A stretch of 47,018 bases of DNA from a virus, in IMG/VR virus record IMGVR_UViG_3300033052_000112, positions 1-47,018 of that record, one strand, 5' to 3'. A program made the translations under genes and the position numbers. Positions within the stretch are counted from its first letter, which is position 1, and the number at the start of each line of letters is the position of its first letter. Shown here in pieces: positions 1 to 47,018 of the stretch. A model generated the notes under the pieces. That model saw nothing but the letters and a program-made list of their open reading frames with translations. It was not told where the DNA came from and did not search any database.

Positions 1-360
1 ATCGAAAGCGCGCCGAAGGATGGTAGTGTATTCTTTGCGTGGTGCCCGAATGTTGGTCGGGTAATCATGAACATTGACGGCGTTCACCGTAACACGTGGG
101 CTGTTGATAGGACTTACCGTCTTGGTTGCAATCCAACCCACTGGATGCCCCTACCTTCCGCACCCGGCACCACCCCTCCCAATCCTGTGGCAGAGATAGA
201 GAGGCTGCGTGAGGCATTGAGACGCCTGTCGGACGAACGAACGTTGCAGACCACGATACCAGAAGGTCCGTGGACGCCTGAGATGGTGGCTGAATTCCAG
301 AGCAAAGAGGTCGGCCACATGCGCGATCTCGCCCGCGCCGCCCTTGGAGACGCATTGTGA
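1..360 (+). CDS. DUF551-like phage protein, 5' truncated
   Basis: The reading frame is open from the first base and has no start inside the window. It begins IESAPKDGS, has WCPN, and then PTHWMPLP near codon 50; these are the landmarks of the small DUF551 family (usual form W-x-P-I-E-T-A-P-K-D-G-T ... H-W-M-P-L-P). About four N-terminal residues, including the conserved Trp, are missing at the window edge. Family members are common in phage early regions and their role is unknown. After residue 60 the protein has a charged helical tail (AEIERLREALRRLSDER) that I do not recognise. The TGA overlaps the GTG of the next gene. An internal ATG at 67 would lose half of the domain, so I do not use it. 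Confidence 0.75.
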   Translation: MESAPKDGSVFFAWCPNVGRVIMNIDGVHRNTWAVDRTYRLGCNPTHWMPLPSAPGTTPPNPVAEIERLREALRRLSDERTLQTTIPEGPWTPEMVAEFQSKEVGHMRDLARAALGDAL

Positions 361-530
361 GCGCAGAAGAGATTGAGCAAGAAGCCATCGCGCTTTGGAA
401 CCTCGACAAGCGCAGTGCTGCGAAAAGCTATCACGGCTGCGAGTGGGATGAACTCTCGGAAGCGACGCGCAACAAGTTTCGCCGCGAAGCTGGCGGGCAA
501 TTCTGGGTCGAAGGAACCACCCATGACTGA
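357..530 (+). CDS. small hypothetical early protein, 57 aa
   Basis: A GTG start overlaps the upstream stop as GTGA, and its own TGA lies inside the start region of the next gene. The product is acidic, begins MSAEEIEQEAIALWNLDK and has an aromatic-rich centre (SYHGCEWDEL). The frame is exactly tiled between two neighbours in the manner of the rest of this operon, which is the main reason to believe it. A longer ORF in another frame starting at 373 crosses it, but is better explained by the downstream start at 523. I do not recognise the family. Confidence 0.6.
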   Translation: MSAEEIEQEAIALWNLDKRSAAKSYHGCEWDELSEATRNKFRREAGGQFWVEGTTHD

Positions 531-795
531 ACCGGAACAGTGGGCGGTGGAGTGGCACAAGGTCGCACTGATCGCGCAGGATCATGAAGACCCTTGCCTC
601 AACACAGCACTTGGCTCTCTTTATGACGCCTTTGAGGAACGTGAGCGTAAGCTGCGGGAGGAAATGGCAGTCGTCCAGCAAAGCCATAAGTGGGTTTATA
701 CCCAGATGCAGCGGCTAGAGAGCGCCCTCAAGGACATTGCAAGCCGAGCGCACGCCAACCTTGCCCAAGCCCTCAAGGATACCACCCATGACTGA
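523..795 (+). CDS. hypothetical early protein, 90 aa, coiled-coil
   Basis: I use the ATG at 523, inside the word ACCACCCATGACTGA, rather than the upstream ATG at 373, because 523 gives a short overlap with the preceding gene. The product begins MTEPEQWAVEWHKVAL. From about residue 30 it is a long charged helix (DAFEERERKLREEMAV) suitable for a coiled coil. The same 15-base junction word recurs at its 3' end (781-795), where the next gene starts. No known family is recognised. Confidence 0.65.
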   Translation: MTEPEQWAVEWHKVALIAQDHEDPCLNTALGSLYDAFEERERKLREEMAVVQQSHKWVYTQMQRLESALKDIASRAHANLAQALKDTTHD

Positions 796-1234
796 CCATG
801 AAGCGCTTGAGGCGTTGAGCAAGAAGGCAACGCAGGGGTTGTGGCGCTATCGCCCCGACGAGCATGACGATTGGGGTATTGTGAAGTCGCCGGTATTACC
901 AGACGGCTTTGCATGTGTTCTGGCACAGTTCCGCGACCCTGACGCCTTGGATAGCGAGACGCTGGCCCGCCACCGCGAAGCCAAGACCGACCCTTGGGAG
1001 GCTAATGCGCGCTTCATCGTCGCTCTCGTCAACGCCTACCGCACCGGGCAGCTTATCCCTGCCCCTAGCGTGGATGATGCAATGGTGAAGCGGGTGGCGC
1101 GGGCGATTTGCGAGAACCTGAGATCGCAATTTGAGCAACATGAACCGGAAGTGTTGGACCGTCTCGATATGACGCCCGAATACTGGTGCGACACCGCCAA
1201 CGCCGCAATATCAGCCATGCAGGTGAAGCCATGA
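788..1234 (+). CDS. hypothetical early protein, 148 aa
   Basis: The start at 788 (MTDHEALEALSKKATQG) lies in the repeated junction word ACCACCCATGACTGA and overlaps the upstream stop by eight bases. The segment ANARFIVALVNAYR at about residues 79-92 is a phrase often met in phage early proteins of the Ea22/HTPGPW type. A second part (VDDAMVKRVARAICENL, about 102-118) is another recurrent phage early-protein phrase. The function is unknown. It is probably one of several exchangeable early genes in this operon. Confidence 0.65.
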   Translation: MTDHEALEALSKKATQGLWRYRPDEHDDWGIVKSPVLPDGFACVLAQFRDPDALDSETLARHREAKTDPWEANARFIVALVNAYRTGQLIPAPSVDDAMVKRVARAICENLRSQFEQHEPEVLDRLDMTPEYWCDTANAAISAMQVKP

Positions 1235-1623
1235 CAGACATCCGACAGGCGCTGGAAGAGGCGTTCATCACGATCTTTGGGCCAGAGCCGGACTCTGAAT
1301 ACGATGGCCGCGCATGGAAGCGCAATGAACCGGATTTCTCGCCAACGTGGACGGCCTACATCAACAAGCGCACCCGCTTCCGCCGCCTTCTCGACGCAGA
1401 AGCATGGACAGATGCGGCGATGTGTCTGGTGCCGGAAGGGTGGGGGTGGAATGTCGCGCAGCCCAACGCAAAGGCAATCGCAAGCGGGCTTCTCAAAGAG
1501 CATACGCCAGTTCGTGGCGAGGTCGAAAACGGCTCTGAGCAGAGGTTCATTGTCGCAGGTGAAACCCCCGCCCATGCCCTTCTCGCCGCCTGCTTAAAGG
1601 CAAAGGAACAAGCCGATGGATGA
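1231..1623 (+). CDS. hypothetical early protein, 130 aa
   Basis: The start ATG overlaps the upstream TGA as ATGA; a longer in-frame ATG at 1186 would run through the previous gene. The product begins MTDIRQALEEAFITIFG and contains a Trp-rich middle (VPEGWGWNV, about residues 65-73). It ends in a helix (PAHALLAACLKAKEQ) that resembles the C-termini of phage early proteins predicted to be helical adaptors. I cannot assign a family or function. Confidence 0.65.
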   Translation: MTDIRQALEEAFITIFGPEPDSEYDGRAWKRNEPDFSPTWTAYINKRTRFRRLLDAEAWTDAAMCLVPEGWGWNVAQPNAKAIASGLLKEHTPVRGEVENGSEQRFIVAGETPAHALLAACLKAKEQADG

Positions 1624-1906
1624 TCTGGTAGAACGATTGCGAGACACCGGCCTACACTCGGCAGCAGTTGCCGTAGCCCGCATCGAAGAATTGGAGATCG
1701 GCCTTCGCAATGCTCAAGGCGATGTGGTGGCCGCGTGTTCCCGCATCACAGCCCTCGAAGCCTCGCTTGCTGAGGCAGAGGGGCGGGTCATTGCAGAGGT
1801 GGTGGCTTGGGTTCACCGGCTGCATGATGACGGAACCAGTATCGACGGCATGATACACCGCAATGAATTTGCCACCGCACTCGAAACAGGGGAGTGGAAG
1901 AAGTGA
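1616..1906 (+). CDS. hypothetical coiled-coil protein, 96 aa
   Basis: The ATG at 1616 overlaps the previous stop by eight bases. The protein opens MDDLVERLRDTG and has a heptad-like helix across about residues 20-60 (VARIEELEIGLRNAQ, RITALEASLAEAEG). It then has a short C-terminal globular piece ending EWKK. This layout is frequent among lambdoid-type early genes of unknown role. The last codons (GTGGAAGAAGTGA) are repeated almost exactly at the end of the next gene. Confidence 0.65.
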   Translation: MDDLVERLRDTGLHSAAVAVARIEELEIGLRNAQGDVVAACSRITALEASLAEAEGRVIAEVVAWVHRLHDDGTSIDGMIHRNEFATALETGEWKK

Positions 1907-2100
1907 AGGACCAACCCGACACAAAATGGCTTCTGACGTGGCAAATGTGCTTTGCCGCATGGAAGGATGCACCAGAAGGTGAGCGCGACGAACAAGCTGC
2001 CATGGCCCTGCAAAGGCAGATGGAATACGACTTCCGGCAGGTAGCGGGCGCAGCGCAAGAGCTGATCAAGACGTTGGATGCGGCAGGGTGGAAGAAGTGA
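1903..2100 (+). CDS. hypothetical early protein, 65 aa
   Basis: I place the start at the GTG of GTGA (1903), with GGAAGAA as the ribosome site. A GTG at 1894 in the same frame is the alternative and adds three residues. The product is small and mainly helical (LTWQMCFAAWKDAPEGERDEQ) and ends GWKK. It has no recognised domain. Confidence 0.55.
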   Translation: MKDQPDTKWLLTWQMCFAAWKDAPEGERDEQAAMALQRQMEYDFRQVAGAAQELIKTLDAAGWKK

Positions 2101-2351
2101 GCGAGTTAGCCAGCGCGCTTCTCATTCTCGCCGTGCCGTTCCTGTTCGGCATTGTGGTAGGCATCGAGATCAAGCGCCGTCGCCCGCCATCGGCTTATGA
2201 GACGTTTGGCAAGTTGATGGCTGTCAAAATGGAGGCAGTCAACCGCGACAGGATTTGGGTCGGTGGCGGCTGCTTGATCAGCAACACCATGGAACTGGAA
2301 TACAACGGCCAGCGGCTTGAGGTCGTGGTGCGCAGTAAGGAGGGTGTATGA
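2097..2351 (+). CDS. single-pass membrane protein, 84 aa
   Basis: The GTG start overlaps the upstream stop as GTGA and is preceded by the same GGAAGAA word as the previous gene; a GTG at 2088 is an alternative. One hydrophobic helix spans about residues 4-24 (LASALLILAVPFLFGIVVG), followed at once by KRRR. The N-terminus should therefore be outside and the C-terminal 55 residues in the cytoplasm. The function is unknown. Confidence 0.6.
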   Translation: MSELASALLILAVPFLFGIVVGIEIKRRRPPSAYETFGKLMAVKMEAVNRDRIWVGGGCLISNTMELEYNGQRLEVVVRSKEGV

Positions 2352-2533
2352 GCCACAAGAAGCCATGGTGCGCCTACGGTGGCGACGTTGCTTGCGACTG
2401 CCCGCGCGATGAATGCGTGGCACTCAAGAACCAAGCCATGCTTGACCACATGAACGCCCTGCTAGGCTATGGCTTGTCGCTGAAGGAAACCGCCGACGAC
2501 ATCAAGGCTTCTGGTCAAGAGTTCAAGTTCTAG
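2348..2533 (+). CDS. small Cys-rich hypothetical protein, 61 aa
   Basis: ATGA overlap with the upstream gene. The N-terminal half has four cysteines (WCAYGGDVACDCPRDEC), so metal binding is possible but not shown. The C-terminal half is helical. It is the last gene of the left plus-strand operon and is followed by the structured region and terminator at 2572-2729. Confidence 0.6.
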   Translation: MSHKKPWCAYGGDVACDCPRDECVALKNQAMLDHMNALLGYGLSLKETADDIKASGQEFKF

Positions 2534-2571
2534 GGATTCCCCACCACCCCCGACTGTGGTATGAGGGATTG

Positions 2572-2692
2572 GCTGCGGCGGTAAAACGCGCCGATTGCCC
2601 CGGTGGCCACGTAGGGTTTTGCGTGGTCTGGTTTACCGCCATCCGCCGCAGCACTCAAAACCCGCAAGGGCGTCCGACTTGATCACCGGACG
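2572..2692 (+). ncRNA. candidate structured RNA upstream of a terminator
   Basis: GCTGCGGCGGTAAA (2572-2585) pairs with TTTACC (2632-2637) and GCCGCAGC (2645-2652), giving 14 pairs with one 7-base bulge. Nested inside are GGCCACG (2605-2611) and CGTGGTC (2622-2628), with one G-U pair that would be a C-A mismatch on the other strand, so the plus strand is favoured. A further 6-bp stem, CGTCCG/CGGACG, lies at 2671-2692. No ORF explains these pairings. It may be a small RNA or a structured 3' UTR of the early operon. It is not a tRNA. Confidence 0.4.
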
Positions 2693-2696
2693 ATAG

Positions 2697-2729
2697 GGGC
2701 GGTTCTTTCGGGAGCCGCCCTTTGTTGTT
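2697..2729 (+). terminator. rho-independent terminator of the left early operon
   Basis: GGGCGGTTC (2697-2705) and GAGCCGCCC (2712-2720) form a 9-bp stem with one G-U pair and the loop TTTCGG, followed by TTTGTTGTT. It lies between the ends of two convergent operons. The T-run and wobble orientation favour plus-strand transcripts. Confidence 0.8.
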
Positions 2730-2943
2730 ACACCGCCATGCGAAGGGGGTTCACAGTCCTGAACCGCTCGGACATAAGCGCACCCCCCCGGGCAGTGTAG
2801 GCCTGCCGGTCGGGGGTTTTCATCTCACTCTTGCTTGCTAAGCTGGCTGTGGCGATTTGTTCGCTGCCCTGGGCTGTGTAAGCCTGCTGGTCGGGGTTAA
2901 GAGGTGGTGACGTAAGCCGGGGACCAATCAGTTCCGGCAACAT
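2728..2943 (-). CDS. hypothetical protein with two QAYTA repeats, 71 aa
   Basis: It starts at an ATG inside the 3' end of the spike gene with a good ribosome site (GGGAG, six bases upstream). Two copies of a 30-base element (2786-2815 and 2867-2896) encode PDRQAYTARGG and PDQQAYTAQGS. Several of the differences between the copies are synonymous third positions in this frame (GCT/GCC, ACA/ACT), which supports translation. The role is unknown. Last in the tail and lysis operon, it could be a spike accessory protein. Confidence 0.5.
   Translation of the reverse strand: MLPELIGPRLTSPPLNPDQQAYTAQGSEQIATASLASKSEMKTPDRQAYTARGGALMSERFRTVNPLRMAV
2786..2896 (-). repeat. 30-bp imperfect direct repeat pair
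   Basis: The copies at 2786-2815 and 2867-2896 match at 26 of 30 positions. They encode the repeated QAYTA motif of the 71-residue ORF. Confidence 0.75.
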
Positions 2944-4585
2944 GCGCGCTCCCAGTGGTTAAGCGCGTCCATCCCAGTAAAATCTTTCCTGAGGAAATTG
3001 CAGGAGCCGTGTTGTAGACAAATGAGCCCGCGCCCCAAGTGCCGCTAGTTGGCATTGCCGATGCTTTTGTAACTCTTGGGCTAGAAGCAGCCGCAGGGTC
3101 ACCAAGCACTAATGCAGAGTTGGCAACATCTAATCCCAGCAAATCAGACCATGTGTCACCGCCAAGGCCGTTGGCAAAGGTCAATAACCCCGCCGTGGTA
3201 GTTTCACGAACGCCGCTAACATAGGTGTTAGGCGTTGCAAATGCAGAACTAGTAAGGCCCATCTTGCGCTGCAGCGGGGCCGTGGAATAACTGGTGGTTG
3301 AACGTCCGTAGTTTTCAATCGACGTTTCTGATCTAGTGTTTGTTGACGTTGAGACAATAATGTCAGAGTAGCCGTCAGCTACATAGCGGTCTTTTAAAAT
3401 CCAACGATTACCCGGACCGCGAAACCACATGTCCATTTTGCCGTGCAAAACAGGCCGATTGACAACAAGATACTGGCATCCAGAACCGGCGACAGAGCAA
3501 TTGACCAAGGCACGCGCCCATACAGTTGATGTTTGCCCTGCAAAAACAATCGGGTTTTCTATTTCAATCTGGAAATATGTAAAGCCCGCGCCAATGTTGT
3601 TAAAAAATACAAACCCGTCGCTCGGTATAGTTGATGCTCCAAGATTGCCCGGATTTGACTCAAACCACGCATCTCGCAGCTTGATTTGCCCAGCACCAAA
3701 TGTCCCCGACACTGGGAAGCTGGAAAGCTGTCTAGTTGAACCAGTCGTTGCGCCATGTGTAGGGGCTTCGAATACAAACGAAGCGACTTTTGGGCCAACG
3801 TCAACAGGCATATCAAACACCACCTGTCCCGGCCTATCAATAACGTGGGACTCGCGGCAAAGATATGTCACTGTATTGGTGTGAAGCTGCTGCTGGCCAC
3901 CGGGGCCGTGGTATGTACCTACATCGCACAGTTCTATGTAGCAGTCATCCGTGCGTGTAAAGTCGCTGCCATAGGCGAAGTTTAGGCCATAGGCAAAACC
4001 GCCAATTCGCAGCCCTCGCAGCACACCTGAACCGCAACCACTATCACGAATGGCCTGCCCTATGCGATTGCCATGATTGGACGGGTCAAGATACAGCGGA
4101 TTAAATATGGCAATGTCTGTTAGTTCGTAATTCCCAGCGATGCCTCCGAAAACATCGCTAGGCGTGGTTGAAAACGCCCCAATATCAAAAAGAGCGTTGC
4201 TGCCATTATAAAGCAGCATACTGGCGTACTTTCCAGCGCCGCCCAAAGTGAAGCCGGGGAAGTCAATTACGAAACGAGCAGAGCTATCAAAAGCGAACAC
4301 ACCCGGGTCAATAATTATCTTTGGCGCGCGAAGGCAGCGATTAGAACCAAGCCCAGTAAGGGCTGTGTATGATTTCGCACGCGCCACCGCTAGCAACATC
4401 TGTTGAGTATTGGCCACGCGCGCGGCTTGTGCGGTTGGTGACGCGCCGCCGCTCACGTCATTCATGGTTTCAGCAGCAATTAGAACCGGGCGAATTACCG
4501 GCGTCACATTCTCCCGCACCCCCGCCAAATCCGCCGCCGTGGCACCGCCGGAAGCGGCGATAATTGTTGCGTCTAACTCAGGCAT
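2897..4585 (-). CDS. tail spike / receptor-binding protein, 562 aa
   Basis: Probable host-recognition spike. The N-terminal 100 residues are helical and low in complexity (phage anchor-like). About residues 100-420 look like a right-handed parallel beta-helix, with many short beta turns and Asn/Gly pairs such as IDFPGFTLGGAGKYAS and GLRIGGFAYGLNFAYG. The C-terminus ends in a module typical of phage fibres (SFVYNTAP ... GWTRLTTGSAHVAGTDW). The DNA is visibly richer in A+T than the neighbouring genes, as expected for an exchanged receptor-binding gene. Its ATG overlaps the stop of the 44-residue ORF as TGATG. No catalytic motif for a depolymerase can be asserted. Confidence 0.7.
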   Translation of the reverse strand: MPELDATIIAASGGATAADLAGVRENVTPVIRPVLIAAETMNDVSGGASPTAQAARVANTQQMLLAVARAKSYTALTGLGSNRCLRAPKIIIDPGVFAFDSSARFVIDFPGFTLGGAGKYASMLLYNGSNALFDIGAFSTTPSDVFGGIAGNYELTDIAIFNPLYLDPSNHGNRIGQAIRDSGCGSGVLRGLRIGGFAYGLNFAYGSDFTRTDDCYIELCDVGTYHGPGGQQQLHTNTVTYLCRESHVIDRPGQVVFDMPVDVGPKVASFVFEAPTHGATTGSTRQLSSFPVSGTFGAGQIKLRDAWFESNPGNLGASTIPSDGFVFFNNIGAGFTYFQIEIENPIVFAGQTSTVWARALVNCSVAGSGCQYLVVNRPVLHGKMDMWFRGPGNRWILKDRYVADGYSDIIVSTSTNTRSETSIENYGRSTTSYSTAPLQRKMGLTSSAFATPNTYVSGVRETTTAGLLTFANGLGGDTWSDLLGLDVANSALVLGDPAAASSPRVTKASAMPTSGTWGAGSFVYNTAPAISSGKILLGWTRLTTGSAHVAGTDWSPAYVTTS

Positions 4586-4719
4586 CAGACAGCCTCCGTC
4601 CAGAGCGGTTCGCCATTGTAGGTGACGATAGACCCGCCGTAGGTGATAAATTCAAAGCCGGGAGGCGCGACAAGGCCACCACGCGGCATAAGGCCAATAC
4701 CAAGACCCAGACCGATCAT
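4585..4719 (-). CDS. Gly/Leu-rich mini protein, 44 aa
   Basis: The start overlaps the stop of a 15-codon ORF, and its own stop overlaps the spike start, both as TGATG. The product begins MIGLGLGIGLMPRGG and ends YNGEPLWTEAV. The Gly-Leu alternation is shared with the tiny upstream ORF and with the protein at 39495-39851. I do not recognise a function. Translational coupling suggests that it is made together with the spike. Confidence 0.6.
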   Translation of the reverse strand: MIGLGLGIGLMPRGGLVAPPGFEFITYGGSIVTYNGEPLWTEAV

Positions 4720-4766
4720 CAGACCACCGCCTTAGGCTTCAAGCCCAAACCAAGACCGATACCCAT
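4719..4766 (-). CDS. Gly/Leu-rich leader peptide candidate, 15 aa
   Basis: The product is MGIGLGLGLKPKAVV. GGAGGTGAAG lies directly upstream of the ATG, and both ends overlap neighbouring genes as TGATG. It is so short that it may be only a coupling device between the spanin gene and the 44-residue ORF, but its similarity to the next N-terminus argues against chance. Confidence 0.4.
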   Translation of the reverse strand: MGIGLGLGLKPKAVV

Positions 4767-5008
4767 CACTTCACCTCCACGGCAGAAACAGTTGCAGAAT
4801 GACGCGCGGCACAGTCGCGGTATGCGTACAAAAGGCCGCTTTCCCACACGACGCGGGCGGGGTCTGTGAAAGGCACAGGCATCGGATCAATCATCTTGCA
4901 CGGCGCTTTCAGGTTCGCCGGTAGCTGCACGGTTGGCGGCTTTACGCGCATCATCGAGCAGCCGCACAGCATCAGGATGCACGGTGCAATCAGCAGGAAC
5001 CGGGACAT
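4766..5008 (-). CDS. outer-membrane spanin subunit, Rz1-like lipoprotein
   Basis: Lysis gene. It begins MSRFLLIAPCILMLCGCSMM: a short signal with a lipobox ending at Cys17 (LCGC), so the mature protein should be an outer-membrane lipoprotein. The start lies inside the Rz-like gene in another frame, the classic overlapping Rz/Rz1 arrangement, but it extends beyond Rz. The mature part is longer than that of lambda Rz1 and only mildly proline-rich (VKPPTVQLPA, DPMPVPFTDP). It should pair with the inner spanin below to fuse the two membranes after endolysin action. A longer ORF back to 5140 is a shadow of the Rz frame. Confidence 0.75.
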   Translation of the reverse strand: MSRFLLIAPCILMLCGCSMMRVKPPTVQLPANLKAPCKMIDPMPVPFTDPARVVWESGLLYAYRDCAARHSATVSAVEVK

Positions 5009-5255
5009 TGCGATACACCTCGCGGATTTGGGTTTGCGTGCGGACTTCGGCTTGCTCGTTACCGGCGCGGAAGTCCTCGTATTGCGTGGCGGCTTGATCT
5101 GCCTGCGCGCGTGCCTTCTCTTGGGCTTCCACCGCAGCACGCTCTATTTTCGCCATAGCGGCCTCACAGCGCCAACCACGCGCCTGCCAGCCACCAAAGG
5201 CCCCGGCGAGAAGGGATAGGCCCACAGCGCCCGCTAGGAGGCGAGGATCGATCAC
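4887..5255 (-). CDS. inner-membrane spanin subunit, Rz-like, 122 aa
   Basis: One N-terminal membrane helix (LLAGAVGLSLLAGAFGGWQA, about residues 5-24) is followed by a long periplasmic coiled coil rich in Ala, Glu and Gln, then the Rz-type tail YRNVPVPADC ... PDAVRLLDDAR. The GTG start at 5255 overlaps the holin stop as GTGA and has GGAG upstream; a TTG at 5276 is possible but unneeded. It should span the periplasm together with the Rz1-like lipoprotein encoded within its 3' half. Confidence 0.8.
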   Translation of the reverse strand: MIDPRLLAGAVGLSLLAGAFGGWQARGWRCEAAMAKIERAAVEAQEKARAQADQAATQYEDFRAGNEQAEVRTQTQIREVYRNVPVPADCTVHPDAVRLLDDARKAANRAATGEPESAVQDD

Positions 5256-5503
5256 TCGCCGTTCTCCGGTGGGCAAGGCGGTGAACCCTGCTTGACCAAG
5301 CGCGAACCCGTGGCCGTGGCGAACACGAACAGGCCGACCGCCAGCGATGCCAGCGAACGGTATTCTTCCGGCACGATGGCAATGAGCTTTTGCAGTTCAG
5401 CCGGATATGCAGCGAAATATGCCGCTACCAAGCCAGCGATACCGGCGAGGCGGATGGACCATGCCTTGCGGAGTTGGGTGAGCCAGTCATCTACGAGATT
5501 CAT
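5252..5503 (-). CDS. holin-like membrane protein, 83 aa
   Basis: Two hydrophobic helices (LAGIAGLVAAYFAAYPAEL, about residues 20-38, and SLASLAVGLFVFATA, about 50-64) are separated by a short acidic turn, with a charged N-terminus. This is the size and topology of small phage holins. It lies between the endolysin and spanin genes with four-base overlaps, which is the standard lysis-cassette order. It would form the inner-membrane lesion that times lysis. Confidence 0.75.
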   Translation of the reverse strand: MNLVDDWLTQLRKAWSIRLAGIAGLVAAYFAAYPAELQKLIAIVPEEYRSLASLAVGLFVFATATGSRLVKQGSPPCPPENGE

Positions 5504-6009
5504 TTCAGCGCCTCGCTTTCTACTTCATCGACGCGGCGCAACCAGCCACGGCCAAAGGTGTTGAAGGTGGGCAACTGGCGGTAATAATCCCGGCGCAGTT
5601 GCTGATACCGCCTGATCGCCTCAGGGACGCCGTGCGCGGTGACGAAGGCTTGCACGGCCTGTAGGGTGCCACGGCCCACAATGCCGTCCTGTGAGGCTCC
5701 CACGAGGCGCTGTAGATACCGACCGGCACGCGACACACCGGCATTGACGGCGAAGTCAAAGACGCAGAGCGCCAAGCCCCCCGGCAGATCGCCAGCGCGC
5801 ACCAAATCCCAGTATCGCGCCTTGTAGAGCGGACCGACCTTTTCAGGCGTCAAAGCGCGCATGTCGGCAACGGTGGCAGGCTTGCCGGTCCATTCCTCCC
5901 ATACGCGTTTCGTGACGCCGAGCATGGTGACGCCGCCAGGGTCTTTCGGATGGTTTGCGAAGCCGCCTTCATGGTGGAGGATGACCCGCAGGGCCTTGTC
6001 GAATGTCAC
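5500..6009 (-). CDS. endolysin, glycoside hydrolase family 108 (lysozyme-type)
   Basis: The N-terminus MTFDKALRVILHHEGGF carries the catalytic Glu14 in the HEGGF context of GH108 muramidases, followed by DPGGVTMLGVTKRVW (about residues 23-37), another hallmark. The C-terminal part (LCVFDFAVNAGVSRAGRYLQ) matches the peptidoglycan-binding domain that accompanies this family. At 169 residues it has the normal length. It has no signal peptide, so export would depend on the holin. The GTG start overlaps the upstream stop as GTGA. Confidence 0.9.
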   Translation of the reverse strand: MTFDKALRVILHHEGGFANHPKDPGGVTMLGVTKRVWEEWTGKPATVADMRALTPEKVGPLYKARYWDLVRAGDLPGGLALCVFDFAVNAGVSRAGRYLQRLVGASQDGIVGRGTLQAVQAFVTAHGVPEAIRRYQQLRRDYYRQLPTFNTFGRGWLRRVDEVESEALK

Positions 6010-6314
6010 GCTTTCCTCCTGATAAACCAGTCGAGCAGATCGATCTTGTCGGCAGTGCGCAGGGCGCGTTCAGCGAACGAAAGCCCCATGAAGCCCACCA
6101 GAGCGCCCACGGCCCCCGCGTAGGCGTCAGGCTCCAGAGCAAGCAGGCGAAGCGCTACAGGCGTTCCGTAAAAGCCGCAGGTCACGCAACCAAACAGCAG
6201 CCAGAGCGTTTTAAGGAGTGATGCAGCAGGCCGAAACAACAGCCGGACAATCCCACCGCACAGCGATGCGAAGGCTAGTTTCGCGTGAACCATCCACGAA
6301 GGGTCGATATCCAT
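6006..6314 (-). CDS. small multi-span membrane protein, possible holin/antiholin
   Basis: The 102 residues hold an N-terminal amphipathic segment and two or three hydrophobic stretches (LLKTLWLLFGCVTCGFYG, about 33-50; AGAVGALVGFMGLSFAE, about 65-81), then a charged tail ending FIRRKA. Directly upstream of the endolysin, it is a second holin candidate. The start ATG follows the previous TAA directly. Confidence 0.6.
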   Translation of the reverse strand: MDIDPSWMVHAKLAFASLCGGIVRLLFRPAASLLKTLWLLFGCVTCGFYGTPVALRLLALEPDAYAGAVGALVGFMGLSFAERALRTADKIDLLDWFIRRKA

Positions 6315-6767
6315 TTATCGCCCCCCATCGCGAAAAGAGCGAACAGGACGCACCCCGCGCCAGATATCAGCAATGCTGCGCCCCACGCCATCAAGCCACC
6401 CCCCTGCAACAAGGCATTGAAGGACAAACACGGCATTGCAGGCAGAGGCGTAAAGCGTCCAGTCAGCGCGCCCGTGAGATGCTGCCATAATGAAATGAGC
6501 AGGCATGAGACACATTGACAGCCCCCCGACGATCTGGGCCTCACGCTTCTGGTTGTCTTGGGTGAAACGAACGAGGGCAATCATTGCCACGATCAGATCG
6601 ATCGATGCCATGCCCGCGACGATGACGGAGTTGACCTGTCCCGCCATGGCAAGGGCTGCACCCCCAAGCCACGCAAGAAACAGAACGCGCCGCAACCATG
6701 TGCCCTTACCGTAAGCAAGGCACATGGCGGCAGAGAACCCCGTGACGAGAAGGCCAGCATCAGCCAT
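6315..6767 (-). CDS. polytopic membrane protein, 150 aa
   Basis: It begins MADAGLLVTGFSAAMCLAYG and has about four predicted membrane helices (residues 5-22, 28-45, 50-68 and 75-125 region) and an Arg-rich C-terminus (WRGVRPVRSFRDGGR). I chose the ATG at 6767, which overlaps the upstream gene by eight bases, rather than the in-frame start at 6827. It may belong to the lysis cassette or to superinfection exclusion; the sequence does not decide. Confidence 0.55.
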   Translation of the reverse strand: MADAGLLVTGFSAAMCLAYGKGTWLRRVLFLAWLGGAALAMAGQVNSVIVAGMASIDLIVAMIALVRFTQDNQKREAQIVGGLSMCLMPAHFIMAASHGRADWTLYASACNAVFVLQCLVAGGWLDGVGRSIADIWRGVRPVRSFRDGGR

Positions 6768-6969
6768 TGGGTGGCGGGTCCTTGGGAGCGACAGCCGCCG
6801 CTGCAACGTCAGGCGACAACCCGGCATCCGGTGCGCATTCGGTCAGCAGCGTGCAAATCTCGCCGTCGAGTTCGACCATCTCGTTTGCATAGTGCTGCAT
6901 GAACTTGGCCAAACGCGCCTGACGCTTGCGCAGCTTGGCGAGTTCCAGCGCCTTCTTGTCCTTGTTCAT
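6760..6969 (-). CDS. small helical protein, 69 aa
   Basis: Highly charged helix from the N-terminus (MNKDKKALELAKLRKRQARL) to about residue 45, then an Ala/Pro tail. The ATG overlaps the spike stop as ATGA. It lies between tail-spike and lysis genes. Possibly a fibre assembly factor; no family is recognised. Confidence 0.6.
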   Translation of the reverse strand: MNKDKKALELAKLRKRQARLAKFMQHYANEMVELDGEICTLLTECAPDAGLSPDVAAAAVAPKDPPPNG

Positions 6970-8369
6970 CCGATCCTCCAGTTAGTGCCATCGCACCGCA
7001 CCGGCACGATGTTGGAGCCGCCCCCTGCGACCACCGCGTTGAACGTTGTAGAGTTGGCATCCGAGACGAAGTGACGAGCGCCCGCGCCGACGTTGGCAGG
7101 CGGGAAATTGAACGTCAGTTGCGCCACGGTAATGGGTGCGGGGTTGCGCGCATCAACACGGTTGTTGGTGCCCCCAACAACACGGCCTAATTCTTGGGTT
7201 ACGTCGTGCCCAAGGAAAGTGATGTTGTTGCCAGTCCCCCCGACGATAGCGCCAACGTAAGCAAGTTTTGATGTAGCAGAGAACGATGTGACTTCGACAG
7301 AATTATAATTCGCCGTCAGAGCAGCATCATTGTCTATCAGTGCCCCACAAACATCGCCAAACGATCCTATTTCTCCGCCACGCGAAGCCGATACTGTGAC
7401 GTAGTTGTAAGAAGTCGTCTGCCCAGTGCTTTGCGCACCAGAGATGAAGCAAGCCGCCTTCATGAACAGGTCAACGCTGGCTTGGATGACGTTATGCCGC
7501 GCGCCGTAGAGCAGCTTCACACCAAACAGGCAGTTGCGTGCCGTCACGCGGACATTGTTATGGGTTGACCAGCAATCTAGTGGTTCATGCACATTGTCTG
7601 CACGCACGACGCCAGTGTGTCCGCCAAACCCCGCGTTGCCTGCGTTCTTTTCACCCGCCAATGTAACAGCATCGGTCTGATAACCGTATGCTGTGATGCA
7701 GGCCGGTGACTGCGTGATGTTTACCGCAGTTACATTAAACTCCATGGGTGTGGAGTTCGTGTTGGACACGCGGTTAGCGTCTACCTGCAATGCCGTGATC
7801 TGGAGTGACGGAAGGCCCGTTGTGATCGTGGTGCCGCAGTCATGCACGTAAGCCTTGACCGAACCGCCCGTGTTCGTGTTCCACTCGATCAGACCGAACT
7901 GGCATTCCTTGAAGCCGGTAATCTCGACATCAAGTTTGACGTTCGTGCTGGAGCGAACCCAAATCGCGTTGCAGGTGCGGATAGCCGCATTGCTCTGCAT
8001 CTCGATCTTGGCCTGCACCGTTACATTGGTCTTGCCGTCAATGAAGATGCCAGCCTTGCCCGTCGTGGTGCCGGTGTAGTCGGCAAAGTCGAATTTGCCG
8101 GTTCCGGTCAGCATTCGCAGCGTACCGCCACCGATGAACCCGCCATTGTCAGGGATCGTCAGTTGCGAACCGAAGGCATAGGTCTTGGTCGGAGCGATAT
8201 AGACCAGCTTGCCGGTATTGAGTGCCGCCTGCAAAGCCGCCGCGTCATCTGTCGTGCCATTGCCCGCAGCGCCGCTCAAAACCGCGATGTCAACGAACGG
8301 CCAGACAATCGGAACTTCGGCGAGGACCTCGTCAACGATCAGAGATTTCAGGGCGGAATAATAGGTCAT
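6966..8369 (-). CDS. tail spike with pectate-lyase-type beta-helix, 467 aa
   Basis: Near residue 35 the phrase GAAGNGTTDDAAALQAALNTG is the start signature of the Pectate_lyase_3-type phage spike helix, followed by YIAPTKTYAFGSQLTIP. The central 300 residues are repetitive beta-strand turns. The last 40 residues (DANSTTFNAVVAGGGSN ... CDGTNWRIG) are nearly the same as the end of the following fibre gene. It has no T7 gp17-type anchor, so it probably attaches through the larger fibre or an adaptor. It may bind or degrade a surface polysaccharide; no catalytic residue can be assigned. Confidence 0.75.
   Translation of the reverse strand: MTYYSALKSLIVDEVLAEVPIVWPFVDIAVLSGAAGNGTTDDAAALQAALNTGKLVYIAPTKTYAFGSQLTIPDNGGFIGGGTLRMLTGTGKFDFADYTGTTTGKAGIFIDGKTNVTVQAKIEMQSNAAIRTCNAIWVRSSTNVKLDVEITGFKECQFGLIEWNTNTGGSVKAYVHDCGTTITTGLPSLQITALQVDANRVSNTNSTPMEFNVTAVNITQSPACITAYGYQTDAVTLAGEKNAGNAGFGGHTGVVRADNVHEPLDCWSTHNNVRVTARNCLFGVKLLYGARHNVIQASVDLFMKAACFISGAQSTGQTTSYNYVTVSASRGGEIGSFGDVCGALIDNDAALTANYNSVEVTSFSATSKLAYVGAIVGGTGNNITFLGHDVTQELGRVVGGTNNRVDARNPAPITVAQLTFNFPPANVGAGARHFVSDANSTTFNAVVAGGGSNIVPVRCDGTNWRIG
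6969..7080 (-). repeat. shared C-terminal fibre module, copy 1
   Basis: About 110 bases encode the end of the 467-residue spike. They are homologous to 8372-8485 at the end of the 724-residue fibre (protein pattern DAN-TTFN--VAGGGSN-VPV--DGTNW-IG). Confidence 0.7.
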
Positions 8370-10543
8370 TAGCCGATCTTCCAGTTGGTGCCATCGAACC
8401 AGACAGGGACGGCATTTGAGCCACCCCCGGCGACCGTGCTGTTGAAAGTGGTTGCATTGGCGTCAGTGACGCACATGCGCGCGCCAAGAGGCGCGGCACT
8501 CGGCAGTTGAGCAACGGTGTAGCTGAAACCCGACGAAGCCCCGGTGACGTGCCCACGCGAAGAGCAGGCAATCATCTCGTTGGGCAGTTGGCTTGCCCCG
8601 TCATAGGTAACATCAGACAGGAAGCCGTAAGGCATCTTGTTCCCGCCAGTCCCATCCCAGACATGACAGCCGATGAACTTTATGCCGCGCGGATAATTGG
8701 TGCCCGCGCTGCCCTGCATGATGCGGAAGCCGCTGTTGTTCGAATTGAACGCGCCAGTAGGATTGAAGGCATAGCAGCCAGTGAAAACAATCCGCTGGGT
8801 GTTCTTGCTGGCATCGAGAGGAGTTGTGTTTGGCGAGGCAGCGACGAAACCGCAGAAGCCGAATCGCTCAGACACACAACCTGAAACAGCGATGTCATGG
8901 GCGCAGTTTGCAAACTTGAAGCCGTAAGTTGTCGTCTCGCGCGTCGAGCAACCGGAAACCGCAAGGTTACTGTTGCCTTCAGTCAATGTCGCAGTGATTG
9001 CGCCAGAGAAGTCAAAGCCCTGGTCGACATCAGCCGCGATGCAACTGGACACCGTGGAATTGAGAACTTCCGCAAAGAGGAAGCCGCGCGAATACCGTTT
9101 CGCCAGCGAGCCAGAAAGACGGGTTTGCTGATCGCGTGAGATGTTACCGATGAAAGTGACGTGCTTTGCCGCAGTCAGATCAAAGCCATTTTGGCAATCA
9201 TTGGTCGGATCAGGCGAGGCCGCAACGATGCGATCGTGGCAGGTATTTCCCGATACCAAGGAATAGCGGAGCGAACGGAGGTAAAAGCCCGTCCCATTGC
9301 CATTCCCGAACGCACGGCAATTCGTGACTCGGATGTAATCGACGTAGGTAACGCCGACATTCGAGGACGCAATCTTAAGGCCGCCACGGCTGCTATCGTC
9401 AGCGCTTCCGGCATTCTCGACAGTGCCGAGATCGAAGGTGCAATTGTCGACAAAGCAACGCGACTGATCAATGATGGACAGCAGGAAAGCCTGCGTTGCC
9501 ATGACAGAGGTATTTGCCCACTTCAGATTTGCATTGCGCAAACCCTTGAACGTTGATGGAACCAACGCCGTCCCGATCGCATAGGTGCGGCCATTGCCAT
9601 CAACCACCCGGCCAGACTGCAGCGCACGCAGCATTGGCGTGTAGTCATCCGCCACACCATCGCCGACCGCGCCGAAATCTTCAGGGCTTACCGTGTCGCG
9701 CAGTTTGCTTTGCGCCGTGCGCGCAACCGCGTTGGTAAGGCTATGAATGAAGCCGACAAGAGCAGAGCCGCCAGAGACGGCAAGGCTTGCGTTTACGTCA
9801 GCTATGACATCGCCAGCGACACCATCAACCAGCGCCGCCAACATTGCCGCCGTGGCAATCTCAGCCTTTGGAACGGCGGAACCGCCAGAGCGGAGATAGA
9901 TGCGGAGGCGCTCATCCTCCCACGTTACGAACGTCTCGCCATCAGCCACGCCCGCAACACCAGCGTTAGCATCATCAAAGAGCAGACCGGCAGCAATCAG
10001 CGCAATGATTGTTGACAGCGTTTCAGCCAGGGCAGCACTTGCCGCAGCCGGTGCCGCAAAGTCGTCGACGGAGATTGTCGAAGGCGCGCCATCGTCAGCA
10101 AAGAACAGCGCCTTGTTCGCGCGATCGGTAGAGGCTGGAAGGACAAAGCCACCTTCATCGATCGGCGCACGCAATGCGCGGTCAGCCTCGCGCTTCAGTA
10201 TCTGATCACGCAAAGCGGCGCGGTCATTGGTGTTGTTGACCGCAGATGCCCGCCATGCAGAACCGTCCGCAAACGAAGTCTGTTGAACAAAGTCGACATC
10301 GAGATACGGGATGACCTTGACGCCCGAGGCAGGAGCCACTGCAAAGGTCACAGTTCCGGTCGACGGGACAGTCCCAGAAAATGAGACGGTGAAGCCGGTC
10401 GCTACCGTTTCAGTGCCATCCGTAGCCCTAAGCAGAACAGACACATCATCCGCCGCCAACGCTTGGAACGTGAAGGGAAACGAGGTCGTGGAGCCGTTAG
10501 CGGTGTATGGCCCCGAATATGCGTTGGTCGTGCTGACAGCCAT
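8369..10543 (-). CDS. tail fibre/spike with T7 gp17-like N-terminal anchor, 724 aa
   Basis: The N-terminal 130 residues (MAVSTTNAYSGPYTANGSTT, FPFTFQALAADDVSVLL, WRASAVNNTNDRAALRDQIL) match the T7 tail-fibre anchor domain that plugs into the podovirus tail. A helical linker is followed at about residue 290 by PEDFGAVGDGVADDYTPMLRAL, the start of a pectate-lyase-type beta-helix. The last 40 residues repeat the C-terminal module of the next gene (DANATTFNSTVAGGGSN ... FDGTNWKIG). It is the first gene after the regulatory motif at 10566-10603. Confidence 0.85.
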   Translation of the reverse strand: MAVSTTNAYSGPYTANGSTTSFPFTFQALAADDVSVLLRATDGTETVATGFTVSFSGTVPSTGTVTFAVAPASGVKVIPYLDVDFVQQTSFADGSAWRASAVNNTNDRAALRDQILKREADRALRAPIDEGGFVLPASTDRANKALFFADDGAPSTISVDDFAAPAAASAALAETLSTIIALIAAGLLFDDANAGVAGVADGETFVTWEDERLRIYLRSGGSAVPKAEIATAAMLAALVDGVAGDVIADVNASLAVSGGSALVGFIHSLTNAVARTAQSKLRDTVSPEDFGAVGDGVADDYTPMLRALQSGRVVDGNGRTYAIGTALVPSTFKGLRNANLKWANTSVMATQAFLLSIIDQSRCFVDNCTFDLGTVENAGSADDSSRGGLKIASSNVGVTYVDYIRVTNCRAFGNGNGTGFYLRSLRYSLVSGNTCHDRIVAASPDPTNDCQNGFDLTAAKHVTFIGNISRDQQTRLSGSLAKRYSRGFLFAEVLNSTVSSCIAADVDQGFDFSGAITATLTEGNSNLAVSGCSTRETTTYGFKFANCAHDIAVSGCVSERFGFCGFVAASPNTTPLDASKNTQRIVFTGCYAFNPTGAFNSNNSGFRIMQGSAGTNYPRGIKFIGCHVWDGTGGNKMPYGFLSDVTYDGASQLPNEMIACSSRGHVTGASSGFSYTVAQLPSAAPLGARMCVTDANATTFNSTVAGGGSNAVPVWFDGTNWKIG
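8372..8485 (-). repeat. shared C-terminal fibre module, copy 2
   Basis: Second copy of the module at 6969-7080. It could act in trimerisation or arise from domain duplication between adjacent fibre genes. Confidence 0.7.
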
Positions 10544-10565
10544 AGTAGCCCCACAGAAGGTTTCT

Positions 10566-10603
10566 GCGGGTTTACGGGGCAGCTAGGGGGGGTTGAATCG
10601 CCC
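10566..10603 (-). promoter_or_regulatory. late-operon motif, copy 1 (before tail fibre)
   Basis: On the minus strand it reads GCGATTCAAC then a C-run, CTAGC and GTAAACC. It stands in the 73-bp gap between the 117-residue gene and the tail fibre. The core 10-mer is identical to the copies at 25171-25180 and 29924-29933, all on the same strand and all just downstream of a stop codon. Function unknown. Confidence 0.55.
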
Positions 10604-10616
10604 GTCAGTCAGGGAG

Positions 10617-10970
10617 CTACCCCTTAGGATGCGCCTTTGCGAACTCGGCCATTATTCTGAGTGCAATGGCGGTAGGCCATGCTTCGGCGATTTGCGAGTT
10701 TGCGAGCTGGCAGTATTCCAGAACGCAGGCCCAATCAGGCTCTGAAAGCCGGACTGGCTCCATTTCCCGATATGCCCCGTCGCTTATGAAGGCCGCAACG
10801 ATCCGCTCAAGCGTGGCGGTATCGATGTGCGCCTGCGCCCGTGCTTCAGGATGCGCAGCAATAAGAGACTGGATGAAACTGGAAACGTCTTCCCCGCCGA
10901 CGTCGACAGTGAGATATCCGTCATGCTGCTTGTAGCCTTTGAACCTTCGCCAGAACGCGCGGATACTCAT
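10617..10970 (-). CDS. hypothetical protein paired with RHH regulator, 117 aa
   Basis: It is translated from an ATG that overlaps the RHH gene stop as ATGA. The N-terminus is basic (MSIRAFWRRFKGYKQ), and the rest is helical with an acidic middle (GAYREMEPVRLSEPDW). A small DNA-binding protein followed by an overlapping gene is the layout of toxin-antitoxin or immunity pairs, but no toxin motif is visible, so I leave the function open. Confidence 0.6.
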   Translation of the reverse strand: MSIRAFWRRFKGYKQHDGYLTVDVGGEDVSSFIQSLIAAHPEARAQAHIDTATLERIVAAFISDGAYREMEPVRLSEPDWACVLEYCQLANSQIAEAWPTAIALRIMAEFAKAHPKG

Positions 10971-11113
10971 CCTTTTGACAGACCTTTTTCGATGAGGCGG
11001 CGGATTGCCTCTGAGCGTGAAACGATGCGCTCCTTGAAGCGATAGTCGTCAATCCGATCCACAAGAGATTGCGGCATCGGGGTGATGATGCGGGGGTCTT
11101 TCTCTTCAGCCAT
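10967..11113 (-). CDS. ribbon-helix-helix (Arc/CopG-type) regulator, 48 aa
   Basis: The product begins MAEEKDPRIITPMPQSLVDR and continues IDDYRFKERIVSRSEAIRRL and IEKGLSKG: a beta-strand, then two helices with the S-R-S-E-A-I-R-R-L-I-E-K-G signature of RHH repressors. It is about the size of Arc. It is the first gene of a short leftward transcript. The predicted promoter puts +1 at or next to the ATG, and the palindrome at 11156-11175 lies just upstream and is a likely operator. It probably controls itself and the divergent plus-strand island. Confidence 0.8.
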   Translation of the reverse strand: MAEEKDPRIITPMPQSLVDRIDDYRFKERIVSRSEAIRRLIEKGLSKG

Positions 11114-11119
11114 GCCGGA

Positions 11120-11148
11120 CGGATACGAGAATATGCCCGCTATGTCAA
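11120..11148 (-). promoter_or_regulatory. promoter of the RHH gene
   Basis: The minus strand carries TTGACA (11148-11143), a 17-base spacer and TATCCG (11125-11120). Start-site geometry puts +1 at 11113, the A of the ATG, which implies a leaderless transcript. The -10 box is weak. Confidence 0.5.
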
Positions 11149-11155
11149 ATATGCT

Positions 11156-11175
11156 GTTGGCATAGGTATGCCAAC
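11156..11175. promoter_or_regulatory. palindromic operator between divergent units
   Basis: GTTGGCATAGGTATGCCAAC has two perfect 9-base arms around GG. Further TATGC/GCATA half-sites flank it. It lies just upstream of the RHH promoter and overlaps a possible rightward -35 box. Confidence 0.65.
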
Positions 11176-11185
11176 GACATACTTA
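11157..11185 (+). promoter_or_regulatory. possible rightward promoter of the island
   Basis: TTGGCA (11157-11162), 17 bases, then TACTTA (11180-11185). The match is weak, but some promoter is needed for the plus-strand genes that start at 11255, and this one would be covered by the palindrome. Confidence 0.3.
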
Positions 11186-11254
11186 GCATAACAGAACGGC
11201 AGGGCGCTACCAACACCCCGCCGCTCTTAACCGCTAACGAGAGGCTTACTCGTC

Positions 11255-11368
11255 ATGGCTGAATTTGCTTTTACACCGCTGCAGTCCCCTTCGCCACTGG
11301 TTCCGAGCGACAGCGCCATCATCCGCGAGATTTTGGCGCAGCTTGTGAAGAACGGAGGGCGTAGCTGA
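11255..11368 (+). CDS. small hypothetical protein, 37 aa
   Basis: First gene of the plus-strand island. It has GAGG about ten bases before the ATG, begins MAEFAFTPLQSPSPLVPSDS and ends in a short helix (IIREILAQLVKNGGRS). Its stop overlaps the next start as TGATG. No family is recognised; the tight coupling is the main support. Confidence 0.5.
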   Translation: MAEFAFTPLQSPSPLVPSDSAIIREILAQLVKNGGRS

Positions 11369-11589
11369 TGCACCAGTTCAGCTTCATCCCCCAAAACCAC
11401 CTCGCCGCACGGGATCACTCAGGCCGGTTCTTAATGGTGGACATGGATGCTCGTCCTTCCTCGGGCAGGGTATGGGCCAAAGCCTTCGGAGCATGCCCGG
11501 AGATTACCACCGCCGCTGCGGCAATCCGTGATGGCATGCGCGTCCTTGGCGGCGTTGTCGGCTTCTACAGCGCGATAGGTGCATCATGA
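11368..11589 (+). CDS. small hypothetical protein, 73 aa
   Basis: The start is coupled to the preceding TGA. The product begins MHQFSFIPQNHLAARDHSGR and has a beta-rich first half (FLMVDMDARP). It ends in a mixed helix with a hydrophobic tail (VLGGVVGFYSAIGAS). Function unknown. It is part of the accessory island between the spike and internal-virion blocks. Confidence 0.55.
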   Translation: MHQFSFIPQNHLAARDHSGRFLMVDMDARPSSGRVWAKAFGACPEITTAAAAIRDGMRVLGGVVGFYSAIGAS

Positions 11590-11750
11590 CTGCCAAGGTC
11601 ATCCCCTTCGCTCCAAAGCCAAAACCCTTTGATCCCTTGGCTTTTGCCCCCGACGTCCCGCCTTTTGACAGGTCCAAACCAACCCATGTCCGCGCGTGGA
11701 ACACCATATGTGCGCTTGGCGCGTCCGAGTGCGCAAAGCGCGAACGCTGA
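11586..11750 (+). CDS. small Pro-rich hypothetical protein, 54 aa
   Basis: ATGA overlap with the upstream gene. The N-terminal half is Pro- and Phe-rich (VIPFAPKPKPFDPLAFAPDV), as in short linear binding peptides. The C-terminal half (THVRAWNTICALGASECAK) is helical with two Cys. No family is recognised. Confidence 0.5.
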   Translation: MTAKVIPFAPKPKPFDPLAFAPDVPPFDRSKPTHVRAWNTICALGASECAKRER

Positions 11751-11817
11751 CAACATCGGGCGATTCAAATGTCCGCGAACACAACCACTCTTCCGCTTCT
11801 CACGAAAGGAGGCCGTC

Positions 11818-12570
11818 ATGGCCGCTAAATCCGAAACCACTGAAATCGTCATTCCTCCGCTGATGCGCGGTGTCACTCGCATTCGCATCATCGGCCAGAC
11901 ACCCCTGTTCCAGAACCGCATGACTGCCAAGGTCAAGATGGGCTTGCTCGTCGGCTCACAGAAGAAGACCAAGGCGGAGCGCGCGGGCATCAAGCACCAT
12001 CCCATCGATGAGTACCGCGACAGTGCGGAAATCTTGGGCGATGGCCCCACTGCGCTCGGCCTGCGCATCGTTGCGCTCAAAGCGGCCATGTGCACGGCAG
12101 CGCTCGAAACGAAGGGTATCACCAAGACCTCCTGCCAGCGCCTGCTGTTCATGCCGGGGGAATTTGCCCCGCTCTATGGAACGCCGAAGCTCCGCATGGA
12201 CGTTGTACGCTCAGCAGATATCAACCGGACGCCCGACGTTCGTTCACGCGCCTACCTCGAACGGTGGGGCGCGGAGATCGAAATCCACCACGTTCTTCCG
12301 CAGATGCCCGTCAGCGCCGTAGTCACGCTGGCTTGCAATGCTGGCGTCCTCGTGGGGATCGGCGATTATCGACAAGAGAAGGGCAAAGGCGCGTTCGGCA
12401 GCTTCCGGGTTATTACTCCCGATACCGAAGATGCCGAATGGGATGATCTGGTCGCCAACCATGGCCGCGAGGCACAGTTGACTGCACTGGCAAACCCGGA
12501 GCCTGCTGATCGCGACACTGCCGATCTGCTCGAACACTACCAGAATGAACTGAAGCGGAGGGCGGCATGA
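11818..12570 (+). CDS. conserved-looking phage protein of unknown function, 250 aa
   Basis: The ATG at 11818 follows a perfect AGGAGG; the frame upstream to 11629 has no good start. The protein has a dense globular pattern: GVTRIRIIGQTPLFQNRM (about 17-34), KHHPIDEYRDSAE (about 60-72), LLFMPGEFAPLYGTPKLRMD (about 110-129) and VGIGDYRQEKGKGAFGSFRV (about 180-199). The repeated G-x-G and K-G-x-F-G-x-F phrase suggests nucleotide or nucleic-acid binding, but I cannot name a family. Its stop overlaps the next gene, so the two probably act together. Confidence 0.7.
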   Translation: MAAKSETTEIVIPPLMRGVTRIRIIGQTPLFQNRMTAKVKMGLLVGSQKKTKAERAGIKHHPIDEYRDSAEILGDGPTALGLRIVALKAAMCTAALETKGITKTSCQRLLFMPGEFAPLYGTPKLRMDVVRSADINRTPDVRSRAYLERWGAEIEIHHVLPQMPVSAVVTLACNAGVLVGIGDYRQEKGKGAFGSFRVITPDTEDAEWDDLVANHGREAQLTALANPEPADRDTADLLEHYQNELKRRAA

Positions 12571-13091
12571 TGGACAAGCCCAAGATGCGCTTCACCAAGG
12601 AACTGCGCCAGCAGATCGTGCAGGAGTTCGCCGAACGGAACGGCGGCGTATTCGATGCAGGCGCGTTCCTGTCCGAAGTCAATCAGGTCGGCGAGACGCA
12701 TCCGGCCTACGAGTGGTTCGAATGGAACGACCGGAAGGCCGCCCGTGAACACCGACTTGATCAGGCCAGATCGTTTGCGCAAGGTCTCCGCATTCGGTTC
12801 GAAGTCGAGACCGTGGAGCGCGGCAAGGTAACAGTTGTCAGCAGGGCAATGCCTCTGGTGATTTCGCCTGTCGCGACCCGCAGCACCGGGGGAGGCTATA
12901 AACTGGCCGACCCCAACGACCCAACGCATCTTGCCGAGCTTGCCCGCCAAGCAGCACAGCAACTGCGCTGGTTCAATGAGCGGTTCGAGGCCGCTCTGGC
13001 ATTTGCGGAGGTTCCTCTTGATGGGCTTATCGCGATTGTGGAGCGTCTCGAAGCCGCAGGTTCCGCGGGCTTGCCTGAGGCGGCGGAATAG
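12567..13091 (+). CDS. hypothetical protein, 174 aa, partner of the 250-aa protein
   Basis: It begins MMDKPKMRFTKELRQQIVQE. An N-terminal helical part (to about residue 70, with HPAYEWFEWNDRKAAREH) is followed by a beta-containing middle (RIRFEVETVERGKVTVVSRA), a hydrophobic stretch (MPLVISPVATR) and a long C-terminal helical region. The four-base overlap with the previous gene points to shared function. The N-terminal phrase is reminiscent of small phage proteins that bind DNA ends, but I would not assign a role. Confidence 0.65.
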   Translation: MMDKPKMRFTKELRQQIVQEFAERNGGVFDAGAFLSEVNQVGETHPAYEWFEWNDRKAAREHRLDQARSFAQGLRIRFEVETVERGKVTVVSRAMPLVISPVATRSTGGGYKLADPNDPTHLAELARQAAQQLRWFNERFEAALAFAEVPLDGLIAIVERLEAAGSAGLPEAAE

Positions 13092-13094
13092 GCA

Positions 13095-13312
13095 TGGCAG
13101 GCAAGGTGAGGCTTGGTACGGCGCGGTTGGGTAAGGCAGGCAAGGCGTGGCCAGGACTGACTTGGTGAGGGCTGGTCGGGCGAGATATCGCAGGCTAGGC
13201 AACGCGAGCTTAGGCAAGTTAAGGTTGGTCAAGGCAGGCACGGCATGGCTTGGCTAGGCCGGGCTTGGGCAGTCGGGGCAGGCTAGGCGAGGTCAGGCTT
13301 GATGAGTCGAGA
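13095..13312 (+). repeat. degenerate G-rich pentamer array
   Basis: About 220 bases are built of five-base units with GG in register (ggcat ggcag gcaag and so on) and occasional phase shifts. G greatly exceeds C on the plus strand. It follows the last gene of the island and precedes its terminator, so it would form most of the 3' UTR. The minus-strand ORF through it, rich in Pro and Leu, is a by-product of the repeat. Confidence 0.75.
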
Positions 13313-13337
13313 ACCGGCTTGGTACAACCAAGTGAGA

Positions 13338-13360
13338 GGGGTCGGGAAACCGGCCCCTTT
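13338..13360 (+). terminator. rho-independent terminator of the island
   Basis: GGGGTCGG and CCGGCCCC pair (one G-U) around a GAAA tetraloop and are followed by TTT. A small CTTGG/CCAAG hairpin precedes it at 13317-13331. It separates the plus-strand island from the convergent late gene. Confidence 0.8.
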
Positions 13361-15829
13361 CTACATGCGCGGAGTTTCCTCTGCGACATTCGCCAGATCG
13401 GGCACTCGCTCAGGACTGGTCTCTCCCGGTCTCCACCAGTAATCCGTGCCGATGTCCTGCGCCCGCTTTTCCAGCATGTGCCAGCTTTTCGCGTAGTGCG
13501 GGTCCAGTGCCTCCGCCAACTGGTCGCTGAACATCCTCTGCAGCGCTAGGCGGAGATACCAGATATTGCCCCCTGGCATTTCGTTCGCGACGATCTTGGA
13601 CGCAGCCCCGCCAACATTCCCATCCTTGTCGCTGAAACCCATCTCGTATTTGGCTTTCTGCACCCCTGCGCCGACAAGGCGGGTAGCATTGTCCAGCGTA
13701 TCGATCACCGGCCCGCCAATCCACTTGGCCCAACTCGACATGCGCGGCTCGACCACCATATTGAGCAAGTCGCCAATCATGCCCCAACCACCTCCCTGTA
13801 ACGAGGCGGCTACCCAAAAGTCAGGGCTATCCATCGGGCGTGGGTCACGGCCCTTGAGGATTTCGCGAAGCTGGATTGAAACCGCCCCGGCCATTGTCGT
13901 CACCAGTGCGAACCGCGTCAGGTATTGCGCGCGCTTCTTCCAGTCGGACATTTCCAGAATGCGGCGGCCATGCGTGAGAAGCATGCTGATGCCGAAAGAT
14001 TTGAACAGGAGACTATTCAACACAGTCTCGCCTAGGACTGTGCCCTTCTTGATACTGTCATGCATCACCGCCCGCGTTTCGAAATCGGCTTGCTGGACTG
14101 CTACCTTTTGCTCTCGTGCGATCATGGACAGGAGGCGGTCGCCAAGTTCGGGGTCCGCAACATCCTGCGCGAAAATCCAGTCCGCGCCATTCTCCGACCG
14201 GATCGGGGTGGACCGGATAGCATCCCAGCCTTCACTGCCGATCCCACCTCTTTCCAGCATCTCGCGGAAGCCTTCATCAAGGTCCGCGAATGCCTTGCCG
14301 CGCACGTCGGCAATGTGCCCAAGAACGCCCATGCCAAAGGCCGCATGACCGGAATCGGTCCAAGCGGTTAGCCCGCTCACCCGCAGCACGCCTTCGGCCA
14401 TTCGCCCCATAGCGCCAGCGGCCAGTTCATCGTTCAAAGCGCGTAGACGACCTGCCGCATCATTGATCCACCCTTCGTAGATCAGGCCCATGCGCGCAGC
14501 GAGCGCCCGATGTTCCGCGTTCTTCGGATTGAGCAGTTTGAGCTGGTTGCCCATGATCTGCGTGAAGGGCAGTTTGTAAAGCCGTGCCGCGTTGTACTGA
14601 GTGGCGATGTCACCTGGCAGGGCCGAGACGATTGCGCTTCCGAGGCTCTTGGCGGTTTCGAACGACCGCACCGCCTTGCCGACGTTCGCCAGCCACTCAC
14701 GCGCCGGTCGCTGATTGAGGCCGTTGTATTCGTTCCAGAGCGCATCCATGCGAGACAGGGTGGACTGCACAGCCTTGACCGCCTGCCCCTTGTCGTCCGC
14801 CGTGTAGGCAGCTTTCTCAACCGTATCGCGCAGCCACTTCACACCCGCATTCGGATTGGGACCGAACCGCTCCATGGCGGCGATGTCACGTGCCATGCCC
14901 TTGATGTAGCCGGTCATTGCGCCGTAGGGCGTGCCACGCCCAAAGGCCTCGTGATAGGTCATCCAGCTATCGGCGTCCTTGAACACCAGAAAGCGCGGAT
15001 CGGATCTGCGATTGGCAACGCTCCTGCCGCCCACCCCGCCAGCATCACGCTTGAACCAGCCATCAGACCTGATCGTATCGTAAACATCGGACAAGGCGCT
15101 TTCGAGCGATGCCCCGGAGAATGGCAGGCCCGTCCGCTCGTCTATCATCGCCTCGCGGTCCAGAAGCGGTTTGATCGTGTCCCGCCAATTTTCGAACCCG
15201 GCTTCGCGGACTTTCATCCAGTCATGGCTTTGCGGGAGATAGCCGCGCCCGTTGCGCAGCTTGCCTACGTCCCCGCCAGCAGCATTGAAGCGGCGGCGCA
15301 GCATCTCGGCTGCACCAGTCCAAGCCTCAGCCATCTCTTTCGCCGATGTGCTTTCGACCTTCTCGCCGAACACGGCTCGGACAACATCCTTCAGTTCGGC
15401 TTCATTCCTCAGCCTGCCCAATGGGTCCGCATGATGGCGCTGCAGGATATCGCCGATCATGGAAAACGCGCGGCGCTGGATAGCCTCCCGTCGTCCGTCG
15501 ACATTGGGGAAGTGGATGCCATTGCGGTCGGTGAAGAATGCGGGCGCGGCGTCGGGCGTGATAGAGCCATCGGGCGAAGCGGAGCGCAGGTCCGCGTCAA
15601 TCTTCTGGCGCGCCATGATGCTTTTGCCCGTCAGGAACTTGCGACGGATTGCCGCCCGTTCCATCTGGTCCAGAACGATCTTGCTCGCCAATGCAGCGGC
15701 TGCGTCGTCACCGAGGTCATCGGCCAGACTGGCGCGGGCATCTTCGTATGCAGAGAGGATTTCGTCCGCCTGCGACTGATCCAGTTCCCCGCTATCAGTG
15801 AGGTCCGTAACGCAACGGTCGAGGGACAT
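13361..15829 (-). CDS. large internal virion protein (T7 gp16-like position), 822 aa
   Basis: The start ATG at 15829 has AGGAGT five bases upstream; the frame further up is not needed. It begins MSLDRCVTDLTDSGELDQSQ and is mostly long charged helices. Hydrophobic segments occur near residues 440-460 (SLGSAIVSALPGDIATQYNA) and 680-700 (LTRFALVTTMAGAVSIQL). As the last and largest of three consecutive virion genes after the tail tubes, it occupies the place of the T7 ejection protein gp16. It should be ejected with the DNA to build the trans-envelope channel. No enzymatic domain is evident. Confidence 0.7.
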   Translation of the reverse strand: MSLDRCVTDLTDSGELDQSQADEILSAYEDARASLADDLGDDAAAALASKIVLDQMERAAIRRKFLTGKSIMARQKIDADLRSASPDGSITPDAAPAFFTDRNGIHFPNVDGRREAIQRRAFSMIGDILQRHHADPLGRLRNEAELKDVVRAVFGEKVESTSAKEMAEAWTGAAEMLRRRFNAAGGDVGKLRNGRGYLPQSHDWMKVREAGFENWRDTIKPLLDREAMIDERTGLPFSGASLESALSDVYDTIRSDGWFKRDAGGVGGRSVANRRSDPRFLVFKDADSWMTYHEAFGRGTPYGAMTGYIKGMARDIAAMERFGPNPNAGVKWLRDTVEKAAYTADDKGQAVKAVQSTLSRMDALWNEYNGLNQRPAREWLANVGKAVRSFETAKSLGSAIVSALPGDIATQYNAARLYKLPFTQIMGNQLKLLNPKNAEHRALAARMGLIYEGWINDAAGRLRALNDELAAGAMGRMAEGVLRVSGLTAWTDSGHAAFGMGVLGHIADVRGKAFADLDEGFREMLERGGIGSEGWDAIRSTPIRSENGADWIFAQDVADPELGDRLLSMIAREQKVAVQQADFETRAVMHDSIKKGTVLGETVLNSLLFKSFGISMLLTHGRRILEMSDWKKRAQYLTRFALVTTMAGAVSIQLREILKGRDPRPMDSPDFWVAASLQGGGWGMIGDLLNMVVEPRMSSWAKWIGGPVIDTLDNATRLVGAGVQKAKYEMGFSDKDGNVGGAASKIVANEMPGGNIWYLRLALQRMFSDQLAEALDPHYAKSWHMLEKRAQDIGTDYWWRPGETSPERVPDLANVAEETPRM

Positions 15830-15898
15830 AGAGACTCCTGCTTGTTGGCAGACCCTTAGACAGGTTATGTCGTCAGTGAATCGCAGGAGGGTGGGCGC

Positions 15899-16213
15899 AT
15901 GGACGATATGATCTGGTTTGGCGTCTGGCTCTTTTTTGGCGGTCTGCAAATAAATGCTTTAGCCAAGATGTTCCCGAACAAGCTGGCATGGCCGCTCGCC
16001 TCTCTGGCACTCGCGATTGGTTCGGTCTCAATGGGATTGTACCCGTCATTCTTCGACCGTGGCGAAGGGTTCTTTACACCAAATCGCGTCGTTTCGATGC
16101 TTATAGCGAGTATTGTTTTTGTCGGCAGTGCCGCATACGCGGAATATCAGATCGTTCTGCGATACCTTGAACAAGCGGACAACCGTATCCGCGATTTGTA
16201 CACCAAGCGGTAG
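15899..16213 (+). CDS. plus-strand membrane protein within the late operon, 104 aa
   Basis: It is preceded by AGGAGGG. Hydrophobic helices lie at about residues 3-20 (DMIWFGVWLFFGGLQINA), 28-48 (LAWPLASLALAIGSVSMGLY) and 65-85 (VVSMLIASIVFVGSAAYA), followed by a charged tail. It runs opposite to both neighbours and is convergent with the next gene by one base. The A+T content is higher than around it. This is the pattern of a moron, for example a superinfection-exclusion protein; that role is inference. A weak promoter (TTGTTG, 18 bases, TATGTC) lies upstream. Confidence 0.65.
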   Translation: MDDMIWFGVWLFFGGLQINALAKMFPNKLAWPLASLALAIGSVSMGLYPSFFDRGEGFFTPNRVVSMLIASIVFVGSAAYAEYQIVLRYLEQADNRIRDLYTKR

Positions 16214-16214
16214 A

Positions 16215-18755
16215 TCACAAGCACTTCCTCACCGCCTCGATACCAGCAAGGGTTTTCTTGATATCTTCCTCGGCCTCAGCCGCAGAGATCACCCCCTTTC
16301 CATCATCGAGGTCAACACGGTAGTTCGCCATACCATCGTCACCGAGATCGGCGCGGATATCGTGCCAAAGGCTTTCCGCTACCTCTGCAATACCATCCCC
16401 ATCCGGTTCGTCGAATCGCGCCATGACCGCCTCAGGGGGGGGCGTAGTTTCTGGCTCAAGAAGCGCGCGCACCTCATCAGCGCTAGCCGGAAACCGCTCC
16501 GTTCCCAGCACCGCCTCGCCGGTCGATGGGTTCCACAGCATTGGGCCACGCTTGGTTTCGAACCTGTAATTGCCACTGGCATTGCCTTCGCCGTCGGTGC
16601 CCCAAGGACGGGCCTTGCCTGCCAGATCGGACGGAAGGTTGATCGTAACGCTTTCGGGCGCTATATCTGCATCAGCCCCGCGCGCAGGGGAGCGGTCCTG
16701 CGCAACTTCGTTGGCACCTCGGTAGTCCGCCGATGACGGGGCCTTACCCTTCACCTGATACGCTGAAAGCAGCCAGTGCTGCGTCTGCCCGTCAAAATCG
16801 AGCCGAACGACGGCGCGATGATCGAGGCTCTGTAGAACGACCCGGTTCTTGCTCTGAGACTTGACGCCCATCTGGTCGAGCAGTTCGGGAAGCCTGTCCA
16901 GCACCTCCTGATGCTTCTGGACGATCTTAGCCAAGCCGCCCTTGTCGCCGCCCCACAGAACGTCGATTGGTCCAACATCCTTGTGAAACAACGCGCCTTC
17001 GATCACACCCGCCTGATCGGCAATAAGGCGGTCGCGCGCATCCTCCCACACCGATTGTCGAGTGACCACCGGCTCAGAGCCAAGTGCTTCAGCATCGGAC
17101 GCAGCTTGCGCAATCCGCCAGGACGTATCATCCGGGAACAGGTCGCGCCTCAATTGGGGCAGCGCGATATCCTCACCCTCGTACCGCGCTTCCGGTTCGC
17201 GCCCCTGCTCGTCCATGCGGGACCGCTCAATGTCGAGGGAGCGAGCCTCCTCATCGAGAGAGGCTATCAGTGCGTCAGCTGCGTCGGTTTCTTCACCCGC
17301 AATCCGCTCTATCGGCGCGTCACCTGCCACACCCATTTTCTCGCGCGACCATGCGATGAAGTCCCCGGCTGTCATCCCCTTCATGTGCGGGTTCGCCGCC
17401 ATGACTTCGGCAGGCATGATATCTGAGAGCAGACGGTCGGGCTTCGCTGAGAATACCCGTGCGGCCCCACCCTGCCCAAGATGGTGCACGACATAGAGAT
17501 TGCCGGGATCGTCGCTGAGACCGTGTTGGCGGAGGAAATAGGCGTTGTCCTGCGTCAGTCGCTGCATGAGACGCGTTTGTAGCGAAGCATCGCCCTTCCG
17601 CCCGAGAATCGCAGCATCCGAAAGACCGCTGTTCGGGAACTCTCGTCGATAGGTCTTGAGCCAAGTGCCATTGGTGAAGCCGTACAACCCCGAGGCGCTG
17701 GACGTTTGCGACCTCGCGTTAGGATTGTTGCCGCTTTCCTGTTTGGAGACAGCCGAGATGAACGCGCCCACACCAGAAGGTTTCTTGGGCTGCGGCACGA
17801 AACCTGCCGGGTTGTCGATGCGCGCCGTCGCATCACGGAGGCGGTCGTTATGGACGGTGCTGGCGGTATAGGTGCCGACGTAGGGGCTTGCCTGCTCGAT
17901 CTGCGCATCACGTTCAACGACGTTAATGGCCGCAGCCTGCTCCGGGGTAAGCTCCCACTCTCCGCGCACAGAGTCCTTCAGCGCCTTGGCGAGGCGCACG
18001 TCTTCGGGGATCAGTTTCTCACCAATCTTGTCGATTGCCTTACCGGCCACATGCCCCACAGCCGGAACGCCCGCACCGACAACTGCGGCAACACCAAGCC
18101 CGACAAGGCGCTCCTGCGCAGTTAGGGCTTCACGGCCCTGCGCCTTGCGCTCCTGATTGATCATCGGTTGCTCAACCAGTTCGGTAGCCGTGTTGATCGC
18201 TGCTTCACGCAGGATGGAACCCGCCACTGTCTTTGCCGTACCCCCGATGCCCATGCTCAGCGCATTGATCGGATCAGTGAAGCCTGCGCCTATTCCCCCC
18301 GCTAGCCATGGCAGAGTCGGCGTCCGTGACGCTGTTTCCTCGTCTTTGGCATGCCGGGTCTTGAACTCGCCAATCCAGCGCTTGTCGAACTCTGCCCGCG
18401 TATTCGGTACGTCGGGGAATGCTTTCGGGTTTCTCGAACGGATCGCTTCAATCTCGCTCCAAATGCGCGAATATCGCTCCTCGTTGTCTGCGCCGGGGAC
18501 ATCCATGATGGGATCAAGCATCCACTGTCGCCGGAACGTGCGTGAGGCGGCGGGATTATCGAGAATCGAAAGTCCTAGATCTCGGTACGTGGTGCGGTTC
18601 AGGTTTTCAAACGTGCCAGGGATATCGTCCCGGTTTGAACGGAAAGTCGCCTGCAATCCCTCCAGCCAACCAGGGGTTTCTGGTGGGCGCGTGTCAGCAG
18701 GGCCAAAGCCACTTACGCGTTCCGGGTCGAAAGTGAAGGCGTCCTGAGTAGGCAT
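16215..18755 (-). CDS. internal virion protein with lytic transglycosylase and PBECR-like nuclease domains, 846 aa
   Basis: Residues 330-435 hold a goose-type/SLT transglycosylase: FISAVSKQESGNNPNARS with catalytic Glu340, then ASGLYGFTNGTW and YVVHHLGQGGAARVF. It would open peptidoglycan during DNA entry. Residues about 585-670 (GGDKGGLAKIVQKHQEVL, NRVVLQSLDHRAVVRLDF, HWLLSAYQVKG) match the Phage-Barnase-EndoU-ColicinE5/D-RelE-like (PBECR) family of putative nucleases carried on ejected proteins. A hydrophobic region at 145-240 could insert into the membrane. The ATG overlaps the upstream stop as TGATG. Confidence 0.8.
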   Translation of the reverse strand: MPTQDAFTFDPERVSGFGPADTRPPETPGWLEGLQATFRSNRDDIPGTFENLNRTTYRDLGLSILDNPAASRTFRRQWMLDPIMDVPGADNEERYSRIWSEIEAIRSRNPKAFPDVPNTRAEFDKRWIGEFKTRHAKDEETASRTPTLPWLAGGIGAGFTDPINALSMGIGGTAKTVAGSILREAAINTATELVEQPMINQERKAQGREALTAQERLVGLGVAAVVGAGVPAVGHVAGKAIDKIGEKLIPEDVRLAKALKDSVRGEWELTPEQAAAINVVERDAQIEQASPYVGTYTASTVHNDRLRDATARIDNPAGFVPQPKKPSGVGAFISAVSKQESGNNPNARSQTSSASGLYGFTNGTWLKTYRREFPNSGLSDAAILGRKGDASLQTRLMQRLTQDNAYFLRQHGLSDDPGNLYVVHHLGQGGAARVFSAKPDRLLSDIMPAEVMAANPHMKGMTAGDFIAWSREKMGVAGDAPIERIAGEETDAADALIASLDEEARSLDIERSRMDEQGREPEARYEGEDIALPQLRRDLFPDDTSWRIAQAASDAEALGSEPVVTRQSVWEDARDRLIADQAGVIEGALFHKDVGPIDVLWGGDKGGLAKIVQKHQEVLDRLPELLDQMGVKSQSKNRVVLQSLDHRAVVRLDFDGQTQHWLLSAYQVKGKAPSSADYRGANEVAQDRSPARGADADIAPESVTINLPSDLAGKARPWGTDGEGNASGNYRFETKRGPMLWNPSTGEAVLGTERFPASADEVRALLEPETTPPPEAVMARFDEPDGDGIAEVAESLWHDIRADLGDDGMANYRVDLDDGKGVISAAEAEEDIKKTLAGIEAVRKCL

Positions 18756-20701
18756 CAGTCGTTGAACACCGCTTCGAATTGCCGGCCATCCCGGCCCATC
18801 ACGGTTTTATCCCCAACCATCCACTTGTAGCGGCGGGGTCCTATCGCAACGGGACGTGCCGAACGGAGGTCAGCAGGCGTGCCATCAGGATTGACTGGCC
18901 CTTTCCCGGGATTGGTCCTGATCCACTTGAATACGCGCGTCGCAAATTCATTCTGGGTCATGCCATCAGGCACAAGGAAGTATTGACCGTTAACCCAGCC
19001 ACCGAGGCCACCCCTCTTGTTAGGGCCAGTTCCGACCGAACCGAGGGCGCGGTTCAGGCTGCGCTCAAAGGTCACATTGTTCATTGGCTCGCCGGTCCGA
19101 TGCGCTTCGTTCGCAGCAAGGCTTTCGGCAAGGCTAAGGATCGCATTTTTTTGCGATTGCGGCATAGCGCCAAGGGCTTTGTCGAAGCCAGCGCGGACAG
19201 TCTTTATGCGCTCCTGATCGCGGGGCGCTTCTACGGCAATCAGTTTCTTGTCGGCCTGCAGTGCGGCCTTGCCATCCAAAGCATCGCGCCGTGTCTCATA
19301 TGGCAGCGTCACGACCTGCTGCAGGTATGCGTCGTCTGGCGCGACCTTGCGCGCAGCGGCAGCGGCGGACTGCGCAGGGAACACGGCCAGCATGTTCATT
19401 ACAGCCTCGTATCCACCCGGCCCGGTCTTGAGTTTCGTTTGCAGGCTCTGCGCCTCAACATCGGTGAGAGGATCGGCCACACCCATCCGCTTCGCCCACG
19501 CCGCGCGCGCAACAAAGCTATCCGCCTTGTCGGTTAGGGTCGGGGGAACCTCGTTCGGGGAGCCGTTCTGGATATAGAACCCGACAGGGTCGGAGGCATA
19601 CTGGCTATCGAGCGAGCCGGTCTTGTCATTCAGGTATTTCAGTTCGGCTTGCTGGTCGGGAGTCCGCTTTTTCACCGGAATGCTATTGAGAGCGGCAATC
19701 CGCTGCTGCCGCTGGATCGGCGTGGCCTTGCTCCACGTCTGCCCCCACACAGCCTCCTGGCCAATCTGCTTCAGTTCGGAGGTAACCGACTTGTCACCCT
19801 TCTGGGCATAGTACTGCGCCAACGCGGGGAGCCTGCCCGAGACATCAATGCCACGGCCCGCGTCATTCCGAACCGCTGCGAGTTCGTCAGACATTTGCTT
19901 GTCGACAACCGCCGCCTGCCGCTCGGTTTCAATCTCTTTTGCCCTAACCGCGACCCGCAGAGCATTCGATGCAGCCAAGCGGTCATCAGGCGTCATTTCA
20001 TCGCCATGTGCCGCCATGTAGGTTTGTGCGATGGGTAGATCACCGTCAGTGATGGCGCGCTTTATCGTGTCGGCACGGATTGCCGACTTGGCAGTCTGGA
20101 CCTCCAATGCCGTTTCTTCCGGCGAATAGCCGCGCAAGGACGCATATCGCTGCGCCGCTGCCGCCGCTTCATCTACCAGCGCCGTGTGTCGATCTGCATC
20201 ACCATAGCTGTTGACCGCGAGAGTGGAGGCTTGGCTTTTCTCCGCTGCCGCAGTGCCAATCAGCATCACCTTGTTCTGATTAGCCGAATGCCTCCCAATT
20301 GCCTCGACATAACCCAAAGCATCAACGTCCAGAAGTTGCTGCGCGTATTTGCGCATGCGTGGATTGGTCGCCTTGTCCAAGACTTCATCGCGAAGTTTGT
20401 TCACTCTGTCTTGCGTTACCGCGCCGGAGTCGACCGCCTCCTTCCCGTTAAGGACTGAGAACTGCGTGTAAATCGGGTCGGCTTGCTCCTTGTATTCCAA
20501 ACGAAGCTGGCGGGCGTAATCCTGATCAAGGGTATCAGCGCGCCTATCCTCGTCCTGCGCGAACTGGCCAACACTCTGAGCAAGCCGCCGCCCTGCCTCT
20601 GCGACCATCTCACCGCCAGAAGGCCCAGACGGAGCGCGGAAACGTGCCTCAACAGACGGCGTGCCTTGCGTGGCGGGATTATAGACAGGTGCCCGAGGCA
20701 T
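18755..20701 (-). CDS. internal virion protein (T7 gp15-like position), 648 aa
   Basis: Almost wholly helical, rich in Ala, Gln and charged residues. It begins MPRAPVYNPATQGTPSVEAR; conserved-looking parts include RRLAQSVGQFAQDEDRRADT and the C-terminal IGPRRYKWMVGDKTVMGRDG. Length, composition and place between the gp14-like and transglycosylase genes fit the T7 gp15 ejection protein. Coupled by TGATG at both ends. Confidence 0.75.
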   Translation of the reverse strand: MPRAPVYNPATQGTPSVEARFRAPSGPSGGEMVAEAGRRLAQSVGQFAQDEDRRADTLDQDYARQLRLEYKEQADPIYTQFSVLNGKEAVDSGAVTQDRVNKLRDEVLDKATNPRMRKYAQQLLDVDALGYVEAIGRHSANQNKVMLIGTAAAEKSQASTLAVNSYGDADRHTALVDEAAAAAQRYASLRGYSPEETALEVQTAKSAIRADTIKRAITDGDLPIAQTYMAAHGDEMTPDDRLAASNALRVAVRAKEIETERQAAVVDKQMSDELAAVRNDAGRGIDVSGRLPALAQYYAQKGDKSVTSELKQIGQEAVWGQTWSKATPIQRQQRIAALNSIPVKKRTPDQQAELKYLNDKTGSLDSQYASDPVGFYIQNGSPNEVPPTLTDKADSFVARAAWAKRMGVADPLTDVEAQSLQTKLKTGPGGYEAVMNMLAVFPAQSAAAAARKVAPDDAYLQQVVTLPYETRRDALDGKAALQADKKLIAVEAPRDQERIKTVRAGFDKALGAMPQSQKNAILSLAESLAANEAHRTGEPMNNVTFERSLNRALGSVGTGPNKRGGLGGWVNGQYFLVPDGMTQNEFATRVFKWIRTNPGKGPVNPDGTPADLRSARPVAIGPRRYKWMVGDKTVMGRDGRQFEAVFND

Positions 20702-21267
20702 CAGAATATTCCCGGATTGCTGCTAATAGTGTTGCGGGCGCTAGAGGATAGCCGAGGCACATTCTGCCACTTCTTGGCATCCTTCATTTGTCCATATTGA
20801 GACGCGCCGCCCAATACCGTCGAGCCGAAGTCAGCAGCGCCACTCACGATCGCGCCTGTCTTTTGCGATCGGGCAAGATTGGCTTCCGCGCCGTAGTTTG
20901 ATGCAGCGATGTCCCGCGACTTCACCGCGTTTGCACCAGCCTTGTAGATACGGCCCACGTCCTCGCGCCCGAGCATATCGGTGTCAGCCACAACGTCGGA
21001 TGCCGTGCCGAAGTCCAGACCGACGCCATTGGCTGCAGCCGCAACGCGCTGTTGCCCTTTGACCTTGGCAACCTCGCGATACCGAGCAAGCGCAGCATCG
21101 CGAGTATTCTGCATCTCTTCTTGCGCGGCATTGCGTTCCATCGCCGCATTGCGTTCAGCAAGGTTGCGCTTCAGGTTCGCTTGCTGGACCGCCATTACCG
21201 TTCCAGTGGCCGTCGAGATTGCCGCCGTCCCAGCAGCTACCAAAGTCAAGGTGGCCGGATCGCACAT
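20701..21267 (-). CDS. internal virion protein (T7 gp14-like position), 188 aa
   Basis: I use the ATG at 21267 (MCDPATLTLVAAGTAAISTA), directly after the upstream TAA. A hydrophobic N-terminal helix of about 25 residues is followed by a long helix (LKRNLAERNAAMERNAAQEE) and a Gly/Ala-rich end (GADFGSTVLGGASQYG in outline). Small ejection proteins of T7-like phages have this design and gene order. It probably forms the outer-membrane part of the ejection conduit. Confidence 0.7.
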   Translation of the reverse strand: MCDPATLTLVAAGTAAISTATGTVMAVQQANLKRNLAERNAAMERNAAQEEMQNTRDAALARYREVAKVKGQQRVAAAANGVGLDFGTASDVVADTDMLGREDVGRIYKAGANAVKSRDIAASNYGAEANLARSQKTGAIVSGAADFGSTVLGGASQYGQMKDAKKWQNVPRLSSSARNTISSNPGIF

Positions 21268-21728
21268 TACGCAGCCACCTTTTCGAAGTAGTGGAAGGGC
21301 GTGCCGTTCACGTCGATTGCCTTGTCGTCCACGGTAAAGCCCCAGCGCCGCAACAGGCGGATTGCCTGCCCATTCTGCGCCGACACTAGGTTTGCAAGCC
21401 GTTGGCGTGAATCGCCCATACGCGACAGGATTCCAGGCCCCCACATCAGGAGTTCCCGGCCATGGCGGTAAACCTCATCTGTCCCAAGGAACCACGGCAC
21501 CGCCTCGCCGGTCAGCGCATTATGATCCACCACGCCGAACATCGCGTGCGGCTCCATATCAACCAGCGCCGTCCAAGCCTTCGACGATGACAACAGGCCA
21601 TGCCGCAAAGCCTGTTTCGGAGTGCGCCCGAACGCTTCCACTTCCATGCGATCGATTGCCCGCATCCGGCGCGCAATGAAGTTCACATGCCGGAATGCCG
21701 CAGGGACTATCCGGATGCGACTATCCAT
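21267..21728 (-). CDS. T7 gp13-like / GNAT-fold virion assembly protein, 153 aa
   Basis: It starts at 21728 (MDSRIRIVPAAFRHVNFIAR). The pattern of an early beta-strand and helix, then HAMFGVVDHNALTGEAVPWF and a C-terminal RLLRRWGFTVDD is that of GNAT acetyltransferase-like proteins found between tail tube and internal virion genes in many podoviruses (the DUF2833-type, T7 gp13 position). LLRRWGF is the typical late GNAT phrase. Acetyltransferase activity is not shown. The start overlaps the tail-tube stop. Confidence 0.7.
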   Translation of the reverse strand: MDSRIRIVPAAFRHVNFIARRMRAIDRMEVEAFGRTPKQALRHGLLSSSKAWTALVDMEPHAMFGVVDHNALTGEAVPWFLGTDEVYRHGRELLMWGPGILSRMGDSRQRLANLVSAQNGQAIRLLRRWGFTVDDKAIDVNGTPFHYFEKVAA

Positions 21729-23532
21729 TGACGATCGGATCCAATGCCACACCGAGCAGCGTGAAGGGCAGCGGGTCGACCTGCCTGATAAGTACGCCAA
21801 CATTCTCTGCAGCCTTGTTCGCCATGTTGACCGTCACCTCACCATTGATGAGGCTATCGGCAGCACCATAGGCTTCACCCGTTCGGCTTTTCACGATGAA
21901 CAGGTTGTCTGCGTTGATGCCCGCAAGGATAGAGCGCGTATCAGCAACTGTCAGCACCACCTCGCCAAGCCCTTGCGACCGGCCAAGGTTGAAGCCAGCG
22001 CTTTGCGTATTCATGCGAACCGGCAGCGTCTCGACTTCGGTGGTGTATGGAATACCGAATGTCACCCGAGATACAGGGCCAAAGTCATCAGGCAGGGTGA
22101 TTGAGCCGTTGGCCACGGTCAGATCGCGAATGACCTGTCCGTCACAGACACCCACGACATCGGTTCTACCTTCCAGATGCCAAAGCCCGGTAAAGTGCGA
22201 TTGAGGCGCTTCAAAGGATGCAGAGACAGCGCAATCCATGAAGCAGGCATCATCTACCGTATCCCAACGATGCGAGGCCATGCGCTCGACAAACTGCCTT
22301 GCAACACCATTCACAGTGCGCTCGACAATCATGTACAGCCGATCCTCGCCGTTCTCCGTGATCGAGCAGACCGACTTTACCAGCCCATCTGTTTCGCACA
22401 GCGTCCAGCCCCAGACGTTTTGCTCTTGCTCCCATGTGAAGCAAAGCAACTTGCCATCAGAGCGCGCCGCCCAGATCACCGATCGCGGTTCCTGTGCATA
22501 GGCCCAAGATACAATCGACATCTGTTGGAGGAAGTGCGGCGAGAAAATGGAAACGTCATTCGACTTCAGCCCATCAATCGCGAAGTCAAAACCCAACGTG
22601 CGAACAGATTGCCCCGTCGAAGGCGCATAGAAGACCACATTATCGACCACCAGAGGCGGAAGGCGTGATGATCCACGCCCGGTCTGCCTTCTAGTAGCTG
22701 GCGGAGTTGTCGCGTCCAGAACGCCGCCATTACCGTCCCCGTCGATGTTGAACACGCTGTCCGAGGTCAGGGCGATCAGCGAGGTTGTCGTCACCAACTG
22801 GTTTACCGAGTTCACCCGGCCCGCAATGATCGTGAATGCAATGCTGTCATCGGCGCGCAAGGGACGCGACCTATCCATGTTTTCTAGCTGGCCCGATCGC
22901 GTGCCCCAAATGCCATGCGGGATGTTTCTGGTCCGCGCCCACATTGCCCGTTGCTCAAATAGCGTAACGGTCGAGGGATAGTCACCAGCGCCGGGGAATG
23001 GATTGTATGCCTGCGGAGGGGCCTTATCCAAGGCTGGTCCGATGTTGTCATCACGGAACGTCAGGTCTTCTGTCGTGCCGATGTAGCCAAAGAACTGCGA
23101 GTTTTCCGCCTTGTAGACGTTGTACCGCGTAGCCCCTGCCACTGCGCTCCAAGTGACCGTGTTGTAGTTCTTCTTGAGCGTCAGATCATTCAAGCCCGTC
23201 GCTTGCCCCGATGCACGGCTTTCCTGCCCGGTGTCATCATTGAACGCAGTCACGACATAATAGGCATTCTGCGGAAAGTAGTTCGCGCCATCGTTGTCCG
23301 CGTCGGTGTTGCCAACCGTGCTGACGCAGTTGCAATCAGTCGGCGCAGCGACCGTAGGGCCGAACGAAACGTCCTGAAATTCCCAATCCGTGTGAGCATT
23401 GCGGACCAGTTTGCCGGGGATATGGTCAATGTGGGCAATGAACATCGTGTCTGCGGTTTGCTCGAAATCGAGTTCCGCCAGTTCAACGCCGTTGTACGGA
23501 CTGCCCACCTTGTAGACGCGCGCGCCGCCCAT
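21721..23532 (-). CDS. tail tubular protein B, C-terminal part (split gene)
   Basis: The 603 residues correspond to the main body of T7 gp12-like tail-tube/stabilisation proteins. RVYKVGSPYNGVELAELDFE and QTADTMFIAHIDHIPGKLVR near the start are internal landmarks of the family, normally found 120 or more residues into the protein. The N-terminal landmarks are in the separate upstream ORF (23532-24185). The ATG at 23532 overlaps that stop as TGATG, so translation is probably coupled. A -1 frameshift would also fuse them, but no convincing slippery heptamer is present. Confidence 0.8.
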   Translation of the reverse strand: MGGARVYKVGSPYNGVELAELDFEQTADTMFIAHIDHIPGKLVRNAHTDWEFQDVSFGPTVAAPTDCNCVSTVGNTDADNDGANYFPQNAYYVVTAFNDDTGQESRASGQATGLNDLTLKKNYNTVTWSAVAGATRYNVYKAENSQFFGYIGTTEDLTFRDDNIGPALDKAPPQAYNPFPGAGDYPSTVTLFEQRAMWARTRNIPHGIWGTRSGQLENMDRSRPLRADDSIAFTIIAGRVNSVNQLVTTTSLIALTSDSVFNIDGDGNGGVLDATTPPATRRQTGRGSSRLPPLVVDNVVFYAPSTGQSVRTLGFDFAIDGLKSNDVSIFSPHFLQQMSIVSWAYAQEPRSVIWAARSDGKLLCFTWEQEQNVWGWTLCETDGLVKSVCSITENGEDRLYMIVERTVNGVARQFVERMASHRWDTVDDACFMDCAVSASFEAPQSHFTGLWHLEGRTDVVGVCDGQVIRDLTVANGSITLPDDFGPVSRVTFGIPYTTEVETLPVRMNTQSAGFNLGRSQGLGEVVLTVADTRSILAGINADNLFIVKSRTGEAYGAADSLINGEVTVNMANKAAENVGVLIRQVDPLPFTLLGVALDPIVNG

Positions 23533-24185
23533 CAGAAACCATACCCAGCTTTGTAGCCGAACAGACCACCAGCGCCGCCATAGTAGTCGGGCGGTTCAGG
23601 TTCGGCCACAGGAGGAGGAACCACAGGCGCGGTCGGGACAACAGGCGCACCAGAGCGAACCACACCGCCATCGCATGAGGTGAACGCATCAACGCCGCTT
23701 GTATCCGCATCGATCGTGAAGTTGTTATCGTCGACGATCGTGATGACCGGCCATGCGCGACCATTGAGGAAATCGCCCATTCCGCCATCAACACCAGTGA
23801 TGTAGAACAGATCACCCGGCAACAGGCCATGATAGGCCACAGTGACCTTTGCTTGCGAGGCATTGGTTATCGCCGATATAGCCTGCTCTTCTTCAAGCAA
23901 ACGGCCACCAAATGCGCAGGGCGACATATAGCCTTGCCCCATTTCCAAGGCGTATGTTTGCGTCAGCGAGAACTGGAAAGGCACGAGGCGCGTCGGCTGA
24001 GACGGATTGATAACTTCAGCGACCAGTTGCGTGCCAGGGCGCTTTGTCAGACCGCCATACTTGAGGATCAGGACGTTGCGCGCCTTCTTGACGCCAGCGG
24101 CATACATATCCGCATCAAACCGACCATAGAGGTCAGGCGCTATCTCACCACGGCTAAAGTTCGGTTGAGCAGTGCGGAACGTCAC
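23532..24185 (-). CDS. tail tubular protein B, N-terminal part (split gene)
   Basis: It begins MTFRTAQPNFSRGEIAPDLY and continues ARNVLILKYGGLTKRPGTQ and PFQFSLTQTYALEMGQGYM, the N-terminal signature of T7 gp12-like proteins. From about residue 105 it carries the beta-rich domain seen as an insert in many such proteins (KVTVAYHGLLPGDLFYITGV ... NNFTIDADTSG). It then ends in a Pro-rich, Gly-rich tail (APVVPPPVAEPEPPDYYGG) where the gene breaks. The GTG start overlaps the gene above as GTGA. Confidence 0.8.
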   Translation of the reverse strand: MTFRTAQPNFSRGEIAPDLYGRFDADMYAAGVKKARNVLILKYGGLTKRPGTQLVAEVINPSQPTRLVPFQFSLTQTYALEMGQGYMSPCAFGGRLLEEEQAISAITNASQAKVTVAYHGLLPGDLFYITGVDGGMGDFLNGRAWPVITIVDDNNFTIDADTSGVDAFTSCDGGVVRSGAPVVPTAPVVPPPVAEPEPPDYYGGAGGLFGYKAGYGF

Positions 24186-24826
24186 GGCACGTAATTCCCA
24201 ACACCGGCCCGCGCATACTCAGCTTCCGAGATGTACCGACGAGGCGTGGATTGCCGCTTGTTCTCTTCATCGGCGATCGCGCGCTGACGTGCTACCTCAG
24301 CCTGTTGCGATAGGTATTGCGCAACCTTGGCGTCCTTCTTGATCGGCAGGGCAATCCGTGCGCCAAGTTCAAGCTCAAATGCACGCTGGACCGAAGCAGG
24401 CAGGTCCGCAGCCGTGATGGTCTTGCGCGTGTAAACCAGTGTCGCGGTCGGCACGTTGGTGTAGATCACACCGCCTTCATTGAGAAAAGCCAGCGCAATG
24501 CCATCCTGAAGAGGAAACGAATAAGGCCCGAACGTCGGCAGAATTGTGGCTGTATCCTCTACCTCCCGCACCGCAAGAGGCTGAGCCATGTCGGCAGGCA
24601 CCGCGTAGGCATAGAGCCATTCGGCAGATCGATCGTTAGTGACAGCAGCCAGAACTTCGCGCTTGGTCAGCCAATGCCATTCAGTCCAGTCAGCCAGTTC
24701 ATCAAGCAAAGGTTGAGCGAACCGGACAACTTCGCGTGCCTCAAGCGAGCCTTCTTCAAAATCAGCAATGGCACCAGCGGCGATTTGCCCTAGTGCCCGG
24801 TTGCAGAGTTCCAGAAGCGTAGCCAT
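24182..24826 (-). CDS. tail tubular protein A (T7 gp11-like), 214 aa
   Basis: MATLLELCNRALGQIAAGAI and VVRFAQPLLDELADWTEWHW are the N-terminal hallmarks of the gp11-type head-tail adaptor. Further matches are AYAVPADMAQPL and TATLVYTRKTITAADLPAS. The C-terminal helix (AQYLSQQAEVARQRAIADEE) is usual for the family, as is the length. It forms the ring between the portal and tail tube B, whose gene follows directly. Confidence 0.9.
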   Translation of the reverse strand: MATLLELCNRALGQIAAGAIADFEEGSLEAREVVRFAQPLLDELADWTEWHWLTKREVLAAVTNDRSAEWLYAYAVPADMAQPLAVREVEDTATILPTFGPYSFPLQDGIALAFLNEGGVIYTNVPTATLVYTRKTITAADLPASVQRAFELELGARIALPIKKDAKVAQYLSQQAEVARQRAIADEENKRQSTPRRYISEAEYARAGVGNYVP

Positions 24827-25128
24827 CAGGCGACAGTTCGGGCCGTGATCTTGACCGTCTGCCCAGTTGTCACAAACGTGCGCAGCGGCATCTGCACATT
24901 TGCAGGGAGATAAAGCCCGTTGGTGGTCGTGGCTGCTTTCGTCTCGCCATCACGGCTGATCGTGACGTAATGAGCCGTATCCGAAAACAGAATGCACACA
25001 TCACTGTTAACCGGAACGTTGTTGGACGCATTCGACGTGCTGGACGTAGTGACCGTCTCAGTGCTGATAGGGAAGCCTGCAACCCCCAAATCCACGTTGT
25101 CGAAATAGGAAATGTAAAGCGTGGCCAT
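24826..25128 (-). CDS. hypothetical beta-rich structural protein, 100 aa
   Basis: Begins MATLYISYFDNVDLGVAGFP. It is Ser/Thr/Asn-rich and predicted to be all beta (SDVCILFSDTAHYVTISRDG, TVKITARTVA). Size and place between cement/coiled-coil and tail-tube genes suggest a head decoration or head-completion protein. AAGGGG lies upstream of the start. Family not recognised. Confidence 0.6.
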   Translation of the reverse strand: MATLYISYFDNVDLGVAGFPISTETVTTSSTSNASNNVPVNSDVCILFSDTAHYVTISRDGETKAATTTNGLYLPANVQMPLRTFVTTGQTVKITARTVA

Positions 25129-25144
25129 ATCAAACCCCTTTTGT

Positions 25145-25180
25145 TGGGGGATACGGCCAGCCCTTGGGCGGTTGAATCGC
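25145..25180 (-). promoter_or_regulatory. late-operon motif, copy 2 (before tail tubes)
   Basis: On the minus strand GCGATTCAACCGCCC starts directly after the TGA of the 65-residue gene and precedes the tail-tube block. The core 10-mer is identical to copies 1 and 3; the tail is less conserved. Confidence 0.55.
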
Positions 25181-25378
25181 TCAAGGCTCCAGTGCGGTTA
25201 TCCGGGCCTCATGGTCAGCCGCAGTCGCCTGCAAGGTTGCCACCAACGCCTCTAGCGCGGCAATGCGGTCCTCATGGTCAATGACTTGCGCGCCGTTAGC
25301 GGGAACGGTCGGAGTGCCGACTTCCTGATACCGCCGAACCGGGGTACTGGTAAGGTTAAGGTCTTTGCCTTGGAACAT
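25181..25378 (-). CDS. small coiled-coil structural protein, 65 aa
   Basis: It begins MFQGKDLNLTSTPVRRYQEV and ends in a heptad helix (RIAALEALVATLQATAADHE). Such N-terminal-arm plus coiled-coil proteins are often head spikes or trimer pieces, but this is a guess. No Shine-Dalgarno sequence is visible; the start lies in the T-run of the terminator hairpin, which is odd. Confidence 0.55.
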   Translation of the reverse strand: MFQGKDLNLTSTPVRRYQEVGTPTVPANGAQVIDHEDRIAALEALVATLQATAADHEARITALEP

Positions 25379-25407
25379 GAAAAGAGGGCCGAGGTTTCCC
25401 CCGGCCC
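25379..25407 (-). terminator. terminator after the capsid genes (T7 T-phi-like position)
   Basis: On the minus strand GGGCCGGGG, loop GAAA and CCTCGGCCC form a 9-bp stem with one G-U, followed by TCTTTTC. It stands between the capsid/cement genes and the tail-tube genes. Confidence 0.7.
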
Positions 25408-25414
25408 CGCCCCC

Positions 25415-25591
25415 TTAGTCTTCAGCCTTGGCACGAGGGCGGGAACCACCCTTCTTGCCGTCGCCATCATGATCGAGAGGATCGATCGCTTCCCACGTCT
25501 TGCCCTTGGGGGCGTCAGTCGTGAACTCTTCACCCGCGAAGATGTAGCGTTCGTCGACATAGACGTTTTCAGTTGCGCGATAGGTTGCCAT
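25415..25591 (-). CDS. small hypothetical head protein, 58 aa
   Basis: The ATG overlaps the cement stop (TAATG). The product MATYRATENVYVDERYIFAG, then EEFTTDAPKGKTWEAIDPLD and a Gly/Lys/Asp tail, has the form of small phage proteins encoded after the capsid. It is the last gene before the intra-operon terminator. Confidence 0.65.
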   Translation of the reverse strand: MATYRATENVYVDERYIFAGEEFTTDAPKGKTWEAIDPLDHDGDGKKGGSRPRAKAED

Positions 25592-26034
25592 TACGCACCC
25601 CCGATCGTCTTGTTGGTCTGGCGAGCCATGACCACACCGGCAGTAATCTTGCCGGTCGTCGGCGCAGTGCCTGCTACGGTGTAGTTCAGGCGGACATAGC
25701 GCGCCTTGGTCCCTTCAGGGAACTCATAGGGCGTATCGAACTGGAAGCCAGCCACCAGAGAGGCAAGGGCAACAGTGGCCCCGCTCTGGATCGTGGTCCA
25801 GGTCGAATTGTCCGGCGAGGTCTGCACCGCAACAGTCAGCGAAGTGAGGTTGTTGAACGTCTCGGTTACGCGAACCGAGAGGTAAACGCATTCCTCACCA
25901 ATGCCGATGTCGCGCGTCATGGCCGAGCCACCGAAAGGCGTTCCGGTTGCGCCGAGGTCGATCACATTGGTCGACGCCGCCGTTGCCGTGATTGCCTGCG
26001 CATCGGAGAGCAGGAGCGAGTTATCGTAGATCAT
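25591..26034 (-). CDS. Bbp16-like capsid cement protein, 147 aa
   Basis: It begins MIYDNSLLLSDAQAITATAA and has the all-beta pattern of Bbp16-family cement proteins (CVYLSVRVTETFNNLTSLTV, QTSPDNSTWTTIQSG, KARYVRLNYTVAG). AAGGAG lies upstream. Its place directly after the major capsid gene is the same as in BPP-1-type phages, where it stabilises the shell. Confidence 0.8.
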   Translation of the reverse strand: MIYDNSLLLSDAQAITATAASTNVIDLGATGTPFGGSAMTRDIGIGEECVYLSVRVTETFNNLTSLTVAVQTSPDNSTWTTIQSGATVALASLVAGFQFDTPYEFPEGTKARYVRLNYTVAGTAPTTGKITAGVVMARQTNKTIGGA

Positions 26035-26046
26035 CGGTCGATCTCC

Positions 26047-27066
26047 TTACGAAAGCGCTGCTTCGGTGTTGAGCAGGGCGTCGGTTTCACGGATGGGGAT
26101 GCCGCGCCAAGTCAGGACTTCCTCACCCTGAATCTCCATGGGCCGCAGACGCACGAAGTTGTCGGTCGAGCCGCCGCGACCATTGGTCTGTTCGGCATCG
26201 AGCGCTTCCATCAGCGTACGGTTCATGTAGATCACAGTGCGACCCGGCGACATCTGGCCCGGCTTTTCCATCTTGTAGGCGCGACGACCCTGCAGCTTGT
26301 AGTAAGCCTTGCGCATCAGCGGATTGAGCGCAGTCGAACCAGCAATGAGGTCCGAAACGTCAATGTTCGCGATACGGGCGTTGTAGCGCCAATCCTTGAC
26401 GGCGATGCCCGCGTGCTGCGTGAACATCTCTTCCTTCACGTAGTAAGGATTGTTCGATGCATCGAGGACGCGCTGCTCGCCCTTGTCTTCGCGCATGACA
26501 CCAGCAGGGATGTTTTCCGGCGTCAGCATCGAGGTCTGACCGTCGCCATGGGTGACGAACCAGATCGAAGCGTTGTCGGAACCCGAGCCACCGCCGTTGA
26601 TGACGTTGGCATTGGCCAGCGTGTTGTAACGCGGTGCGAGACCGTGGAACTGCTTGCCGTTGATCAGCACGTTCGAATAGAACACAGCGCTTTCCATGGT
26701 CTGGGCCATGGTTTCGAGGAAGCCGTTTGCTTCCATAAGCCGCAGCTTCGAAGCCTGATCGGGCTTCAGCTTGAGCAAGCGGGCGTCGACGCTCGACAGA
26801 CCTTCAATGAAGCCGGTCGTGTCTTCGACCTGCGTGTAAGCGCCCTTGCTCTGTGCAATGCCCTGATAGAGCGCGCCCCAAGAGACGGACGGCAGACCAG
26901 TGCGGATCGAAGAAACGTGCTTCGATCCCTTGTTGCAGGTGATGACGTTGGCGTCCTTCATGAAGGGCGTCAGGTTGGTCAGGGCTTCGACGACATCGCC
27001 GATCCCGTCACCGCCCGCTTTCAGAACGTCGATGAGATTCCAGTAGGTAGTGCCAAGAACGGCCAT
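26047..27066 (-). CDS. major capsid protein, Bbp17-like, 339 aa
   Basis: It begins MAVLGTTYWNLIDVLKAGGD. Recognisable stretches of this capsid group are VSWGALYQGIAQSKGAYTQV, DARLLKLKPD, NVLINGKQFHGLAPRYNTLA, YMNRTLMEALDAEQTN and LTWRGIPIRETDALLNTEA at the C-terminus. Length is normal. GGGGGT stands upstream. It is preceded by the scaffold gene and followed by the cement gene. Confidence 0.9.
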   Translation of the reverse strand: MAVLGTTYWNLIDVLKAGGDGIGDVVEALTNLTPFMKDANVITCNKGSKHVSSIRTGLPSVSWGALYQGIAQSKGAYTQVEDTTGFIEGLSSVDARLLKLKPDQASKLRLMEANGFLETMAQTMESAVFYSNVLINGKQFHGLAPRYNTLANANVINGGGSGSDNASIWFVTHGDGQTSMLTPENIPAGVMREDKGEQRVLDASNNPYYVKEEMFTQHAGIAVKDWRYNARIANIDVSDLIAGSTALNPLMRKAYYKLQGRRAYKMEKPGQMSPGRTVIYMNRTLMEALDAEQTNGRGGSTDNFVRLRPMEIQGEEVLTWRGIPIRETDALLNTEAALS

Positions 27067-27077
27067 GATTACCCCCT

Positions 27078-27728
27078 TTAGTCGTTGGGATAGAGCCGCT
27101 TTTCGAGCGGCGTTTGGGTTGAACCTCCCGCGCCGGAGCGCACGAAGTCACCATCCTCAGACACCATCTCACCAAGACGCCGCGCCATGCGGATCATGTC
27201 GGGATGATTGCCAAGTCCGGTTTCGGTGAGCAGTTGGCGGAAGGGATGGCCTTCGGTGTACCCGAGAGCATCAAGGCCCTTGCCTGCCAAATGCACGGTC
27301 TGTTCGCGGTTGCCGCCGCCAATCTCGGCATCAGCGTTGAAGGCATCGAGCCATTCCCTGCGCTGCGCCGCCATCAGGTCCGTCATCTGCGCGGTCTGTG
27401 CAGTGATAGCCTTGTCCATTGCCTGCTTGACGATCGGCAGAAGAGCGTTGGCCTGTTCGTTCGAAAGGCCCGCTTCCTTCAGGATCGGTTCGGCAGTGCC
27501 CAGCAGGTCCGCGTCGATCTCCATCCCTTCAAGGGCGAGTTCGTACTTTTCGGGCACTACGGGGGTGGCTGGTTCCTCCGCCTTGACTTCCTGTTCCGGG
27601 GGCGTGGCCTGTTCGTCAGCCAGCGCGCCGCCAAGCACGGTTTCATCGACGACAGCATCAGGCGTCGTCGTCTCCACCGGGGAGGTCTCTGTAGCGGTCT
27701 GTGTCTCGATTACGGTTTCGTCTGCCAC
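27078..27728 (-). CDS. scaffolding / capsid assembly protein, 216 aa
   Basis: The N-terminal 70 residues are acidic and low in complexity (Glu, Thr, Pro, Val). They are followed by EKYELALEGMEIDADLLG and a helical core (AEPILKEAGLSNEQANALLP, AMDKAITAQTAQMTDLMAAQ), then a basic C-terminal end (TPLEKRLYPND) of the kind that binds capsid subunits. The GTG start has AGGAG upstream and overlaps the Bbp19-like gene by 71 bases. The place before the capsid gene fits a scaffold. Confidence 0.85.
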   Translation of the reverse strand: MADETVIETQTATETSPVETTTPDAVVDETVLGGALADEQATPPEQEVKAEEPATPVVPEKYELALEGMEIDADLLGTAEPILKEAGLSNEQANALLPIVKQAMDKAITAQTAQMTDLMAAQRREWLDAFNADAEIGGGNREQTVHLAGKGLDALGYTEGHPFRQLLTETGLGNHPDMIRMARRLGEMVSEDGDFVRSGAGGSTQTPLEKRLYPND

Positions 27729-28014
27729 TGGTCGGCTCCTTGGGGTTCATTGCTTCGCGGATTGCTGCATCGAGCGTCGTGATCGCTTCAGGATCAGCGG
27801 CACGAATTTGCTCAGGTTGGCCAAGGTGGGCCATCTGCAGCAGGTCGAACCCCAGGCTTCGGCGTCCCTCGAAATGGCCGAGGTCACGCCCTGTTTGCCC
27901 ATTGGCAGGAGCGTAGTGGCCGAGGATGCCCGCGCTTTGAATCGCGGCGAACAGGAAGCGTCGGAACTCAGGGCGAGACAGAAGAAATTCAGCGTCGTTC
28001 GGATCTAGGATCAC
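27658..28014 (-). CDS. Bbp19-like protein, 118 aa
   Basis: FLLSRPEFRRFLFAAIQSAG and GHFEGRRSLGFDLLQMAHL are the core phrases of the Bbp19 family, encoded between portal and scaffold in many podoviruses. The Arg/Asp-rich tail is translated from sequence shared with the scaffold start. The start overlaps the portal stop as ATGA. Its role in head assembly is not known to me. Confidence 0.8.
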   Translation of the reverse strand: MILDPNDAEFLLSRPEFRRFLFAAIQSAGILGHYAPANGQTGRDLGHFEGRRSLGFDLLQMAHLGQPEQIRAADPEAITTLDAAIREAMNPKEPTSGRRNRNRDTDRYRDLPGGDDDA

Positions 28015-29696
28015 GCAGGCATCATCCTGTTGAGGAGGCTTTCACCGCCGCCGACATCGGTTTCAGAAAGCAGGCGGGCTGCATCTGCGCCTTGCTGCAT
28101 GGCCGGAGCCATCGCCGCCATCTGCGCGGCCTGTTGCTGTTGTTGACGCGAGGCGCGGATAGCCTCCACATCCTTGATGTTGCGGATCAGTTTAGCAGGC
28201 GCACCGGCACGATAGCCGTATTCATCAATCGCCTCGTCGAAGTTGATCTTGTCGAGCGCTTCAGGATTGACCGCAGCCATGTTGCCGACAAAGCCAACAA
28301 CGCGCTCGATCTGGCCAATGCCGACCATGCGCTGCATCTGCGTCAGGATCGACACGAACTCGACATTGATGGGAGCGCCGGACAAGGCTTCAGGAACAGG
28401 AGGCAGCATCTGCCCGCGCGACATGATGCCGAACGCGCGATCGATCGCAATTTCCAGCTTCTCATTGGCAACGCGCTCAATGACCGGGCCAAGCTGCGTC
28501 AGCTTTTCCTCGTTGCGCGCCGCAATCTCCTCCATGTTGCGAGGCTGCACCCCGCGCATGTTGGTAATGGCGTTAAACAGGTCAGCGAAGGAAAGACCAT
28601 CGATTTGCTGATGGCACTTCACGATCTCCTCGCCGATCGCGTTCACGGCCTGATACGGCATCTGGTACGGAACGATGATCTGGTCTTTGTCGACGCTGGA
28701 CGCGGTGACAGTGCGGCCCGGTTCACCAGTCAGGCGGATACCTGCAGGCACGATCTTTTCAGGCTTAACCATCGCGTCGATGGCTTCATTGCGGCGCTTG
28801 GCCTGCATCTGCAGTTCACGCAGCGCAGGCAGGCTTTCCATGCCGGGAGAGACTCCATAGGTGTCGCCGCCCACGACATCCCAACGCGGTGCCCAGAAGG
28901 GCTGTTCTTCGTATCCCGAGACGCGAAGCAGATTGCGCTCACCGTCCTGGTCATCCCAATAGACCGAACGCCACGGCTTTGACCCGAACTTGAGCGGGTT
29001 GTGGTCAGGGTTTGGCTCAATCGCGTGATAGAACTCAACCGGCTGTTCGTAGTCCGACTTGTCGTAAAGCCCACGGATACGGTTCGATACGCGGTTCTTG
29101 AACGTGTCGACGGCTTGCTTCACCGTCATCGGGCAGAAGCGGTAGAGCGTGTCAGGCGTCATGGCATCGCCCAGAGCGATCCAGTATTCCCCGGCAGTCA
29201 GGGCATGGCAGACCGAACCGACTTGCGGATGCTCGACCATCACGCAAGCCTCAGTGCCGAACAGCCCTTCCTCTGCGTATCCAGCCTTGACTGCGCCATA
29301 GAAGTTGCCGCCAGCAAAGAAGGCATACATGCGGCGCTCGACTTCGGAGAGCCATTCACGGATGCCTTCGCCCTCGTTCATCTGGTCATCAGCCAGCTTG
29401 AGCGTGAACCATGGACGCGATGCACTCGACAGACCCGAGGTCATGCCATTGGCCAGCGTGCGGAATGCTTCGATGCCGTGCGGATCAAACAGCGCCTTGT
29501 TGCGCGTGCGGCGGAGAGAGCCTTGCTTGTCCTTCTGGGTAGTCAGGAAGCGAGAGCGTGCAGGCTGCGCAAAGCGCGCGATATCCCGCCATTCGTCCTC
29601 ATAGTCAGTGCGAATGTTCTTGAGGCCCACAAGCCGAAGCCTGCAGTGCTTGCGGATTTCCGCGTCTTTACCGGTGATTTCCGGAGCGTCAGCCAA
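28011..29696 (-). CDS. portal (head-to-tail connector) protein, 561 aa
   Basis: This is the T7-like Head-tail connector family. The N-terminal RTDYEDEWRDIARFAQPARS and GIEAFRTLANGMTSGLSSAS, then RPWFTLKLAD, are strong landmarks. The middle MESLPALRELQMQAKRRNEA and the Gln-rich C-terminus (RQQQQQAAQMAAMAPAMQQG) are also typical. I place the start at the TTG at 29696, eight bases before the stop of the 60-residue gene; the ATG at 29750 would overlap that gene by 62 bases. It forms the dodecameric ring for packaging and tail attachment. Confidence 0.9.
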   Translation of the reverse strand: MADAPEITGKDAEIRKHCRLRLVGLKNIRTDYEDEWRDIARFAQPARSRFLTTQKDKQGSLRRTRNKALFDPHGIEAFRTLANGMTSGLSSASRPWFTLKLADDQMNEGEGIREWLSEVERRMYAFFAGGNFYGAVKAGYAEEGLFGTEACVMVEHPQVGSVCHALTAGEYWIALGDAMTPDTLYRFCPMTVKQAVDTFKNRVSNRIRGLYDKSDYEQPVEFYHAIEPNPDHNPLKFGSKPWRSVYWDDQDGERNLLRVSGYEEQPFWAPRWDVVGGDTYGVSPGMESLPALRELQMQAKRRNEAIDAMVKPEKIVPAGIRLTGEPGRTVTASSVDKDQIIVPYQMPYQAVNAIGEEIVKCHQQIDGLSFADLFNAITNMRGVQPRNMEEIAARNEEKLTQLGPVIERVANEKLEIAIDRAFGIMSRGQMLPPVPEALSGAPINVEFVSILTQMQRMVGIGQIERVVGFVGNMAAVNPEALDKINFDEAIDEYGYRAGAPAKLIRNIKDVEAIRASRQQQQQAAQMAAMAPAMQQGADAARLLSETDVGGGESLLNRMMPA

Positions 29697-29871
29697 GGGT
29701 AGGCTTGCCGACCGAGGGCGAGCCAAGCGTGCCCTGTGCCGAAGTGACAAGGCCAGCCATCAACATACGGCGGCGCTTGCTGTCATCCATGGAGCCAGCA
29801 GGAGCGCCAGCATCAGGCAGCTTTACCGCCTGCCGGTCAGGGACGGACGGGATATCAGGTGCGCCGCAGAT
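29689..29871 (-). CDS. conserved small virion-region protein with ATC start, 60 aa
   Basis: A perfect AGGAGG stands five bases before an ATC codon that begins a 60-codon frame: initiator, then CGAPDIPSVPDRQAVKLPDA and KRRRMLMAGLVTSAQGTLG, ending GKPTLG. The C-terminal RRR ... TSAQG ... GKPTLG is a widespread pattern in small phage proteins encoded near the portal, and these usually begin with Met-Cys. An in-frame TAG lies just upstream of the ribosome site and no ATG, GTG or TTG lies nearby, so ATC seems to be the real start unless it is a sequencing error. The 3' end overlaps the portal. Confidence 0.7.
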   Translation of the reverse strand: MCGAPDIPSVPDRQAVKLPDAGAPAGSMDDSKRRRMLMAGLVTSAQGTLGSPSVGKPTLG

Positions 29872-29897
29872 GGTAGCCTCCTATCGAATGGACAGGA

Positions 29898-29933
29898 GGC
29901 GGTTTAAGCGGGGCTAGGAGGGCGTTGAATCGC
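29898..29933 (-). promoter_or_regulatory. late-operon motif, copy 3 (before portal block)
   Basis: GCGATTCAACGCCCTCC followed by CTAGC and TTAAACC on the minus strand. It is closely similar over about 36 bases to copy 1 and stands in the 70-bp gap after the 60-residue gene downstream of the large terminase. Confidence 0.6.
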
Positions 29934-29941
29934 GCCGGGTG

Positions 29942-30124
29942 TCAGAGTTCGTCATAACGATCCCGCCGCGCCTCAGGGGCTGCTATGGCAGGAAATGGCG
30001 TAGGGTCGAGCGCATACCTTTCCCGCAGTGGTGCAGAGTTGCGCCTGATCCAGTGGCGATCATGGCCGAGCGTCACCAGTGCGCGGCAGTAAGCTTCGAA
30101 CTCTTGGTCAATCGAGTTCGCCAT
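29942..30124 (-). CDS. hypothetical protein after terminase, 60 aa
   Basis: The ATG at 30124 has GAGGTGAC upstream and overlaps the terminase end by 17 bases. The product is MANSIDQEFEAYCRALVTLG then HDRHWIRRNSAPLRERYALD, helical and charged. A short gene here is common in podoviruses, but I do not recognise this one. Confidence 0.6.
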   Translation of the reverse strand: MANSIDQEFEAYCRALVTLGHDRHWIRRNSAPLRERYALDPTPFPAIAAPEARRDRYDEL

Positions 30125-31619
30125 AACGGTCACCTCCACCGCTGTAGTTGTCAGGATTGAGATACCCCGGCACGTTGCGAGGCATCACAGGCTCAGCGAA
30201 TGTGCAGGCAAGTGCATCGGCCCAGTCAGGGGATGGCAGGCCACGCTTTTTCATGTCCTTCTTGCGCTCCAAAATGACCCGCGTGTCATCCGACGCGAAG
30301 GTATAGGTCGGCCCGATAAGATCGTCGCGCAGCCGTTCCTCGTGCGGAATGGTGGCACCGCGCAGCCATGAGCGCATCTTGGTCCACATCTCGGCCCGCT
30401 TGTTTGCGGTTCGAACCCTTACGCCTGGCTCAAGTTCAGCATCACGACCTTCGCCGCCAAACCAGACTTCCATGACCGGCGTGTCAGGTCGAAGCTGGCG
30501 CAGGCGATCGACAATGGCCGCGCCGATATTGCCCGCGTCGACGAATATCGCGTCGGGGTGCCAGCGATCGGCCTCTAGGGCGATGTCACCGGCCAGTGTC
30601 ATGCTATCCATCTGCCCCCACTTCTTCCAAGGGCGCGACACGGCATCACGTCCCTGCCTAATAGCCAGCACGCTTTCGTCATCGCCAAAGCGCGCGCAGT
30701 CCACACCAAAGATGACCGGATCGCTGGCGAGATTGGCAGGGACAGGGCGAGCCTGCGCATCCTCTACCAGTCCAAGCGGAATGAATTGCATCGACGAGGC
30801 CGATGGGAACATGCCACGGACACGGACCTTGGCAACGTCGCTGTCCTCGCCATAGGTATCGACGATTTCCTGCAGGTATTTCTTGTTCGTGCCTTCGACC
30901 GTCCGGCTATCAATCTGTTTCGTTTTCCAGAGATTGCGCTGCTTGCCGAAACATTCACGGAATGCGCCAGTGTTGAGCGTCGGATTTCCGAATGCCAGCC
31001 ACAGTATTTCCGTGTCAGCGTCGGTCAGCGCCCCTAGCGCCACTTCCCACACCTTGTCAGCGATACCGGAGGCTTCATCGAAGATCAGGACAATGCGCTT
31101 ACCCTGGTTATGCAGACCGGCGAACGCTTCGGTGTTGTTCTCAGACCACGTTACTAGGTCGGCCCGCCATGACTTGTCGCAACCTACGTTGGTCGAAACG
31201 AAAGATGTGGCGTTCGATCGAAACCAATCCGCAGTAATGGCGAGGCGCTGCCACTTAGCCAATTCCGGCGAGGTCTTGGTCAGCAACTGCGTTTCTGTGT
31301 TGGCCGTGACAACAATGCGAGTGTCAGCACACGTATCAAGCGCCCACTTGACCAGCATCCCGATCAGCGCCGACTTGCCAATACCGTGACCAGAAGCGCG
31401 GGCAATGCGTAGAGGCTCAAACCGCGTCTCAGGGTTTTGCAGATGTGTGCGGATTTCCTCCATTACGTCACGCTGCCAATTGCGCGGGCCAGTCATCCCG
31501 GCCAGCTCACCCTTGCCCCATGGGAAGGCGAAGCGAGCATAGTTCAGCGGGTCGGCTGCAAATGAGCCTATGTGACGCGCAATCTCTTCGTCAGGATCAA
31601 CTTCAGTCTGCGTTGCCAT
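30108..31619 (-). CDS. terL: terminase large subunit, 503 aa
   Basis: The N-terminal ATPase has Walker A ASGHGIGKS (residues 75-83) and Walker B VLIFDEAS with Asp181/Glu182. The C-terminal RNase H-type nuclease has FGVDCARFGDDES (Asp307) and IFVDAGNIG (Asp361), and a late acidic residue in SPDWADAL. Length is normal. I use the ATG at 31619 (GAGG five bases upstream) rather than the GTG at 31631. It drives DNA packaging at the portal and cuts the concatemer. Confidence 0.95.
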   Translation of the reverse strand: MATQTEVDPDEEIARHIGSFAADPLNYARFAFPWGKGELAGMTGPRNWQRDVMEEIRTHLQNPETRFEPLRIARASGHGIGKSALIGMLVKWALDTCADTRIVVTANTETQLLTKTSPELAKWQRLAITADWFRSNATSFVSTNVGCDKSWRADLVTWSENNTEAFAGLHNQGKRIVLIFDEASGIADKVWEVALGALTDADTEILWLAFGNPTLNTGAFRECFGKQRNLWKTKQIDSRTVEGTNKKYLQEIVDTYGEDSDVAKVRVRGMFPSASSMQFIPLGLVEDAQARPVPANLASDPVIFGVDCARFGDDESVLAIRQGRDAVSRPWKKWGQMDSMTLAGDIALEADRWHPDAIFVDAGNIGAAIVDRLRQLRPDTPVMEVWFGGEGRDAELEPGVRVRTANKRAEMWTKMRSWLRGATIPHEERLRDDLIGPTYTFASDDTRVILERKKDMKKRGLPSPDWADALACTFAEPVMPRNVPGYLNPDNYSGGGDRYGELD

Positions 31620-31896
31620 GAACCCTCGCACGCGCTTCCTCTAGGATAGCCTTGCGGTCTGACTTCACGTTCAGATCCATGTCCTGCTTCGGCTTGCCCC
31701 AGCCACGATCAAGCACCGCATTGGCGGCAGAAACACGAGCAGCCTCAGCCGCCTCATCTTTCTCCATGATCTCGATAAGCACGGCCAACGCTCTTGCAGT
31801 ATGCTCACGCGCCAAATCGCTGACCGATCGCCCATCATCCAAGACGTGCTTCGGTCGGCCATTGGGATTGCCGCTCTGTCCCTTTTTGAAAGCCAT
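31603..31896 (-). CDS. terS: probable terminase small subunit, 97 aa (DUF5681-like start)
   Basis: It begins MAFKKGQSGNPNGRPKHVLD; the G-Q-S-G-N-P-x-G-R-P-K box is the DUF5681 signature, often found at the front of small phage proteins next to the large terminase. A helical core (LAREHTARALAVLIEIMEKD, AANAVLDRGWGKPKQ) follows, where DRGWGKP is also common in small terminases. AGGAA lies upstream of the ATG at 31896; longer frames to 32082 have no support. The DNA-recognition role is inferred from position. Confidence 0.75.
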   Translation of the reverse strand: MAFKKGQSGNPNGRPKHVLDDGRSVSDLAREHTARALAVLIEIMEKDEAAEAARVSAANAVLDRGWGKPKQDMDLNVKSDRKAILEEARARVHGNAD

Positions 31897-31927
31897 TAGA
31901 ATTGTTCCTGCATTGCTAACAACGCCA

Positions 31928-32293
31928 TCACAGCCCCCTCTTGTAAGGCTTGCGGTCTGTCGCGACGATCCGACGCGCGCCACGAGGAACATGTAACCGC
32001 TCGACGTGCATGGAGGGATGCCGAGCGGTCCATTTCTCTGTAGCGACAATCTGGACGCGCCTGAATCGCTGGTAGCGAACAACGCGGATCAATCCCTTCA
32101 TCTCAAGGCGCTTGACCACGGACGGCGATGACGAGGCGCTTTCGTATCCCGCCACTTCGTTGAGGTCGAGATAGTTCGGGCAGACCTGGTTGTTCTCCGC
32201 AGCTTCGACGAGCGCATCATAGATAGCCCGTTCCTGCGGTGACAGGCAAAGCATGTCGATCGGCAGGTCTGTTTCTGTTTGCAGCAGTCCCAT
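31928..32293 (-). CDS. winged-helix-like hypothetical protein, 121 aa
   Basis: LSPQERAIYDALVEAAENNQ and NEVAGYESASSSPSVVKRLE have the shape of a winged helix like the LexA or MarR N-terminal domain: helix, small helix with SSPSVV before the recognition helix, then the wing (RVVRYQRFRRVQIVATEKW). The C-terminal 30 residues are basic. It may be a DNA-binding regulator of late genes or an extra small terminase component. The ATG overlaps the upstream TGA as TGATG. Confidence 0.6.
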   Translation of the reverse strand: MGLLQTETDLPIDMLCLSPQERAIYDALVEAAENNQVCPNYLDLNEVAGYESASSSPSVVKRLEMKGLIRVVRYQRFRRVQIVATEKWTARHPSMHVERLHVPRGARRIVATDRKPYKRGL

Positions 32294-32442
32294 CACTTGT
32301 CCCCCTGTTGAATTGCGCGGATGATGTCTGCACCGACCATGTTGATGGTGCCCATGATGCAGAGAAAGCTGACTACCTCCTGTTTCCCTGAAAACACGGA
32401 GGCCAGAGCCATCAGCAGGAATATCCAGCCAAGCGTTCTCAC
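32293..32442 (-). CDS. small membrane protein, 49 aa
   Basis: GTG start with GGGGAA just upstream. Two short hydrophobic segments (LGWIFLLMALASVF and VVSFLCIMGTINMVGADII) are joined by a Lys/Glu turn. Its stop overlaps the next gene. Function unknown. Confidence 0.5.
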   Translation of the reverse strand: MRTLGWIFLLMALASVFSGKQEVVSFLCIMGTINMVGADIIRAIQQGDK

Positions 32443-32469
32443 TTCCCCACCCCTTCCATGATGTGCCGG

Positions 32470-32790
32470 TTAGATGCGGTCGAGGCGCGATAGTTCGCCT
32501 GCCAAGTCCGACAGAGTTGTCTCGATCTGGTCGCAGGTGTCGCTCAGGCGTCCGAGCGCGCCGTTACGCAGAGGGTTGTCCTTGCCTGCGTTGGCCATGC
32601 ACGGTTCTTGGCCAAAAATGCGGTCAGCAGCTTGCCCTGCCGTGACGCGAAGGCTGGCGAGGGTGTTCAGGATGTTGTTCAGACGCTCTGCAACCTTGTC
32701 GGTTTCGTAGGTCGGCGGCGCGGTTTCACCGACCCAAGGCGCATTAGCGTAGGCACTGGCGGCGAAAGATGCGTTGGAGGCGCTGTTCAT
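32470..32790 (-). CDS. hypothetical protein, 106 aa
   Basis: Ala/Ser/Asn-rich N-terminus (MNSASNASFAASAYANAPWV), then a helical region (DKVAERLNNILNTLASLRVT) and a C-terminal coiled-coil (DTCDQIETTLSDLAGELSRL). Similar small proteins are encoded upstream of podovirus terminases, but I cannot give a role. The ATG overlaps the previous gene as ATGA. Confidence 0.6.
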   Translation of the reverse strand: MNSASNASFAASAYANAPWVGETAPPTYETDKVAERLNNILNTLASLRVTAGQAADRIFGQEPCMANAGKDNPLRNGALGRLSDTCDQIETTLSDLAGELSRLDRI

Positions 32791-33203
32791 ATTGCTGTCC
32801 TTTCACGTTCGGCTTTGAGTTCGTTTTGTCGGGCGTAAATGAGTTCCAGCATGTCAGCCGGGACGACTTGCTTCACGGCATCGCAGAAGGCTTGCATGGC
32901 ATCGCTCTGGCGCAGAACGTGGAGCCGCTTCTTGATCAGCGACAGCCGCCCCGCCAAGTTTGCCAGCTTGTGGCCAAGGAATTTGACTTGCGCTGCGTCG
33001 CCCTCCCGCTTGGCAATAGCGAGTTCGGTTTCGGTGCGCGTCTTTTCGAGGATCAGTTGCGCACGCTCTGCCATACACTGGCGCTCGTCCATGTTGTCGC
33101 AGGTCGGGATGAAGTCATCTTCGACCGCGTGGAGAACTGGGGCCACCGCTATTGCGTGAACGTTGGTTGCGCGGCGCAGTGAACGTGCTGTGTTCTTATA
33201 CAT
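32787..33203 (-). CDS. coiled-coil hypothetical protein, 138 aa
   Basis: Long helices with many charges (RAQLILEKTRTETELAIAKR, KLANLAGRLSLIKKRLHVLR) and a short hydrophobic patch (AIAVAPVLHAV). The first 40 residues are Arg-rich. No family is recognised; it may be a structural or assembly factor given its place before the terminase block. Confidence 0.55.
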   Translation of the reverse strand: MYKNTARSLRRATNVHAIAVAPVLHAVEDDFIPTCDNMDERQCMAERAQLILEKTRTETELAIAKREGDAAQVKFLGHKLANLAGRLSLIKKRLHVLRQSDAMQAFCDAVKQVVPADMLELIYARQNELKAERERTAI

Positions 33204-33208
33204 CTGCG

Positions 33209-33400
33209 TCAGACCTTTCGCACGGCGATGATGTCGTATCCGCTAGGTTCATCAGGCTTATCCCAACGCCAATTGAGATGGCTGCGAGGGTAGTGGCGTA
33301 GATCAACGAAGCCATTGCCCCACACCACCTGATACGGCCCTTCTTCGCGGGGTTCGCGGTTTCCGGGCCATGGGTGAAAGCCTGGGGGGAAGTCATGCAC
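33209..33400 (-). CDS. small phage protein with WRW motif, 63 aa
   Basis: FHPWPGNREPREEGPYQVVW and NWRWDKPDEPSGYDIIAVRK form a pattern (W-P-G ... W-x-W-D ... G-D-I-I-A-x-R) that recurs in small phage proteins of unknown role. I therefore prefer this frame to a second one on the same strand (from 33396) that predicts a membrane helix. The GTG start overlaps the helicase end by eight bases; AGG is seven bases upstream. Confidence 0.65.
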   Translation of the reverse strand: MHDFPPGFHPWPGNREPREEGPYQVVWGNGFVDLRHYPRSHLNWRWDKPDEPSGYDIIAVRKV

Positions 33401-34820
33401 GGTCTACCTTCCGAAAGCGGCTTGTGCGGAAGTCGAACGTCACGGCGCATTCATCCTTGCGACCGGGCAGGCCCATGCGGACCTTCGTCGTGATGATCTT
33501 GGCGAGGTTGTCCTTGGGGTCGGGCCGGTGATAGGTCAGCCCATAATCCGCCTTGTTCGCCCAATTGGCTGAGCCTGAAATGTCATACAGGCCGGGGATC
33601 TTCTTTGCCCCTTCCTGCGGCTTCGTCGGGTGTGCAACGATCCAGAATGCAACGTCGTATTGCTTGGCGAAGCGCTTGATGGCGCGGATGGCCCGCCCGA
33701 TGTAATCCGTTTCCGTCTCGTCCCTGCGGCGCTTGTGCTCAAGCTCGTTCCAAGGATCAAGGACGATCATCTTGACGCCATGGCGAAGCACTGCGGTCCG
33801 GCAGAGCGAGAGGAACTTGTCGAGGTCCATTTCCATGTCCTCGTCCACCGCCTGCGAAATGATGCGCAGCCGCTGCGAAAGCAGTTCGTCCACATCGCCC
33901 GCCTCGTCCACGCGATGCAGGTCTTGCTTGCCGCACTGGCAGATTGCCATTTTCAGGCCATCGCGCAGGATCGGCTTAACGTCGGTCTCGAACGACGCGA
34001 CACACACCGGGAAATGCTGTTCGATGGCGTGCCCGATGATCTGGTTCATCATCGTGGACTTGCCCATGTTGGCATATCCGGTGACGACCGTAAGCGTGCC
34101 GGGGACGATGCTGACCATATCGGCAATTTCAGGGATGCCGATGCTGTAGCTGCGAACCTCTCCCTTTTCGGGGAAGTCGTCCAGCGTGTAGAGGCCCTGC
34201 ACCGGGTAAGGCTTGGCTTCGGCAATGCACTTGTAAACCGCCTGTTCGCCATACTCTTGCAGGACTTCATTCAGATCCTTGCACGGGAATGGGAACTCGA
34301 TGAACTTGCAGCGGTCGGCGCCAAGCAGCGCCACCAGATCGGCGCGCAGGTAGTGGCCGGCCTGATCGTCATCCACCGCCAGAACGAACTCACGGACTTC
34401 CGAAAGCGCGTCTGCATGGCGGTCAACCCATTCGTAGCGCTTGGCGTTGTCGAGGTCAGCCGTGACCGTGGAAGGCGCACCGTTCGGAACGGAGACCACC
34501 AGTTCGCAGCCCGACTGGATCGCTGCCATCGCGTCCCATTCCCCTTCCGTAATCACGACAGGCGCTTGCCCGTTGCGTGCTTTCGGATCGCGCAGGCAGT
34601 CCGCGTTCCAGAGCGCAAGCGGCGCTCCGGCGTCCATCCGATGGTCTTTCTCCGACGTAAGCCGGTATTTGTGATTGATGGGCTGTCCGCCCTCTAGGTA
34701 GGGGATTGCCAGCCATGCCTTGCCGTCCCGCATGACCGTTTCCAGTCCAAGCTTGTCGGCAAGCTGCGGATCGAGACCCCGCGCTTCGATCCATGCTGCG
34801 TGCTTCGGGTGAATGGTCAT
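33393..34820 (-). CDS. TOPRIM primase-helicase (T7 gp4/Twinkle type), zinc domain absent, 475 aa
   Basis: A TOPRIM fold at about residues 85-180 carries VVITEGEWDAMAAIQSG (Glu92) and LAVDDDQAG (Asp150-152). A DnaB/gp4-like RecA domain follows: VVTGYANMGKSTMMNQIIG Walker A (about 246-264), FETDV, then MIVLDPWNE (Walker B) and a late FDFRTSRFRKV. It should unwind DNA at the fork and possibly prime. The zinc-binding domain that gp4-type primases need for template recognition is encoded by the preceding ORF in another frame. The ATG at 34820 has GGAG seven bases upstream. Confidence 0.85.
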   Translation of the reverse strand: MTIHPKHAAWIEARGLDPQLADKLGLETVMRDGKAWLAIPYLEGGQPINHKYRLTSEKDHRMDAGAPLALWNADCLRDPKARNGQAPVVITEGEWDAMAAIQSGCELVVSVPNGAPSTVTADLDNAKRYEWVDRHADALSEVREFVLAVDDDQAGHYLRADLVALLGADRCKFIEFPFPCKDLNEVLQEYGEQAVYKCIAEAKPYPVQGLYTLDDFPEKGEVRSYSIGIPEIADMVSIVPGTLTVVTGYANMGKSTMMNQIIGHAIEQHFPVCVASFETDVKPILRDGLKMAICQCGKQDLHRVDEAGDVDELLSQRLRIISQAVDEDMEMDLDKFLSLCRTAVLRHGVKMIVLDPWNELEHKRRRDETETDYIGRAIRAIKRFAKQYDVAFWIVAHPTKPQEGAKKIPGLYDISGSANWANKADYGLTYHRPDPKDNLAKIITTKVRMGLPGRKDECAVTFDFRTSRFRKVDRA

Positions 34821-34971
34821 TGATCGCTCCGGAAAACTGGCAATTGTGGCAGAAGAAAACCCAACCGTGTGCGTCCTTGGTGACGCTCAAACATCGGTCC
34901 CGCTTGTTCCGCCGTGTGTGGCTGCATTGGGGGCAGAGGTGCTTGCCGGGCTTGGTGGGGCGAAAGTCCAT
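34456..34971 (-). CDS. primase zinc-binding domain ORF, overlapping the helicase out of frame
   Basis: It begins MDFRPTKPGKHLCPQCSHTR; Cys pairs C-P-Q-C (about residues 13-16) and FFCHNCQFSG (about 39-48) form a four-Cys zinc ribbon like the N-terminus of T7 gp4. The domain ends at about residue 52, just where the helicase starts, but the frame stays open for another 120 codons that only shadow the helicase gene. The ATG overlaps the upstream stop as TGATG. The product may be a 171-residue protein, or be joined to the helicase by a +1 frameshift. Confidence 0.65.
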   Translation of the reverse strand: MDFRPTKPGKHLCPQCSHTRRNKRDRCLSVTKDAHGWVFFCHNCQFSGAINDHSPEARSMDRSAGSRSAACRQAWTGNGHAGRQGMAGNPLPRGRTAHQSQIPAYVGERPSDGRRSAACALERGLPARSESTQRASACRDYGRGMGRDGSDPVGLRTGGLRSERCAFHGHG

Positions 34972-35684
34972 CAGCAGGCCCCCGAGAACGTGGCTTCGGA
35001 CGGTCTCGCCCGTTCCAACGCCTCCTGATGCCGCCGATTGAGCCAAGGCGCGGCGCTGCCGAACCATTTTGCCTTCTTTGCTTCGCTCTGCCCTGACAGC
35101 CATCCGTCCAAGGCTTGGAGTTCCGCGTCGAAGTCGGGAATGCCGTGGAACTGGTCCCGCCACTTGCTGTAGTCCCGACGATTGAGCCGAACCACTTTGC
35201 CGACGAAGGGATAATCCTCTCTGTCCCCCTTCAAAGGGGGTAAGGGGGTTTCTTCCTTTTCCCCTTCTCTCCCTCCTCCATCCTCCATCTGCGGAGAGAT
35301 TTCCCCACTGGTGGGGAACTGGTTCGGAACCTCTTCCGACACAAAACCGCAGAAGTTCCGAATTTCAGGGGTTACAGGGTATACATCGTTCGGCTTTTTG
35401 GGCCGTTGGAACCGGCAGAAGTTCCGAACCGCACCATACTTTTTGCCGTCAATCTCATACTGGCGGATTGCTCCGACAGCTTCGATTTCGGCGAGCAAGG
35501 CGGCGATGTCGATGTTGTCCGCAGGCAGAAGGCGCATCTTGATCGTCAGCGGCTTCCACTCAAACGTCCCCTTGTCATCGCATTCGTTCCACAAGCCCAT
35601 GAACAGCAGGCGCGCGAACGGCGACAGGGTGACGAACTCTTCATCGGTCCAAAGGCCGGGATGCACGGAGCGAATGCGGCTCAC
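34971..35684 (-). CDS. replication initiator-like protein (O/replisome organiser), 237 aa
   Basis: The GTG at 35684 overlaps the upstream stop as GTGA. The N-terminal 100 residues (RIRSVHPGLWTDEEFVTLSP, LLFMGLWNECDDKGTFEWKP) are a winged-helix start common in phage replication proteins. A Pro/Glu-rich linker with RPKKPNDVYPVTPE and a Gly/Glu-rich stretch leads to a C-terminal helical part with WLSGQSEAKKAKWFGSAAPW. It lies directly before the primase-helicase genes, as expected for an origin-binding or helicase-loading partner. Confidence 0.7.
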   Translation of the reverse strand: MSRIRSVHPGLWTDEEFVTLSPFARLLFMGLWNECDDKGTFEWKPLTIKMRLLPADNIDIAALLAEIEAVGAIRQYEIDGKKYGAVRNFCRFQRPKKPNDVYPVTPEIRNFCGFVSEEVPNQFPTSGEISPQMEDGGGREGEKEETPLPPLKGDREDYPFVGKVVRLNRRDYSKWRDQFHGIPDFDAELQALDGWLSGQSEAKKAKWFGSAAPWLNRRHQEALERARPSEATFSGAC

Positions 35685-35947
35685 TTGCCGTCCTCCCGAT
35701 AGTTTTCGAGTTCGGCAAAGGCTTCGTCGGCATAAACTGCCAAGCGATGCTGCACCCGGCTCCAAACCGGGTCTTGGCGGAGTTCAGGGTCTTTCTGCCC
35801 TAGGCCCCACACGAACTCCCATTCCTCGTAAGCCTTGGCCCACGCGGTCTCCAGTTCGTCGCGAAGAAAGTCTGCGCCACGGTTAGGCCAGACGAGGCGG
35901 ACAGAATCCGATTGATCGGCGGGAATGCCGCCGTTATACGAGGTCAT
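35681..35947 (-). CDS. hypothetical protein, 88 aa
   Basis: I use the ATG at 35947 (GGAG upstream). The product starts MTSYNGGIPADQSDSVRLVW and has a Trp-rich helical region (TAWAKAYEEWEFVWGLG). Frames back to 36049 run through the hairpin at 35979-36013 and are not supported. No family is recognised; its four-base overlap with the initiator suggests a replication role. Confidence 0.55.
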   Translation of the reverse strand: MTSYNGGIPADQSDSVRLVWPNRGADFLRDELETAWAKAYEEWEFVWGLGQKDPELRQDPVWSRVQHRLAVYADEAFAELENYREDGK

Positions 35948-35978
35948 ATCGAGCGCTCCACGAAAGCGTTTCGGTTGT

Positions 35979-36013
35979 GGCCCGAGCGTTTGTTGGTAGC
36001 TTCCGCTCGGGCC
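35979..36013. terminator. perfect 10-bp hairpin between rusA and replication genes
   Basis: GGCCCGAGCG and CGCTCGGGCC are exact complements with a 15-base loop. It lies in the 142-bp gap 35948-36089. The plus strand is followed by AATTTCCCTTTT and the minus strand has no T-run, so it could be a leftward attenuator or mRNA stabiliser rather than a strong terminator. Confidence 0.5.
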
Positions 36014-36089
36014 AATTTCCCTTTTACAGCCGCGCAGACTCGCCCGCAAATATGGCGTTGCAGATTTTTTGCACTGTCCACAGTTGACA

Positions 36090-36449
36090 TCACAAAATCA
36101 CCTCAATTCTGCCGGGTTTGCAGGGGTCATTGAAAAAGTAATGCGCACGAAACCTGCGGTCGTTGACTGCCAGCGCATCAGCTATTCCGTCGCGCGCAGC
36201 CTTGAACGACGAGACCATGTTGTCGTCATCTCTGTGCCGTGCATCTGGCGGATAGAACAAAACCTTCACCGGTATTTCGTGCGCGCCTGCATATGCAGTC
36301 CGCACTTCTCGAACACCGTGCGGCATCGCCTCATAAGTGGCGTAGGCAGCGTCTCTACGGGCCTTCTTTTTCGCGCCCGCCTTCACTGCCCAATGGCATC
36401 GAGCATTAGGTGACAGCTTACGGTCAGGCCAAGGAAGGATAATCTTCAC
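36090..36449 (-). CDS. rusA: RusA-type Holliday-junction resolvase, 119 aa
   Basis: It begins MKIILPWPDRKLSPNARCHW, the usual RusA opening (P-P-x-x-N-x). The active-site region DARHRDDDNMVSSFKAARDG has Asp74-Asp76 and Asn77, Lys83 and Asp87, followed by DALAVNDRRF. Length is normal. It cuts Holliday junctions formed in replication or recombination. Its start overlaps the preceding gene as ATGA. Confidence 0.9.
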   Translation of the reverse strand: MKIILPWPDRKLSPNARCHWAVKAGAKKKARRDAAYATYEAMPHGVREVRTAYAGAHEIPVKVLFYPPDARHRDDDNMVSSFKAARDGIADALAVNDRRFRAHYFFNDPCKPGRIEVIL

Positions 36450-36700
36450 GCTGCCCGATCCTCAAAGAGATGATCCAGGCCATAACTGCGCGCTTCCCTC
36501 TCAAGCATTTCGAGTTTCTTGCGCGTCGATTGCACCATCTCTGCCATGCGATGCTTGCGGACGGCGACATACCGCTTTGCGCGGCGCTCCATCTCTTCCT
36601 TTGAAAGCTGCTCCTTGACAGCTTCCCGTCGCGCCAAATCATCAGAGCGCATCTTTTCCATGCGCAGCCTGACTTGTTCGCGAGTAGGATTGTGGCCCAT
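36446..36700 (-). CDS. basic coiled-coil protein, 84 aa
   Basis: It begins MGHNPTREQVRLRMEKMRSD and is almost wholly one charged helix to the end. It is rich in Arg, Lys and Glu, so DNA or protein binding is plausible. The ATG overlaps the small HTH gene as TGATG. No family is recognised. Confidence 0.55.
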   Translation of the reverse strand: MGHNPTREQVRLRMEKMRSDDLARREAVKEQLSKEEMERRAKRYVAVRKHRMAEMVQSTRKKLEMLEREARSYGLDHLFEDRAA

Positions 36701-36876
36701 CACGCGGCCTCCATGAATGCGCGGATTTTTGCGATTGTTGCAGGCTTGGGAGTGCGCCCGCGCTTCATCTCGCTAAGGTATTTTGGATCGTTCAGAGCGC
36801 GACGGCTGAACTCGTCAGCAGTCATTCCCCGGCGCTTAAGAAACAGGTGAATTTCGAGGAACAAGTCGAAGTTCAT
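36700..36876 (-). CDS. Cro-like small HTH protein, 58 aa (paralogue of 37988-38200)
   Basis: MNFDLFLEIHLFLKRRGMTA, EFSRRALNDPKYLSEMKRGR and TIAKIRAFMEAA: a compact helix-turn-helix. It shares the pattern G-(M/I) ... F-x-R-x-A-L-x-D ... L ... KIR-x-FM with the promoter-proximal 70-residue protein. It probably binds DNA, perhaps as a second regulator of the leftward operon. Both ends overlap neighbours, which supports translation of this short frame. Confidence 0.65.
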   Translation of the reverse strand: MNFDLFLEIHLFLKRRGMTADEFSRRALNDPKYLSEMKRGRTPKPATIAKIRAFMEAA

Positions 36877-37025
36877 CCCCGCACCTGTGCAGCTTGATAG
36901 CCCTTACGGATGGCCTTGCGTTCTGCGAGGCGGTCAGCGGTTTCACGCTCCAAGGGCGTTACAAACCGGCCATGGTGGGCACGTACCTCAAAGGGTATGG
37001 CGTGCATGAGAAGGTCGCGGATCAT
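36873..37025 (-). CDS. small hypothetical protein, 50 aa
   Basis: MIRDLLMHAIPFEVRAHHGR then LERETADRLAERKAIRKGYQ; ATGA overlaps on both sides. Mixed strand and helix, no recognised family. The exact tiling between two neighbours is the main evidence. Confidence 0.55.
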   Translation of the reverse strand: MIRDLLMHAIPFEVRAHHGRFVTPLERETADRLAERKAIRKGYQAAQVRG

Positions 37026-37474
37026 GCGGCCCTCCCGGCGCTTGAAAGGGGCAGGACCGTCGCAATGATCGTGTCAGCAGCATCCCGGCAAAGCGGTTCT
37101 TCAATGTGGTCAATGCGACCATCGGCAGCAGCCGTTGCAATGACCGTGAATGCCGCCAGACCATCGGCAACCACCTTGGCGGGACAGATAGCATCAGCAT
37201 CTTCAAGCGGGCGGGCGACGTAACCAATCGCTGCCAGCATGGCATTGAGCGCAGTCGGCCCAATCACCAGAGCCAGCGAAAGCGCATTGGAAAGCGAGGG
37301 TTCCTTGCCTTCGACGCGGTAAGACTTGATCGTGCGCGCAGGGACACCGGAAGCCGCTGCAAGGCTGTCGTCTGTCCAGACGGCCTGTGCGCCACGGAGA
37401 ATGCCCTGAACGATCTGGCGGACACGATCCTGCCCGACGATCCCGGTAGAAGACGCTGACGTGCTATCAGGCAT
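37022..37474 (-). CDS. helix-turn-helix regulator-like protein, 150 aa
   Basis: Residues about 20-70 contain a HTH (DDSLAAASGVPARTIKSYRV, EGKEPSLSNALSLALVIG), with the S-Y-R-x-E-G-K-x-P phrase seen in XRE-type proteins. The rest is a helical Ala-rich domain that may oligomerise. Its place, distal to the Cro-like gene and before the replication genes, suggests a CII- or antirepressor-like role, unproven. A possible promoter box (CATAAT) lies just upstream; no Shine-Dalgarno sequence is clear. The 103-bp gap 37475-37577 holds nothing else that I can name. Confidence 0.65.
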   Translation of the reverse strand: MPDSTSASSTGIVGQDRVRQIVQGILRGAQAVWTDDSLAAASGVPARTIKSYRVEGKEPSLSNALSLALVIGPTALNAMLAAIGYVARPLEDADAICPAKVVADGLAAFTVIATAAADGRIDHIEEPLCRDAADTIIATVLPLSSAGRAA

Positions 37475-37577
37475 GTGCGATTAATCCATTATGGAAGAAA
37501 GAGACACAGAGCGCGCAGGAGAAGCCGAAGTGATTGGCGTTGCGGTCCTGCGCTGCTTGTTGCGGATTGAGGCGCAT

Positions 37578-37817
37578 TTAGAGAACCTTCCCGCCGGACT
37601 GGTGGAAGGTCTGCCCCTTCGGAATGCGGTGGAAGCGATGGGTCGAGAAAGCGATGAACGGGGCAGGCACAAGCGCGCCGTCCAGTTTCAAGCCTTGCTC
37701 ACCCCGAACTTCGATCACTTCACGAACGGCATAGGTGCGACCAAGGACGAGGCCCGTTCCCTTTACCCAAGGGACGATCTTGCAATAAGCGCGGTCGCCT
37801 ACCTGCCACCCGCTCAC
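37578..37817 (-). CDS. small beta-rich phage protein, 79 aa
   Basis: The GTG at 37817 has GAGG upstream and overlaps the preceding stop as GTGA. SGWQVGDRAYCKIVPWVKGT, then GRTYAVREVIEVRGEQGLKL, is the pattern of small SH3-like phage proteins (W-x-V-G-D ... G-x-x-Y-x-V). Role unknown. Plus-strand ORFs through this region are shadows. Confidence 0.6.
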   Translation of the reverse strand: MSGWQVGDRAYCKIVPWVKGTGLVLGRTYAVREVIEVRGEQGLKLDGALVPAPFIAFSTHRFHRIPKGQTFHQSGGKVL

Positions 37818-37960
37818 AACCCACCTCGCGGCCAGTTCGTGCCTTGGTCTTCGTCGTGCATCTCTTGCAGGTGGACCCAACCTTCCCAGCGGTTGACGCA
37901 CCACAAGATGAAGCAAATCAGTGCTATCCAGATGCCTGCGATGGTGATTGCGGTTTGCAT
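37814..37960 (-). CDS. single-pass membrane protein, 48 aa
   Basis: GGGAGGG lies six bases before the ATG. One N-terminal membrane helix (TAITIAGIWIALICFILWCV, residues 3-22) is followed by a Trp- and acid-rich cytoplasmic or periplasmic tail. It is expressed early under the repressor-controlled promoter, which would suit a host-takeover or exclusion function; this is inference only. Confidence 0.6.
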   Translation of the reverse strand: MQTAITIAGIWIALICFILWCVNRWEGWVHLQEMHDEDQGTNWPRGGL

Positions 37961-37987
37961 GTGGGTCCCTCCCGTCAGAGTGGGGTT

Positions 37988-38200
37988 TCAGGCTGCTTGC
38001 TTGGGGCGGTACGTGGCCATGAAGTGTCTGATCTTGGCTTCAGTCTCGGGCCACAGCCTCCGAGGCCGGGAGCGCGCGCTTTCGCCGCGCAATTCCTTGA
38101 TCAAACGCCAGTCACCGAGCGCTTCACGCCCGAATGCGCTTTCTGCGATCCCATGCGTCGTGATGAACGCTTCGATCTCGTTCAGGAGTGTGCTTTGCAT
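37988..38200 (-). CDS. Cro-like repressor, 70 aa
   Basis: First gene of the leftward operon, divergent from the CI-like gene. MQSTLLNEIEAFITTHGIAE, SAFGREALGDWRLIKELRG and TEAKIRHFMATYRP give a small HTH of the type found opposite CI repressors in alphaproteobacterial prophages. The predicted promoter puts +1 at 38201 or 38200, so the mRNA would start at its AUG without a leader. It probably binds the same CGGGTA operators and promotes lytic growth. Confidence 0.75.
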   Translation of the reverse strand: MQSTLLNEIEAFITTHGIAESAFGREALGDWRLIKELRGESARSRPRRLWPETEAKIRHFMATYRPKQAA

Positions 38201-38207
38201 GGACTAG

Positions 38208-38237
38208 ATCATATGCGGGTAACTACCCGTATGTCAA
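38208..38237 (-). promoter_or_regulatory. leftward early promoter with embedded operator
   Basis: TTGACA (38237-38232), an 18-base spacer filled by the operator at 38216-38229, and TATGAT (38213-38208). Very good match. +1 falls at 38201/38200, at the AUG of the Cro-like gene. Confidence 0.8.
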
Positions 38238-38280
38238 GCGTCGATGCGGGTAACTGCCCTATATTGCGGGAACCTACCCG
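38216..38280. promoter_or_regulatory. operator cluster (three sites) between cro-like and repressor genes
   Basis: CGGGTAACTACCCG at 38216-38229 is a perfect 6-2-6 palindrome. Weaker copies are CGGGTAACTGCCCT (38247-38260) and CGGGAACCTACCCG (38267-38280), with an extra TACCCG half-site at 38282. Site centres are 31 and 20 bases apart. Presumed targets of the CI-like protein and the Cro-like protein. Confidence 0.75.
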
Positions 38281-38290
38281 CTACCCGACA

Positions 38291-39019
38291 ATGCCGACCA
38301 TGTCGGACTCACCCTTGATCAACGTCGCGAAGCTGAAACGCGATGTCATCGAATGCACTGGAGACGGAAAACCCTTCAGTCGCCGGGGCTTGTCTCTGAA
38401 GGCTTCTGGCGGGAAAAATCCCGATCTGGTGCGCGACCTCATAAGCCGCAATCAAGACAGGCAGCCAACGATGGCACTTGTGGTCGGACTGGCCACAGCC
38501 ATGGGCAAAGACCCCTCGGATTACTATACCGCCAACACCCCAGCGACCTCGCCAGCGGTAGAGCGCATCCCTGTCATGGGCCGCGTCCAAGCTGGTGCAT
38601 GGTCAGAGCATCCGCAGTGGCCGGAACACGAATGGTATTACGTTGAAGTGGACCCCACACCGTTTCCAGGCGCAGAGCGATTTGCGTTAGAGATGGTCGG
38701 GCATTCTATGGACAAAATCATTCCGCCCGGTTCGGTCGTTGAATGCCTCCGCGTATTCTACAACACAGGCCCAATCCCGCGCAGTGGTGACATTGTTGTT
38801 GTCGAAAGGCAGCGCAATGATCTGTTCGAGACCACCTGTAAGCGCTTGGAGATAACGCCCGACAATATCTACATTTTGCACTGCGATTCTTACCGGCCAG
38901 AGTTTCAGGAACCGGTATTTATGGGTTCGCCAGATAGCGATAGCCATTTTGACGACGGGGCGCGCATCATCGGGATTGTCGATAAGGCAACGCAAAGGTT
39001 TTATCGCAGGGGAAATTAA
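38291..39019 (+). CDS. CI/LexA-type prophage repressor with S24 peptidase domain, 242 aa
   Basis: The N-terminal HTH (FSRRGLSLKASGGKNPDLVR, then ISRNQDRQPTMALVVGLATA) is followed by an S24 self-cleavage domain: Ala101-Gly102 in VQAGAWSE as the cut site, Ser139 in VGHSMDK and Lys184 in TTCKRLE as the catalytic pair. SOS-induced RecA would trigger cleavage and prophage induction. Start at 38291; ATG 38300 is possible, and neither has a clear ribosome site. The gene faces the Cro-like gene across three operators. A TATATT box at 38260 lies upstream. Confidence 0.85.
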   Translation: MPTMSDSPLINVAKLKRDVIECTGDGKPFSRRGLSLKASGGKNPDLVRDLISRNQDRQPTMALVVGLATAMGKDPSDYYTANTPATSPAVERIPVMGRVQAGAWSEHPQWPEHEWYYVEVDPTPFPGAERFALEMVGHSMDKIIPPGSVVECLRVFYNTGPIPRSGDIVVVERQRNDLFETTCKRLEITPDNIYILHCDSYRPEFQEPVFMGSPDSDSHFDDGARIIGIVDKATQRFYRRGN

Positions 39020-39023
39020 TCTA

Positions 39024-39464
39024 ATGATCTGGCTTCTACTCGCTGCCGAAACTGCCACGCTTCCCGATATCCACCTGATCTGCTCTGGGCAGACAGCCGC
39101 AAATATCGCTTCTGAGACGACCACGGCAAATGTTACAGACAATCGCGGCTACGCGGCCTCTGGTAGCGCCACGACAAGCCGACCAACCGCAGTGTCCATG
39201 GCTGTGCAGTTCCGTATCATTGACGGAAAGGCGGAAGCGAATGTTCCGCGCTTTGCGGTCCCCGCTCTTTCTGGCGGCGGTAAAGGCGGATGGTATCCGG
39301 TCAAAGATGTCAAATTCACAGACGACCAGATCACCGGGAAGGTTCGCTACAACTTCATGGATAGCTCGACGTTCACGATAGATCGAACCACCGGCATCCT
39401 GACATCATCCGGCGGTTTTCAGGCGCTATGCACGAAGGTTGACCGGGCCGAGCGGAAGTTCTGA
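39024..39464 (+). CDS. probable lysogenically expressed protein, 146 aa
   Basis: The ATG at 39024 has GGGGAA upstream, five bases after the repressor stop, so it is likely co-transcribed in the lysogen. It begins MIWLLLAAETATLPDIHLIC, a hydrophobic start that could anchor or export it. The body is beta-rich (VQFRIIDGKAEANVPRFAVP, KFTDDQITGKVRYNFMDSST). No family is recognised. A lysogenic-conversion role is inferred from position only. Confidence 0.6.
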   Translation: MIWLLLAAETATLPDIHLICSGQTAANIASETTTANVTDNRGYAASGSATTSRPTAVSMAVQFRIIDGKAEANVPRFAVPALSGGGKGGWYPVKDVKFTDDQITGKVRYNFMDSSTFTIDRTTGILTSSGGFQALCTKVDRAERKF

Positions 39465-39494
39465 CCGCCCTATCTGTGATCTGAGGAGAGTAAT

Positions 39495-39851
39495 ATGGCA
39501 GGATTAGGTATTGGCCTTGGCTTGGGTCTTGGGCCAAACGGATCATCCAAGCCGCCCCTTTGCGCAGCTATCGAAGCTATGCGCACGGTTACGGCAGATG
39601 ATGGCAATGACACGCTAACCCTTGCGCCTCACATCGTTTACAAGCGGACCCGGCGAGAAATAGTTACTCTGGACGCAGTCCTGATTGCCCGCAATGGCCA
39701 GCCCGTTAACCGGGAGAGCCTGCGCACCTATCGCGTGGACGACCTCTCAAATATCGTGGTCATGGATAATGGGTTCTCCGTTTTCGCCGACTTCGATCCC
39801 AGCGATCCGGAATATACGGGCCGTACGATCTGCGTCGTCCAAGCGGTCTAG
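39495..39851 (+). CDS. hypothetical lysogenic-region protein with Gly/Leu N-terminus, 118 aa
   Basis: GAGGAG about eight bases upstream of the ATG. The start MAGLGIGLGLGLGPNGSSK resembles the short proteins at 4585-4766; the DNA shares GGTATTGGCCTT with the 44-residue ORF. The rest is beta-rich (TLAPHIVYKRTRREIVTLDA, LRTYRVDDLSNIVVMDNGF). The terminator at 39991-40017 would end this repressor-linked transcript. Function unknown. Confidence 0.6.
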   Translation: MAGLGIGLGLGLGPNGSSKPPLCAAIEAMRTVTADDGNDTLTLAPHIVYKRTRREIVTLDAVLIARNGQPVNRESLRTYRVDDLSNIVVMDNGFSVFADFDPSDPEYTGRTICVVQAV

Positions 39852-39986
39852 ATAACGCACGATAGCTTCTAATCGCCATTGAGCATGCTCTGCCGCATCT
39901 TCAGGAGGCAAGGTCTCAAATCCTGACGCCCCTAATTCCGCATGCCAGCGGATGCGGTTCCGCACTCTCATAGGGCTATCCACCAT
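39747..39986 (-). CDS. possible minus-strand protein overlapping the 118-aa gene, 79 aa
   Basis: It reads MVDSPMRVRNRIRWHAELGA then PPEDAAEHAQWRLEAIVRYL, a plausible charged helical protein. GAGG lies upstream. It overlaps the convergent plus-strand gene by 105 bases, and its upstream region contains a terminator hairpin for the other strand, so I am not sure it is real. It is the only coding explanation for 39852-39990. Confidence 0.4.
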   Translation of the reverse strand: MVDSPMRVRNRIRWHAELGASGFETLPPEDAAEHAQWRLEAIVRYLDRLDDADRTARIFRIAGIEVGENGEPIIHDHDI

Positions 39987-39990
39987 ATCA

Positions 39991-40017
39991 GCCTCGCTCG
40001 TTTGGGCGGGGCTTTTT
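39991..40017 (+). terminator. terminator of the repressor transcript
   Basis: GCCTCGC pairs with GCGGGGC (one G-U) around an 8-base loop and is followed by TTTTT (40013-40017). It isolates the lysogenic genes from the early operon promoter 65 bases on. Confidence 0.8.
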
Positions 40018-40056
40018 CGTGCCCCGTGAAGGGAGCATAGCGGAAAAACGCTGATA

Positions 40057-40100
40057 CGGGTAGATACCCGCATTATTTGCTTGACGCGGGTAGCTACCCG
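40057..40100. promoter_or_regulatory. second operator pair for the CI-like repressor
   Basis: CGGGTAGATACCCG (40057-40070) and CGGGTAGCTACCCG (40087-40100) are both perfect 6-2-6 palindromes, 30 bases apart, matching the sites at 38216-38280. Confidence 0.8.
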
Positions 40101-40110
40101 CATCTATGTA
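40081..40110 (+). promoter_or_regulatory. rightward early promoter with embedded operator
   Basis: TTGACG (40081-40086), an 18-base spacer filled by the operator at 40087-40100, and TATGTA (40105-40110). +1 is expected near 40117, giving a 20-base leader before the ATG at 40137. Confidence 0.75.
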
Positions 40111-40136
40111 CTGTCTCACACCACGGAGACAGGCAC

Positions 40137-40475
40137 ATGACCATCCTCACCGCCATTCCCCGCCCATGGAATTATCATTCCGGCGTTCACAACTGCGCGA
40201 CCTGCAACGGCCTTGGCGTAGTTTCCAGCCAGACCCGCGCGACGACTTGGGATCCGTATCCTGAAACGCCTTGCCCCGATTGCGATGGCGTCGAGCATGA
40301 AGCCGAATGTGCCGTATGCGGATCGACGCTGGAGATGGCAGGCTATGACTGCTTCGTTTGCCAGACCGTCGATGAACTGCCCGCTAACGTTGACGCTGAT
40401 GCGCTGACCAAGGCCATCCGCACCGCGCTGGATGCGCGCCTTGCTTTCGTCCTGAATGCAAAGGTGGCGGCATGA
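40137..40475 (+). CDS. zinc-finger early protein, 112 aa
   Basis: First gene of the rightward early operon (GGAG upstream of the ATG). Four C-x-x-C pairs, NCATCNGLG, TPCPDCDG, CAVCGS and DCFVCQ, resemble the DnaJ-type cysteine-rich domain or a double zinc ribbon in residues 18-80. A short helical C-terminus follows (DALTKAIRTALDARL). Likely nucleic-acid or protein binding; a specific function is not evident. Confidence 0.7.
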   Translation: MTILTAIPRPWNYHSGVHNCATCNGLGVVSSQTRATTWDPYPETPCPDCDGVEHEAECAVCGSTLEMAGYDCFVCQTVDELPANVDADALTKAIRTALDARLAFVLNAKVAA

Positions 40476-40672
40476 GCGCGGCACAGATGACGCGCGATGG
40501 CATAAAGCGCCTGCCGAAGTGGGGGCCTGCGCGCCGTGATGGTCCTTACACTTTCCGGATGAAGCTGCCGTCAGTCCAATGTGAGCATGGCGGCTGCTCC
40601 AAGCGCGCTGGTTACAGTACACCTAAAGGCAATCGTTGCTTTACTCACGCTCTGCCGGGGGAAAGCGCATGA
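40472..40672 (+). CDS. small Cys/His-containing protein, 66 aa
   Basis: ATGA overlap. Basic N-terminal half (MTRDGIKRLPKWGPARRDGP) and a possible Cys/His metal site (CEHGGCSKRAGYS ... CFTHA). Ends GESA, encoded by a junction word that is reused at 41199-41213. No family is recognised. Confidence 0.6.
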   Translation: MSAAQMTRDGIKRLPKWGPARRDGPYTFRMKLPSVQCEHGGCSKRAGYSTPKGNRCFTHALPGESA

Positions 40673-40857
40673 CCCTCTACGAGATCAACTACGCCCCCAC
40701 CAAGCGCGTCGTTCGTGGCGTTCACATGTGGGATATTGCCTATCGCGTTCAGGCTGCATCGCTTGAGGATGCCAAGGCATATGCCCGCCGCTGCATTGCG
40801 GTTGAAGCGCCTGCGCCGGTCTACAAGCTGACTTCGGCTCGTGAGGTGCAGGCATGA
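40669..40857 (+). CDS. small hypothetical protein, 62 aa
   Basis: The ATG at 40669 overlaps the upstream stop as ATGA. MTLYEINYAPTKRVVRGVHM then YRVQAASLEDAKAYARRCIA has the beta-beta-helix rhythm of small phage proteins where a helix begins S-L-E-D-A-K-x-Y-A. Role unknown. Confidence 0.6.
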   Translation: MTLYEINYAPTKRVVRGVHMWDIAYRVQAASLEDAKAYARRCIAVEAPAPVYKLTSAREVQA

Positions 40858-41213
40858 GCGCGCAGCACACCCCCGGCCCTTGGGTCATTGATGAAAACCG
40901 CTGGGATGGCGCGGTCACAATTATCAATGATCGGCACGAGCCTGTTTTGTCCGCCGCTTGGGAAGGAGGCAGTCAGACCTCATTGCTAGTGTCCGAGGCT
41001 GATCTTCGCCTGATCGCAGCCGCACCAGCACTGCTTGAGATGCTGGAGGACGCGCGCACCAGTCTTTCAATCACCCGCACTAATATCATGTGCGAGATTG
41101 GCCGGTGTGCAGACCCAAGCGAAAGCCGCTGGGCGGGCGTTCCGGAGCAACTAGCCAAGCGAATCGCCAAGATCGACGCCACAATCGCCCTCGCCAAAGG
41201 GGAAAGCGCATGA
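40854..41213 (+). CDS. HTPGPW-type phage early protein, 119 aa
   Basis: MSAQHTPGPWVIDENRWDGA at the N-terminus and ADLRLIAAAPALLEMLEDAR at about residues 49-68 are the two hallmarks of a very common family of phage early proteins whose function is not known to me. A C-terminal helix (EQLAKRIAKIDATIALAKGE) follows. ATGA overlaps at both ends. Confidence 0.75.
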   Translation: MSAQHTPGPWVIDENRWDGAVTIINDRHEPVLSAAWEGGSQTSLLVSEADLRLIAAAPALLEMLEDARTSLSITRTNIMCEIGRCADPSESRWAGVPEQLAKRIAKIDATIALAKGESA

Positions 41214-41407
41214 TCCCTGCATTTCACCACCGCACCCCGTCAGGCTGGTCAGATGACAGGCTCATGGAAGCCTATGACCTGATTTACGCCGTCCTGATGG
41301 ACCACGCCACGTCAGAAGACAGTATGCCGGAAATCAAGGCTCTGCTCTCCGAGGTCGAAAAGACTGACGACGTGCTGGCGGATGTAATCCGGAGCCGCGT
41401 GTCATGA
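41210..41407 (+). CDS. small acidic protein, 65 aa
   Basis: The ATG at 41210 lies in the junction word GGGGAAAGCGCATGA. MIPAFHHRTPSGWSDDRLME then a helical acidic body (SMPEIKALLSEVEKTDDVLA). Unknown function. Confidence 0.6.
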   Translation: MIPAFHHRTPSGWSDDRLMEAYDLIYAVLMDHATSEDSMPEIKALLSEVEKTDDVLADVIRSRVS

Positions 41408-41520
41408 TGTACGCCGAAGCCTCCTTCTATGAAGGTGCCCATTACGCGCACATAGCCGCATGGGAGGAAATGAAGCGCCTAGAGCATCGCATCCGCATGG
41501 ATCGCAGGAGGCTCCGCTAA
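41404..41520 (+). CDS. mini protein, 38 aa
   Basis: MMYAEASFYEGAHYAHIAAW then a very basic end (RLEHRIRMDRRRLR). Overlaps both neighbours (ATGA upstream, TAATG downstream). Its end supplies AGGAGG for the next gene, so part of its sequence serves as a ribosome site. Confidence 0.5.
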   Translation: MMYAEASFYEGAHYAHIAAWEEMKRLEHRIRMDRRRLR

Positions 41521-41684
41521 TGGAACATCCCTTCGATTGGTCAGCATGGAACGCGCAGTTCGATGCAGGACAGCTTGCCTTGAGGCAGAGCCTAGAGCGC
41601 TGGAACGAAGCCGAGGCCGCGCTTGCACAAGCCCGTGTCGAGATGGCGCGCGATGTTCGCAAGATCATCGGGGAGGCGCTGTGA
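41520..41684 (+). CDS. small helical protein, 54 aa
   Basis: The ATG at 41520 has AGGAGG upstream; the in-frame ATG at 41460 is inside the previous gene. MEHPFDWSAWNAQFDAGQLA then one long helix (EAEAALAQARVEMARDVRKI). No family is recognised. Confidence 0.6.
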   Translation: MEHPFDWSAWNAQFDAGQLALRQSLERWNEAEAALAQARVEMARDVRKIIGEAL

Positions 41685-41785
41685 TCCGCCAAATGCTCCA
41701 CGCAGCCCGTCTAGAGCCTCGCCTGACGATTGCTCTGATTGGTGCCTGCCATGTGTTCGCCGCCATCTGGATCGCAACGCCATGA
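41681..41785 (+). CDS. mini membrane protein, 34 aa
   Basis: GTGA overlap at the start and ATGA overlap at the end. MIRQMLHAARLEPRLTIALI, then GACHVFAAIWIATP: basic N-terminus and one hydrophobic helix. May be a small membrane peptide; could also be only a coupling frame. Confidence 0.45.
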   Translation: MIRQMLHAARLEPRLTIALIGACHVFAAIWIATP

Positions 41786-41970
41786 TCGTGACCCTGATCG
41801 ACAACCTCACTGGCAAGGCCATCAGAGCGCCCGCCAGCATGATCCGCCCAATGAGCAGCGATGACGCTGAGTTCTGGGAGCTATTCCACTCCCGCCGTGC
41901 TGCCACGAAGCACGAACCCAACACCCCGGCTATCGTGGCATCTAGCCGGGGAACAGGGGAAAACGCATGA
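41782..41970 (+). CDS. small hypothetical protein, 62 aa
   Basis: MIVTLIDNLTGKAIRAPASM: a short beta hairpin, then an acidic helix (SSDDAEFWELFHSRRAATKH) and a tail ending RGTGENA that is encoded by a variant of the GGGGAAAGCGCATGA junction. Located directly before the RecT-like gene. Unknown function. Confidence 0.55.
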   Translation: MIVTLIDNLTGKAIRAPASMIRPMSSDDAEFWELFHSRRAATKHEPNTPAIVASSRGTGENA

Positions 41971-42824
41971 ACGCGATTACCACCATTCCCGCCTTTTCCA
42001 TGGGCGACGTCGAGCGGGTTGCACTTGCAATCGCCAAGGGCGGCTTGTTCGGCTCGAAAGACCCTAACGCCGTCCTGACGCTCTGCCTCTTGGCGCAAGC
42101 CGAGGGCCATCATCCGGCAGTCGTTTTCCGCGACTACCATATCATTTCCGGCAAGCCCGCCAAGAAGGCCGAGGCGATGCTTCGCGACTTCATCAGCAGT
42201 GGCGGCAAGGTCGAATGGCACTCGCTTTCTGACGAGGTTGCAGACGCCACGTTTAGCCATCCTTTCGGCGGCACGATCCGTATCGACTGGACGATCAAGC
42301 GCGCGCAACAGGCGGGCATCAGCACGCCCATGTGGAAGAAGTACCCCCGCCAGATGCTTCGCAGCCGCGTCATCAGCGAGGGCGTCCGTTCGGTCTGCCC
42401 AAGCGCAACCAGTGGGCTTTACGAGGTCAACGAGGTTCAGGACATCGTTGCCGAGACGCCGCGCAATGTTGTGGAAGCACAGTATGCCGAACTGCCCGCG
42501 CCAGAGCAGGCCGAGGAAGTCGCACCGGCAAAGCGCGTCGATTGGGACACGCCGATCAAGAACACTACCGGCCTAAAGCGCGCACTGAAGGCGCTCAACG
42601 CCGACCTGGAAGGCTGCGGCGATACCGAGATGGTCTATGCCCTGACCGCCACGCAGGAGTGGAAGGACTTCGTTGCCACGGCGGAAATCCACGGTCCCCA
42701 CTACCTCTACGGCGGCGATCCAGCACCGGAGGAGTTCGAGGGCCTGCTTTTGAAGGCTCAGCGCATGGTGCGCGAGTTCGACAGCGCCACGGCAAATCAG
42801 ATGGCCGATCTGGCCCATACGTAA
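41967..42824 (+). CDS. recT: RecT-family ssDNA-annealing protein, 285 aa
   Basis: MNAITTIPAFSMGDVERVAL, then AVLTLCLLAQAEGHHPAVVF, YHIISGKPAKKAEAMLRDFI and IRIDWTIKRAQQAGISTPMW with QMLRSRVISEGVRSVCP, are the ordered phrases of RecT-like recombinases of GC-rich phages (residues 1-155). The C-terminal 130 residues are a variable tail with an acidic linker. It anneals single strands for phage recombination. No exonuclease partner is visible nearby; SSB is encoded two genes on. Confidence 0.8.
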   Translation: MNAITTIPAFSMGDVERVALAIAKGGLFGSKDPNAVLTLCLLAQAEGHHPAVVFRDYHIISGKPAKKAEAMLRDFISSGGKVEWHSLSDEVADATFSHPFGGTIRIDWTIKRAQQAGISTPMWKKYPRQMLRSRVISEGVRSVCPSATSGLYEVNEVQDIVAETPRNVVEAQYAELPAPEQAEEVAPAKRVDWDTPIKNTTGLKRALKALNADLEGCGDTEMVYALTATQEWKDFVATAEIHGPHYLYGGDPAPEEFEGLLLKAQRMVREFDSATANQMADLAHT

Positions 42825-42834
42825 GGTTCACGCA

Positions 42835-43323
42835 ATGTCACGTTCGCCTGCCCACCGTGTAACTCGTTTTCTCTCTTTGGTCTCAAGAGAGACCATCGCG
42901 CGTGAAGGGTGCTGGATCTGGGCAGGGGCAAACAAGGGTAATGGATACGGTTCGTTTGTGATGAACGGCAAAAGTGTTCCCGCCCATCGTGCGGCTTACA
43001 TCCTCTTCAACGGTCAAGAACCGGGGAAAATGGATGTTTGCCACAAGTGCGACAACAGAGCCTGCGTAAATCCCGATCACCTGTTTTTGGGCACCCGGCT
43101 TGAGAACATGCAGGATTGCAAGCGAAAAGGACGCACCGCGCGTGGCGCATCCCTTGGCAACCGCAAAGGGGAAAATGGGCCAGCAGCGAAACTAACTTGG
43201 GACGTTGTTCGACAGATTAGGGCTTCATCTGAGCCTTCAAAAATACTCGCGCGGCGATTTGGCGTCACCAACGACAACATCAATCGCATCCGCAGAAATG
43301 ATACATGGAAGGAAGTTGTATGA
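42835..43323 (+). CDS. HNH endonuclease (homing type), 162 aa
   Basis: [20 protein letters not shown], then [14 protein letters not shown] and [20 protein letters not shown] with [13 protein letters not shown] (residues 26-99), form the HNH_3-type domain; the catalytic core lies around His70, Asn74/Asn79 and His82. A C-terminal HTH follows ([20 protein letters not shown]). It is A+T-richer than its neighbours and sits as an insert between RecT and SSB. This is the only gap in an otherwise tight stretch, consistent with a mobile gene. Confidence 0.85.
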
Positions 43324-43769
43324 GTGGTTCCGTGAACAAAGTGATCTTAGTTGGATCACTTGGCGCTGACCCTGAAATTAAGAGTTTTCAAAATGGTGGC
43401 CGGATTGCGAACATCCGGATTGCTACAAATGAGAGCTGGAAAGATCGCACATCGGGAGAGCGTAAAAGCCGCACTGAATGGCACTCTGTTGTCATCTCGT
43501 CAGACGGCCTTGTGGGCGTCGTGGAGCGCTTTCTCCGCAAGGGCAGCAAGGTCTATCTCGAAGGCCAGTTGAAGACCCGCAAGTGGCAGGACCAGACCGG
43601 ACAGGACCGCTACACCACCGAGGTTAGCGTTGGCGGTATGGGCGGCGTCCTGACGATGCTGGACGGCCCGCAGGGGAACGCAGGCGGTAATCGGGATGGT
43701 GGAAGCCAGCGCGGTGGCAGTGGCTTCGGCGACTACAACGACGACGATACGTCGGACATCCCATTCTGA
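43320..43769 (+). CDS. ssb: single-stranded DNA-binding protein, 149 aa
   Basis: [40 protein letters not shown] and [20 protein letters not shown] with [19 protein letters not shown] give a full bacterial-type OB fold (residues 1-110). A Gly-rich linker leads to the acidic tip DDDTSDIPF that binds partner proteins. The start overlaps the HNH stop as ATGA. Serves replication and RecT-type recombination. Confidence 0.95.
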
Positions 43770-43777
43770 GGCCCGTC

Positions 43778-44113
43778 ATGCGTATCGACACCCGCCCACG
43801 TAAGCGCAACGCACCACGCCCCGCATGGAAGGTCCAGAAGGCCTACCACCAGTGGCTGCGCGGGCGTCCCTGTATGCTGGCAGACACCGGCAAGTGCTTT
43901 GGCAACATGGAAGCCGCGCACACGCCTGACCCTGCCAGCAAGGGCATGAGCACGAAGGCATCGGATCATAACGCAATCCCGCTCTGCCACGGCCATCATG
44001 CGCTTCACACGCAAAAGGGATGGTCCGCAATCGGGCTGACCCGCGAAACCGCCATGAACGCAGCCCGTGCCTATTGGCAGGCTTGGAAGGGCGACAAGGG
44101 AGAATTGGCATAA
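43778..44113 (+). CDS. HNH-like / DUF968-like phage protein, 111 aa
   Basis: WLRGRPCMLADTGKCFGNME, AAHTPDPASKGMSTKASDHN and AIPLCHGHHALHTQKGW: paired Cys (32 and 40), His48 and LCHGHH make the zinc and metal site of HNH-type phage recombination nucleases (NinG/DUF968-like). The C-terminus is one helix. It follows ssb by eight bases, so a role in recombination intermediates is likely. Confidence 0.7.
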   Translation: MRIDTRPRKRNAPRPAWKVQKAYHQWLRGRPCMLADTGKCFGNMEAAHTPDPASKGMSTKASDHNAIPLCHGHHALHTQKGWSAIGLTRETAMNAARAYWQAWKGDKGELA

Positions 44114-44556
44114 TGGCCGATAACGAACCCCTGCTTTTCCGCGTCAGCCTTGGCGCGCTGCGTCCGATCAATGGCGCGGCACATGAAGCAATCAAGGCGC
44201 TGTCAGATGGATCGTCCGTGCGGATCGAGGTCAAGCGCACCACCGGCAACGTCAAGCGCATGGCTTGGTATTGGGTGATGCTCAAGATCGCGCTCGACAA
44301 CCTGGAGGACGCATTCGACGGGCCGGTAACGACCGGGATGCTCCACAAGTGGCTCAAGCGCGAGGCGGGTCTGGCAAAGCCGATCCTGTCCAAGAAAACG
44401 GGCGAAGTGATCGACTACGATTACGACAGCATCGCCTTTCACAACATGACTGAGGACCAGCGCGCTGCCTTTGTGGACTTCGCAAGCCAGAAGCTGGCGC
44501 ACCGCCTTGGTTGCCACCCGTCAGAACTGACATCGGAAGCGAGGGCAGCAGCATGA
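44113..44556 (+). CDS. DUF1367-like phage protein, 147 aa
   Basis: LLFRVSLGALRPINGAAHEA, IKALSDGSSVRIEVKRTTGN and KRMAWYWVMLKIALDNLEDA, then MLHKWLKREAGLAKPILSKK, follow the order of the DUF1367 family: an opening that places the gene product on Lys/Arg-rich nucleic acid and a helix with W-Y-W. The function is unknown to me; it co-occurs with HNH and SSB genes in phage recombination blocks. The start couples to the upstream TAA. Confidence 0.65.
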   Translation: MADNEPLLFRVSLGALRPINGAAHEAIKALSDGSSVRIEVKRTTGNVKRMAWYWVMLKIALDNLEDAFDGPVTTGMLHKWLKREAGLAKPILSKKTGEVIDYDYDSIAFHNMTEDQRAAFVDFASQKLAHRLGCHPSELTSEARAAA

Positions 44557-44648
44557 CCTACGAGGAATGGCATAACACCATCCGCTTCGCCGCTGTGGAG
44601 TTGCTGGACAGGCTTGAGAAGGTGATGGCCAGAAAGGCAGAAGCATGA
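44553..44648 (+). CDS. mini protein, 31 aa
   Basis: MTYEEWHNTIRFAAVELLDR then LEKVMARKAEA, one amphipathic helix. ATGA overlaps at both ends. Too short to classify. Confidence 0.45.
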   Translation: MTYEEWHNTIRFAAVELLDRLEKVMARKAEA

Positions 44649-45070
44649 CCTTCCTTCATTGCAGACACTACAACGGGCGAGACCTGTTGACGGGCAAGTC
44701 GAACGGCAAGTGCCGCGCTGGCGTTGATCCGGTCTACAGCTTCTGCGGAGGTGTTCGCTTTGGCTTCTTAAAAAAGGCCCCATGCCTTCAAGGCAATGGC
44801 TCCGACATCATTTGCCCCGCCGCTGACTTCCCAACCAAGGAGGAAGCGCTGGCCGAAGCTAAGGCATTTGAGGCTGAAATGGATGCTTTCATTAGCAACC
44901 TTCAGATCGTGCGGCCAACCATCGTCAAAGCCCAGAAAGAAAGCGGCGAATGGGCTGGCAAGGTCGAATGCCCGAAGTGCGCAAAGCCGCTCCACTGGCG
45001 GATGGCGCAGTCCAATCAACACATTCACGCCCGCTGCGAAACAGAAGGGTGCGTCTCATGGATGGAATGA
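44645..45070 (+). CDS. Cys-rich protein with C-terminal zinc ribbon, 141 aa
   Basis: Several Cys in the first 60 residues (LHCRHYNG, GKCRAGVD, SFCGG, APCLQG, IICPAAD), a central helix (AEAKAFEAEMDAFISNLQIV) and a clear ribbon at the end (VECPKCAKPLHWRM ... CETEGCVSWME). Likely DNA or RNA binding with more than one metal site. No family is assigned. Confidence 0.65.
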   Translation: MTFLHCRHYNGRDLLTGKSNGKCRAGVDPVYSFCGGVRFGFLKKAPCLQGNGSDIICPAADFPTKEEALAEAKAFEAEMDAFISNLQIVRPTIVKAQKESGEWAGKVECPKCAKPLHWRMAQSNQHIHARCETEGCVSWME

Positions 45071-45288
45071 TGCCTGACAGCCTCCTAACCTACCTCGCCG
45101 ACCAAGGCATCCCCACAGATGACCTATACGCCACCTTCCATGAACTACAGCTAGACCCTCTCGACAGGATAGAACTAGCCCTGATCATCGGAGACGAGGC
45201 AGGTATAGAGGTTCCCGACGAAACCTACGAAGCATGGGACACACTGGCAGATGTTCTTGAGACTGCCGGGAAGCTGGTGGGGGCATGA
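45067..45288 (+). CDS. acyl-carrier-protein-like fold lacking the phosphopantetheine serine, 73 aa
   Basis: I use the ATG at 45067 (ATGA overlap); 45058 is also in frame. LDPLDRIELALIIGDEAGIE then VPDETYEAWDTLADVLETAG matches the helix II-IV part of acyl carrier proteins (D-S-L-D-x-V-E-L-x-x-x-x-E-x-x-F-x-I-x-I-P-D-E). The serine that carries the cofactor in D-S-L is replaced by Pro31 in D30-P31-L32. So it probably keeps the fold but cannot be charged in the normal way. It may bind host ACP partners as a decoy; that is inference. Confidence 0.65.
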   Translation: MMPDSLLTYLADQGIPTDDLYATFHELQLDPLDRIELALIIGDEAGIEVPDETYEAWDTLADVLETAGKLVGA

Positions 45289-45608
45289 CGAAGGTAAAGC
45301 CCGGCGACATTGGTATTGTCGAGCATCCCGCAATTGATGACGCACATCGTATCATCCGCGTTGTGAACGTCGGGAAGGTGATGTGGGATATTCAAACTTG
45401 GGGAGGCAACCGCTCAACTGAGCAAATCGGATGGGGCGAACCTCGCAAGCGCAAGATTAAGCACTTCCTCCCGCTTCCGCATGATGCCGACATCCCGACC
45501 ATGGTCGAAAAGATGCACACGGCAAGACATAATCTGCGGAAAGCCGAGAAGAAGGCTAGGGCGGATTACTACGCCGCGATAAACGCCCTTGGGGAGCAAG
45601 CCGCATGA
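45285..45608 (+). CDS. hypothetical protein, 107 aa
   Basis: ATGA overlap. KVKPGDIGIVEHPAIDDAHR then VNVGKVMWDIQTWGGNRSTE suggests an SH3-like small barrel in the first 55 residues. A basic helical tail follows (HNLRKAEKKARADYYAAINA). Function unknown. Confidence 0.6.
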   Translation: MTKVKPGDIGIVEHPAIDDAHRIIRVVNVGKVMWDIQTWGGNRSTEQIGWGEPRKRKIKHFLPLPHDADIPTMVEKMHTARHNLRKAEKKARADYYAAINALGEQAA

Positions 45609-45664
45609 GATGGCCCGCCCTACTCCTACGCAAGACCGTTGCTGAATACCTGGAGGTGGTATGA
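45605..45664 (+). CDS. mini ORF, 19 aa, before xis-like gene
   Basis: MRWPALLLRKTVAEYLEVV. Resembles the first helix of a helix-turn-helix excisionase (L-L-x-x-K-x-V-A-E-Y-L) that stops early. Overlaps both neighbours as ATGA. It could be a relic, a leader or a shadow. Confidence 0.35.
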   Translation: MRWPALLLRKTVAEYLEVV

Positions 45665-45951
45665 CTGCGCACTCCATAGCATCAAAGGTCCGCCGAGCCT
45701 TGCGCAATGAAACCGGCCTGACCTTGACCGCCGAACAAATCCGAGAATTGGTCGCACGGCACGGCCTGCTTGATACCCTATCCCGTGCGGAAACCGAGGA
45801 ACTATGCCCCGCGACAAATTCACCGTTGGCGACTTCTGGCTCGACAAGCGCCGCGATGGCCTCGCGCCCGACATCTGGCAGATCGCAACCTACAAGCCGG
45901 GAACGCGCTCCGTTGTCTATCGCAGCACTAAGTGTCGGACGGACGAACTAG
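45661..45951 (+). CDS. possible excisionase/accessory ORF overlapping the integrase start
   Basis: The first 48 residues (SIASKVRRALRNETGLTLTA, EQIRELVARHGLLDTLSRAE) look like a real small helical protein. The last 48 codons lie inside the integrase gene in another frame and are Ser/Pro/Ala-rich shadow. Position just before the integrase suggests a recombination directionality factor, with no motif proof. Confidence 0.45.
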   Translation: MTAHSIASKVRRALRNETGLTLTAEQIRELVARHGLLDTLSRAETEELCPATNSPLATSGSTSAAMASRPTSGRSQPTSRERAPLSIAALSVGRTN

Positions 45952-47018
45952 AGCAGGCGAGGGCAGTCCTGCGCGCCCATGAAGCGGCGCAGCGCTCGAA
46001 GACACGGCAAGGCATAGAGGAGGCTGAACTGGTGCCCCAACTGCTTAACTACGTGACCGAGCATGGCCCCGATGTCTTGCGCCTTGATACGGTTGAGTCT
46101 TCGTTCCGCGCATGGGTCGGATTCTTGGAGCAGGACGAACTAACCACCGGCGCGCGCGTGGCCGACATCGACAAGGTTTCCGTGACCCGCTTTCGTCGCT
46201 GGCGCATGGGGCCGCATGAATGGAACCTGCAATGGTGGGATGGCAAGACTTACCGCCACAAGAGCAACGGCGTGTCGGGCGAGGCAGTCCAGCGCAACAT
46301 CGAGGATCTACGTGCAGCCCTGAACCATGCAGAGGCGGCGAGGCGTATCCCGCAGGCCCCAAAAGTCCCGAGCGTTGACAAGTCCATGCGCTCGAACGCC
46401 CGCAAGCATTTGCTGACCGTGAAACAGCTTGGCGCGCTTATCGCTTACTCGGATCACGACAAGGCGGCGCAGCAATGGCTATGGCTTATGATCGCGACCG
46501 GCGCGCGACCTGACGCGGCACTGGCTTTCGATCCTGCCAAGCAATGGCACGGCGCGGTTATTGACCTGCATCCAACCGGCGCGCCCATCACTGACAAGCG
46601 CAACCCCATTGTGCCTGTGATCGAACCGCTGCGCCCGATCTTGGAAGGCTGGCAACTGGACATCGTGAAGTCGCGCAAAACGTTCTGGCGGACTGCCCGC
46701 GACAAACTGGCGATACCGAAGGCTTACGTTCCCAAGACCATCCGGCACACGGTTGCATCACACCTGCGCAACGCCAGTGTGCCAGGAGAGCAGATCAGTC
46801 TTCTACTAGGGCACAAGGACCAGACGGACACCTTGGCGCTGACATCAGACATCTACGCCCATGGCGACCCGCTGAAGATGGCAAAAGCGACTCGGGCGCT
46901 GACCAGCTTTTTTCGGTCGGTTGAGAAGGAAGCGGCCCGCTGGCGCGCTGACCATTTGCTGACCATTAAGGGCGATCGCAACAAGATTATCGTTGACCGC
47001 AAACCGGTCAAAGCGTAG
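45804..47018 (+). CDS. int: tyrosine recombinase (phage integrase), 404 aa
   Basis: An N-terminal arm- and core-binding part (to about residue 190) is followed by the catalytic domain. Arg235 (ATGARPDAAL), Lys265 (ITDKRNPIVPV), Arg314 (KTIRHTVASH, where the usual box-II His is Lys311), His337 (LLLGHKDQT) and Tyr351 (TSDIYAHGD) give the active site. Length is normal and the stop is the last codon of the window. It integrates and, with an excisionase, excises the prophage; attP is not visible. Confidence 0.9.
   Translation: MPRDKFTVGDFWLDKRRDGLAPDIWQIATYKPGTRSVVYRSTKCRTDELEQARAVLRAHEAAQRSKTRQGIEEAELVPQLLNYVTEHGPDVLRLDTVESSFRAWVGFLEQDELTTGARVADIDKVSVTRFRRWRMGPHEWNLQWWDGKTYRHKSNGVSGEAVQRNIEDLRAALNHAEAARRIPQAPKVPSVDKSMRSNARKHLLTVKQLGALIAYSDHDKAAQQWLWLMIATGARPDAALAFDPAKQWHGAVIDLHPTGAPITDKRNPIVPVIEPLRPILEGWQLDIVKSRKTFWRTARDKLAIPKAYVPKTIRHTVASHLRNASVPGEQISLLLGHKDQTDTLALTSDIYAHGDPLKMAKATRALTSFFRSVEKEAARWRADHLLTIKGDRNKIIVDRKPVKA

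Follow-up and report, generated by a model that had tools for sequence, protein, structure and literature searches.

Four genes of phage T4 that are expressed late, e, soc, 49 and I-TevI, have a Shine-Dalgarno (SD) sequence that is hidden in read-through RNA and free in the RNA that starts at the late promoter; in these genes the 5' strand of the SD-sequestering hairpin coincides in part with the late promoter, and late-promoter RNA lacks that strand (PMC3014915). In a second system, the Caulobacter GTA cluster, GafY helps the sigma-70 polymerase at a degenerate -35 (PMC11150451). The window analysed here, the whole 47,018-nucleotide stretch of an IMG/VR virus record, is an epsilon15/BPP-1-like podovirus as judged from its portal, major head and tail proteins, and its relatives with a named organism lie in genomes of Novosphingobium (sp. 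Leaf2 and SG751A among them), Sphingomonas and Croceibacterium.

The phage group of the window appears to have the same overlap of promoter and hairpin as T4 gene e. T4, however, relies on the gp55 sigma factor and TATAAATA, whereas a two-box element is found here, and the arrangement recurs at several structural-gene blocks, with predicted leaderless starts at other blocks. GafY/GafZ is the closest functional precedent and, as proposed here, pairs an alphaproteobacterial phage-like structural cluster with an activator; the -35 is degenerate there, while the -35-like box described here is strict and conserved and there are several promoters per cluster. T7 late promoters resemble the present sites in that several same-strand copies head the late blocks, and differ from them in that two boxes stand 17 nt apart here. 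As for the epsilon15/BPP-1-like podoviruses, their portal and virion genes are homologous to those of the window, but neither the motif nor the winged-helix gene presented below was found in the more distant relatives searched. We propose that the window carries late promoters that would be used by the host RNA polymerase together with a phage factor, and that would gate the translation of the late blocks; to this explanation as a whole we assign a probability of roughly 70%.

The two-box element and its position among the late genes

The 10-mer GCGATTCAAC has three exact copies in the window, all on the minus strand (late sense), against 0.12 expected by chance, and none of the shuffles reached three copies. 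Allowing one mismatch yields 9 occurrences against 4.7 expected, which is nearer chance, so that it is the exact copies that are special. The initial annotation had placed three same-strand copies at 10592-10601, 25171-25180 and 29924-29933, close to stop codons; coordinates and strand are borne out, and the gaps to the preceding stop codons are 15, 0 and 8 nt for copies 1, 2 and 3, respectively. The extended likeness that it had noticed between copies 1 and 3 is real, but copy 2, which had been left out, shares the full length, including a second box located exactly 17 nt past the 10-mer at all three copies. Of the C-rich tail attributed to the repeats, C-rich positions beside each box do exist; elsewhere between the boxes conservation is not strong. 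The three predicted promoters are:

10569-10601, minus strand: late promoter 1, before the fibre gene; GCGATTCAAC at 10592-10601, 17 nt, TAAACC at 10569-10574, predicted +1 at 10562
25148-25180, minus strand: late promoter 2, in front of the gp11-like tail module; GCGATTCAAC at 25171-25180, 17 nt, TATCCC at 25148-25153, predicted +1 at 25141
29901-29933, minus strand: late promoter 3, before a small ORF and the portal gene; GCGATTCAAC at 29924-29933, 17 nt, TAAACC at 29901-29906, predicted +1 at 29894, as placed from the leaderless sites of relatives

The blocks said to be headed by these copies were named correctly for the fibre and for the gp11-like tail gene; copy 3, in turn, directly precedes a 60-codon ORF and not the portal gene itself. 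Two further features belong to this setting, and the consensus scan that yielded the second of them found no convincing terminator in the stretch from the terminase to the portal block:

29689-29871, minus strand: 60-codon ORF (phrog_831) with an ATC start, upstream of the portal gene, placed from the frame between the upstream stop and the ATC
25385-25408, minus strand: terminator-like stem of 10 pairs followed by CTTTT, at the junction of the capsid block and promoter 2, seen by consensus scan only

Searching relatives for the motif, as the initial annotation had suggested, revealed the 10-mer in portal relatives, conserved at the same late junctions as in the window. Well-covered relatives offer four motif places, namely in front of the 60-codon ORF, of the gp11-like tail gene, of an internal virion gene that is very large, and of the fibre gene, and in each well-covered phage the same three or four late genes are preceded by the element. 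Three of these places are occupied in the window, whose internal virion genes differ from those of the relatives; a search found no site in front of these genes.

In the related Sphingomonadales phages the unit reads GCGATTCAAn-N17-TAnnCC or, written out, GCGATTCA[A/C]n-N17-TAnnCC, with a first base that can also be C or T and with C-rich positions preceding the second box; some phages carry GGGATTCACG as a variant of the 10-mer. The aligned second boxes at 17 nt include TAAACC, TATCCC, TAGACC and TAGCCC, and the portal site of G017 has CAAAAG in place of TAnnCC. A matrix was built from 36 sites and scanned over 26 contigs oriented with their late genes forward, which gave 72 late-sense sites versus 1 antisense site at a score of at least 13 and a spacer of 17; since the matrix had itself been derived from the 36 sites, more weight belongs to the contrasts in strand and spacing than to the raw count. 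Sliding the second box by 1-3 nt reduced the late-sense counts to 3-21, and the spacer was 17 in 58 of 71 late-sense matches. Comparison among the phages shows a bipartite element, together with its spacing, strand and positions, and its repeats are very probably the -35-like halves of a phage-specific late promoter.

Some occurrences were set aside. Exact 10-mers about 50-110 nt past the portal gene (L009-L011, L013, L014, L017, L019, L030, L031) are coding sequence without a -10-like box, and the pattern matches L067, L069, L070, L073, L075, L195, L196, L202 and L206 were judged to be due to chance, for want of a second site or on account of unrelated sequence or a low GC content.

Predicted leaderless starts and hairpins over ribosome-binding sites

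In many relatives, exactly 6 nt separate TAnnCC from the ATG. This is the distance in 26 of the 66 distinct site groups obtained after collapsing similar leaders, the next commonest single distance from hexamer to start being that of 5 groups. An independent pattern scan was run over 2.9 million viral contigs, requiring GCGATTCAA-N18-TAnnCC and then an ATG after 6 or 9 nt. The N6-ATG pattern gave 25 stretches, mostly at the starts of gp11-like, internal virion and other late genes, whereas the N9-ATG control yielded 13 that were for the most part unrelated and rich in AT; one of these had an ORF opening at the ATG, and none was a recognised late gene. If the second box acts as a -10 element, the usual start, the seventh base after the box, is the A of these ATGs. 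Comparison thereby shows the leaderless geometry, and the distance-6 sites of the relatives would give leaderless mRNA with +1 at the ATG, this geometry being what predicts their 5' ends. The three copies of the window are not of this type, and all carry leaders. A literature search on leaderless late phage genes returned nothing relevant.

These sites bear on the RNA-processing or antitermination site that the initial annotation had also contemplated. An element of that sort, acting within a long late transcript, would suit copies that lie in true operon gaps, after stop codons and with hairpins downstream. At leaderless sites, however, the whole motif precedes the predicted 5' end and would therefore be missing from the mRNA, which disfavours the proposal. 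In addition, the boxes are promoter-like and keep a fixed 17-nt spacing, the ATG lies exactly 6 nt past the second box in many phages at sites that have no SD hairpin, and Rfam gave no match. We consider such an RNA site highly improbable.

At the sites that are not leaderless, a leader of about 18-30 nt contains a ribosome-binding site, with which the 6-9 nt from the -10-like box to the predicted +1 pair. The predicted hairpins of the window are:

29876-29900, minus strand: hairpin GCCTCCTGTC-cattc-GATAGGAGGC, before the 60-codon ORF, -18.2 kcal/mol, included in the partner-swap test
25134-25150 (approximate span), minus strand: weak hairpin CCCC-aacaaaa-GGGG at copy 2, -7.0 kcal/mol for the segment
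10550-10570, minus strand: hairpin CCCGCAGAA-acc-TTCTGTGGG, before the fibre gene, -15.3 kcal/mol, included in the partner-swap test

Before the 60-codon ORF, the 5' arm (29891-29900) is mostly upstream of the predicted +1 and the 3' arm includes the SD sequence AGGAGG, whose computed openness is 0.00 in read-through versus 0.34 in promoter-started RNA. At copy 2 the 5' arm is likewise upstream of the predicted +1 and the 3' arm lies within the SD-like AAGGGG; this hairpin, before the gp11-like gene, did not reach significance in either the openness or the partner-swap test. In the fibre hairpin, the stretch from the -10-like box to the predicted +1 contains the 5' arm, and most of the SD-like GTGGGG falls within the 3' arm; this hairpin folds well, yet was not significant in the openness test.

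The arms differ in sequence from leader to leader. They read GCCTCCT...AGGAGGC before the portal ORF and CGCAGAA...TTCTGTG before the fibre gene of the window, and CATCGGT...ACCGGTG, ATCGCC...GGCGAT, ATCCGCA...TGCGGAT or ATCCTGAA...TTCAGGAT before the fibre genes of other phages. When partners were swapped between phages, stability fell from -12.7 (cognate) to -7.1 kcal/mol (swapped) for fibre leaders and from -14.8 to -11.2 kcal/mol for portal leaders, and for each class 0 of 2000 shuffles were as stable; comparison between phages shows the arms to co-vary. The segment from +1 onward reaches by itself only about -1.7 kcal/mol. SD openness averaged 0.16 for read-through and 0.44 for promoter-started RNA; shuffling the upstream part, as a null, gave 0.33, and 16 of 31 sites were individually at p<=0.05. 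The pairing of the SD sequence with the sequence upstream of +1 holds for portal and fibre leaders as classes, and the SD is not clearly hidden in the fibre leaders of G008 and G010; leaderless sites have no SD hairpin. Altogether, these data make a translational gating of the late blocks probable.

A 5' hairpin is able to protect an mRNA, and the arms adjoin the promoter. Even with the promoter correctly identified, the hairpins could merely stabilise mRNA 5' ends or serve as promoter DNA features (cf. N4 virion RNA polymerase promoters). We regard such a role as unlikely: most of the 5' arm would lie outside the RNA made from this promoter, arm sequences vary freely with pairing maintained, the ribosome-binding site forms the 3' arm, and at leaderless sites there is no hairpin.

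The surroundings of the element raise a further alternative. The sequence immediately upstream is dissimilar among the close relatives L003, L004 and the window, L029 has two copies at a distance of about 108 nt from each other, and host-like sequence joins the phage immediately upstream of the element in Croceibacterium (L083). All three are compatible with repeats that are module boundaries kept by recombination, devoid of any regulatory role. Nonetheless, neither the second box nor the ATG at 6 nt nor the co-varying arms would be expected of such boundaries, and the boundary effect is better read as a consequence of shared promoters; among the explanations weighed here, this one has the least to recommend it.

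Polymerase, sigma factor and the candidate activator

The reading of the element as a late promoter raises the question of what recognises it. Bacterial two-box promoters have their boxes spaced by about 17 nt and start 6-7 nt past the -10, and the element shares this geometry, its start site being a predicted one. In this regard, the resemblance to T7 late promoters that had been pointed out initially fails, given that two boxes at 17 nt are the geometry of a bacterial RNA polymerase with a sigma factor. A T7-like promoter was discarded on this ground and, weakly, on the lack of a PF00940 (single-subunit RNA polymerase) match in 17 motif phages, a search in which no positive control rang.

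Housekeeping sigma-70 promoters have a TTGACA-like -35 and a TATAAT-like -10 with a final T. Here the -10-like box is TAnnCC, its last position being C in 31 of 36 sites and T in none, and a sigma-70 consensus scan misses both window copies in its range. A phage late sigma factor of the T4 gp55 or SPO1 type was rejected since PF04542 (sigma-70 region 2) is absent from the 17 motif phages, in a search whose positive controls rang and which a strongly diverged sigma could escape.

A pair of boxes at this spacing, with a -10 that is not of the housekeeping type, also resembles the promoter of an alternative sigma factor, and the sigma-70 region 2 domain was not found in the motif phages. A host alternative sigma factor could read the promoter, the winged-helix protein having another role. 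However, to our knowledge none of the alphaproteobacterial EcfG, RpoH and RpoN consensuses matches the element. Four host genomes, prophage copies included, gave 3-7 matches at <=1 mismatch versus 0-3 for the reversed control; with no clear surplus of the motif, a host-wide regulon was dismissed. Moreover, the 10-mer varies in concert within each phage: loci within one genome differ by 0.67 on average, whereas a given locus differs by 1.45 from genome to genome, a contrast that 0 of 5000 permutations reached, with CCGATTCAA predominating in G006, G007 and G016 and a box ending in CACG in G004, G012 and G019. This concerted variation points toward a trans-acting reader belonging to each phage and fits a phage-encoded protein better than a host sigma factor, which we hold to be rather unlikely.

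The candidate for such a phage-encoded reader is:

31928-32293, minus strand: candidate activator, a winged-helix protein of 121 aa whose gene immediately precedes the terminase genes, proposed because it tracks the motif and from a LexA_DNA_bind match (E=0.0017) and an AF2 model

The LexA_DNA_bind match, obtained in a Pfam scan, is weak, and the AF2 model (pLDDT 77) has the order H-H-H-E-E. The gene lies upstream of the large terminase gene wherever this could be checked, and all motif-bearing portal relatives for which the terminase-proximal region is covered have it; no other gene of the window, the virion and packaging block aside, tracks the motif in this way. Of ten contigs found by the DNA pattern alone, seven have it (G041, G043, G044, G045, G047, G048, G050). 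Those without a match are G046 (28 kb, which may be a fragment), G049 (a 5-kb fragment) and G042, the last of which was rejected as a chance pattern match. None of 13 motif-less relatives, some of them fragments, has the gene, an association partly confounded by descent given that the motif-less relatives are more distant (portal <=45% identical). The protein had no match among 50,697 phage records, and Pfam scans of it showed nothing of the GafY/GafZ kind. It is the best candidate available for the late activator, and we lean toward that assignment.

The C that closes most -10-like boxes and the CC pairs conserved at -15/-14 and -8/-7 would be odd for sigma-70 with an activator, and the CC closing the -10-like box is unaccounted for by a plain sigma-70 class II model. 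These positions would be easier to understand if the winged-helix protein, or another phage protein, replaced sigma entirely and read both boxes. We find this improbable, however, as the winged-helix homologues are of 108-174 aa, with a single recognisable winged helix and without a sigma-like domain.

The promoter for an unusual activator proposed in the initial annotation is, in contrast, supported by the fixed 17-nt spacing, the late-sense bias, the leaderless starts at a fixed distance and the co-occurring winged-helix gene. That first reading was right in seeing a real, conserved regulatory element and in suggesting a promoter, and missed the second box and the hairpins, the features that tell us most.

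A model for late-gene control

With regard to the exact +1, the identity of the activator, the timing and the effect on translation, we infer the following sequence of events. Early leftward transcription would run from the replication genes through the winged-helix gene to the terminase, possibly on into the portal block, and in this read-through RNA the ribosome-binding site of the portal ORF would be hidden. Once accumulated, the winged-helix protein would bind the -35-like box and recruit the host polymerase to the late promoters, where the polymerase would meet a poor -10 box, with TA kept and the final T missing. At leader sites, the 5' arm would lie between the -10-like box and +1 and the 3' arm would be the ribosome-binding site; at other sites in the relatives, a leaderless mRNA would take the place of the hairpin. 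An ATG of the leaderless type, when embedded in a longer RNA, lacks an SD sequence, and leaderless starts could lead to the same gating outcome as hairpins. As a consequence, read-through RNA would be poorly translated and RNA started at the late promoter, open or leaderless, would be translatable, a gating that probably prevents a too-early production of virus parts.

A whole group of temperate Sphingomonadales phages, uncharacterised so far, is likely to switch on its late genes through the element. Neither the promoter consensus nor the candidate activator nor the predicted start sites were found in the literature searched, and a search for the element sequence returned nothing relevant. 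Our findings suggest that a link between the promoter used and translation, as described for a few genes of T4, can extend over a whole genome, and that hairpins and leaderless starts are interchangeable solutions. The promoter-N6-ATG pattern, in turn, provides a cheap sequence test for finding such phages.

More tentatively, and with slightly less than even odds in our judgement, a rule could apply to the whole genome, by which every late block would be translatable only from the RNA of its own promoter, through a hairpin or a leaderless start, with a new winged-helix activator, a -10 box that sigma-70 by itself would not use and an AUC/AUU brake on the small ORF. In this 60-codon ORF, no canonical in-frame start codon occurs between the upstream stop and the ATC, and its homologues have ATC, ATT, ATG or TTG at the matching start position, which makes the small ORF a case of AUC/AUU start codons conserved across phages.

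Start codon of the ORF preceding the portal gene

A short ORF upstream of the portal gene appears to begin with a non-canonical codon:

29689-29871 (-), 60-codon ORF (phrog_831) upstream of portal, apparent ATC start

Among its homologues in 15 phages, ATC or ATT occupies the start position in 11, ATG in three and TTG in one. The ATC and ATT starts are preceded, 5 nt upstream, by a strong Shine-Dalgarno sequence, and in the homologues carrying them no in-frame ATG, GTG or TTG was found further upstream.

Internal virion region

Relatives including the phage contigs G001 and G017 encode a single internal virion ORF of ~2,150-2,500 codons, located after a predicted leaderless late promoter, the kind in which the ATG begins 6 nt after TAnnCC. 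At the corresponding region of the window (13361-20701, -), several separate ORFs are found instead, and a leaderless late promoter of this kind was not found. Within this region, the protein encoded at 16215-18755 (-) shows a weak match to PBECR1, a phage Barnase/EndoU/ColicinE5-like nuclease (E=8.6e-5, under the curated cut-off).

Surroundings of the predicted late promoters and paralogues of the candidate activator

A terminator-like stem followed by a T-tract (25385-25408, -) lies between the capsid block and late promoter 2, the predicted promoter before the gp11-like tail module.

In L083, a Croceibacterium xixiisoli record, host-like sequence, apparently a transporter gene, is found in the 9200-9800 region directly 5' of the predicted late promoter element and portal ORF; the prophage remnant therefore ends near the promoter. 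In the L029 record, the -35-like box occurs twice before the portal ORF, at 4146 and 4254 (~108 nt apart), as if duplicated with a segment inserted between the copies.

As for the winged-helix candidate late activator, the phage records G008, G010, G041 and G047 each contain a second, more diverged paralogue.
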